Source of the DNA: Utricularia gibba
Taxonomy: Eukaryota > Streptophyta > Magnoliopsida > Lamiales > Lentibulariaceae
DNA: 59,733 bases
Assembly: GCA_002189035.1 (NCBI GenBank)
Contig: NEEC01000143.1
Location: 1 to 59,733 of the forward strand
Direction of reading: 5' to 3'
Shown piece after piece: positions 1-59,733 of the stretch; position 1 is the first letter of the stretch, and each line of letters opens with the position of its first letter. Both the position numbers and the translations under genes were made by a program. The notes beneath the pieces are model-generated. The model was not told the origin of the DNA and ran no database searches. It saw only the letters and a program-made list of their open reading frames with translations.

Positions 1-3000
1 TACACCATGTCTCTAGTGGCTATTTGATTCTTTTGCCGTGTATTTGTTTGCATCAATTTCGAGAACGAGAAGCACATTATTAAACGCAGCCACCAAGGAA
101 GGACACGTAAGAACACTTTTCGTTGTGGTTTGTTTTTTAATATGTCCACAGTTATGGGACAAACGTAACTCCATATTATACTACTTGGAGCACGAATAGG
201 GCTCCCAATGGTGTGCTATGAAGAGTTAGCTCTGCATGTTTTGGAAGAGGTGCTTCGTGGACAGGATGTGCGACATAGTCATTTCATTGCGCATCACCAT
301 TCGGGTGCAGCCGAAAAATCACACGTGCACTGGATTCGTTAAAAGTAAACATTTTTGCGTACCTGGTGTATAATAGTGTTGGGATAAGTGATGCCACGAA
401 ATTCATGATGTAACATGTGACTTTTTCCATCTTGATCGCATATCGATGAAGTTTGACACCATATGTTTTGGCAGTTGATTGATGCAATTAGTTGCCATGA
501 TACTTCTGATTCTTGATACACCATTCCCATACACCATGTCTCTAGTGGCTATTTGATTCTTTTGCCGTGTATCCCATTTGCATCAATTTCGAGAACGAGA
601 AGCACATTATTAAACGCAGCCACCAAGGAAGGACACGTAAGACACTTTTCGTTGTGGTTTGTTTTTAATATGTCCACAGTTATGGGACAAACGTAACTCC
701 AATTATACTACTTGGAGCACGAATAGGGCTTCCCAATGGTGTGCTATGAAGAGTTAGCATCTGCATGTTTTGGAAGAGGTGCTTCGTGGACCAGGATGTG
801 CGACATAGTCATTTCATTGCGCATCACCATTCGGGGTGCAGCCGAAAATCACACGTACTGGATTCGTTAAAAGTAAACATTTTTGCGTACCTGGAGTATA
901 ATAGTGTTGGGATAAGTGATGCCACGAAATTCATGATGTAACATGTGACTTTTTTCCATCTTGATCGCATATCCGATGAAGTTTGACACATATGTTTGGC
1001 TGTTGATTGATGCAATTAGTTGCCATGATACTTCTGATTCTTGATACACCATTCCCATACACCATGTCTCTAGTGGCTATTTGATTCTTTTGCCGTGTAT
1101 CTTGTTTGCATCAATTTCGAGAACGAGAAGCACATTATTAAACGCAGCCACCAAGGAAGGACACGTAAGACACTTTTCGTTGTGGTTTGTTTTTAATATG
1201 TCCACAGTTATGGGACAAACGTAACTCCAATTATACTACTTGGAGCACGAATAGGGCTCCCAATGGTGTGCTGAAGAGTTAGGCTCTGCATGTTTTGGAA
1301 GAGGTGCTTCGTGGACCAGGATGTGCGACATAGTCATTTCATTGCGCATCACCATTCGGGGTGCAGCCGAAAAATCACACGTTTACTGGATTCGTTAAAA
1401 GTAAACATTTTTGCGTACCTGGTGTATAATAGTGTTGGGATAAGTGATGCCACGAAATTCATGATGTAACATGTGACTTTTTTCCATCTTGATCGCATAT
1501 CCGATGAAGTTTGACACCATATGTTTTGGCAGTTGATTGATGCAATTAGTTGCCATGATACTTCTGATTCTTGATACACCATTCCCATACACCATGTCTC
1601 TAGTGGCTATTTGATTCTTTTGCCGTGTATCCATTTGCATCAATTTCGAGAACGAGAAGCACATTATTAAACGCAGCCACCAAGGAAGGACACGTAAGAC
1701 ACTTTTCGTTGTGGTTTGTTTTTAATATGTCCACAGTTATGGGACAAACGTAACTCCAATTATACTACTTGGAGCACGAATAGGGCTCCCAATGGTGTGC
1801 TAGGAAGAGTTAGCTCTGCATGTTTTGGAAGAGGTGCTTCGTGGACCAGGATGTGCGACATAGTCATTTCATTGCGCATCACCATTCGGGTGCAGCCGAA
1901 AAATCACACGTTTACTGGATTCGTTAAAAGTAAACATTTTTGCGTACCTGTGTATAATAGTGTTGGGATAAGTGATGCCACGAAATTCATGATGTAACAT
2001 GTGACTTTTTCCATCTTGATCGCATATCCGATGAAGTTTGACACCATATGTTTGGCAGTTGATTGATGCAATTAGTTGCCATGATACTTCTGATTCTTGA
2101 TACACCATTCCCATACACCATGTCTCTAGTGGCTATTTGATTCTTTTGCCGTGTATCCCATTTGCATCAATTTCGAGAACGAGAAGCACATTATTAAACG
2201 CAGCCACCAAGGAAGGACACGTAAGACACTTTTCGTTGTGGTTTGTTTTTAATATGTCCACAGTTATGGGACAAACGTAACTCCAAATTATACTACTTGG
2301 AGCACGAATAGGGCTTCCCAATGGTGTGCTATGAAGAGTTAGCATCTGCATGTTTTGGAATAGGTGCTTCGTGGACCAGGATGTGCGACCTAGTCATTTC
2401 ATTGCGCATCACCATTCGGGTGCAGCCGAAAAATCACACGTGCACTGGATTCGTTAAAAGTAAACATTTTTGCGTACCTGGAGTATAATAGTGTTGGGAT
2501 AAGTGATGCCACGAAATTCATGATGTAACATGTGACTTTTTCCATCTTGATCGCATATCCGATGAAGTTTGACACATATGTTTGGCTGTTGATTGATGCA
2601 ATTAGTTGCCATGATACTTCTGATTCTTGATGCACCATTCCCATACACCATGTCTCTAGTGGCTATTTGATTTTTTGCCGTGTATCCATTTGCATCAATT
2701 TCGAGAACGAGAAGCACATTATTAAACGCAGCCACCAAGGAAGGACACGTAAGACACTTTTCGTTGTGGTTTGTTTTTAATATGTCCACAGTTATGGGAC
2801 AAACGTAACTCCAAATTATACTACTTGGAGCACGAATAGGGCTTCCCAATGGTGTGCTATGAAGAGTTAGCATCTGCATGTTTTGGAAGAGGTGCTTCGT
2901 GGACCAGGATGTGCGACATAGTCATTTCATTGCGCATCACCATTCGGGGTGCAGCCGAAAAATCACACGTGCACTGGATTCGTTAAAAGTAAACATTTTT

Positions 3001-6000
3001 GCGTACCTGGAGTATAATAGTGTTGGGATAAGTGATGCCACGAAATTCATGATGTAACATGTGACTTTTTCCATCTTGATCGCATATCCGATGAAGTTTG
3101 ACACCATATGTTTTGGCAGTTGATTGATGCAATTAGTTGCCATGATACTTCTGATTCTTGATACACCATTCCCATACACCATGTCTCTAGTGGCTATTTG
3201 ATTCTTTTGCCGTGTATCCCATTTGCATCAATTTCGAGAACGAGAAGCACATTATTAAACGCAGCCCCACAAGGAAGGACACGTAAGACACTTTTCGTTG
3301 TGGTTTGTTTTTAATATGTCCACAGTTATGGACAAACGTAACTCCAATTATACTACTTGGAGCACGAATAGGGCTCCAATGGTGTGCTATGAAGAGTTAG
3401 GCTCTGCATGTTTTGGAAGAGGTGCTTCGTGGACCGGGATGTGCGACATAGTCATTTCATTGCGCATCACCATTCGGGGTGCAGCCGAAAAATCACACGT
3501 TTACTGGATTCGTTAAAAGTAAACATTTTTGCGTACCTGGTGTATAATAGTGTTGGGATAAGTGATGCCACGAAATTCATGATGTAACATGTGACTTTTT
3601 TCCATCTTGATCGCATATCCGATGAAGTTTGACACATATGTTTGGCTGTTGATTGATGCAATTAGTTGCCATGATACTTCTGATTCTTGATACACCATTC
3701 CCATACACCATGTCTCTAGTGGCTATTTGATTCTTTTGCCGTGTATCTTTTGCATCAATTTCGAGAACGAGAAGCACATTATTAAACGCAGCCACCAAGG
3801 AAGGACACGTAAGACACTTTTCGTTGTGGTTTGTTTTTAATATGTCCACAGTTATGGGACAAACGTAACTCCAATTATACTACTTGGAGCACGAATAGGG
3901 CTCCCAATGGTGTGCTATGAAGAGTTAGGCTCTGCATGTTTTGGAAGAGGTGCTTCGTGGACCAGGATGTGCGACCTAGTCATTTCATTGCGCATCACCA
4001 TTCGGGGTGCAGCCGAAAAATCACACGTGCACTGGATTCGTTAAAAGTAAACATTTTTGCGTACCTGGTGTATAATAGTGTTGGGATAAGTGATGCCACG
4101 AAATTCATGATGTAACATGTGACTTTTTCCATTGATCGCATATCCGATGAAGTTTGACACATATGTTTTGGCTGTTGATTGATGCAATTAGTTGCCATGA
4201 TACTTCTGATTCTTGATACACCATTCCCATACACCATGTCTCTAGTGGCTATTTGATTCTTTTGCCGTGTATCCCATTTGCATCAATTTCGAGAACGAGA
4301 AGCACATTATTAAACGCAGCCACCAAGGAAGGACACGTAAGACACTTTTCGTTGTGGTTTGTTTTTAATATGTCCACAGTTATGGACAAACGTAACTCCA
4401 ATTATACTACTTGGAGCACGAATAGGGCTTCCCAATGGTGTGCTATGAAGAGTTAGCATCTGCATGTTTTGGAAGAGGTGCTTCGTGGACCAGGATGTGC
4501 GACTAGTCATTTCATTGCGCATCACCATTCGGGGTGCAGCCGAAAAATCACACGTGCACTGGATTCGTTAAAAGTAAACATTTTTGCGTACCTGGAGTAT
4601 AATAGTGTTGGGATAAGTGATGCCACGAAATTCATGATGTAACATGTGACTTTTTTCCATCTTGATCGCATATCCGATGAAGTTTGACACCATATGTTTG
4701 GCAGTTGATTGATGCAATTAGTTGCCATGATACTTCTGATTCTTGATACACCATTCCCATACACCATGTCTCTAGTGGCTATTTGATTCTTTTGCCGTGT
4801 ATCCCATTTGCATCAATTTCGAGAACGAGAAGCACATTATTAAACGCAGCCACCAAGGAAGGACACGTAAGACACTTTTCGTTGTGGTTTGTTTTTAATA
4901 TGTCCACAGTTATGGGACAAACGTAACTCCAAATTATACTACTTGGAGCACGAATAGGGCTTCCCAATGGTGTGCTATGAAGTTAGCATCTGCATGTTTT
5001 GGAAGAGGTGCTTCGTGGACCAGGATGTGCGACATAGTCATTTCATTGCGCATCACCATTCGGGGTGCAGCCGAAAAATCACACGTGCACTGGATTCGTT
5101 AAAAGTAAACATTTTTGCGTACCTGGTGTATAATAGTGTTGGGATAAGTGATGCCACGAAATTCATGATGTAACATGTGACTTTTTTCCATCTTGATCGC
5201 ATATCCGATGAAGTTTGACACCATATGTTTGGCTGTTGATTGATGCAATTAGTTGCCATGATACTTCTGATTCTTGATACACCATTCCCATACACCATGT
5301 CTCTAGTGGCTATTTGATTCTTTTGCCGTGTATTTTGCATCAATTTCGAGAACGAGAAGCACATTATTAAACGCAGCCACCAAGGAAGGACACGTAAGAC
5401 ACTTTTCGTTGTGGTTTGTTTTTAATATGTCCACAGTTATGGGACAAACGTAACTCCAATTATACTACTTGGAGCACGAATAGGGCTTCCCAATGGTGTG
5501 CTATGAAGAGTTAGCATCTGCATGTTTTGGAAGAGGTGCTTCGTGGACCAGGATGTGCGACATAGTCATTTCATTGCGCATCACCATTCGGGTGCAGCCG
5601 AAAAATCACACGTGCACTGGATTCGTTAAAAGTAAACATTTTTGCGTACCTGGAGTATAATAGTGTTGGGATAAGTGATGCCACGAAATTCATGATGTAA
5701 CATGTGACTTTTTCCATCTTGATCGCATATCCGATGAAGTTTGACACCATATGTTTTGGCTGTTGATTGATGCAATTAGTTGCCATGATACTTCTGATTC
5801 TTGATACACCATTCCCATACACCATGTCTCTAGTGGCTATTTGATTCTTTTGCCGTGTATCCCATTTGCATCAATTTCGAGAACGAGAAGCACATTATTA
5901 AACGCAGCCACCAAGGAAGGACACGTAAGACACTTTTCGTTGTGGTTTGTTTTTAATATGTCCACAGTTATGGGACAAACGTAACTCCAATTATACTACT

Positions 6001-9000
6001 TGGAGCACGAATAGGCTGCCCAATGGTGTGCTAGGAAGAGTTAGGCTCTGCATGTTTTGGAAGAGGTGCTTCGTGGACCGGATGTGCGACATAGTCATTT
6101 CATTGCGCATCACCATTCGGGTGCAGCCGAAAAATCACACGTTTACTGGATTCGTTAAAAGTAAACATTTTTGCGTACCTGGTGTATAATAGTGTTGGGA
6201 TAAGTGATGCCACGAAATTCATGATGTAACATGTGACTTTTTCCATCTTGATCGCATATCCGATGAAGTTTGACACCATATGTTTTGGCAGTTGATTGAT
6301 GCAATTAGTTGCCATGATACTTCTGATTCTTGATACACCATTCCCATACACCATGTCTCTAGTGGCTATTTGATTCTTTTGCCGTGTATCCCATTTGCAT
6401 CAATTTCGAGAACGAGAAGCACATTATTAAACGCAGCCACCAAGGAAGGACACGTAAGACACTTTTCGTTGTGGTTTGTTTTTAATATGTCCACAGTTAT
6501 GGGACAAACGTAACTCCAATTATACTACTTGGAGCACGAATAGGGCTCCCAATGGTGTGCTATGAAGAGTTAGGCATCTGCATGTTTGGAAGAGGTGCTT
6601 CGTGGACCAGGATGTGCGACATAGTCATTTCATTGCGCATCACCATTCGGGGTGCAGCCGAAAAATCACACGTGCACTGGATTCGTTAAAAGTAAACATT
6701 TTTGCGTACCTGGAGTATAATAGTGTTGGGATAAGTGATGCCACGAAATTCATGATGTAACATGTGACTTTTTTCCATCTTGATCGCATATCCGATGAAG
6801 TTTGACACATATGTTTGGCTGTTGATTGATTCAATTAGTTGCCATGATACTTCTGATTCTTGACACCATTCCCATACACCATGTCTCTAGTGGCTATTTG
6901 ATTCTTTTGCCGTGTATCTTGTTTGCATCAATTTCGAGAACGAGAAGCACATTATTAAACGCAGCCACCAAGGAAGGACACGTAAGACACTTTTCGTTGT
7001 GGTTTGTTTTTAATATGTCCACAGTTATGGGACAAACGTAACTCCAAATTATACTACTTGGAGCACGAATAGGGCTTCCCAATGGTGTGCTATGAAGAGT
7101 TAGCATCTGCATGTTTTGGAAGAGGTGCTTCGTGGACCAGGATGTGCGACATAGTCATTTCATTGCGCATCACCATTCGGGTGCAGCCGAAAAATCACAC
7201 GTGCACTGGATTCGTTAAAAGTAAACATTTTTGCGTACCTGGTGTATAATAGTGTTGGGATAAGTGATGCCACGAAATTCATGATGTAACATGTGACTTT
7301 TTTCCATCTTGATCGCATATCCGATGAAGTTTGACACCATATGTTTTGGCTGTTGATTGATGCAATTAGTTGCCATGATACTTCTGATTCTTGATACACC
7401 ATTCCCATACACCATGTCTCTAGTGGCTATTTGATTCTTTTGCCGTGTATCCCATTTGCATCAATTTCGAGAACGAGAAGCACATTATTAAACGCAGCCA
7501 CCAAGGAAGGACACGTAAGACACTTTTCGTTGTGGTTTGTTTTTAATATGTCCACAGTTATGGGACAAACGTAACTCCAATTATACTACTTGGAGCACGA
7601 ATAGGGCTCCCAATGGTGTGCTATGAAGAGTTAGCTCTGCATGTTTTGGAAGAGGTGCTTCGTGGACCAGGATGTGCGACATAGTCATTTCATTGCGCAT
7701 CACCATTCGGGGTGCAGCCGAAAAATCACACGTGCACTGGATTCGTTAAAAGTAAACATTTTTGCGTACCTGGAGTATAATAGTGTTGGGATAAGTGATG
7801 CCACGAAATTCATGATGTAACATGTGACTTTTTTCCATCTTGATCGCATATCCGATGAAGTTTGACACCATATGTTTTGGCAGTTGATTGATGCAATTAG
7901 TTGCCATGATACTTCTGATTCTTGATACACCATTCCCATACACCATGTCTCTAGTGGCTATTTGATTCTTTTGCCGTGTATCCCATTTGCATCAATTTCG
8001 AGAACGAGAAGCACATTATTAAACGCAGCCACCAAGGAAGGACACGTAAGACACTTTTCGTTGTGGTTTGTTTTTAATATGTCCACAGTTATGGGACAAA
8101 CGTAACTCCAATTATACTACTTGGAGCACGAATAGGGCTTCCCAATGGTGTGCTATGAAGAGTTAGCTCTGCATGTTTTGGAAGAGGTGCTTCGTGGACC
8201 AGGATGTGCGACATAGTCATTTCATTGCGCATCACCATTCGGGGTGCAGCCGAAAAATCACACGTTTACTGGATTCGTTAAAAGTAAACATTTTTGCGTA
8301 CCTGGAGTATAATAGTGTTGGGATAAGTGATGCCACGAAATTCATGATGTAACATGTGACTTTTTCCATCTTGATCGCATATCCGATGAAGTTTGACACC
8401 ATATGTTTTGGCTGTTGATTGATGCAATTAGTTGCCATGATACTTCTGATTCTTGATACACCATTCCCATACACCATGTCTCTAGTGGCTATTTGATTCT
8501 TTTGCCGTGTATCCCATTTGCATCAATTTCGAGAACGAGAAGCACATTATTAAACGCAGCCACCAAGGAAGGACACGTAAGACACTTTTCGTTGTGGTTT
8601 GTTTTTAATATGTCCGCAGTTATGGGACAAACGTAACTCCAAATTATACTACTTGGAGCACGAATAGGGCTTCCCAATGGTGTGCTATGAAGAGTTAGCA
8701 TCTGCATGTTTTGGAAGAGGTGCTTCGTGGACCAGGATGTGCGACCTAGTCATTTCATTGCGCATCACCATTCGGGGTGCAGCCGAAAAATCACACGTGC
8801 ACTGGATTCGTTAAAAGTAAACATTTTTGCGTACCTGGAGTATAATAGTGTTGGGATAAGTGATGCCACGAAATTCATGATGTAACATGTGACTTTTTTC
8901 CATCTTGATCGCATATCCGATGAAGTTTGACACATATGTTTGGCTGTTGATTGATGCAATTAGTTGCCATGATACTTCTGATTCTTGATACACCATTCCC

Positions 9001-12000
9001 ATACACCATGTCTCTAGTGGCTATTTGATTCTTTTGCCGTGTATCTTGTTTGCATCAATTTCGAGAACGAGAAGCACATTATTAAACGCAGCCACCAAGG
9101 AAGGACACGTAAGACACTTTTCGTTGTGGTTTGTTTTTAATATGTCCACAGTTATGGGACAAACGTAACTCCAATTATACTACTTGGAGCACGAATAGGG
9201 CTTCCCAATGGTGTGCTATGAAGAGTTAGCTCTGCATGTTTTGGAAGAGGTGCTTCGTGGACCAGGATGTGCGACATAGTCATTTCATTGCGCATCACCA
9301 TTCGGGTGCAGCCGAAAAATCACACGTTTACTGGATTCGTTAAAAGTAAACATTTTTGCGTACCTGGAGTATAATAGTGTTGGGATAAGTGATGCCACGA
9401 AATTCATGATGTAACATGTGACTTTTTCCATCTTGATCGCATATCCGATGAAGTTTGACACATATGTTTTGGCAGTTGATTGATGCAATTAGTTGCCATG
9501 ATACTTCTGATTCTTGATACACCATTCCCATACACCATGTCTCTAGTGGCTATTTGATTCTTTTGCCGTGTATTTTTGCATCAATTTCGAGAACGAGAAG
9601 CACATTATTAAACGCAGCCACCAAGGAAGGACACGTAAGACACTTTTCGTTGTGGTTTGTTTTTAATATGTCCACAGTTATGGGACAAACGTAACTCCAA
9701 ATTATACTACTTGGAGCACGAATAGGGCTTCCCAATGGTGTGCTATGAAGAGTTAGGCTCTGCATGTTTTGGAAGAGGTGCTTCGTGGACCAGGATGTGC
9801 GACATAGTCATTTCATTGCGCATCACCATTCGGGGTGCAGCCGAAAAATCACACGTGCACTGGATTCGTTAAAAGTAAACATTTTTGCGTACCTGGTGTA
9901 TAATAGTGGGATAAGTGATGCCACGAAATTCATGATGTAACATGTGACTTTTTCCATCTTGATCGCATATCCGATGAAGTTTGACACCATATGTTTTGGC
10001 TGTTGATTGATGCAATTAGTTGCCATGATACTTCTGATTCTTGATACACCATTCCCATACACCATGTCTCTAGTGGCTATTTGATTCTTTTGCCGTGTAT
10101 CTTGTTTGCATCAATTTCGAGAACGAGAAGCACATTATTAAACGCAGCCACCAAGGAAGGACACGTAAGACACTTTTCGTTGTGGTTTGTTTTTAATATG
10201 TCCACAGTTATGGACAAACGTAACTCCATATTATACTACTTGGAGCACGAATAGGGGCCCAATGGTGTGCTAGGAAGAGTTAGCTCTGCATGTTTTGGAA
10301 GAGGTGCTTCGTGGACCAGGATGTGCGACATAGTCATTTCATTGCGCATCACCATTCGGGGTGCAGCCGAAAAATCACACGTGCACTGGATTCGTTAAAA
10401 GTAAACATTTTTGCGTACCTGGAGTATAATAGTGTTGGGATAAGTGATGCCACGAAATTCATGATGTAACATGTGACTTTTTTCCATCTTGATCGCATAT
10501 CCGATGAAGTTTGACACATATGTTTGGCTGTTGATTGATGCAATTAGTTGCCATGATACTTCTGATTCTTGATACACCATTCCCATACACCATGTCTCTA
10601 GTGGCTATTTGATTCTTTTGCCGTGTATCCTTGTTTGCATCAATTTCGAGAACGAGAAGCACATTATTAAACGCAGCCACCAAGGAAGGACACGTAAGAC
10701 ACTTTTCGTTGTGGTTTGTTTTTAATATGTCCACAGTTATGGGACAAACGTAACTCCAATTATACTACTTGGAGCACGAATAGGGCTCCCAATGGTGTGC
10801 TATGAAGAGTTAGCTCTGCATGTTTTGGAAGAGGTGCTTCGTGGACCAGGATGTGCGACATAGTCATTTCATTGCGCATCACCATTCGGGGTGCAGCCGA
10901 AAAATCACACGTTACTGGATTCGTTAAAAGTAAACATTTTTGCGTACCTGGTGTATAATAGTGTTGGGATAAGTGATGCCACGAAATTCATGATGTAACA
11001 TGTGACTTTTTCCATCTTGATCGCATATCCGATGAAGTTTGACACCATATGTTTTGGCTGTTGATTGATGCAATTAGTTGCCATGATACTTCTGATTCTT
11101 GATACACCATTCCCATACACCATGTCTCTAGTGGCTATTTGATTCTTTTGCCGTGTATCATTTGCATCAATTTCGAGAACGAGAAGCACATTATTAAACG
11201 CAGCCACCAAGGAAGGACACGTAAGACACTTTTCGTTGTGGTTTGTTTTTAATATGTCCACAGTTATGGGACAAACGTAACTCCAATTATACTACTTGGA
11301 GCACGAATAGGGCTCCCAATGGTGTGCTATGAAGAGTTAGCTCTGCATGTTTTGGAAGAGGTGCTTCGTGGACCAGGATGTGCGACATAGTCATTTCATT
11401 GCGCATCACCATTCGGGGTGCAGCCGAAAAATCACACGTGCACTGGATTCGTTAAAAGTAAACATTTTTGCGTACCTGGTGTATAATAGTGTTGGGATAA
11501 GTGATGCCACGAAATTCATGATGTAACATGTGACTTTTTCCATCTTGATCGCATATCCGATGAAGTTTGACACCATATGTTTTTGGCTGTTGATTGATGC
11601 AATTAGTTGCCATGATACTTCTGATTCTTGATACACCATTCCCATACACCATGTCTCTAGTGGCTATTTGATTCTTTTGCCGTGTATCATTTGCATCAAT
11701 TTCGAGAACGAGAAGCACATTATTAAACGCAGCCACCAAGGAAGGACACGTAAGACACTTTTCGTTGTGGTTTGTTTTTAATATGTCCAAGTTATGGGAC
11801 AAACGTAACTCCAATTATACTACTTGGAGCACGAATAGGGCTTCCCAATGGTGTGCTATGAAGAGTTAGCATCTGCATGTTTTGGAAGAGGTGCTTCGTG
11901 GACCAGGATGTGCGACATAGTCATTTCATTGCGCATCACCATTCGGGTGCAGCCGAAAAATCACACGTGCACTGGATTCGTTAAAAGTAAACATTTTTGC

Positions 12001-15000
12001 GTACCTGGTGTATAATAGTGTTGGGATAAGTGATGCCACGAAATTCATGATGTAACATGTGACTTTTTCCATCTTGATCGCATATCCGATGAAGTTTGAC
12101 ACCATATGTTTGGCTGTTGATTGATGCAATTAGTTGCCATGATACTTCTGATTCTTGATACACCATTCCCATACACCATGTCTCTAGTGGCTATTTGATT
12201 CTTTTGCCGTGTATCCCATTTGCATCAATTTCGAGAACGAGAAGCACATTATTAAACGCAGCCACCAAGGAAGGACACGTAAGACACTTTTCGTTGTGGT
12301 TTTTTTTTAATATGTCCACAGTTATGGGACAAACGTAACTCCATATTATTACTTGGAGCACGAATAGGGCTTCCCAATGGTGTGCTATGAAGAGTTAGGC
12401 TCTGCATGTTTTGGAAGAGGTGCTTCGTGGACCAGGATGTGCGACATAGTCATTTCATTGCGCATCACCATTCGGGTGCAGCCGAAAAATCACACGTGCA
12501 CTGGATTCGTTAAAAGTAAACATTTTTGCGTACCTGGAGTATAAATAGTGTTGGGATAAGTGATGCCACGAAATTCATGATGTAACATGTGACTTTTTTC
12601 CATCTTGATCGCATATCCGATGAAGTTTGACACCATATGTTTTGGCAGTTGATTGATGCAATTAGTTGCCATGATACTTCTGATTCTTGATACACCATTC
12701 CCATACACCATGTCTCTAGTGGCTATTTGATTCTTTTGCCGTGTATCCATTTGCATCAATTTCGAGAACGAGAAGCACATTATTAAACGCAGCCACCAAG
12801 GAAGGACACGTAAGACACTTTTCGTTGTGGTTGTTTTTTAATATGTCCACAGTTATGGGACAAACGTAACTCCAAATTATACTACTTGGAGCACGAATAG
12901 GGCTTCCCAATGGTGTGCTATGAAGAGTTAGCATCTGCATGTTTTGGAATAGGTGCTTCGTGGACCAGGATGTGCGACCTAGTCATTTCATTGCGCATCA
13001 CCATTCGGGGTGCAGCCGAAAAATCACACGTGCACTGGATTCGTTAAAAGTAAACATTTTTGCGTACCTGGAGTATAATAGTGTTGGGATAAGTGATGCC
13101 ACGAAATTCATGATGTAACATGTGACTTTTTTCCATCTTGATCGCATATCCGATGAAGTTTGACACATATGTTTGGCTGTTGATTGATTCAATTAGTTGC
13201 CATGATACTTCTGATTCTTGATACACCATTCCCATACACCATGTCTCTAGTGGCTATTTGATTCTTTTGCCGTGTATCCTTTGCATCAATTTCGAGAACG
13301 AGAAGCACATTATTAAACGCAGCCACCAAGGAAGGACACGTAAGACACTTTTCGTTGTGGTTTGTTTTTAATATGTCCACAGTTATGGGACAAACGTAAC
13401 TCCAAATTATACTACTTGGAGCACGAATAGGGCTTCCCAATGGTGTGCTATGAAGAGTTAGCATCTGCATGTTTTGGAAGAGGTGCTTCGTGGACCAGGA
13501 TGTGCGACCTAGTCATTTCATTGCGCATCACCATTCGGGTGCAGCCGAAAAATCACACGTGCACTGGATTCGTTAAAAGTAAACATTTTTGCGTACCTGG
13601 AGTATAATAGTGTTGGGATAAGTGATGCCACGAAATTCATGATGTAACATGTGACTTTTTCCATCTTGATCGCATATCCGATGAAGTTTGACACATATGT
13701 TTGGCTGTTGATTGATTCAATTAGTTGCCATGATACTTCTGATTCTTGATACACCATTCCCATACACCATGTCTCTAGTGGCTATTTGATTCTTTTGCCG
13801 TGTATCTTGTTTGCATCAATTTCGAGAACGAGAAGCACATTATTAAACGCAGCCACCAAGGAAGGACACGTAAGACACTTTTCGTTGTGGTTTGTTTTTA
13901 ATATGTCCACAGTTATGGGACAAACGTAACTCCAATTATACTACTTGGAGCACGAATAGGGCTCCCAATGGTGTGCTATGAAGAGTTAGCATCTGCATGT
14001 TTTGGAAGAGGTGCTTCGTGGACCAGGATGTGCGACATAGTCATTTCATTGCGCATCACCATTCGGGTGCAGCCGAAAAATCACACGTGCACTGGATTCG
14101 TTAAAAGTAAACATTTTTGCGTACCTGGTGTATAATAGTGTTGGGATAAGTGATGCCACGAAATTCATGATGTAACATGTGACTTTTTTCCATCTTGATC
14201 GCATATCCGATGAAGTTTGACACCATATGTTTTGGCAGTTGATTGATGCAATTAGTTGCCATGATACTTCTGATTCTTGATACACCATTCCCATACACCA
14301 TGTCTCTAGTGGCTATTTGATTCTTTTGCCGTGTATCCCATTTGCATCAATTTCGAGAACGAGAAGCACATTATTAAACGCAGCCACCAAGGAAGGACAC
14401 GTAAGACACTTTTCGTTTGTGGTTTGTTTTTAATATGTCCACAGTTATGGGACAAACGTAACTCCAAATTATACTACTTGGAGCACGAATAGGGCTTCCC
14501 AATGGTGTGCTATGAAGAGTTAGCATCTGCATGTTTTGGAAGAGGTGCTTCGTGGACCAGGATGTGCGACATAGTCATTTCATTGCGCATCACCATTCGG
14601 GGTGCAGCCGAAAAATCACACGTGCACTGGATTCGTTAAAAGTAAACATTTTTGCGTACCTGGAGTATAATAGTGTTGGATAAGTGATGCCACGAAATTC
14701 ATGATGTAACATGTGACTTTTTTCCATCTTGATCGCATATCCGATGAAGTTTGACACAATATGTTTCGGCTGTTGATTGATTCAATTAGTTGCCATGATA
14801 CTTCTGATTCTTGATACACCATTCCCATACACCATGTCTCTAGTGGCTATTTGATTCTTTTGCCGTGTATCCCATTTGCATCAATTTCGAGAACGAGAAG
14901 CACATTATTAAACGCAGCCACCAAGGAAGGACACGTAAGACACTTTTCGTTGTGGTTTGTTTTTAATATGTCCACAGTTATGGGACAAACGTAACTCCAA

Positions 15001-18000
15001 ATTATACTTCTTGGAGCACGAATAGGGCTTCCCAATGGTGTGCTATGAAGAGTTAGCATCTGCATGTTTTGGAAGAGGTGCTTCGTGGACCAGGATGTGC
15101 GACATAGTCATTTCATTGCGCATCACCATTCGGGGTGCAGCCGAAAAATCACACGTGCACTGGATTCGTTAAAAGTAAACATTTTTGCGTACCTGGAGTA
15201 TAATAGTGTTGGGATAAGTGATGCCACGAAATTCATGATGTAACATGTGACTTTTTTCCATCTTGATCGCATATCCGATGAAGTTTGACACCATATGTTT
15301 TGGCTGTTGATTGATGCAATTAGTTGCCATGATACTTCTGATTCTTGATACACCATTCCCATACACCATGTCTCTAGTGGCTATTTGATTCTTTTGCCGT
15401 GTATCCCATTTGCATCAATTTCGAGAACGAGAAGCACATTATTAAACGCAGCCACCAAGGAAGGACACGTAAGACACTTTTCGTTGTGGTTTGTTTTTAA
15501 TATGTCCACAGTTATGGACAAACGTAACTCCAAATTATACTACTTGGAGCACGAATAGGGCTTCCCAATGGTGTGCTATGAAGAGTTAGCATCTGCATGT
15601 TTTGGAAGAGGTGCTTCGTGGACCAGGATGTGCGACATAGTCATTTCATTGCGCATCACCATTCGGGGTGCAGCCGAAAAATCACACGTGCACTGGATTC
15701 GTTAAAAGTAAACATTTTTGCGTACCTGGGTGTATAATAGTGTTGGGATAAGTGATGCCACGAAATTCATGATGTAACATGTGACTTTTTCCATCTTGAT
15801 CGCATATCCGATGAAGTTTGACACCATATGTTTTGGCTGTTGATTGATGCAATTAGTTGCCATGATACTTCTGATTCTTGATACACCATTCCCATACACC
15901 ATGTCTCTAGTGGCTATTTGATTCTTTTGCCGTGTATCCATTTGCATCAATTTCGAGAACGAGAAGCACATTATTAAACGCAGCCACCAAGGAAGGACAC
16001 GTAAGACACTTTTCGTTGTGGTTTGTTTTTAATATGTCCACAGTTATGGGACAAACGTAACTCCAATTATACTACTTGGAGCACGAATAGGGCTTCCCAA
16101 TGGTGTGCTATGAAGAGTTAGCATCTGCATGTTTTGGAAGAGGTGCTTCGTGGACCAGGATGTGCGACATAGTCATTTCATTGCGCATCACCATTCGGGG
16201 TGCAGCCGAAAAATCACACGTGCACTGGATTCGTTAAAAGTAAACATTTTGCGTACCTGGAGTATAATAGTGTTGGGATAAGTGATGCCACGAAATTCAT
16301 GATGTAACATGTGACTTTTTCCATCTTGATCGCATATCCGATGAAGTTTGACACCATATGTTTGGCAGTTGATTGATGCAATTAGTTGCCATGATACTTC
16401 TGATTCTTGATACACCATTCCCATACACCATGTCTCTAGTGGCTATTTGATTCTTTTGCCGTGTATCCATTTGCATCAATTTCGAGAACGAGAAGCACAT
16501 TATTAAACGCAGCCACCAAGGAAGGACACGTAAGACACTTTTCGTTGTGGTTTGTTTTTTAATATGTCCACAGTTATGGGACAAACGTAACTCCAAATTA
16601 TACTACTTGGAGCACGAATAGGGCTTCCCAATGGTGTGCTATGAAGAGTTAGGCATCTGCATGTTTTGGAATAGGTGCTTCGTGGACCAGGATGTGCGAC
16701 CTAGTCATTTCATTGCGCATCACCATTCGGGGTGCAGCCGAAAAATCACACGTGCACTGGATTCGTTAAAAGTAAACATTTTTGCGTACCTGGAGTATAA
16801 TAGTGTTGGGATAAGTGATGCCACGAAATTCATGATGTAACATGTGACTTTTTTCCATCTTGATCGCATATCCGATGAAGTTTGACACAATATGTTTTTG
16901 TTGATTGATTCAATTAGTTGCCATGATACTTCTGATTCTTGATACACCATTCCCATACACCATGTCTCTAGTGGCTATTTGATTCTTTTGCCGTGTATCT
17001 TGTTTGCATCAATTTCGAGAACGAGAAGCACATTATTAAACGCAGCCACCAAGGAAGGACACGTAAGACACTTTTCGTTGTGGTTTGTTTTTAATATGTC
17101 CACAGTTATGGGACAAACGTAACTCCATATTATACTACTTGGAGCACGAATAGGGCTTGCCCAATGGTGTGCTATGAAGAGTTAGCTCTGCATGTTTTGG
17201 AAGAGGTGCTTCGTGGACCAGGATGTGCGACATAGTCATTTCATTGCGCATCACCATTCGGGTGCAGCCGAAAAATCACACGTTTACTGGATTCGTTAAA
17301 AGTAAACATTTTTGCGTACCTGGTGTATAATAGTGTTGGGATAAGTGATGCCACGAAATTCATGATGTAACATGTGACTTTTTCCATCTTGATCGCATAT
17401 CCGATGAAGTTTGACACATATGTTTTGGCTGTTGATTGATTCAATTAGTTGCCATGATACTTCTGATTCTTGATGCACCATTCCCATACACCATGTCTCT
17501 AGTGGCTATTTGATTCTTTTGCCGTGTATCTTGTTTGCATCAATTTCGAGAACGAGAAGCACATTATTAAACGCAGCCACCAAGGAAGGACACGTAAGAC
17601 ACTTTTCGTTGTGGTTTGTTTTTAATATGTCCACAGTTATGGACAAACGTAACTCCATATTATACTACTTGGAGCACGAATAGGGCTCCCAATGGTGTGC
17701 TGAAGAGTTAGGCTCTGCATGTTTTGGAAGAGGTGCTTCGTGGACCAGGATGTGCGACATAGTCATTTCATTGCGCATCACCATTCGGGGTGCAGCCGAA
17801 AAATCACACGTGCTGGATTCGTTAAAAGTAAACATTTTTGCGTACCTGGAGTATAATAGTGTTGGGATAAGTGATGCACGAAATTCATGATGTAACATGT
17901 GACTTTTTTTCCATCTTGATCGCATATCCGATGAAGTTTGACACAATATGTTTTGGCTGTTGATTGATGCAATTAGTTGCCATGATACTTCTGATTCTTG

Positions 18001-18018
18001 ATACACCATTCCTACACC
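1..18018. repeat. Array segment I: mixed-lineage monomers, mean ~530 bp
   Basis: It holds 34 complete monomers starting at 7, 536, 1064, 1594, 2120, 2650, 3181, 3710, 4236, 4766, 5297, 5824, 6353, 6881, 7414, 7945, 8476, 9008, 9537, 10064, 10592, 11122, 11651, 12178, 12710, 13241, 13769, 14300, 14834, 15368, 15901, 16430, 16962 and 17493; bases 1-6 are the tail of the previous copy. Lengths are 526-534 bp. Two monomer lineages are interleaved. Minor-lineage markers (GTTTAC, GGTGTA, GGCAG, CTAGGAAG, CCAATT or CCATATT) are scattered through the segment together with the GACCTAG variant. No regular higher-order period was apparent from these markers. Confidence 0.93.
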
Positions 18019-21000
18019 ATGTTCTAGTGGCTATTTGATTCTTTTGCCGTGTATTTGTTGCATCAATTTCGAGAACGAGAAGCACATTATTAAACGCAGC
18101 CACAAGGAAGGACACGTAAGACACTTTTCGTTGTGGTTTGTTTTTAATATGTCCAGTTATGGGACAAACGTAACTCAATTATACTTTGGAGCACGAATAG
18201 GGCTTCCAATGGTGTGCTATGAAGAGTTAGCTCTGCATGTTTTGGAAGAGGTGCTTCGTGGACCAGGATGTGCGACATAGTCATTTCATTGCGCATCACC
18301 ATTCGGGGTGCAGCCGAAAAATCACACGTGCACTGGATTCGTTAAAAGTAAACATTTTTGCGTACCTGGTGTATAATAGTGTTGGGATAAGTGATGCCAC
18401 GAAATTCATGATGTAACATGTGACTTTTTCCATCTTGATCGCATATCCGATGAAGTTTGACACCATATGTTTTGGCAGTTGATTGATGCAATTAGTTGCC
18501 ATGATACTTCTGATTCTTGATACACCATTCCATACACCATGTCTCTAGTGGCTATTTGATTCTTTTGCCGTATCTTTTGCATCAATTTCGAGAACGAGAA
18601 GCACATTATTAAACGCAGCCACCAAGGAAGGACACGTAAGACACTTTTCGTTGTGGTTTGTTTTTAATATGTCCACAGTTATGGGACAAACGTAACTCCA
18701 AATTATACTACTTGGAGCACGAATAGGGCTTCCAATGGTGTGCTATGAAGAGTTAGGCTCATGTTTTGGAAGAGGTGCTTCGTGGACAGGATGTGCGACC
18801 TAGTCATTTCATTGCGCATCACCATTCGGGGTGCAGCCGAAAAATCACACGTGCACTGGATTCGTTAAAAGTAAACATTTTTGCGTACCTGGAGTATAAT
18901 AGTGTTGGGATAAGTGATGCCACGAAATTCATGATGTAACATGTGACTTTTTCCATCTTGATCGCATATCCGATGAAGTTTGACACAATATGTTTTGGCT
19001 GTTGATTGATGCAATTAGTTGCCATGATACTTCTGATTCTTGATACACCATTCCATACACATGTCTCTAGTGGCTATTTGATTCTTTTGCCGTGTATCAT
19101 TTGCATCAATTTCGAGAACGAGAAGCACATTATTAAACGCAGCCACAAGGAAGGACACGTAAGACACTTTTCGTTGTGGTTTGTTTTTAATATGTCCGCA
19201 GTTATGGGACAAACGTAACTCCAAATTATACTTTTGGAGCACGAATAGGGCTTCCCAATGGTGTGCTATGAAGAGTTAGCATCTGCATGTTTTGGAAGAG
19301 GTGCTTCGTAGATCAGGATGTGCGACATAGTCATTTCATTGCGCATCACATTCGGGTGCAGCCTAAAAATCACACGTGCACTGGATTCGTTAAAAGTAAA
19401 CATTTTTGCGTACCTGGAGTATAATAGTGTTGGGATAAGTGATGCCACGAAATTCATGATGTAACATGTGACTTTTTTCCATCTTGATCGCATATCCGAT
19501 GAAGTTTGACACATATGTTTTGGCTGTTGATTGATGCAATTAGTTGCCATGATACTTCTGATTCTTGATACACCATTCCATACACCATGTCTCTAGTGGC
19601 TATTTGATTCTTTTGCCGTGTATCTTGTTGCATCAATTTCGAGAACGAGAAGCACATTATTAAACGCAGCCACCAAGGAAGGACACGTAAGACACTTTTC
19701 GTTGTGGTTTGTTTTAATATGTCCCAGTTATGGGACAAACGTAACTCCAATTATACTACTTGGAGAGAATAGGGCTGCCCAATGGTGTGCTAGGAAGAGT
19801 TAGCTCTGCATGTTTTGGAAGAGGTGCTTCGTGGACGGGATGTGCGACATAGTCATTTCATTGCGCATCACCATTCGGGGTGCAGCCGAAAAATCACGTG
19901 ACTGGATTCGTTAAAAGTAAACATTTTTGCGTACCTGGTGTATAATAGTGTTGGGATAAGTGATGCACGAAATTCATGATGTAACATGTGACTTTTTCCA
20001 TCTTGATCGCATATCCGATGAAGTTTGACACCATATGTTTTGGCAGTTGATTGATGCAATTAGTTGCCATGATACTTCTGATTCTTGATACACATTCCCA
20101 TACACATGTCTCTAGTGGCTATTTGATTCTTTTGCCGTGTATCCCATTTGCATCAATTTCGAGAACGAGAAGCACATTATTAAACGCAGCCACCAAGGAA
20201 GGACACGTAAGACACTTTTCGTTGTGGTTTGTTTTTAATATGTCCAGTTATGGGACAAACGTAACTCCAAATTATACTACTTGGAGCACGAATAGGGCTT
20301 CCAATGGTGTGCTATGAAGAGTTAGCATCTGCATGTTTTGGAATAGGTGCTTCGTGGACCAGGATGTGCGACTAGTCATTTCATTGCGCATCACCATTCG
20401 GGTGCAGCCGAAAAATCACACGTGCACTGGATTCGTTAAAAGTAAACATTTTTGCGTACCTGGAGTATAATAGTGTTGGGATAAGTGATGCACGAAATTC
20501 ATGATGTAACATGTGACTTTTTCCATCTTGATCGCATATCGATGAAGTTTGACACAATATGTTTGGCTGTTGATTGATTCAATTAGTTGCCATGATACTT
20601 CTGATTCTTGATACACCATTCCATACACCATGTCTCTAGTGGCTATTTGATTCTTTTGCCGTGTATCTTGTTTGCATCAATTTCGAGAACGAGAAGCACA
20701 TTATTAAACGCAGCCACCAAGGAAGGACACGTAAGACACTTTTCGTTGTGGTTTGTTTTTAATATGTCCAAGTTATGGGACAAACGTAACTCCAATTATA
20801 CTACTTGGAGCACGAATAGGGCTTCCAATGGTGTGCTAGGAAGAGTTAGCCTGCATGTTTTGGAAGAGGTGCTTCGTGACCGGATGTGCGACATAGTCAT
20901 TTCATTGCGCATCACCATTCGGGGCAGCCGAAAAATCACGTTACTGGATTCGTTAAAAGTAAACATTTTTGCGTACCTGGTGTATAATAGTGTTGGGATA

Positions 21001-24000
21001 AGTGATGCCACGAAATTCATGATGTAACATGTGACTTTTTCCATCTTGATCGCATATCCGATGAAGTTTGACACATATGTTTTGGCTGTTGATTGATGCA
21101 ATTAGTTGCCATGATACTTCTGATTCTTGATACACATTCCATACACATGTCTCTAGTGGCTATTTGATTCTTTTGCCGTGTATATTTGCATCAATTTCGA
21201 GAAGAGAAGCACATTATTAAACGCAGCCACCAAGGAAGGACACGTAAGACACTTTTCGTTGTGGTTTGTTTTTAATATGTCAAGTTATGGACAAACGTAA
21301 CTCCAAATTATACTACTTGGAGCACGAATAGGGCTTCCAATGGTGTGCTATGAAGAGTTAGCATCTGCATGTTTTGGAAGAGGTGCTTCGTGGACCAGGA
21401 TGTGCGACATAGTCATTTCATTGCGCATCACCATTCGGGGTGCAGCGAAAAATCACACGTGCACTGGATTCGTTAAAAGTAAACATTTTTGCGTACCTGG
21501 AGTATAATAGTGTTGGGATAAGTGATGCCACGAAATTCATGATGTAACATGTGACTTTTTTCATCTTGATCGCATATCCGATGAAGTTTGACAATATGTT
21601 TGGCTGTTGATTGATGCAATTAGTTGCCATGATACTTCTGATTCTTGATACACCATTCCCATACACCATGTCTCTAGTGGCTATTTGATTCTTTTGCCGT
21701 GTATCTTTTGCATCAATTTCGAGAACGAGAAGCACATTATTAAACGCAGCCACAAGGAAGGACACGTAAGACACTTTTCGTTGTGGTTTGTTTTTAATAT
21801 GTCCAGTTATGGGACAAACGTAACTCCATATTATACTACTTGGAGCACGAATAGGGCTGCCCAATGGTGTGCTAGGAAGAGTTAGGTCTGCATGTTTTGG
21901 AAGAGGTGCTTCGTGGACGGGATGTGCGACATAGTCATTTCATTGCGCATCACATTCGGGTGCAGCCGAAAATCACACGTTTACTGGATTCGTTAAAAGT
22001 AAACATTTTTGCGTACCTGGTGTATAATAGTGTTGGGATAAGTGATGCACGAAATTCATGATGTAACATGTGACTTGTTTCCATCTTGATCGCATATCCG
22101 ATGAAGTTTGACACATATGTTTTGGAGTTGATTGATGCAATTAGTTGCCATGATACTTCTGATTCTTGATACACCATTCCATACACCATGTCTCTAGTGG
22201 CTATTTGATTCTTTTGCCGTGTATCATTTGCATCAATTTCGAGAACGAGAAGCACATTATTAAACGCAGCACCAAGGAAGGACACGTAAGACACTTTTCG
22301 TTGTGGTTTGTTTTTAATATGTCCAAAGTTATGGGACAAACGTAACTCCAAATTATACTACTTGGAGCACGAATAGGGCTTCCCAATGGTGTGCTATGAA
22401 GAGTTAGCATCTGCATGTTTTGGAAGAGGTGCTTCGTGGACAGGATGTGCGACATAGTCATTTCATTGCGCATCACCATTCGGGGTGCAGCCGAAAAAAT
22501 CACACGTGCACTGGATTCGTTAAAAGTAAACATTTTTGCGTACCTGGAGTATAATAGTGTTGGGATAAGTGATGCCACGAAATTCATGATGTAACATGTG
22601 ACTTTTTCCATCTTGATCGCATATCCGATGAAGTTTGACACCATATGTTTGGCTGTTGATTGATGCAATTAGTTGCCATGATACTTCTGATTCTTGATAC
22701 ACCATTCCCATACACATGTCTCTAGTGGCTATTTGATTCTTTTGCCGTGTATCTTTGCATCAATTTGAGAACGAGAAGCATTATTAAACGCAGCCACCAA
22801 GGAAGGACACGTAAGACACTTTTCGTTGTGGTTTGTTTTAATATGTCCAGTTATGGGACAAACGTAACTCCAAATTATACTTTTGGAGCACGAATAGGGC
22901 TTCCAATGGTGTGCTATGAAGAGTTAGCATCTGCATGTTTTGGAAGAGGTGCTTCGTGACAGGATGTGCGACATAGTCATTTCATTGCGCATCACCATTC
23001 GGGTGCAGCCAAAAATCACACGTGCACTGGATTCGTTAAAAGTAAACATTTTTGCGTACCTGGAGTATAATAGTGTTGGGATAAGTGATGCCACGAAATT
23101 CATGATGTAACATGTGACTTTTTTTTCCATCTTGATCGCATATCCGATGAAGTTTGACACATATGTTTTGGCTGTTGATTGATGCAATTAGTTGCCATGA
23201 TACTTCTGATTCTTGATACACCATTCCCATACACATGTCTCTAGTGGCTATTTGATTCTTTTGCCGTATCTTGTTGCATCAATTTCGAGAACGAGAAGCA
23301 CATTATTAAACGCAGCCACCAAGGAAGGACACGTAAGACACTTTTCGTTGTGGTTTGTTTTTAATATGTCCACAGTTATGGACAAACGTAACTCCAATTA
23401 TACTACTTGGAGCACGAATAGGGCTGCCAATGGTGTGCTAGGAAGAGTTAGGCTCTGCATGTTTTGGAAGAGGTGCTTCGTGGACGGATGTGCGACATAG
23501 TCATTTCATTGCGCATCACCATTCGGGGTGCAGCGAAAAATCACACGTGCACTGGATTCGTTAAAAGTAAACATTTTTGCGTACCTGGTGTATAATAGTG
23601 TTGGGATAAGTGATGCCACGAAATTCATGATGTAACATGTGACTTTTTCCATCTTGATCGCATATCCGATGAAGTTTGACACCATATGTTTTGGCTGTTG
23701 ATTGATGCAATTAGTTGCCATGATACTTCTGATTCTTGATACACCATTCCCATACACCATGTCTCTAGTGGCTATTTGATTCTTTTGCCGTGTATCCCAT
23801 TTGCATCAATTTCGAGAACGAGAAGCACATTATTAAACGCAGCCACCAAGGAAGGACACGTAAGACACTTTTCGTTGTGGTTTGTTTTTAATATGTCCAC
23901 AGTTATGGGACAAACGTAACTCCAATTATACTACTTGGAGCACGAATAGGGCTCCCAATGGTGTGCTATGAAGAGTTAGCATCTGCATGTTTTGGAAGAG

Positions 24001-27000
24001 GTGCTTCGTGGACAGGATGTGCGACATAGTCATTTCATTGCGCATCACATTCGGGTGCAGCCGAAAAACACGTGCACTGGATTCGTTAAAAGTAAAATTT
24101 TTGCGTACCTGGAGTATAAATAGTGTTGGGATAAGTGATGCACGAAATTCATGATGTAACATGTGACTTTTTTCCATCTTGATCGCATATCCGATGAAGT
24201 TTGACACAATATGTTTTGGCTGTTGATTGATGCAATTAGTTGCCATGATACTTCTGATTCTTGATACACCATTCCATACACCATGTCTCTAGTGGCTATT
24301 TTGATTCTTTTGCCGTGTATTTGTTTGCATCAATTTCGAGAACGAGAAGCACATTATTAAACGCAGCCACCAAGGAAGGACACGTAAGACACTTTCGTTG
24401 TGGTTTGTTTTTAATATGTCCACAGTTATGGGACAAACGTAACTCCAAATTATACTACTTGGAGCACGAATAGGGCTGCCCAATGGTGTGCTATGAAGAG
24501 TTAGGCATCTGCATGTTTTGGAAGAGGTGCTTCGTGACGGGATGTGCGACATAGTCATTTCATTGCGCATCACCATTCGGGGTGCAGCCGAAAATCACAC
24601 GTTTACTGGATTCGTTAAAAGTAAACATTTTTGCGTACCTGGTGTATAATAGTGTTGGGATAAGTGATGCCACGAAATTCATGATGTAACATGTGACTTT
24701 TTCCATCTTGATCGCATATCCGATGAAGTTTGACACCATATGTTTTGGCATTGATTGATGCAATTAGTTGCCATGATACTTCTGATTCTTGATACACCAT
24801 TCCATACACCATGTCTCTAGTGGCTATTTGATTCTTTTGCCGTGTATCTTTGCATCAATTTCGAGAACGAGAAGCACATTATTAAACGCAGCCACAAGGA
24901 AGGACACGTAAGACACTTTTCGTTGTGGTTTGTTTTTAATATGTCCAGTTATGGGACAAACGTAACTCCAAATTACTTGGAGCACGAATAGGGCTTCCCA
25001 ATGGTGTGCTATGAAGAGTTAGCATCTGCATGTTTTGGAAGAGGTGCTTCGTGGACAGGATGTGCGACATAGTCATTTCATTGCGCATCACCATTCGGGT
25101 GCAGCCTAAAAATCACACGTGCACTGGATTCGTTAAAAGTAAACATTTTTGCGTACCTGGAGTATAATAGTGTTTGGGATAAGTGATGCCACGAAATTCA
25201 TGATGTAACATGTGACTTTTTTCCATCTTGATCGCATATCCGATGAAGTTTGACACATATGTTTGGCTTGATTGATGCAATTAGTTGCCATGATACTTCT
25301 GATTCTTGATAACACATTCCCATACACCATGTCTCTAGTGGCTATTTGATTCTTTTGCCGTGTATCTTTGCATCAATTTCGAGAACGAGAGCACATTATT
25401 AAACGCAGCCACCAAGGAAGGACACGTAAGACACTTTTCGTTGTGGTTTGTTTTTAATATGTCCACAGTTATGGGACAAACGTAACTCCAAATTATACTA
25501 CTTGGAGCACGAATAGGGCTCCCAATGGTGTGCTAGGAAGAGTTAGCTCTGCATGTTTTGGAAGAGGTGCTTCGTGGACCGGATGTGCGACATAGTCATT
25601 TCATTGCGCATCACCATTCGGGTGCAGCCGAAAAATCACACGTGCACTGGATTCGTTAAAAGTAAACATTTTTGCGTACCTGGTGTATAATAGTGTTGGG
25701 ATAAGTGATGCACGAAATTCATGATGTAACATGTGACTTTTTTCCATCTTGATCGCATATCCGATGAAGTTTGACACCATATGTTTTGGCTGTTGATTGA
25801 TGCAATTAGTTGCCATGATACTTCTGATTCTTGATACCATTCCCATACACCATGTCTCTAGTGGCTATTTGATTCTTTTGCCGTGTATCTTTTTGCATCA
25901 ATTTCGAGAACGAGAAGCACATTATTAAACGCAGCCACCAAGGAAGGACACGTAAGACACTTTTCGTTGTGGTTTGTTTTTAATATGTCCAAGTTATGGG
26001 ACAAACTCCAAATTATACTACTTGGAGCACGAATAGGGCTTCCAATGGTGTGCTATGAAGAGTTAGCATCTGCATGTTTTGGAAGAGGCTTCGTGGACCA
26101 GGATGTGCGACATAGTCATTTCATTGCGCATCACCATTCGGGGTGCAGCCGAAAAATCACACGTGCACTGGATTCGTTAAAAGTAAACATTTTTGCGTAC
26201 CTGGTGTATAATAGTGTTGGGATAAGTGATGCCACGAAATTCATGATGTAACATGTGACTTTTTCCATCTTGATCGCATATCCGATGAAGTTTGACACCA
26301 TATGTTTGGCTGTTGATTGATGCAATTAGTTGCCATGATACTTCTGATTCTTGATACACCATTCCCATACACCATGTCTCTAGTGGCTATTGATTCTTTT
26401 GCCGTGTATCTTTGCATCAATTTCGAGAACGAAAGCACATTATTAAACGCAGCCACCAAGGAAGGACACGTAAGACACTTTTCGTTGTGGTTTGTTTTTA
26501 ATATGTCCAGTTATGGGACAAACGTAACTCCAAATTATACTACTTGGAGCACGAATAGGGCTTCCAATGGTGTGCTATGAAGAGTTAGCATCTGCATGTT
26601 TTGGAAGAGGTGCTTCGTGACCAGGATGTGCGACCTAGTCATTTCATTGCGCATCACCATTCGGGTGCAGCCGAAAAATCACACGTGCACTGGATTCGTT
26701 AAAAGTAAACATTTTTGCGTACCTGGAGTATAATAGTGTTGGGATAAGTGATGCCACGAAATTCATGATGTAACATGTGACTTTTTTCCATCTTGATCGC
26801 ATATCCGATGAAGTTTGACACATATGTTTTGTTGATTGATGCAATTAGTTGCCATGATACTTCTGATTCTTGATACACCATTCCCATACACCATGTCTCT
26901 AGTGGCTATTTGATTCTTTTGCCGTGTATCTTGTTTGCATCAATTTCGAGAACGAGAAGCACATTATTAAACGCAGCCACCAAGGAAGGACACGTAAGAC

Positions 27001-27944
27001 ACTTTTCGTTGTGGTTTGTTTTTAATATGTCCACAGTTATGGACAAACGTAACTCCAATTATACTACTTGGAGCACGAATAGGGCTGCCAATGGTGTGCT
27101 AGGAAGAGTTAGCTCTGCATGTTTTGGAAGAGGTGCTTCGTGGACCGGATGTGCGACATAGTCATTTCATTGCGCATCACCATTCGGGGTGCAGCCTAAA
27201 AATCACACGTTTACTGGATTCGTTAAAAGTAAACATTTTTGCGTACCTGGAGTATAATAGTGTTGGGATAAGTGATGCACGAAATTCATGATGTAACATG
27301 TGACTTTTTCCATCTTGATCGCATATCCGATGAAGTTTGACACCATATGTTTTGGCTGTTGATTGATGCAATTAGTTGCCATGATACTTCTGATTCTTGA
27401 TACATTCCATACACCATGTCTCTAGTGGCTATTTGATTCTTTTGCCGTGTATCTTTGCATCAATTTCGAGAACGAGAAGCACATTATTAAACGCAGCCAC
27501 CAAGGAAGGACACGTAAGACACTTTTCGTTGTGGTTTGTTTTTAATATGTCCAAGTTATGGGACAAACGTAACTCCAAATTATACTACTTGGAGCACGAA
27601 TAGGGCTTCCCAATGGTGTGCTATGAAGAGTTAGCATCTGCATGTTTTGGAAGAGGTGCTTCGTGGACCAGGATGTGCGACATAGTCATTTCATTGCGCA
27701 TCACCATTCGGGGTGCAGCCTAAAAATCACACGTGCACTGGATTCGTTAAAAGTAAACATTTTTGCGTACCTGGAGTATAATAGTGTTGGGATAAGTGAT
27801 GCCACGAAATTCATGATGTAACATGTGACTTTTTTCCATCTTGATCGCATATCCGATGAAGTTTGACACATATGTTTTGGCTGTTGATTGATGCAATTAG
27901 TTGCCATGATACTTCTGATTCTTGATACACCATTCCCATACACC
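18019..27944. repeat. Array segment II: shortened mixed monomers, mean 522 bp
   Basis: It holds 19 monomers starting at 18019, 18539, 19061, 19587, 20106, 20630, 21147, 21668, 22188, 22716, 23235, 23759, 24283, 24811, 25329, 25852, 26374, 26893 and 27416, with lengths of 517-529 bp. The shortening comes from many losses of one to three bases per copy. Typical losses are one C or G from runs of two to four (CACCAAGG to CACAAGG, GCTTCCC to GCTTCC, GATGCC to GATGC, TTCCCATAC to TTCCATAC) and bases at positions that are polymorphic elsewhere. Substitution alleles resemble those of segment I. The change to longer copies is fairly abrupt near 27.9 kb. Confidence 0.9.
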
Positions 27945-28476
27945 ATGTCTCTAGTGGCTATTTGATTCTTTTGCCGTGTATCTTGTTTGCATCAATTTCG
28001 AGAACGAGAAGCACATTATTAAACGCAGCCACCAAGGAAGGACACGTAAGACACTTTTCGTTGTGGTTTTTTTTAATATGTCCACAGTTATGGGACAAAC
28101 GTAACTCCAAATTATACTACTTGGAGCACGAATAGGGCTTCCCAATGGTGTGCTATGAAGAGTTAGCATCTGCATGTTTTGGAAGAGGTGCTTCGTGGAC
28201 CAGGATGTGCGACATAGTCATTTCATTGCGCATCACCATTCGGGGTGCAGCCGAAAAATCACACGTGCACTGGATTCGTTAAAAGTAAACATTTTTGCGT
28301 ACCTGGAGTATAATAGTGTTGGGATAAGTGATGCCACGAAATTCATGATGTAACATGTGACTTTTTTCCATCTTGATCGCATATCCGATGAAGTTTGACA
28401 CATATGTTTTGGCTGTTGATTGATTCAATTAGTTGCCATGATACTTCTGATTCTTGATACACCATTCCCATACACC

Positions 28477-28945
28477 ATGTCTCTAGTGGCTATTTGATTC
28501 TTTTGCCGTGTATCCCATTTGCATCAATTTCGAGAACGAGAAGCACATTATTAAACGCAGCCACCAAGGAAGGACACGTAAGACACTTTTCGTTGTGGTT
28601 TGTTTTTAATATGTCCACAGTTATGGACAAACGTAACTCCAAATTATACTACTTGGAGCACGAATAGGGCTTCCCAATGGTGTGCTATGAAGAGTTAGCA
28701 TCTGCATGTTTTGGAAGAGGTGCTTCGTGACCAGGATGTGCGACATATCATTGCGCATCACCATTGCCACGTGAAATATAATAGTGTTGGGATAAGTGAT
28801 GCCACGAAATTCATGATGTAACATGTGACTTTTTTCCATCTTGATCGCATATCCGATGAAGTTTGACACCATATGTTTTGGCTGTTGATTGATGCAATTA
28901 GTTGCCATGATACTTCTGATTCTTGATACACCATTCCCATACACC
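28477..28945. repeat. Internally deleted monomer, 469 bp
   Basis: The copy is normal up to GTGCGACATA at about 28747. It then reads through a compressed stretch to TATAATAGTG at about 28787. Short consensus fragments (TCATTGCGCATCACCATT, GCC, CACGTG, AAA) survive in order while the sequence between them is missing, about 60 bp in total. The copy is normal afterwards. Because a chain of small losses is needed, this is not a simple single deletion. The frame shift it causes creates the longest ORF in the window by chance. Confidence 0.88.
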
Positions 28946-31594
28946 ATGTCTCTAGTGGCTATTTGATTCTTTTGCCGTGTATCATTTGCATCAATTTCGA
29001 GAACGAGAAGCACATTATTAAACGCAGCCACCAAGGAAGGACACGTAAGACACTTTTCGTTGTGGTTTGTTTTTAATATGTCCACAGTTATGGGACAAAC
29101 GTAACTCCAAATTATACTACTTGGAGCACGAATAGGGCTTCCCAATGGTGTGCTATGAAGAGTTAGCATCTGCATGTTTTGGAAGAGGTGCTTCGTGGAC
29201 CAGGATGTGCGACATAGTCATTTCATTGCGCATCACCATTCGGGGTGCAGCCGAAAAATCACACGTGCACTGGATTCGTTAAAAGTAAACATTTTTGCGT
29301 ACCTGGAGTATAATAGTGTTGGGATAAGTGATGCCACGAAATTCATGATGTAACATGTGACTTTTTCCATCTTGATCGCATATCCGATGAAGTTTGACAC
29401 CATATGTTTTGGCTGTTGATTGATGCAATTAGTTGCCATGATACTTCTGATTCTTGATACACATTCCCATACACCATGTCTCTAGTGGCTATTTGATTCT
29501 TTTGCCGTGTATCCATTTGCATCAATTTCGAGAACGAGAAGCACATTATTAAACGCAGCCACCAAGGAAGGACACGTAAGACACTTTTCGTTGTGGTTTG
29601 TTTTTAATATGTCCACAGTTATGGGACAAACGTAACTCCAAATTATACTACTTGGAGCACGAATAGGGCTTCCCAATGGTGTGCTATGAAGAGTTAGCAT
29701 CTGCATGTTTTGGAAGAGGTGCTTCGTGGACCAGGATGTGCGACATAGTCATTTCATTGCGCATCACCATTCGGGGTGCAGCCGAAAAATCACACGTGCA
29801 CTGGATTCGTTAAAAGTAAACATTTTTGCGTACCTGGAGTATAATAGTGTTGGGATAAGTGATGCCACGAAATTCATGATGTAACATGTGACTTTTTTCC
29901 ATCTTGATCGCATATCCGATGAAGTTTGACACATATGTTTGGCTGTTGATTGATGCAATTAGTTGCCATGATACTTCTGATTCTTGATACACCATTCCCA
30001 TACACCATGTCTCTAGTGGCTATTTGATTCTTTTGCCGTGTATCCATTTGCATCAATTTCGAGAACGAGAAGCACATTATTAAACGCAGCCACCAAGGAA
30101 GGACACGTAAGACACTTTTCGTTGTGGTTGTTTTTAATATGTCCACAGTTATGGGACAAACGTAACTCCAAATTATACTACTTGGAGCACGAATAGGGCT
30201 TCCCAATGGTGTGCTATGAAGAGTTAGCATCTGCATGTTTTGGAAGAGGTTCGTGGACCAGGATGTGCGACATAGTCATTTCATTGCGCATCACCATTCG
30301 GGGTGCAGCCTAAAAATCACACGTGCACTGGATTCGTTAAAAGTAAACATTTTTGCGTACCTGGAGTATAATAGTGTTGGGATAAGTGATGCCACGAAAT
30401 TCATGATGTAACATGTGACTTTTTTCCATCTTGATCGCATATCCGATGAAGTTTGACCAATATGTTTTGGCTGTTGATTGATGCAATTAGTTGCCATGAT
30501 ACTTCTGATTCTTGATACACCATTCCCATACACCATGTCTCTAGTGGCTATTTGATTCTTTTGCCGTGTATCCTTTGCATCAATTTCGAGAACGAAGCAC
30601 ATTATTAAACGCAGCCACCAAGGAAGGACACGTAAGACACTTTTCGTTGTGGTTTGTTTTTAATATGTCCACAGTTATGGACAAACGTAACTCCAAATTA
30701 TACTACTTGGAGCACGAATAGGGCTTCCCAATGGTGTGCTATGAAGAGTTAGCATCTGCATGTTTTGGAAGAGGTGCTTCGTGGACCAGGATGTGCGACA
30801 TAGTCATTTCATTGCGCATCACCATTCGGGTGCAGCCGAAAAATCACACGTGCACTGGATTCGTTAAAAGTAAACATTTTTGCGTACCTGGAGTATAATA
30901 GTGTTGGGATAAGTGATGCCACGAAATTCATGATGTAACATGTGACTTTTTTCCATCTTGATCGCATATCCGATGAAGTTTGACACCATATGTTTTGGAT
31001 GTGATTGATGCAATTAGTTGCCATGATACTTCTGATTCTTGATACACCATTCCCATACACCATGTCTCTAGTGGCTATTTGATTCTTTTGCCGTGTATCT
31101 TGTTTGCATCAATTTCGAGAACGAGAAGCACATTATTAAACGCAGCCACCAAGGAAGGACACGTAAGACACTTTTCGTTGTGGTTTGTTTTTAATATGTC
31201 CACAGTTATGGGACAAACGTAACTCCAAATTATACTACTTGGAGCACGAATAGGGCTTCCCAATGGTGTGCTATGAAGAGTTAGCATCTGCATGTTTTGG
31301 AAGAGGTGCTTCGTGGACCAGGATGTGCGACATAGTCATTTCATTGCGCATCACCATTCGGGTGCAGCCTAAAAATCACACGTGCACTGGATTCGTTAAA
31401 AGTAAACATTTTTGCGTACCTGGAGTATAATAGTGTTGGGATAAGTGATGCCACGAAATTCATGATGTAACATGTGACTTTTTTCCATCTTGATCGCATA
31501 TCCGATGAAGTTTGACACCATATGTTTTGGCTGTTGATTGATGCAATTAGTTGCCATGATACTTCTGATTCTTGATACACCATTCCCATACACC

Positions 31595-32101
31595 ATGTCT
31601 CTAGTGGCTATTTGATTCTTTTGCCGTGTATCTTGTTTGCATCAATTTCGAGAACGAGAAGCACATTATTAAACGCAGCCACCAAGGAAGGACACGTAAG
31701 ACACTTTTCGTTGTGGTTTGTTTTTAATATGTCCACAGTTATGGGACAAACGTAACTCCAATTATACTACTTGGAGCACGAATAGGCTTCCCAATGGTGT
31801 GCTATGAAGAGTTAGCATCTGCATGTTTTGGAAGAGGTGCTTCGTGGACCAGGATGTGCGACATAGTCATTTCAGCCGAAAAATCACACGTGCACTGGAT
31901 TCGTTAAAAGTAAACATTTTTGCGTACCTGGAGTATAATAGTGTTGGGATAAGTGATGCCACGAAATTCATGATGTAACATGTGACTTTTTCCATCTTGA
32001 TCGCATATCCGATGAAGTTTGACACCATATGTTTTGGCTGTTGATTGATGCAATTAGTTGCCATGATACTTCTGATTCTTGATACACCATTCCCATACAC
32101 C
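31595..32101. repeat. Monomer with a single 24-bp deletion, 507 bp
   Basis: At about 31873 the sequence passes from CATTTCA directly to GCCGAAAAATC, skipping the 24 bp that contain TGCGCATCACCATTCGG and the G-run. Both sides of the deleted piece end in CA, a 2-bp microhomology. The remaining shortfall against 534 bp comes from three single-base losses (CCAATT, one G of AGGGC, and five rather than six T). Confidence 0.92.
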
Positions 32102-35100
32102 ATGTCTCTAGTGGCTATTTGATTCTTTTGCCGTGTATCATTTGCATCAATTTCGAGAACGAGAAGCACATTATTAAACGCAGCCACCAAGGAAGGACAC
32201 GTAAGACACTTTTCGTTGTGGTTTGTTTTTAATATGTCCACAGTTATGGGACAAACGTAACTCCAAATTATACTACTTGGAGCACGAATAGGGCTTCCCA
32301 ATGGTGTGCTATGAAGAGTTAGCATCTGCATGTTTTGGAAAGGTGCTTCGTGGACCAGGATGTGCGACATAGTCATTTCATTGCGCATCACCATTCGGGG
32401 TGCAGCCGAAAAATCACACGTGCACTGGATTCGTTAAAAGTAAACATTTTTGCGTACCTGGAGTATAATAGTGTTGGGATAAGTGATGCCACGAAATTCA
32501 TGATGTAACATGTGACTTTTTTCCATCTTGATCGCATATCCGATGAAGTTTGACACCATATGTTTTGGCTGTTGATTGATTCAATTAGTTGCCATGATAC
32601 TTCTGATTCTTGATACACCATTCCCATACACCATGTCTCTAGTGGCTATTTGATTCTTTTGCCGTGTATCCCATTTGCATCAATTTCGAGAACGAGAAGC
32701 ACATTATTAAACGCAGCCACCAAGGAAGGACACGTAAGACACTTTTCGTTGTGGTTTGTTTTTAATATGTCCGCAGTTATGGGACAAACGTAACTCCAAA
32801 TTATACTACTTGGAGCACGAATAGGGCTTCCCAATGGTGTGCTATGAAGAGTTAGCATCTGCATGTTTTGGAAGAGGTGCTTCGTAGACCAGGATGTGCG
32901 ACATAGTCATTTCATTGCGCATCACCATTCGGGGTGCAGCCTAAAAATCACACGTGCACTGGATTCGTTAAAAGTAAACATTTTTGCGTACCTGGAGTAT
33001 AATAGTGTTGGGATAAGTGATGCCACGAAATTCATGATGTAACATGTGACTTTTTCCATCTTGATCGCATATCCGATGAAGTTTGACACCATATGTTTTG
33101 GCAGTTGATTGATGCAATTAGTTGCCATGATACTTCTGATTCTTGATACACCATTCCCATACACCATGTCTCTAGTGGCTATTTGATTCTTTTGCCGTGT
33201 ATCCCATTTGCATCAATTTCGAGAACGAGAAGCACATTATTAAACGCAGCCACCAAGGAAGGACACGTAAGACACTTTTCGTTGTGGTTTGTTTTTAATA
33301 TGTCCACAGTTATGGGACAAACGTAACTCCAAATTATACTACTTGGAGCACGAATAGGGCTTCCCAATGGTGTGCTATGAAGAGTTAGCATCTGCATGTT
33401 TTGGAAGAGGTGCTTCGTGGACCAGGATGTGCGACATAGTCATTTCATTGCGCATCACCATTCGGGTGCAGCCGAAAAATCACACGTGCACTGGATTCGT
33501 TAAAAGTAAACATTTTTGCGTACCTGGAGTATAATAGTGTTGGGATAAGTGATGCCACGAAATTCATGATGTAACATGTGACTTTTTTCCATCTTGATCG
33601 CATATCCGATGAAGTTTGACACCATATGTTTTGGCTGTTGATTGATTCAATTAGTTGCCATGATACTTCTGATTCTTGATACACCATTCCCATACACCAT
33701 GTCTCTAGTGGCTATTTGATTCTTTTGCCGTGTATCTTGTTTGCATCAATTTCGAGAACGAGAAGCACATTATTAAACGCAGCCACCAAGGAAGGACACG
33801 TAAGACACTTTTCGTTGTGGTTTGTTTTTAATATGTCCACAGTTATGGGACAAACGTAACTCCAAATTATACTACTTGGAGCACGAATAGGGCTTCCCAA
33901 TGGTGTGCTATGAAGAGTTAGCATCTGCATGTTTTGGAAGAGGTGCTTCGTGGACCAGGATGTGCGACATAGTCATTTCATTGCGCATCACCATTCGGGG
34001 TGCAGCCGAAAAATCACACGTGCACTGGATTCGTTAAAAGTAAACATTTTTGCGTACCTGGAGTATAATAGTGTTGGGATAAGTGATGCCACGAAATTCA
34101 TGATGTAACATGTGACTTTTTTCCATCTTGATCGCATATCCGATGAAGTTTGACACCATATGTTTTGGCTGTTGATTGATGCAATTAGTTGCCATGATAC
34201 TTCTGATTCTTGATACACCATTCCCATACACCATGTCTCTAGTGGCTATTTGATTCTTTTGCCGTGTATCTTTGCATCAATTTCGAGAACGAGAAGCACA
34301 TTATTAAACGCAGCCACCAAGGAAGGACACGTAAGACACTTTTCGTTGTGGTTTGTTTTTAATATGTCCACAGTTATGGGACAAACGTAACTCCAAATTA
34401 TACTACTTGGAGCACGAATAGGGCTTCCCAATGGTGTGCTATGAAGAGTTAGCATCTGCATGTTTTGGAAGAGGTGCTTCGTGGACCAGGATGTGCGACA
34501 TAGTCATTTCATTGCGCATCACCATTCGGGGTGCAGCCGAAAAATCACACGTGCACTGGATTCGTTAAAAGTAAACATTTTTGCGTACCTGGAGTATAAT
34601 AGTGTTGGGATAAGTGATGCCACGAAATTCATGATGTAACATGTGACTTTTTTCCATCTTGATCGCATATCCGATGAAGTTTGACACATATGTTTTGGCT
34701 GTTGATTGATGCAATTAGTTGCCATGATACTTCTGATTCTTGATACACCATTCCCATACACCATGTCTCTAGTGGCTATTTGATTCTTTTGCCGTGTATC
34801 CCATTTGCATCAATTTCGAGAACGAGAAGCACATTATTAAACGCAGCCACCAAGGAAGGACACGTAAGACACTTTTCGTTGTGGTTTGTTTTTAATATGT
34901 CCGCAGTTATGGGACAAACGTAACTCCAAATTATACTTCTTGGAGCACGAATAGGGCTTCCCAATGGTGTGCTATGAAGAGTTAGCATCTGCATGTTTTG
35001 GAAGAGGTGCTTCGTAGACCAGGATGTGCGACATAGTCATTTCATTGCGCATCACCATTCGGGGTGCAGCCGAAAAATCACACGTGCACTGGATTCGTTA

Positions 35101-38093
35101 AAAGTAAACATTTTTGCGTACCTGGAGTATAATAGTGTTGGGATAAGTGATGCCACGAAATTCATGATGTAACATGTGACTTTTTTCCATCTTGATCGCA
35201 TATCCGATGAAGTTTGACACATATGTTTTGGCTGTTGATTGATGCAATTAGTTGCCATGATACTTCTGATTCTTGATACACCATTCCCATACACCATGTC
35301 TCTAGTGGCTATTTGATTCTTTTGCCGTGTATCCATTTGCATCAATTTCGAACGAGAAGCACATTATTAAACGCAGCCACCAAGGAAGGACACGTAAGAC
35401 ACTTTTCGTTGTGGTTTGTTTTTAATATGTCCACAGTTATGGGACAAACGTAACTCCAAATTATACTACTTGGAGCACGAATAGGGCTTCCCAATGGTGT
35501 GCTATGAAGAGTTAGCATCTGCATGTTTTGGAAGAGGTGCTTCGTGGACCAGGATGTGCGACATAGTCATTTCATTGCGCATCACCATTCGGGTGCAGCC
35601 TAAAAATCACACGTGCACTGGATTCGTTAAAAGTAAACATTTTTGCGTACCTGGAGTATAATAGTGTTGGGATAAGTGATGCCACGAAATTCATGATGTA
35701 ACATGTGACTTTTTTCCATCTTGATCGCATATCCGATGAAGTTTGACACCATATGTTTTGGCTGTTGATTGATGCAATTAGTTGCCATGATACTTCTGAT
35801 TCTTGATACACCATTCCCATACACCATGTCTCTAGTGGCTATTTGATTCTTTTGCCGTGTATCCCATTTGCATCAATTTCGAGAACGAGAAGCACATTAT
35901 TAAACGCAGCCACCAAGGAAGGACACGTAAGACACTTTTCGTTGTGGTTTGTTTTTAATATGTCCACAGTTATGGGACAAACGTAACTCCAAATTATACT
36001 ACTTGGAGCACGAATAGGGCTTCCCAATGGTGTGCTATGAAGAGTTAGCATCTGCATGTTTTGGAAGAGGTGCTTCGTGGACCAGGATGTGCGACATAGT
36101 CATTTCATTGCGCATCACCATTCGGGGTGCAGCCGAAAAATCACACGTGCACTGGATTCGTTAAAAGTAAACATTTTTGCGTACCTGGAGTATAATAGTG
36201 TTGGGATAAGTGATGCCACGAAATTCATGATGTAACATGTGACTTTTTTCCATCTTGATCGCATATCCGATGAAGTTTGACACCATATGTTTTGGCTGTT
36301 GATTGATGCAATTAGTTGCCATGATACTTCTGATTCTTGATACACCATTCCCATACACCATGTCTCTAGTGGCTATTTGATTCTTTTGCCGTGTATCCCA
36401 TTTGCATCAATTTCGAGAACGAGAAGCACATTATTAAACGCAGCCACCAAGGAAGGACACGTAAGACACTTTTCGTTGTGGTTTGTTTTTAATATGTCCA
36501 CAGTTATGGGACAAACGTAACTCCAAATTATACTACTTGGAGCACGAATAGGGCTTCCCAATGGTGTGCTATGAAGAGTTAGCATCTGCATGTTTTGGAA
36601 GAGGTGCTTCGTGGACCAGGATGTGCGACATAGTCATTTCATTGCGCATCACCATTCGGGGTGCAGCCGAAAAATCACACGTGCACTGGATTCGTTAAAA
36701 GTAAACATTTTTGCGTACCTGGAGTATAATAGTGTTGGGATAAGTGATGCCACGAAATTCATGATGTAACATGTGACTTTTTTCCATCTTGATCGCATAT
36801 CCGATGAAGTTTGACACATATGTTTGGCTGTTGATTGATTCAATTAGTTGCCATGATACTTCTGATTCTTGATACACCATTCCCATACACCATGTCTCTA
36901 GTGGCTATTTGATTCTTTTGCCGTGTATCCCATTTGCATCAATTTCGAGAACGAGAAGCACATTATTAAACGCAGCCACCAAGGAAGGACACGTAAGACA
37001 CTTTTCGTTGTGGTTTGTTTTTAATATGTCCACAGTTATGGGACAAACGTAACTCCAAATTATACTACTTGGAGCACGAATAGGGCTTCCCAATGGTGTG
37101 CTATGAAGAGTTAGCATCTGCATGTTTTGGAAGAGGTGCTTCGTAGACCAGGATGTGCGACATAGTCATTTCATTGCGCATCACCATTCGGGGTGCAGCC
37201 TAAAAATCACACGTGCACTGGATTCGTTAAAAGTAAACATTTTTGCGTACCTGGAGTATAATAGTGTTGGGATAAGTGATGCCACGAAATTCATGATGTA
37301 ACATGTGACTTTTTTCCATCTTGATCGCATATCCGATGAAGTTTGACACCATATGTTTTGGCTGTTGATTGATGCAATTAGTTGCCATGATACTTCTGAT
37401 TCTTGATACACCATTCCCATACACCATGTCTCTAGTGGCTATTTGATTCTTTTGCCGTGTATCCCATTTGCATCAATTTCGAGAACGAGAAGCACATTAT
37501 TAAACGCAGCCACCAAGGAAGGACACGTAAGACACTTTTCGTTGTGGTTTGTTTTTAATATGTCCACAGTTATGGGACAAACGTAACTCCAAATTATACT
37601 ACTTGGAGCACGAATAGGGCTTCCCAATGGTGTGCTATGAAGAGTTAGCATCTGCATGTTTTGGAAGAGGTGCTTCGTGGACCAGGATGTGCGACATAGT
37701 CATTTCATTGCGCATCACCATTCGGGGTGCAGCCGAAAAATCACACGTGCACTGGATTCGTTAAAAGTAAACATTTTTGCGTACCTGGAGTATAATAGTG
37801 TTGGGATAAGTGATGCCACGAAATTCATGATGTAACATGTGACTTTTTTCCATCTTGATCGCATATCCGATGAAGTTTGACACCATATGTTTGGCTGTTG
37901 ATTGATGCAATTAGTTGCCATGATACTTCTGATTCTTGATACACCATTCCCATACACCATGTCTCTAGTGGCTATTTGATTCTTTTGCCGTGTATCCCAT
38001 TTGCATCAATTTCGAGAACGAGAAGCACATTATTAAACGCAGCCACCAAGGAAGGACACGTAAGACACTTTTCGTTGTGGTTTGTTTTTAATA

Positions 38094-38112
38094 TGTCCAC
38101 AGTTATGGGACA
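38094..38112. repeat. Inverted repeat TGTCC / GGACA (one per monomer)
   Basis: TGTCC (38094-38098) and GGACA (38108-38112) are perfect reverse complements with a 9-base spacer, eight bases upstream of the CTCCAA/TTGGAG pair, giving two potential stem-loops side by side. Loop sequence is a common indel site (GTCCACAG, GTCCGCAG, GTCCCAG, GTCCAAG, GTCCAG), and the right arm varies between GGGACA and GGACA, which still pairs. A five-pair stem can arise by chance. Confidence 0.55.
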
Positions 38113-38119
38113 AACGTAA

Positions 38120-38141
38120 CTCCAAATTATACTACTTGGAG
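38120..38141. repeat. Inverted repeat CTCCAA / TTGGAG (one per monomer)
   Basis: In the reference monomer CTCCAA (38120-38125) and TTGGAG (38136-38141) are perfect reverse complements around a 10-base AT-rich loop. Across the array the arms are mostly kept while the loop shrinks: 9 bases in CCAATT copies, and about 5 near 24965. Where CCATATT replaces CCAAATT the stem shortens to five pairs. A function (cruciform, protein site, or a hairpin in a transcript) is not shown by the sequence. Confidence 0.7.
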
Positions 38142-38276
38142 CACGAATAGGGCTTCCCAATGGTGTGCTATGAAGAGTTAGCATCTGCATGTTTTGGAAG
38201 AGGTGCTTCGTGGACCAGGATGTGCGACATAGTCATTTCATTGCGCATCACCATTCGGGGTGCAGCCGAAAAATCA

Positions 38277-38285
38277 CACGTGCAC
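38277..38285. other. Overlapping palindromes CACGTG and GTGCAC, polymorphic site
   Basis: Majority monomers read CACGTGCAC, which contains two overlapping hexamer palindromes. CACGTG is the E-box/G-box core known to be bound by bHLH and bZIP proteins in eukaryotes. The minor lineage reads CACGTTTAC, which destroys both palindromes and also the 5-bp inverted pair GTGCA (38260-38264) / TGCAC (38281-38285). Binding is not implied by the sequence. Confidence 0.6.
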
Positions 38286-39558
38286 TGGATTCGTTAAAAG
38301 TAAACATTTTTGCGTACCTGGAGTATAATAGTGTTGGGATAAGTGATGCCACGAAATTCATGATGTAACATGTGACTTTTTTCCATCTTGATCGCATATC
38401 CGATGAAGTTTGACACCATATGTTTTGGCTGTTGATTGATGCAATTAGTTGCCATGATACTTCTGATTCTTGATACACCATTCCCATACACCATGTCTCT
38501 AGTGGCTATTTGATTCTTTTGCCGTGTATCCCATTTGCATCAATTTCGAGAACGAGAAGCACATTATTAAACGCAGCCACCAAGGAAGGACACGTAAGAC
38601 ACTTTTCGTTGTGGTTTGTTTTTAATATGTCCACAGTTATGGGACAAACGTAACTCCAAATTATACTTCTTGGAGCACGAATAGGGCTTCCCAATGGTGT
38701 GCTATGAAGAGTTAGCATCTGCATGTTTTGGAAGAGGTGCTTCGTGGACCAGGATGTGCGACATAGTCATTTCATTGCGCATCACCATTCGGGGTGCAGC
38801 CTAAAAATCACACGTGCACTGGATTCGTTAAAAGTAAACATTTTTGCGTACCTGGAGTATAATAGTGTTGGGATAAGTGATGCCACGAAATTCATGATGT
38901 AACATGTGACTTTTTTCCATCTTGATCGCATATCCGATGAAGTTTGACACCATATGTTTTGGCTGTTGATTGATGCAATTAGTTGCCATGATACTTCTGA
39001 TTCTTGATACACCATTCCCATACACCATGTCTCTAGTGGCTATTTGATTCTTTTGCCGTGTATCTTGTTTGCATCAATTTCGAGAACGAGAAGCACATTA
39101 TTAAACGCAGCCACCAAGGAAGGACACGTAAGACACTTTTCGTTGTGGTTTGTTTTTAATATGTCCACAGTTATGGGACAAACGTAACTCCAATTATACT
39201 ACTTGGAGCACGAATAGGGCTTCCCAATGGTGTGCTATGAAGAGTTAGCATCTGCATGTTTTGGAAGAGGTGCTTCGTGGACCAGGATGTGCGACATAGT
39301 CATTTCATTGCGCATCACCATTCGGGGTGCAGCCGAAAAATCACACGTGCACTGGATTCGTTAAAAGTAAACATTTTTGCGTACCTGGAGTATAATAGTG
39401 TTGGGATAAGTGATGCCACGAAATTCATGATGTAACATGTGACTTTTTCCATCTTGATCGCATATCCGATGAAGTTTGACACCATATGTTTTGGCTGTTG
39501 ATTGATGCAATTAGTTGCCATGATACTTCTGATTCTTGATACACCATTCCCATACACC

Positions 39559-40084
39559 ATGTCTCTAGTGGCTATTTGATTCTTTTGCCGTGTATCCCAT
39601 TTGCATCAATTTCGAGAACGAGAAGCACATTATTAAACGCAGCCACCAAGGAAGGACACGTAAGACACTTTTCGTTGTGGTTTGTTTTTAATATGTCCGC
39701 AGTTATGGGACAAACGTAACTCCAAATTATACTAGCACGAATAGGGCTTCCCAATGGTGTGCTATGAAGAGTTAGCATCTGCATGTTTTGGAAGAGGTGC
39801 TTCGTGACCAGGATGTGCGACATAGTCATTTCATTGCGCATCACCATTCGGGGTGCAGCCGAAAAATCACACGTGCACTGGATTCGTTAAAAGTAAACAT
39901 TTTTGCGTACCTGGAGTATAATAGTGTTGGGATAAGTGATGCCACGAAATTCATGATGTAACATGTGACTTTTTCCATCTTGATCGCATATCCGATGAAG
40001 TTTGACACCATATGTTTTGGCTGTTGATTGATGCAATTAGTTGCCATGATACTTCTGATTCTTGATACACCATTCCCATACACC
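39559..40084. repeat. Monomer with a 6-bp deletion removing one hairpin arm
   Basis: At about 39732 ATTATACTA runs directly into GCACGAATAG, losing CTTGGA. This removes most of the right arm of the CTCCAA/TTGGAG inverted repeat that other copies keep. The copy also has GTCCGCAG, TTCGTGACC and a five-T run, which together account for its 526 bp. Confidence 0.9.
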
Positions 40085-43000
40085 ATGTCTCTAGTGGCTA
40101 TTTGATTCTTTTGCCGTGTATCCCATTTGCATCAATTTCGAGAACGAGAAGCACATTATTAAACGCAGCCACCAAGGAAGGACACGTAAGACACTTTTCG
40201 TTGTGGTTTGTTTTTAATATGTCCACAGTTATGGGACAAACGTAACTCCAAATTATACTACTTGGAGCACGAATAGGGCTTCCCAATGGTGTGCTATGAA
40301 GAGTTAGCATCTGCATGTTTTGGAAGAGGTGCTTCGTGGACCAGGATGTGCGACATAGTCATTTCATTGCGCATCACCATTCGGGTGCAGCCGAAAAATC
40401 ACACGTGCACTGGATTCGTTAAAAGTAAACATTTTTGCGTACCTGGAGTATAATAGTGTTGGGATAAGTGATGCCACGAAATTCATGATGTAACATGTGA
40501 CTTTTTTCCATCTTGATCGCATATCCGATGAAGTTTGACACATATGTTTTGGCTGTTGATTGATGCAATTAGTTGCCATGATACTTCTGATTCTTGATAC
40601 ACCATTCCCATACACCATGTCTCTAGTGGCTATTTGATTCTTTTGCCGTGTATCCCATTTGCATCAATTTCGAGAACGAGAAGCACATTATTAAACGCAG
40701 CCACCAAGGAAGGACACGTAAGACACTTTTCGTTGTGGTTTGTTTTTAATATGTCCACAGTTATGGGACAAACGTAACTCCAAATTATACTACTTGGAGC
40801 ACGAATAGGGCTTCCCAATGGTGTGCTATGAAGAGTTAGCATCTGCATGTTTTGGAAGAGGTGCTTCGTGGACCAGGATGTGCGACATAGTCATTTCATT
40901 GCGCATCACCATTCGGGTGCAGCCGAAAAATCACACGTGCACTGGATTCGTTAAAAGTAAACATTTTTGCGTACCTGGAGTATAATAGTGTTGGGATAAG
41001 TGATGCCACGAAATTCATGATGTAACATGTGACTTTTTTCCATCTTGATCGCATATCCGATGAAGTTTGACACCATATGTTTTGGCTGTTGATTGATGCA
41101 ATTAGTTGCCATGATACTTCTGATTCTTGATACACCATTCCCATACACCATGTCTCTAGTGGCTATTTGATTCTTTTGCCGTGTATCCCATTTGCATCAA
41201 TTTCGAGAACGAGAAGCACATTATTAAACGCAGCCACCAAGGAAGGACACGTAAGACACTTTTCGTTGTGGTTTGTTTTTAATATGTCCACAGTTATGGG
41301 ACAAACGTAACTCCAAATTATACTACTTGGAGCACGAATAGGGCTTCCCAATGGTGTGCTATGAAGAGTTAGCATCTGCATGTTTTGGAAGAGGTGCTTC
41401 GTGGACCAGGATGTGCGACATAGTCATTTCATTGCGCATCACCATTCGGGGTGCAGCCGAAAAATCACACGTGCACTGGATTCGTTAAAAGTAAACATTT
41501 TTGCGTACCTGGAGTATAATAGTGTTGGGATAAGTGATGCCACGAAATTCATGATGTAACATGTGACTTTTTTCCATCTTGATCGCATATCCGATGAAGT
41601 TTGACACATATGTTTTGGCTGTTGATTGATGCAATTAGTTGCCATGATACTTCTGATTCTTGATACACCATTCCCATACACCATGTCTCTAGTGGCTATT
41701 TGATTCTTTTGCCGTGTATCTTTGCATCAATTTCGAGAACGAGAAGCACATTATTAAACGCAGCCACCAAGGAAGGACACGTAAGACACTTTTCGTTGTG
41801 GTTTGTTTTTAATATGTCCACAGTTATGGGACAAACGTAACTCCAAATTATACTACTTGGAGCACGAATAGGGCTTCCCAATGGTGTGCTATGAAGAGTT
41901 AGCATCTGCATGTTTTGGAAGAGGTGCTTCGTGGACCAGGATGTGCGACATAGTCATTTCATTGCGCATCACCATTCGGGGTGCAGCCGAAAAATCACAC
42001 GTGCACTGGATTCGTTAAAAGTAAACATTTTTGCGTACCTGGAGTATAATAGTGTTGGGATAAGTGATGCCACGAAATTCATGATGTAACATGTGACTTT
42101 TTTCCATCTTGATCGCATATCCGATGAAGTTTGACACCATATGTTTTGGCTGTTGATTGATGCAATTAGTTGCCATGATACTTCTGATTCTTGATACACC
42201 ATTCCCATACACCATGTCTCTAGTGGCTATTTGATTCTTTTGCCGTGTATCCCATTTGCATCAATTTCGAGAACGAGAAGCACATTATTAAACGCAGCCA
42301 CCAAGGAAGGACACGTAAGACACTTTTCGTTGTGGTTTGTTTTTAATATGTCCACAGTTATGGGACAAACGTAACTCCAAATTATACTACTTGGAGCACG
42401 AATAGGGCTTCCCAATGGTGTGCTATGAAGAGTTAGCATCTGCATGTTTTGGAAGAGGTGCTTCGTGGACCAGGATGTGCGACATAGTCATTTCATTGCG
42501 CATCACCATTCGGGGTGCAGCCGAAAAATCACACGTGCACTGGATTCGTTAAAAGTAAACATTTTTGCGTACCTGGAGTATAATAGTGTTGGGATAAGTG
42601 ATGCCACGAAATTCATGATGTAACATGTGACTTTTTTCCATCTTGATCGCATATCCGATGAAGTTTGACACCATATGTTTTGGCTGTTGATTGATGCAAT
42701 TAGTTGCCATGATACTTCTGATTCTTGATACACCATTCCCATACACCATGTCTCTAGTGGCTATTTGATTCTTTTGCCGTGTATCCCATTTGCATCAATT
42801 TCGAGAACGAGAAGCACATTATTAAACGCAGCCACCAAGGAAGGACACGTAAGACACTTTTCGTTGTGGTTTGTTTTTAATATGTCCACAGTTATGGGAC
42901 AAACGTAACTCCAAATTATACTACTTGGAGCACGAATAGGGCTTCCCAATGGTGTGCTATGAAGAGTTAGCATCTGCATGTTTTGGAAGAGGTGCTTCGT

Positions 43001-46000
43001 GGACCAGGATGTGCGACATAGTCATTTCATTGCGCATCACCATTCGGGTGCAGCCGAAAAATCACACGTGCACTGGATTCGTTAAAAGTAAACATTTTTG
43101 CGTACCTGGAGTATAATAGTGTTGGGATAAGTGATGCCACGAAATTCATGATGTAACATGTGACTTTTTTCCATCTTGATCGCATATCCGATGAAGTTTG
43201 ACACCATATGTTTTGGCTGTTGATTGATGCAATTAGTTGCCATGATACTTCTGATTCTTGATACACCATTCCCATACACCATGTCTCTAGTGGCTATTTG
43301 ATTCTTTTGCCGTGTATCCATTTGCATCAATTTCGAGAACGAGAAGCACATTATTAAACGCAGCCACCAAGGAAGGACACGTAAGACACTTTTCGTTGTG
43401 GTTTGTTTTTAATATGTCCACAGTTATGGGACAAACGTAACTCCAAATTATACTACTTGGAGCACGAATAGGGCTTCCCAATGGTGTGCTATGAAGAGTT
43501 AGCATCTGCATGTTTTGGAAGAGGTGCTTCGTGGACCAGGATGTGCGACATAGTCATTTCATTGCGCATCACCATTCGGGGTGCAGCCGAAAAATCACAC
43601 GTGCACTGGATTCGTTAAAAGTAAACATTTTTGCGTACCTGGAGTATAATAGTGTTGGGATAAGTGATGCCACGAAATTCATGATGTAACATGTGACTTT
43701 TTTCCATCTTGATCGCATATCCGATGAAGTTTGACACCATATGTTTTGGCAGTTGATTGATGCAATTAGTTGCCATGATACTTCTGATTCTTGATACACC
43801 ATTCCCATACACCATGTCTCTAGTGGCTATTTGATTCTTTTGCCGTGTATCCCATTTGCATCAATTTCGAGAACGAGAAGCACATTATTAAACGCAGCCA
43901 CCAAGGAAGGACACGTAAGACACTTTTCGTTGTGGTTTGTTTTTAATATGTCCGCAGTTATGGGACAAACGTAACTCCAAATTATACTACTTGGAGCACG
44001 AATAGGGCTTCCCAATGGTGTGCTATGAAGAGTTAGCATCTGCATGTTTTGGAAGAGGTGCTTCGTGGACCAGGATGTGCGACATAGTCATTTCATTGCG
44101 CATCACCATTCGGGTGCAGCCGAAAAATCACACGTGCACTGGATTCGTTAAAAGTAAACATTTTTGCGTACCTGGAGTATAATAGTGTTGGGATAAGTGA
44201 TGCCACGAAATTCATGATGTAACATGTGACTTTTTTCCATCTTGATCGCATATCCGATGAAGTTTGACACAATATGTTTTGGCTGTTGATTGATGCAATT
44301 AGTTGCCATGATACTTCTGATTCTTGATACACCATTCCCATACACCATGTCTCTAGTGGCTATTTGATTCTTTTGCCGTGTATCCCATTTGCATCAATTT
44401 CGAGAACGAGAAGCACATTATTAAACGCAGCCACCAAGGAAGGACACGTAAGACACTTTTCGTTGTGGTTTGTTTTTAATATGTCCACAGTTATGGGACA
44501 AACGTAACTCCAAATTATACTACTTGGAGCACGAATAGGGCTTCCCAATGGTGTGCTATGAAGAGTTAGCATCTGCATGTTTTGGAAGAGGTGCTTCGTG
44601 GACCAGGATGTGCGACATAGTCATTTCATTGCGCATCACCATTCGGGGTGCAGCCGAAAAATCACACGTGCACTGGATTCGTTAAAAGTAAACATTTTTG
44701 CGTACCTGGAGTATAATAGTGTTGGGATAAGTGATGCCACGAAATTCATGATGTAACATGTGACTTTTTCCATCTTGATCGCATATCCGATGAAGTTTGA
44801 CACATATGTTTTGGCTGTTGATTGATGCAATTAGTTGCCATGATACTTCTGATTCTTGATACACCATTCCCATACACCATGTCTCTAGTGGCTATTTGAT
44901 TCTTTTGCCGTGTATCCCATTTGCATCAATTTCGAGAACGAGAAGCACATTATTAAACGCAGCCACCAAGGAAGGACACGTAAGACACTTTTCGTTGTGG
45001 TTTGTTTTTAATATGTCCACAGTTATGGGACAAACGTAACTCCAAATTATACTACTTGGAGCACGAATAGGGCTTCCCAATGGTGTGCTATGAAGAGTTA
45101 GCATCTGCATGTTTTGGAAGAGGTGCTTCGTGGACAGGATGTGCGACATAGTCATTTCATTGCGCATCACCATTCGGGGTGCAGCCGAAAAATCACACGT
45201 GCACTGGATTCGTTAAAAGTAAACATTTTTGCGTACCTGGAGTATAATAGTGTTGGGATAAGTGATGCCACGAAATTCATGATGTAACATGTGACTTTTT
45301 TCCATCTTGATCGCATATCCGATGAAGTTTGACACCATATGTTTTGGCTGTTGATTGATGCAATTAGTTGCCATGATACTTCTGATTCTTGATACACCAT
45401 TCCCATACACCATGTCTCTAGTGGCTATTTGATTCTTTTGCCGTGTATCCCATTTGCATCAATTTCGAGAACGAGAAGCACATTATTAAACGCAGCCACC
45501 AAGGAAGGACACGTAAGACACTTTTCGTTGTGGTTTGTTTTTAATATGTCCAGTTATGGGACAAACGTAACTCCAAATTATACTACTTGGAGCACGAATA
45601 GGGCTTCCCAATGGTGTGCTATGAAGAGTTAGCATCTGCATGTTTTGGAAGAGGTGCTTCGTGGACCAGGATGTGCGACATAGTCATTTCATTGCGCATC
45701 ACCATTCGGGGTGCAGCCGAAAAATCACACGTGCACTGGATTCGTTAAAAGTAAACATTTTTGCGTACCTGGAGTATAATAGTGTTGGGATAAGTGATGC
45801 CACGAAATTCATGATGTAACATGTGACTTTTTCCATCTTGATCGCATATCCGATGAAGTTTGACACCATATGTTTTGGCTGTTGATTGATGCAATTAGTT
45901 GCCATGATACTTCTGATTCTTGATACACCATTCCCATACACCATGTCTCTAGTGGCTATTTGATTCTTTTGCCGTGTATCCCATTTGCATCAATTTCGAG

Positions 46001-46474
46001 AACGAGAAGCACATTATTAAACGCAGCCACCAAGGAAGGACACGTAAGACACTTTTCGTTGTGGTTTGTTTTTAATATGTCCACAGTTATGGGACAAACG
46101 TAACTCCAAATTATACTTCTTGGAGCACGAATAGGGCTTCCCAATGGTGTGCTATGAAGAGTTAGCATCTGCATGTTTTGGAAGAGGTGCTTCGTGACCA
46201 GGATGTGCGACATAGTCATTTCATTGCGCATCACCATTCGGGTGCAGCCTAAAAATCACACGTGCACTGGATTCGTTAAAAGTAAACATTTTTGCGTACC
46301 TGGAGTATAATAGTGTTGGGATAAGTGATGCCACGAAATTCATGATGTAACATGTGACTTTTTTCCATCTTGATCGCATATCCGATGAAGTTTGACACCA
46401 TATGTTTTGGCTGTTGATTGATGCAATTAGTTGCCATGATACTTCTGATTCTTGATACACCATTCCCATACACC

Positions 46475-48298
46475 ATGTCTCTAGTGGCTATTTGATTCTT
46501 TTGCCGTGTATCCCATTTGCATCAATTTCGAGAACGAGAAGCACATTATTAAACGCAGCCACCAAGGAAGGACACGTAAGACACTTTTCGTTGTGGTTTG
46601 TTTTTAATATGTCCAGTTATGGGACAAACGTAACTCCAAATTATACTACTTGGAGCACGAATAGGGCTTCCCAATGGTGTGCTATGAAGAGTTAGCATCT
46701 GCATGTTTTGGAAAGGTGCTTCGTGGACCAGGATGTGCGACATAGTCATTTCATTGCGCATCACCATTCGGGTGCAGCCGAAAAATCACACGTGCACTGG
46801 ATTCGTTAAAAGTAAACATTTTTGCGTACCTGGAGTATAATAGTGTTGTGGATGTAACATGTGACTGATCGCATATCCGATGAAGTTTGACACCATATGA
46901 TTGATTGATGCAATTAGTTGCCATGATACTTCTGATTCTTTTCCCATACACCATGTCTCTAGTGGCTATTTGATTCTTTTGCCGTGTATATCATCAATTT
47001 CGAGAACGAGAAGCACATTATTAAACGCAGCCACCAAGGAAGGACACGTAAGACACTTTTCGTTGTGGTTTGTTTTTAATATGTCCAGTTATGGACAAAC
47101 GTAACTCCAAATTATACTACTTGGAGCACGAATAGGGCTTCCCAATGGTGTGCTATGAAGAGTTAGCATCTGCATGTTTTGGAAGAGGTGCTTCGTGGAC
47201 CAGGATGTGCGAGTCATTTCATTGCGCATGTGCACTGGATTCGTTCGTACCTGGAGTATAATAGTGTTGGGATAAGTGATGCCACGAAATTCATGATGTA
47301 ACATGTGACTTTTTTCCATCTTGATCGCATATCCGATGAAGTTTGACACCTGTTGATTGATCAATTAGTTGCCATGATACTTCTGATTCTTGGTCTCTAG
47401 TGGCTATTTGATTCTTTTGCCGTGTATCCATCAATTTCGAGAACGAGAAGCACATTATTAAACGCAGCCACCAAGGAAGGACACGTAAGACACTTTTCGT
47501 TGTGGTTTGTTTTTAATATGAACAAACGTAGGAGCACGAATAGGGCAATGGTGTGCTATTTAGCTCTGCATGTTTTGGAACTTCGTGGACCAGGATGTGC
47601 GACATAGTCATTTCATTGCGCATCACCATTCGGAGCCGAAAAATCACACGGCACTGGATTCGTTAAAAGTAAACATTTTTGCGTACCTTTCCACGAAATT
47701 CATGATGTAACATGTGACTTGATCGCATATCCGATGAAGTTTGACACCATATGTTTTGGCCAATTAGTTGCCATGATACTTCTGATTCTTGGTCTCTAGT
47801 GGCTATTTGATTCAAATCAATTTCGAGAACGAGAAGCACATTATTAAACGCAGCCACCAAGGAAGGACACGTAAGACACTTTTCGTTGTGGTTTGTTTTT
47901 AATATGTCCACAGTTACAAACGTAACTCCAAATTATACTACTTGGAGCACGAATAGGGCTTCCCAATGGTGTGCTATGAAGAGTTAGCATCTGCATGTTT
48001 TGGAAGAGGTGCTTCGTGGACCAGGATGTGCGACATAGTCATTTCATTGCGCATCACCATTCGGGGTGCAGCCGAAAAATCACACGTGCACTGGATTCGT
48101 TAAAAGTAAACATTTTTGCGTACCTGGAGTATAATAGTGTTGGGATAAGTGATGCCACGAAATTCATGATGTAACATGTGACTTTTTTCCATCTTGATCG
48201 CATATCCGATGAAGTTTGACACAATATGTTTTGGCTGTTGATTGATTCAATTAGTTGCCATGATACTTCTGATTCTTGATACACCATTCCCATACACC
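46475..48298. repeat. Array segment IV: four consecutive eroded monomers (478, 438, 399, 509 bp)
   Basis: Copies start at 46475, 46953, 47391 and 47790; the last two lack ATGTC and are anchored on GTCTCTAG. Each lacks several separate blocks of about 5-35 bp while the retained parts match the consensus closely. Examples are loss between GTGTTG and TGTAAC near 46848, loss of the T-run block between GTGAC and GATCGCAT near 46866, loss of about 30 bp between GCGCAT and GTGCACTGG near 47229, loss of 22 bp around the monomer boundary near 47391 and again near 47790, loss between AATATG and ACAAACG near 47520, and loss between GATTC and ATCAATTTC near 47815. Both sides return to normal copies. Either a genuine multi-deletion cluster or a poorly supported consensus join. 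Confidence 0.9.
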
Positions 48299-51200
48299 AT
48301 GTCTCTAGTGGCTATTTGATTCTTTTGCCGTGTATCTTTGCATCAATTTCGAGAACGAGAAGCACATTATTAAACGCAGCCACCAAGGAAGGACACGTAA
48401 GACACTTTTCGTTGTGGTTTGTTTTTAATATGTCCAGTTATGGGACAAACGTAACTCCAAATTATACTACTTGGAGCACGAATAGGGCTTCCCAATGGTG
48501 TGCTATGAAGAGTTAGCATCTGCATGTTTTGGAAGAGGTGCTTCGTGGACCAGGATGTGCGACATAGTCATTTCATTGCGCATCACCATTCGGGTGCAGC
48601 CGAAAAATCACACGTGCACTGGATTCGTTAAAAGTAAACATTTTTGCGTACCTGGAGTATAATAGTGTTGGGATAAGTGATGCCACGAAATTCATGATGT
48701 AACATGTGACTTTTTTCCATCTTGATCGCATATCCGATGAAGTTTGACACCATATGTTTTGGCAGTTGATTGATGCAATTAGTTGCCATGATACTTCTGA
48801 TTCTTGATACACCATTCCCATACACCATGTCTCTAGTGGCTATTTGATTCTTTTGCCGTGTATCCCATTTGCATCAATTTCGAGAACGAGAAGCACATTA
48901 TTAAACGCAGCCACCAAGGAAGGACACGTAAGACACTTTTCGTTGTGGTTTGTTTTTAATATGTCCACAGTTATGGGACAAACGTAACTCCAAATTATAC
49001 TACTTGGAGCACGAATAGGGCTTCCCAATGGTGTGCTATGAAGAGTTAGCTCTGCATGTTTTGGAAGAGGTGCTTCGTGGACCAGGATGTGCGACATAGT
49101 CATTTCATTGCGCATCACCATTCGGGGTGCAGCCGAAAAATCACACGTGCACTGGATTCGTTAAAAGTAAACATTTTTGCGTACCTGGAGTATAATAGTG
49201 TTGGGATAAGTGATGCCACGAAATTCATGATGTAACATGTGACTTTTTCCATCTTGATCGCATATCCGATGAAGTTTGACACCATATGTTTTGGCAGTTG
49301 ATTGATGCAATTAGTTGCCATGATACTTCTGATTCTTGATACACCATTCCCATACACCATGTCTCTAGTGGCTATTTGATTCTTTTGCCGTGTATCCCAT
49401 TTGCATCAATTTCGAGAACGAGAAGCACATTATTAAACGCAGCCACCAAGGAAGGACACGTAAGACACTTTTCGTTGTGGTTTGTTTTTAATATGTCCAC
49501 AGTTATGGGACAAACGTAACTCCAAATTATACTACTTGGAGCACGAATAGGGCTTCCCAATGGTGTGCTATGAAGAGTTAGCATCTGCATGTTTTGGAAG
49601 AGGTGCTTCGTGACCAGGATGTGCGACATAGTCATTTCATTGCGCATCACCATTCGGGTGCAGCCGAAAAATCACACGTGCACTGGATTCGTTAAAAGTA
49701 AACATTTTTGCGTACCTGGAGTATAATAGTGTTGGGATAAGTGATGCCACGAAATTCATGATGTAACATGTGACTTTTTTCCATCTTGATCGCATATCCG
49801 ATGAAGTTTGACACCATATGTTTTGGCTGTTGATTGATGCAATTAGTTGCCATGATACTTCTGATTCTTGATACACCATTCCCATACACCATGTCTCTAG
49901 TGGCTATTTGATTCTTTTGCCGTGTATCCCATTTGCATCAATTTCGAGAACGAGAAGCACATTATTAAACGCAGCCACCAAGGAAGGACACGTAAGACAC
50001 TTTTCGTTGTGGTTTGTTTTTAATATGTCCACAGTTATGGGACAAACGTAACTCCAAATTATACTTCTTGGAGCACGAATAGGGCTTCCCAATGGTGTGC
50101 TATGAAGAGTTAGCATCTGCATGTTTTGGAAGAGGTGCTTCGTGGACCAGGATGTGCGACATAGTCATTTCATTGCGCATCACCATTCGGGTGCAGCCTA
50201 AAAATCACACGTGCACTGGATTCGTTAAAAGTAAACATTTTTGCGTACCTGGAGTATAATAGTGTTGGGATAAGTGATGCCACGAAATTCATGATGTAAC
50301 ATGTGACTTTTTTCCATCTTGATCGCATATCCGATGAAGTTTGACACAATATGTTTGGCTGTTGATTGATGCAATTAGTTGCCATGATACTTCTGATTCT
50401 TGATACACCATTCCCATACACCATGTCTCTAGTGGCTATTTGATTCTTTTGCCGTGTATCTTTTTGCATCAATTTCGAGAACGAGAAGCACATTATTAAA
50501 CGCAGCCACCAAGGAAGGACACGTAAGACACTTTTCGTTGTGGTTTGTTTTTAATATGTCCACAGTTATGGGACAAACGTAACTCCAATTATACTACTTG
50601 GAGCACGAATAGGGCTTCCCAATGGTGTGCTATGAAGAGTTAGCTCTGCATGTTTTGGAAGAGGTGCTTCGTGGACCGGATGTGCGACATAGTCATTTCA
50701 TTGCGCATCACCATTCGGGGTGCAGCCGAAAAATCACACGTTTACTGGATTCGTTAAAAGTAAACATTTTTGCGTACCTGGTGTATAATAGTGTTGGGAT
50801 AAGTGATGCCACGAAATTCATGATGTAACATGTGACTTTTTCCATCTTGATCGCATATCCGATGAAGTTTGACACCATATGTTTTGGCAGTTGATTGATG
50901 CAATTAGTTGCCATGATACTTCTGATTCTTGATACACCATTCCCATACACCATGTCTCTAGTGGCTATTTGATTCTTTTGCCGTGTATCCCATTTGCATC
51001 AATTTCGAGAACGAGAAGCACATTATTAAACGCAGCCACCAAGGAAGGACACGTAAGACACTTTTCGTTGTGGTTTGTTTTTAATATGTCCCAGTTATGG
51101 GACAAACGTAACTCCAAATTATACTACTTGGAGCACGAATAGGGCTTCCCAATGGTGTGCTATGAAGAGTTAGCTCTGCATGTTTTGGAAGAGGTGCTTC

Positions 51201-53609
51201 GTGGACCGGATGTGCGACATAGTCATTTCATTGCGCATCACCATTCGGGTGCAGCCGAAAAATCACACGTGCACTGGATTCGTTAAAAGTAAACATTTTT
51301 GCGTACCTGGAGTATAATAGTGTTGGGATAAGTGATGCCACGAAATTCATGATGTAACATGTGACTTTTTTCCATCTTGATCGCATATCCGATGAAGTTT
51401 GACACCATATGTTTTGGCAGTTGATTGATTCAATTAGTTGCCATGATACTTCTGATTCTTGATACACCATTCCCATACACCATGTCTCTAGTGGCTATTT
51501 GATTCTTTTGCCGTGTATCCCATTTGCATCAATTTCGAGAACGAGAAGCACATTATTAAACGCAGCCACCAAGGAAGGACACGTAAGACACTTTTCGTGG
51601 TTTGTTTTTAATATGTCCACAGTTATGGGACAAACGTAACTCCAAATTATACTACTTGGAGCACGAATAGGGCTTCCCAATGGTGTGCTATGAAGAGTTA
51701 GCATCTGCATGTTTTGGAAGAGGTGCTTCGTGGACCAGGATGTGCGACATAGTCATTTCATTGCGCATCACCATTCGGGTGCAGCCGAAAAATCACACGT
51801 GCACTGGATTCGTTAAAAGTAAACATTTTTGCGTACCTGGAGTATAATAGTGTTGGGATAAGTGATGCCACGAAATTCATGATGTAACATGTGACTTTTT
51901 TCCATCTTGATCGCATATCCGATGAAGTTTGACACAATATGTTTTGGCTGTTGATTGATGCAATTAGTTGCCATGATACTTCTGATTCTTGATACACCAT
52001 TCCCATACACCATGTCTCTAGTGGCTATTTGATTCTTTTGCCGTGTATCTTGTTGCATCAATTTCGAGAACGAGAAGCACATTATTAAACGCAGCCACCA
52101 AGGAAGGACACGTAAGACACTTTTCGTTGTGGTTTGTTTTTAATATGTCCACAGTTATGGGACAAACGTAACTCCAAATTATACTACTTGGAGCACGAAT
52201 AGGGCTTCCCAATGGTGTGCTATGAAGAGTTAGCATCTGCATGTTTTGGAAGAGGTGCTTCGTGGACCAGGATGTGCGACATAGTCATTTCATTGCGCAT
52301 CACCATTCGGGGTGCAGCCGAAAAATCACACGTGCACTGGATTCGTTAAAAGTAAACATTTTTGCGTACCTGGAGTATAATAGTGTTGGGATAAGTGATG
52401 CCACGAAATTCATGATGTAACATGTGACTTTTTTCCATCTTGATCGCATATCCGATGAAGTTTGACACCATATGTTTTGGCTGTTGATTGATGCAATTAG
52501 TTGCCATGATACTTCTGATTCTTGATACACCATTCCATACACCATGTCTCTAGTGGCTATTTGATTCTTTTGCCGTGTATCCATTTGCATCAATTTCGAG
52601 AACGAGAAGCACATTATTAAACGCAGCCACCAAGGAAGGACACGTAAGACACTTTTCGTTGTGGTTTGTTTTTAATATGTCCACAGTTATGGGACAAACG
52701 TAACTCCAAATTATACTACTTGGAGCACGAATAGGGCTTCCCAATGGTGTGCTATGAAGAGTTAGCATCTGCATGTTTTGGAAGAGGTGCTTCGTGGACC
52801 AGGATGTGCGACATAGTCATTTCATTGCGCATCACCATTCGGGTGCAGCCGAAAAATCACACGTGCACTGGATTCGTTAAAAGTAAACATTTTTGCGTAC
52901 CTGGAGTATAATAGTGTTGGGATAAGTGATGCCACGAAATTCATGATGTAACATGTGACTTTTTTCCATCTTGATCGCATATCCGATGAAGTTTGACACA
53001 ATATGTTTTGGCTGTTGATTGATGCAATTAGTTGCCATGATACTTCTGATTCTTGATACACCATTCCCATACACCATGTCTCTAGTGGCTATTTGATTCT
53101 TTTGCCGTGTATCCCATTTGCATCAATTTCGAGAACGAGAAGCACATTATTAAACGCAGCCACCAAGGAAGGACACGTAAGACACTTTTCGTTGTGGTTT
53201 GTTTTTAATATGTCCACAGTTATGGGACAAACGTAACTCCAAATTATACTACTTGGAGCACGAATAGGGCTTCCCAATGGTGTGCTATGAAGAGTTAGCA
53301 TCTGCATGTTTTGGAAGAGGTGCTTCGTGGACCAGGATGTGCGACATAGTCATTTCATTGCGCATCACCATTCGGGGTGCAGCCGAAAAATCACACGTGC
53401 ACTGGATTCGTTAAAAGTAAACATTTTTGCGTACCTGGAGTATAATAGTGTTGGGATAAGTGATGCCACGAAATTCATGATGTAACATGTGACTTTTTTC
53501 CATCTTGATCGCATATCCGATGAAGTTTGACACAATATGTTTTGGCTGTTGATTGATTCAATTAGTTGCCATGATACTTCTGATTCTTGATACACCATTC
53601 CCATACACC
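48299..53609. repeat. Array segment V: near-full-length monomers after the eroded block
   Basis: It holds ten monomers starting at 48299, 48827, 49359, 49891, 50423, 50952, 51482, 52012, 52544 and 53076, with lengths of 528-534 bp. Most copies are core-like. The copy at 50423 is an exception: it carries GTTTAC, GGTGTA, AGCTCTG and GGCAG, the first minor-lineage monomer after a gap of about 23.5 kb. ACACAATATG, rare in the core, recurs in several copies here (near 50343, 51934, 52995 and 53531). Confidence 0.9.
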
Positions 53610-56600
53610 ATGTCTCTAGTGGCTATTTGATTCTTTTGCCGTGTATCCCATTTGCATCAATTTCGAGAACGAGAAGCACATTATTAAACGCAGCCACCAA
53701 GGAAGGACACGTAAGACACTTTTCGTTGTGGTTTGTTTTTAATATGTCCACAGTTATGGGACAAACGTAACTCCAAATTATACTACTTGGAGCACGAATA
53801 GGGCTTCCCAATGGTGTGCTATGAAGAGTTAGCATCTGCATGTTTTGGAAGAGGTGCTTCGTGGAGGATGTGCGACATAGTCATTTCATTGCGCATCACC
53901 ATTCGGGTGCAGCCGAAAAATCACACGTGCACTGGATTTTAAAAGTAAACATTTTTGCGTACCTGGAGTATAATAGTGTTGGGATAAGTGATGCCACGAA
54001 ATTCATGATGTAACATGTGACTTTTTTCCATCTTGATCGCATATCCGATGAAGTTTGACACCATATGTTTTGGATGTTGATTGATGCAATTAGTTGCCAT
54101 GATACTTCTGATTCTTGATACACATTCCCATACACCATGTCTCTAGTGGCTATTTGATTCTTTTGCCGTGTATCCATTTGCATCAATTTCGAGAACGAGA
54201 AGCACATTATTAAACGCAGCACCAAGGAAGGACACGTAAGACACTTTTCGTTGTGGTTTGTTTTTAATATGTCCACAGTTATGGGACAAACGTAACTCCA
54301 ATTATACTACTTGGAGCACGAATAGGGCTGCCCAATGGTGTGCTAGGAAGAGTTAGCTCTGCATGTTTTGGAAGAGGTGCTTCGTGGACCGGGATGTGCG
54401 ACATAGTCATTTCATTGCGCATCACCATTCGGGTGCAGCCGAAAAATCACACGTGCACTGGATTCGTTAAAAGTAAACATTTTTGCGTACCTGGAGTATA
54501 ATAGTGTTGGGATAAGTGATGCCACGAATTCATGATGTAACATGTGACTTTTTCATCTTGATCGCATATCCGATGAAGTTTGACACCATATGTTTTGGCT
54601 GTTGATTGATGCAATTAGTTGCCATGATACTTCTGATTCTTGATACACCATTCCCATACACCATGTCTCTAGTGGCTATTTGATTCTTTTGCCGTGTATC
54701 CATTTGCATCAATTTCGAGAACGAGAAGCACATTATTAAACGCAGCCACCAAGGAAGGACACGTAAGACACTTTTCGTTGTGGTTTGTTTTTAATATGTC
54801 CACAGTTATGGGACAAACGTAACTCCAAATTATACTACTTGGAGCACGAATAGGGCTTCCCAATGGTGTGCTATGAAGAGTTAGCATCTGCATGTTTTGG
54901 AAGAGGTGCTTCGTGACCAGGATGTGCGACCTAGTCATTTCATTGCGCATCACCATTCGGGTGCAGCCGAAAAATCACACGTGCACTGGATTCGTTAAAA
55001 GTAAACATTTTTGCGTACCTGGTGTATAATAGTGTTGGGATAAGTGATGCCACGAAATTCATGATGTAACATGTGACTTTTTTCCATCTTGATCGCATAT
55101 CCGATGAAGTTTGACACATATTTTGGGCTGTTGATTGATGCAATTAGTTGCCATGATACTTCTGATTCTTGATACACCATTCCCATACACCATGTCTCTA
55201 GTGGCTATTTGATTCTTTTGCCGTGTATCCATTTGCATCAATTTCGAGAACGAGAAGCACATTATTAAACGCAGCCACCAAGGAAGGACGTAAGACACTT
55301 TTCGTTGTGGTTTGTTTTTAATATGTCCACAGTTATGGGACAAACGTAACTCCAAATTATACTACTTGGAGCACGAATAGGGCTTCCCAATGGTGTGCTA
55401 TGAAGATTAGCATCTGCATGTTTTGGAAGAGGTGCTTCGTGCCAGGATGTGCGACATAGTCATTTCATTGCGCATCACCATTCGGGGTGCAGCCGAAAAA
55501 TCACACGTGCACTGGATTCGTTAAAAGTAAACATTTTTGCGTACCTGGAGTATAATAGTGTTGGGATAAGTGATGCCACGAAATTCATGATGTAACATGT
55601 GACTTTTTTCCATCTTGATCGCATATCCGATGAAGTTTGACACCATATGTTTTGGCTGTTGATTGATGCAATTAGTTGCCATGATACTTCTGATTCTTGA
55701 TACACCATTCCCATACACCATGTCTCTAGTGGCTATTTGATTCTTTTGCCGTGTATCCATTTGCATCAATTTCGAGAACGAGAAGCACATTATTAAACGC
55801 AGCCACCAAGGAAGGACACGTAAGACACTTTTCGTTGTGGTTTGTTTTTAATATGTCCACAGTTATGGGACAAACGTAACTCCAAATTATACTACTTGGA
55901 GCACGAATAGGGCTTCCAATGGTGTGCTATGAAGAGTTAGCATCTGCATGTTTTGGAAGAGGTGCTTCGTGGACCAGGATGTGCGACATAGTCATTTCAT
56001 TGCGCATCACCATTCGGGGTGCAGCCGAAAAATCACACGTGCACTGGATTCGTTAAAAGTAAACATTTTTGCGTACCTGGTGTATAATAGTGTTGGGATA
56101 AGTGATGCCACGAAATTCATGATGTAACATGTGACTTTTTCCATCTTGATCGCATATCGATGAAGTTTGACACCATATGTTTTGGCTGTTGATTGATGCA
56201 ATTAGTTGCCATGATACTTCTGATTCTTGATACACCATTCCATACACCATGTCTCTAGTGGCTATTTGATTCTTTTGCCGTGTATCTTTGCATCAATTTC
56301 GAGAACGAGAAGCACATTATTAAACGCAGCCACAAGGAAGGACACGTAAGACACTTTTCGTTGTGGTTTGTTTTTAATATGTCCACAGTTATGGGACAAA
56401 CGTAACTCCAAATTATACTACTTGGAGCACGAATAGGGCTTCCAATGGTGTGCTAGAAGAGTTAGCATCTGCATGTTTTGGAAGAGGTGCTTCGTGGACC
56501 AGGATGTGCGACATAGTCATTTCATTGCGCATCACCATTCGGGGTGCAGCCGAAAAATCACACGTGCACTGGATTCGTTAAAAGTAAACATTTTTGCGTA

Positions 56601-59600
56601 CCTGGAGTATAATAGTGTTGGGATAAGTGATGCCACGAAATTCATGATGTAACATGTGACTTTTTTCCATCTTGATCGCATATCCGATGAAGTTTGACAC
56701 CATATGTTTTGGCTGTTGATTGATGCAATTAGTTGCCATGATACTTCTGATTCTTGATGCACCATTCCCATACACCATGTCTCTAGGGCTATTTGATTCT
56801 TTTGCCGTGTATCTTGTTGCATCAATTTCGAGAACGAGAAGCACATTATTAAACGCAGCCACCAAGGAAGGACACGTAAGACACTTTTCGTTGTGGTTTG
56901 TTTTTAATATGTCCACAGTTATGGACAAACGTAACTCCAAATTATACTACTTGGAGCACGAATAGGGCTTCCCAATGGTGTGCTATGAAGAGTTAGCATC
57001 TGCATGTTTTGGAAGAGGTGCTTCGTGGACCAGGATGTGCGACATAGTCATTTCATTGCGCATCACCATTCGGGGTGCAGCCGAAAAATCACACGTGCAC
57101 TGGATTCGTTAAAAGTAAACATTTTTGCGTACCTGGTGTATAATAGTGTTGGGATAAGTGATGCCACGAAATTCATGATGTAACATGTGACTTTTTTCCA
57201 TCTTGATCGCATATCCGATGAAGTTTGACACCATATGTTTTGGCTGTTGATTGATGCAATTAGTTGCCATGATACTTCTGATTCTTGATACCCATTCCCT
57301 ACACCATGTCTCTAGTGGCTATTTGATTCTTTTGCCGTGTATCTTTGCATCAATTTCGAGAACGAGAAGCACATTATTAAACGCAGCCACCAAGGAAGGA
57401 CACGTAAGACACTTTTCGTTGTGGTTTGTTTTTAATATGTCCACAGTTATGGGACAAACGTAACTCCAAATTATACTCTTGGAGCACGAATAGGCTTCCC
57501 AATGGTGTGCTATGAAGAGTTAGGATCTGCATGTTTTGGAAGAGGTGCTTCGTGACAGGATGTGCGACCTAGTCATTTCATTGCGCATCACCATTCGGGT
57601 GCAGCCTAAAAATCACACGTGCACTGGATTCGTTAAAAGTAAACATTTTTGCGTACCTGGAGTATAATAGTGTTGGGATAAGTGATGCCACGAAATTCAT
57701 GATGTAACATGTGACTTTTTTCCATCTTGATCGCATATCCGATGAAGTTTGACACATATGTTTTGGCTGTTGATTGATGCAATTAGTTGCCATGATACTT
57801 CTGATTCTTGATACACCATTCCCATACACCATGTCTCTAGTGGCTATTTGATTCTTTTGCCGTGTATCTTGGCATCAATTTCGAGAACGAGAAGCACATT
57901 ATTAAACGCAGCCACCAAGGAAGGACACGTAAGACACTTTTCGTTGTGGTTTGTTTTTAATATGTCCACAGTTATGGGACAAACGTAACTCCAAATTATA
58001 CTACTTGGAGCACGAATAGGGCTTCCCAATGGTGTGCTATGAAGAGTTAGCATCTGCATGTTTTGGAAGGTGCTTCGTGACCAGGATGTGCGACATAGTC
58101 ATTTCATTGCGCATCACCATTCGGGGTGCAGCCTAAAAATCACACGTGCACTGGATTCGTTAAAAGTAAACATTTTTGCGTACCTGGAGTATAATAGTGT
58201 TGGGATAAGTGATGCCACGAAATTCATGATGTAACATGTGACTTTTTTTCCATCTTGATCGCATATCCGATGAAGTTTGACACATATGTTTTGGATGTTG
58301 ATTGATGCAATTAGTTGCCATGATACTTCTGATTCTTGATACACCATTCCATACACCATGTCTCTAGTGGCTATTTGATTCTTTTGCCGTGTATCTTTTG
58401 CATCAATTTCGAGAACGAGAAGCACATTATTAAACGCAGCCACAAGGAAGGACACGTAAGACACTTTTCGTTGTGGTTTGTTTTTAATATGTCCAGTTAT
58501 GGGACAAACGTAACTCAATTATACTACTTGGAGCACGAATAGGGCTTCCCAATGGTGTGCTAGGAAGTTAGGCTCTGCATGTTTTGGAAGAGGTGCTTCG
58601 TGGACCGGGATGTGCGACATAGTCATTTCATTGCGCATCACCATTCGGGGTGCAGCCGAAAATCACACGTGCACTGGATTCGTTAAAGTAAACATTTTTG
58701 CGTACCTGGTTAATAGTGTTGGGATAAGTGATGCCACGAAATTCATGATGTAACATGTGACTTTTTTCCATCTTGATCGCATATCCGATGAAGTTTGACA
58801 CATATGTTTTGGCTGTTGATTGATGCAATTAGTTGCCATGATACTTCTGATTCTTGATACACCATTCCCATACACCATGTCTCTAGTGGCTATTTGATTC
58901 TTTTGCCGTGTATCTTGCATCAATTTCGAGAACGAGAAGCACATTATTAAACGCAGCCACCAAGGAAGGACACGTAAGACACTTTTCGTTGTGGTTTGTT
59001 TTTAATATGTCCAGTTATGGACAAACGTAACTCAAATTATACTACTTGGAGCGAATAGGGCTTCCCAATGGTGTGCTATGAAGAGTTAGCTCTGCATGTT
59101 TTGGAAGAGGTGCTTCGTGACCGGATGTGCGACATAGTCATTTCATTGCGCATCACCATTCGGGTGCAGCCTAAAAATCACACGTGCACTGGATTCGTTA
59201 AAAGTAAACATTTTTGCGTACCTGGAGTATAATAGTGTTGGGATAAGTGATGCCACGAAATTCATGATGTAACATGTGACTTTTTTCCATCTTGATCGCA
59301 TATCGATGAAGTTTGACACCATATGTTTTGGATGTTGATTGATGCAATTAGTTGCCATGATACTTCTGATTCTTGATACACCATTCCCATACACCATGTC
59401 TCTAGTGGCTATTTGATTCTTTTGCCGTGTATCTTGTTTGCATCAATTTCGAGAACGAGAAGCACATTATTAAACAGCCACCAAGGAAGGACACGTAAGA
59501 CACTTTTCGTTGTGGTTTGTTTTTAATATGTCCACAGTTATGGACAAACGTAACTCCAATTATACTACTTGGAGCACGAATAGGGCTTCCCAATGGTGTG

Positions 59601-59733
59601 CTAGGAAGAGTTAGCTCTGCATGTTTGGAAGAGGTGCTTCGTGGACGGGATGTGCGACATAGTCATTTCATTGCGCATCACCATTCGGTGCAGCCGAAAA
59701 ATCACACGTTTACTGGATTCGTTAAAAGTAAAC
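53610..59733. repeat. Array segment VI: mixed, shortened monomers and a truncated final copy
   Basis: It holds eleven complete monomers starting at 53610, 54137, 54663, 55192, 55720, 56249, 56777, 57306, 57831, 58358 and 58877, plus the first 338 bp of a copy starting at 59396 that is cut by the window edge. Lengths are 519-529 bp, mean 526. Minor-lineage alleles return: GGTGTA near 55022, 56079 and 57136, GACCTAG near 54928 and 57568, CTAGGAAG and GACCGGG near 54350-54390, and GTTTAC near 59709. Losses of one to three bases rise again, as in segment II. Confidence 0.9.
59396..59733. repeat. Truncated last monomer (window edge), minor lineage
   Basis: The copy carries CTTGTTTGC, ATGGAC, CCAATT, CTAGGAAG, AGCTCTG, GACGGG and GTTTAC, so it belongs clearly to the minor lineage. 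It ends at the window border in the GTTAAAAGTAAAC stretch, so the truncation reflects the window and not biology. Confidence 0.93.

Follow-up and report, generated by a model that had tools for sequence, protein, structure and literature searches.

Plants are known to have satellite arrays, in centromeric and other heterochromatin, in which monomers of a few hundred bases stand head to tail. The window analysed here, a stretch of 59,733 nucleotides, has the same layout. At its variable sites, some copies carry one base, some another, and some neither; the last state is referred to below as a null.

The closest parallels to these nulls come from long-read assembly. Nearby allelic variants can cause reads to be aligned wrongly and leave indel errors in a collapsed assembly (PMC8445201). 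In the collapsed Trypanosoma brucei long-read assembly described in that paper, indels appear where the alleles differ and are blamed on misaligned reads from two merged sequences, as is proposed here; there, two haplotypes were involved, whereas here many satellite copies are. The dependence on adjoining runs and the longest-common-subsequence form of the nulls were both measured here and are not found in the parts of that paper on which this comparison draws. A second parallel is the run-length-encoded consensus of Shasta, in which repeat counts are chosen separately from bases (PMC7483855). Separate calling of this kind, simulated on mixed copies, gives the null states observed in the window; the suspected source of this assembly is, however, HGAP on PacBio reads.

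Organization of the satellite array

The satellite occupies the entire contig and is found on ten further contigs; one of its 27-mers has 843 exact copies across the assembly. The majority monomer is 534 bp long and is repeated head to tail, with 111 of the 112 full intervals measuring 451 to 534 bp and one 399 bp. The 114 copies counted in the sequence-only reading are thus about right, as there are 113 exact anchor matches, corresponding to the full intervals and two partial ends. An Rfam search of window positions 1 to 3000 gave no match at the gathering threshold, and the exact 27-mer occurs in 0 records of the virus and prokaryote collections viral_contigs and genome_contigs. The array and its blocks are as follows.

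1..59733, + strand: the 534-bp satellite in tandem across the entire window (contig 185 of G000), 112 full intervals and two partial ends
1..17500, + strand: substitution-rich block; the 12 run-adjacent variable sites have nulls in 56 of 384 cells and the 5 non-adjacent ones in 0 of 160
17500..29600, + strand: low-quality block, nulls together with frequent losses of single bases from invariant CC runs
29600..46400, + strand: most uniform block, with few substitutions, run deletions or nulls
46400..48300, + strand: ragged stretch in which four consecutive monomers measure 487, 451, 399, and 487 bp and short omissions of several bases are numerous
53700..59733, + strand: second low-quality block, with nulls (16/108 adjacent, 0/45 non-adjacent) and deletions in CC runs

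Monomers starting at 17500 to 29000 have nulls in 34/264 run-adjacent and 3/110 non-adjacent cells, and those starting at 29000 to 46400 in 19/396 and 1/165, respectively. Block 1..17500 has no deletion in any of the 9 CC runs counted as invariant. Twelve further monomers, each carrying over 25 substitutions, were left out of the CC-run counts, of the null rates by site class and run-shortening rates given below, and of two of the three parts of the analysis behind the block counts of nulls.

Missing bases at variable sites

The sequence-only reading listed 13 triplets of two alleles and a null. All 13 are present in the window, and all 19 quoted coordinates could be located to within 1 base. 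The triplets are listed below with window counts in the order allele/allele/null, short flanks being required; sites are named by their first allele.

CCCATTTGC 45, CTTGTTTGC 15, null CTTTGC 10; example null at 34270..34275, + strand
GTGCAC 94, GTTTAC 12, null GTAC 1; example null at 855..858, + strand, both discordant bases absent
GCTTCCC site: 79/4/12; GCTGCCC occurs 5 times if flanks are not required, including 6015
CTATGAAG site: 98/12/1
CCAAATT site: 77/6/27
GACATAG site: 100/10/2
GTCCACAG 87, GTCCGCAG 6, null GTCCCAG 2; 51088..51094, + strand, rare null with no matching base adjoining
GCCGAAA site: 93/15/1
GATGCAATT site: 97/14/1
CGTGGACC site: 86/3/9
ACTACTT site: 101/5/1
GGAAGAGG site: 106/4/2
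ACACCATATG site: 68/12/29

In every one of the 13 triplets, the null is the exact longest common subsequence of its two alleles. Sites that differ at several bases drop all of the discordant ones together (GC/TT becomes nothing, and CCCA/CTTG becomes C). Five of the listed nulls were found once and three twice; among the frequent ones is ACACATATG, with 29 nulls.

That indels fall on discordant bases is borne out by an alignment of the copies from which homopolymers were excluded. It covers 294 isolated columns outside the homopolymers of the majority monomer in 111 of the 112 full intervals (the 399-bp one was dropped). Of 64 unambiguous 1-bp deletions, 42 lie on the 17 columns with at least 3 substitutions and 16 on the 271 invariant columns; the 6 columns with one or two substitutions account for the other 6. 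Deletions occur in 14 of the 17 most variable columns versus 16 of the 271 invariant ones (Fisher p ~4e-13; the column permutation p of 5e-5 is the floor for 20,000 shuffles).

Stretches of nine other satellite contigs show the same concentration at their own variable sites. Across the 10 contigs (374 of 396 intervals, the 22 outside 430 to 600 bp being dropped), unambiguous 1-bp deletions per 1000 copies number 7 to 47 at columns variable within the contig versus 0.17 to 2.1 at invariant ones, the lowest per-contig rate, that of contig 216, representing a single event. At column 203, T, A, and null occur 6, 27, and 12 times in contig C171 and 4, 18, and 11 times in C320 versus 108, 0, and 1 times in the window. 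At 14 run-adjacent sites, nulls make up 33/1871 where the contig lacks one allele versus 6.9 to 9.7% where it has both, that is, they are ~4 to 5.5 times rarer where one allele is absent.

Dependence on adjoining runs

Nulls are ~5 to 15 times more common where one allele extends a neighboring run. At single-base variable sites, they account for 18/1962 (0.92%) where neither allele matches a neighbor, 101/1981 (5.1%) where the alternative allele does, 55/620 (8.9%) where the reference allele does, and 61/456 (13.4%) where both do. Sites adjoining another variable column give 2/504 (neither), 20/360 (alternative), and 70/848 (reference). Contig-by-column cases that show nulls number 36/57, 14/19, and 10/12 for adjacent sites versus 14/54 for non-adjacent ones. 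Column 203 (T/A) has 32 nulls in 236 copies, whereas column 235 (A/C) has none in the same number. Against the explanation favored below, some run-adjacent sites have no nulls, and the 0.92% of non-adjacent sites still exceeds the level of invariant columns.

General dropping of bases wherever copies differ was considered and rejected: columns 27, 229, 235, 400, and 408 have nulls in 0/116, 1/236, 0/236, 0/178, and 2/305 copies, with both alleles occurring in the contig at columns 27, 235, and 400. Since nulls depend on run adjacency and are nearly absent at several non-adjacent sites, the omission is tied to ambiguity of alignment or run length and not to disagreement alone.

Origin of the missing bases

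The nulls are, in all likelihood, consensus errors that arose when near-identical satellite copies were merged during assembly. As expected of such errors, they lie where copies disagree, are common subsequences of the alleles, depend on alignment and run length, and covary with generic errors. The number of nulls per monomer correlates with deletions in 16 other runs, hand-picked for carrying few substitutions or none (rho 0.51, or 0.45 as a partial correlation that controls for substitutions). At column 203, the 32 nulls fall on TC (17), AA (8), and TA (7) backgrounds at columns 229/235, so that the tie to a single haplotype predicted for an inherited third allele is not seen. The sequence-only reading preferred a consensus that omits bases where copies disagree. 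This cause is supported by the contig-wise tracking of alleles, the occurrence on both backgrounds, the covariation, and some of the simulations, but it fails as a rule for every disagreement, the affected sites being mostly run adjacent.

Mechanistically, reads of different copies, which differ by few substitutions per 534 bp, would be stacked on one contig position, so that the input to the consensus would be mixed reads. Where an allele lengthens the adjoining run (ACGTAACTC versus ACGAAACTC), some of the disagreement might be seen as a missing base and the rest as a difference in run length, with base and run length settled by separate or split votes. The output would then follow the run-merging allele in its bases and the other allele in its shorter run length, matching neither (ACGAACTC). 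Should the genome be the long-read assembly of Utricularia gibba, the errors would most likely stem from a preassembly of the HGAP type run on PacBio reads.

Simple simulated consensus callers differ in outcome, which makes the explanation dependent on the type of caller. If run-length voting is combined with run shortening, the null fractions are 0, 0.17, 0.17, and 0.22 for sites where no allele, the alternative, the reference, or both match a neighbor, with 109 of 840 non-adjacent outcomes scored as "other" (not an allele, null, or double within the tested flanks). It yields 3 doubles, in which both bases are kept, to 252 nulls, and a Spearman correlation of 0.75 with observed rates at 19 sites. 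When columns are voted on with cheap gaps and run shortening, the fractions for the same classes are 0.05, 0.22, 0.21, and 0.25 (Spearman 0.74). Without run shortening, run-length voting produces 66 nulls and 14 doubles, the latter in excess of what is observed. Affine-gap voting gives no nulls in one simulation and ~1 to 2% at adjacent sites in another. The denominator used for column 229 in these comparisons was 237, the correct value being 236. Two further callers were rejected. Column voting on high-error reads, aligned either with indels only or with cheap gaps, does not reproduce the adjacency rule (nulls 0.30 at adjacent versus 0.24/0.28 at non-adjacent sites), and a maximum-likelihood caller, designed to imitate a polisher of the Quiver type but using parameters chosen here and not Quiver's own, gives 1/760 and 0/760 nulls under insertion-rich and deletion-rich read models. 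Pure run-length voting yields no non-adjacent nulls, unlike the observed 0.92%.

Dislocation mutagenesis, i.e., transient misalignment, yields substitutions that copy a neighboring base together with single-base deletions at the same sites. Nulls would then be inherited alleles spread by homogenization of the array. This origin would also make nulls dependent on a matching neighbor and fits the abundance of certain nulls, such as the 29 at ACACATATG. It is nonetheless improbable, because multi-base sites lose every discordant base together, and the nulls occur on both haplotype backgrounds, become rarer in contigs lacking one allele, and covary with deletions in other runs.

Ordinary homopolymer shortening of the longer-run allele, to which disagreement between copies would be irrelevant, is very improbable. 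The frequent run-adjacent single-base nulls do equal one allele with its run one base shorter, invariant CC and GG runs are shortened too (in 1.1% and 1.2% of cases), and runs of TTT and AAAA are shortened no more beside variable columns than elsewhere (1/362 versus 7/1590 and 1/192 versus 1/170, respectively), a result that also counts against the preferred explanation. However, invariant AA and TT runs rarely lose a base (2/5033, 0.04%, and 8/7900, 0.10%), whereas 2-base runs touching a variable column do so in 0.8% (AA), 7.2% (CC), 8.3% (GG), and 6.6% (TT) of cases, so that run shortening is insufficient to explain the nulls. It also leaves unexplained the multi-base nulls and the rare non-adjacent ones (GTCCCAG, GGAAAGG, and GCCAAA).

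A real deletion in the plant during copy-to-copy exchange, by dislocation synthesis across a mismatch beside a matching base and with subsequent amplification of the null alleles, is extremely doubtful; if true, it would explain the adjacency and the mosaic backgrounds but would leave the covariation with deletions in other runs unexplained. Next to no probability attaches to biological removal of mismatched bases from heteroduplex DNA between copies, for which we know of no process of this kind and which the sequence-only reading had itself placed below an artifact: deletions do fall on discordant bases across the 10 contigs, and column 203 nulls are more common on mixed backgrounds (7/32 versus 13/195; p 0.012, a modest effect), as expected at the ends of conversion tracts, but such removal should ignore the neighboring base, contrary to the difference between columns 203 and 235 and to the lack of nulls at columns 27 and 400, and the nulls covary with other run deletions and with the low-quality blocks.

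If the nulls are consensus errors, as we prefer, the missing-base states are not a real biological feature and their biological interest is low. Single-base indels at variable sites of satellite contigs built from noisy long reads should then not be read as monomer variants without a check against the reads; false nulls would make haplotype diversity, indel rates, and signals of gene conversion look greater than they are. Comparing null rates at run-extending and non-extending variable sites provides a simple test.

Strong loss of bases from invariant CC runs is confined to the window (28/981 versus 0/654 for GG). Contigs in the opposite orientation show few events (CC 2/1296, GG 1/864), and strand-specific run errors were set aside as an assembly-wide trait. 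Doubles number 10, all at adjacent sites, versus 306 distinct nulls there, a figure that counts the GG run at columns 298/299 (30) once and includes ordinary run shortening. Insertions of a third base, scored as a control, are absent from adjacent sites and number 35 at non-adjacent ones (22 at column 415, 12 at column 354, and 1 at column 408); these 35 are probably real insertion variants.

Copies of the satellite array

The whole window, supplied by contig 185 of an assembly of 100.09 Mb in 516 contigs, is a single tandem array of a satellite with a majority monomer of 534 bp. The anchor sequence GTTGCCATGATACTTCTG has 113 exact occurrences in it, which delimit 112 full intervals; 111 of these were aligned, and one 399-bp interval was left out. 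A 27-mer of the satellite is found 843 times in the assembly (divided 391 to 452 between the two strands), and the satellite is also present on at least 10 contigs beyond the window (157, 165, 171, 195, 202, 216, 285, 318, 319, and 320). Except for contig 202, these contigs served as comparison loci, either in full or in part. A second subfamily is found at the loci of contigs 157, 165, 171, 216, 285, 318, 319, and 320. Its variants at columns 116, 193, 203, 229, and 235 of the monomer alignment are largely linked and are never substitutions in the window. The genome papers give 101 Mb for Utricularia gibba under GenBank NEEC01000001-NEEC01000518 (PMC6982007) and describe PacBio reads assembled with HGAP, with Quiver polishing as the last step and 581 contigs printed (PMC5793159).

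Nulls at variable columns

The sequence-only reading proposed that about a dozen sites show two alleles plus an exact null, a state without the discordant base(s). All 13 listed triplets (allele, allele, null) are present in the window, the 19 coordinates quoted for them are correct to within 1 base, and every null (13/13) equals the longest common subsequence of its pair of alleles. Five of the 13 nulls are seen once and three twice, so the “dozen sites” takes in many rare states. With homopolymers excluded, the 111 aligned monomers contain 64 unambiguous single-base deletions, of which 42 are in the 17 columns that have 3 or more substitutions, 6 in the 6 columns that have 1 to 2, and 16 in the 271 columns that have none. 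Deletions therefore concentrate at substitution sites, the opposite of the even spread that would speak against the proposal.

In each of ten contigs, deletions per 1000 copies amount to 7 to 47 where a column varies within the contig and 0.17 to 2.1 where it is invariant (374 of 396 intervals used; the lowest rate, in contig 216, represents one event). The window is fixed for T at column 203 (108 T and 1 null, the latter within a 5-base loss), but contigs 171 (6 T, 27 A, 12 null) and 320 (4, 18, and 11, respectively) vary there and have nulls; thus, nulls are independent of fixed hot spots in the monomer. Contigs without one of the alleles have a null rate of 33/1871, compared to 6.9 to 9.7% where both are present. 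Ordinary run shortening is too infrequent to account for the nulls at most runs, because invariant AA and TT runs lose one base in 2/5033 and 8/7900 cases, whereas TT runs that abut a variable column do so in 32/485. TTT and AAAA runs show no extra shortening beside variable columns.

Variable sites were classed by whether an allele matches the neighboring base and hence lengthens a run (adjacent sites) or neither allele does (non-adjacent sites). For sites with no variable neighbor column, nulls per copy and site number 18/1962 (neither allele matches), 101/1981 (alternative allele matches), 55/620 (reference allele matches), and 61/456 (both match). Next to a second variable column, the counts are 2/504 (neither), 20/360 (alternative), and 70/848 (reference). 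Up to 17.5 kb in the window, nulls number 56/384 at adjacent sites versus 0/160 at non-adjacent ones, even though the latter carry 28 substitutions there. Columns 27, 235, and 400 are free of nulls (0 of 116, 236, and 178 copies). This run-adjacency rule is statistical, as at least one null is found in 60/88 adjacent and 14/54 non-adjacent contig-by-column cases. Doubles, which carry both alleles' bases, are scarce and found at adjacent sites only (10 versus 306 distinct nulls; the null total is 336 with one run counted at two columns).

Consensus calling and the origin of the nulls

Reads simulated from a two-allele mixture were fed to several toy consensus callers. When bases and run lengths were voted on separately and the reads included run shortening, the null rates were 0, 0.17, 0.17, and 0.22 (neither, alternative, reference, and both alleles matching), with 3 doubles versus 252 nulls and a rank correlation of 0.75 with the observed rates at 19 sites. 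Without run shortening, the same voting gave 0, 0.05, 0.04, and 0.05, with 14 doubles versus 66 nulls, and column voting with cheap gaps plus run shortening gave 0.05, 0.22, 0.21, and 0.25. Affine alignment produced no nulls in one simulation and 1 to 2% at adjacent sites in another; a maximum-likelihood caller produced 1/760 and 0/760. A consensus artifact is therefore possible and takes the right form under some of these callers and not others. Column voting on high-error reads was rejected as a source, as it placed nulls at both site classes alike (0.30 at adjacent versus 0.24 [indel-only] and 0.28 [cheap-gap alignment] at non-adjacent sites), against the observed contrast.

The nulls point to the assembly, not the plant. 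The cause favored by the sequence-only reading, a consensus that drops bases where near-identical copies disagree, is supported and sharpened: nulls are rarer without both alleles, occur on both haplotype backgrounds, and covary with run deletions. Biological removal of mismatched bases is very unlikely. By background (bases at columns 229 and 235 of the same monomer), the column 203 nulls divide into 17 TC, 8 AA, and 7 mixed TA, the mixed class comprising 7/32 nulls versus 13/195 called alleles (p 0.012). Nulls per monomer correlate with single-base deletions in 16 hand-picked runs where the window has few substitutions or none (rho 0.51, or 0.45 allowing for substitutions). A multi-base site with CCCATTT and CTTGTTT also yields CTTT, CTTTT, CCATTT, CATTT, and CCTTT. 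Such states would arise if bases from one allele were combined with run lengths from the other, and they look like products of this kind.

Indel errors in a collapsed assembly have been ascribed to allelic variants lying close by and to misaligned reads (PMC8445201), and a consensus method has been described in which repeat counts are chosen apart from bases (PMC7483855); thus, the phenomenon is already known in kind. The run-adjacency rule was not found in the portions consulted of either paper.

Irregular stretches and COX1 on contig 515

The window falls into blocks of differing quality. Losses in CC runs (28/981, in nine runs scored as invariant) are confined to two blocks, one spanning 17.5-29.6 kb and the other lying past 53.7 kb, and six invariant GG runs in the window have 0/654 losses. 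The difference between CC and GG at 17500-29600 and 53700-59733 represents an error with strand bias, perhaps because few reads supported one of the strands. One further stretch looks like a badly built consensus:

Window 46400-48300: ragged stretch, four consecutive monomers (487, 451, 399, and 487 bp) from which several bases at a time are missing at scattered places

Across all loci, columns 181-190 show CCACA, CCGCA, and CCAAA plus CCA (17 copies), CCAA (5), and CCCA (2), every shorter state being a common subsequence of some pair of the longer forms; the cluster suggests a mixture of three forms. At column 193 (TATGGGAC), 13/111 window copies have GG instead of GGG, even though the window lacks the alternative C allele that other contigs carry. 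Another GGG run, at column 236, is shortened in 3 window copies. The shortening at column 193 would fit reads from other arrays leaking into contig 185.

Contig 515, which extends to at least 185.8 kb, carries COX1 split in two pieces. The first piece (583-2226 of the locus) continues without a frame change into an intron-like reading frame with LAGLIDADG-like stretches. We take the encoded protein to be angiosperm-like and the split to be the known angiosperm cox1 intron.
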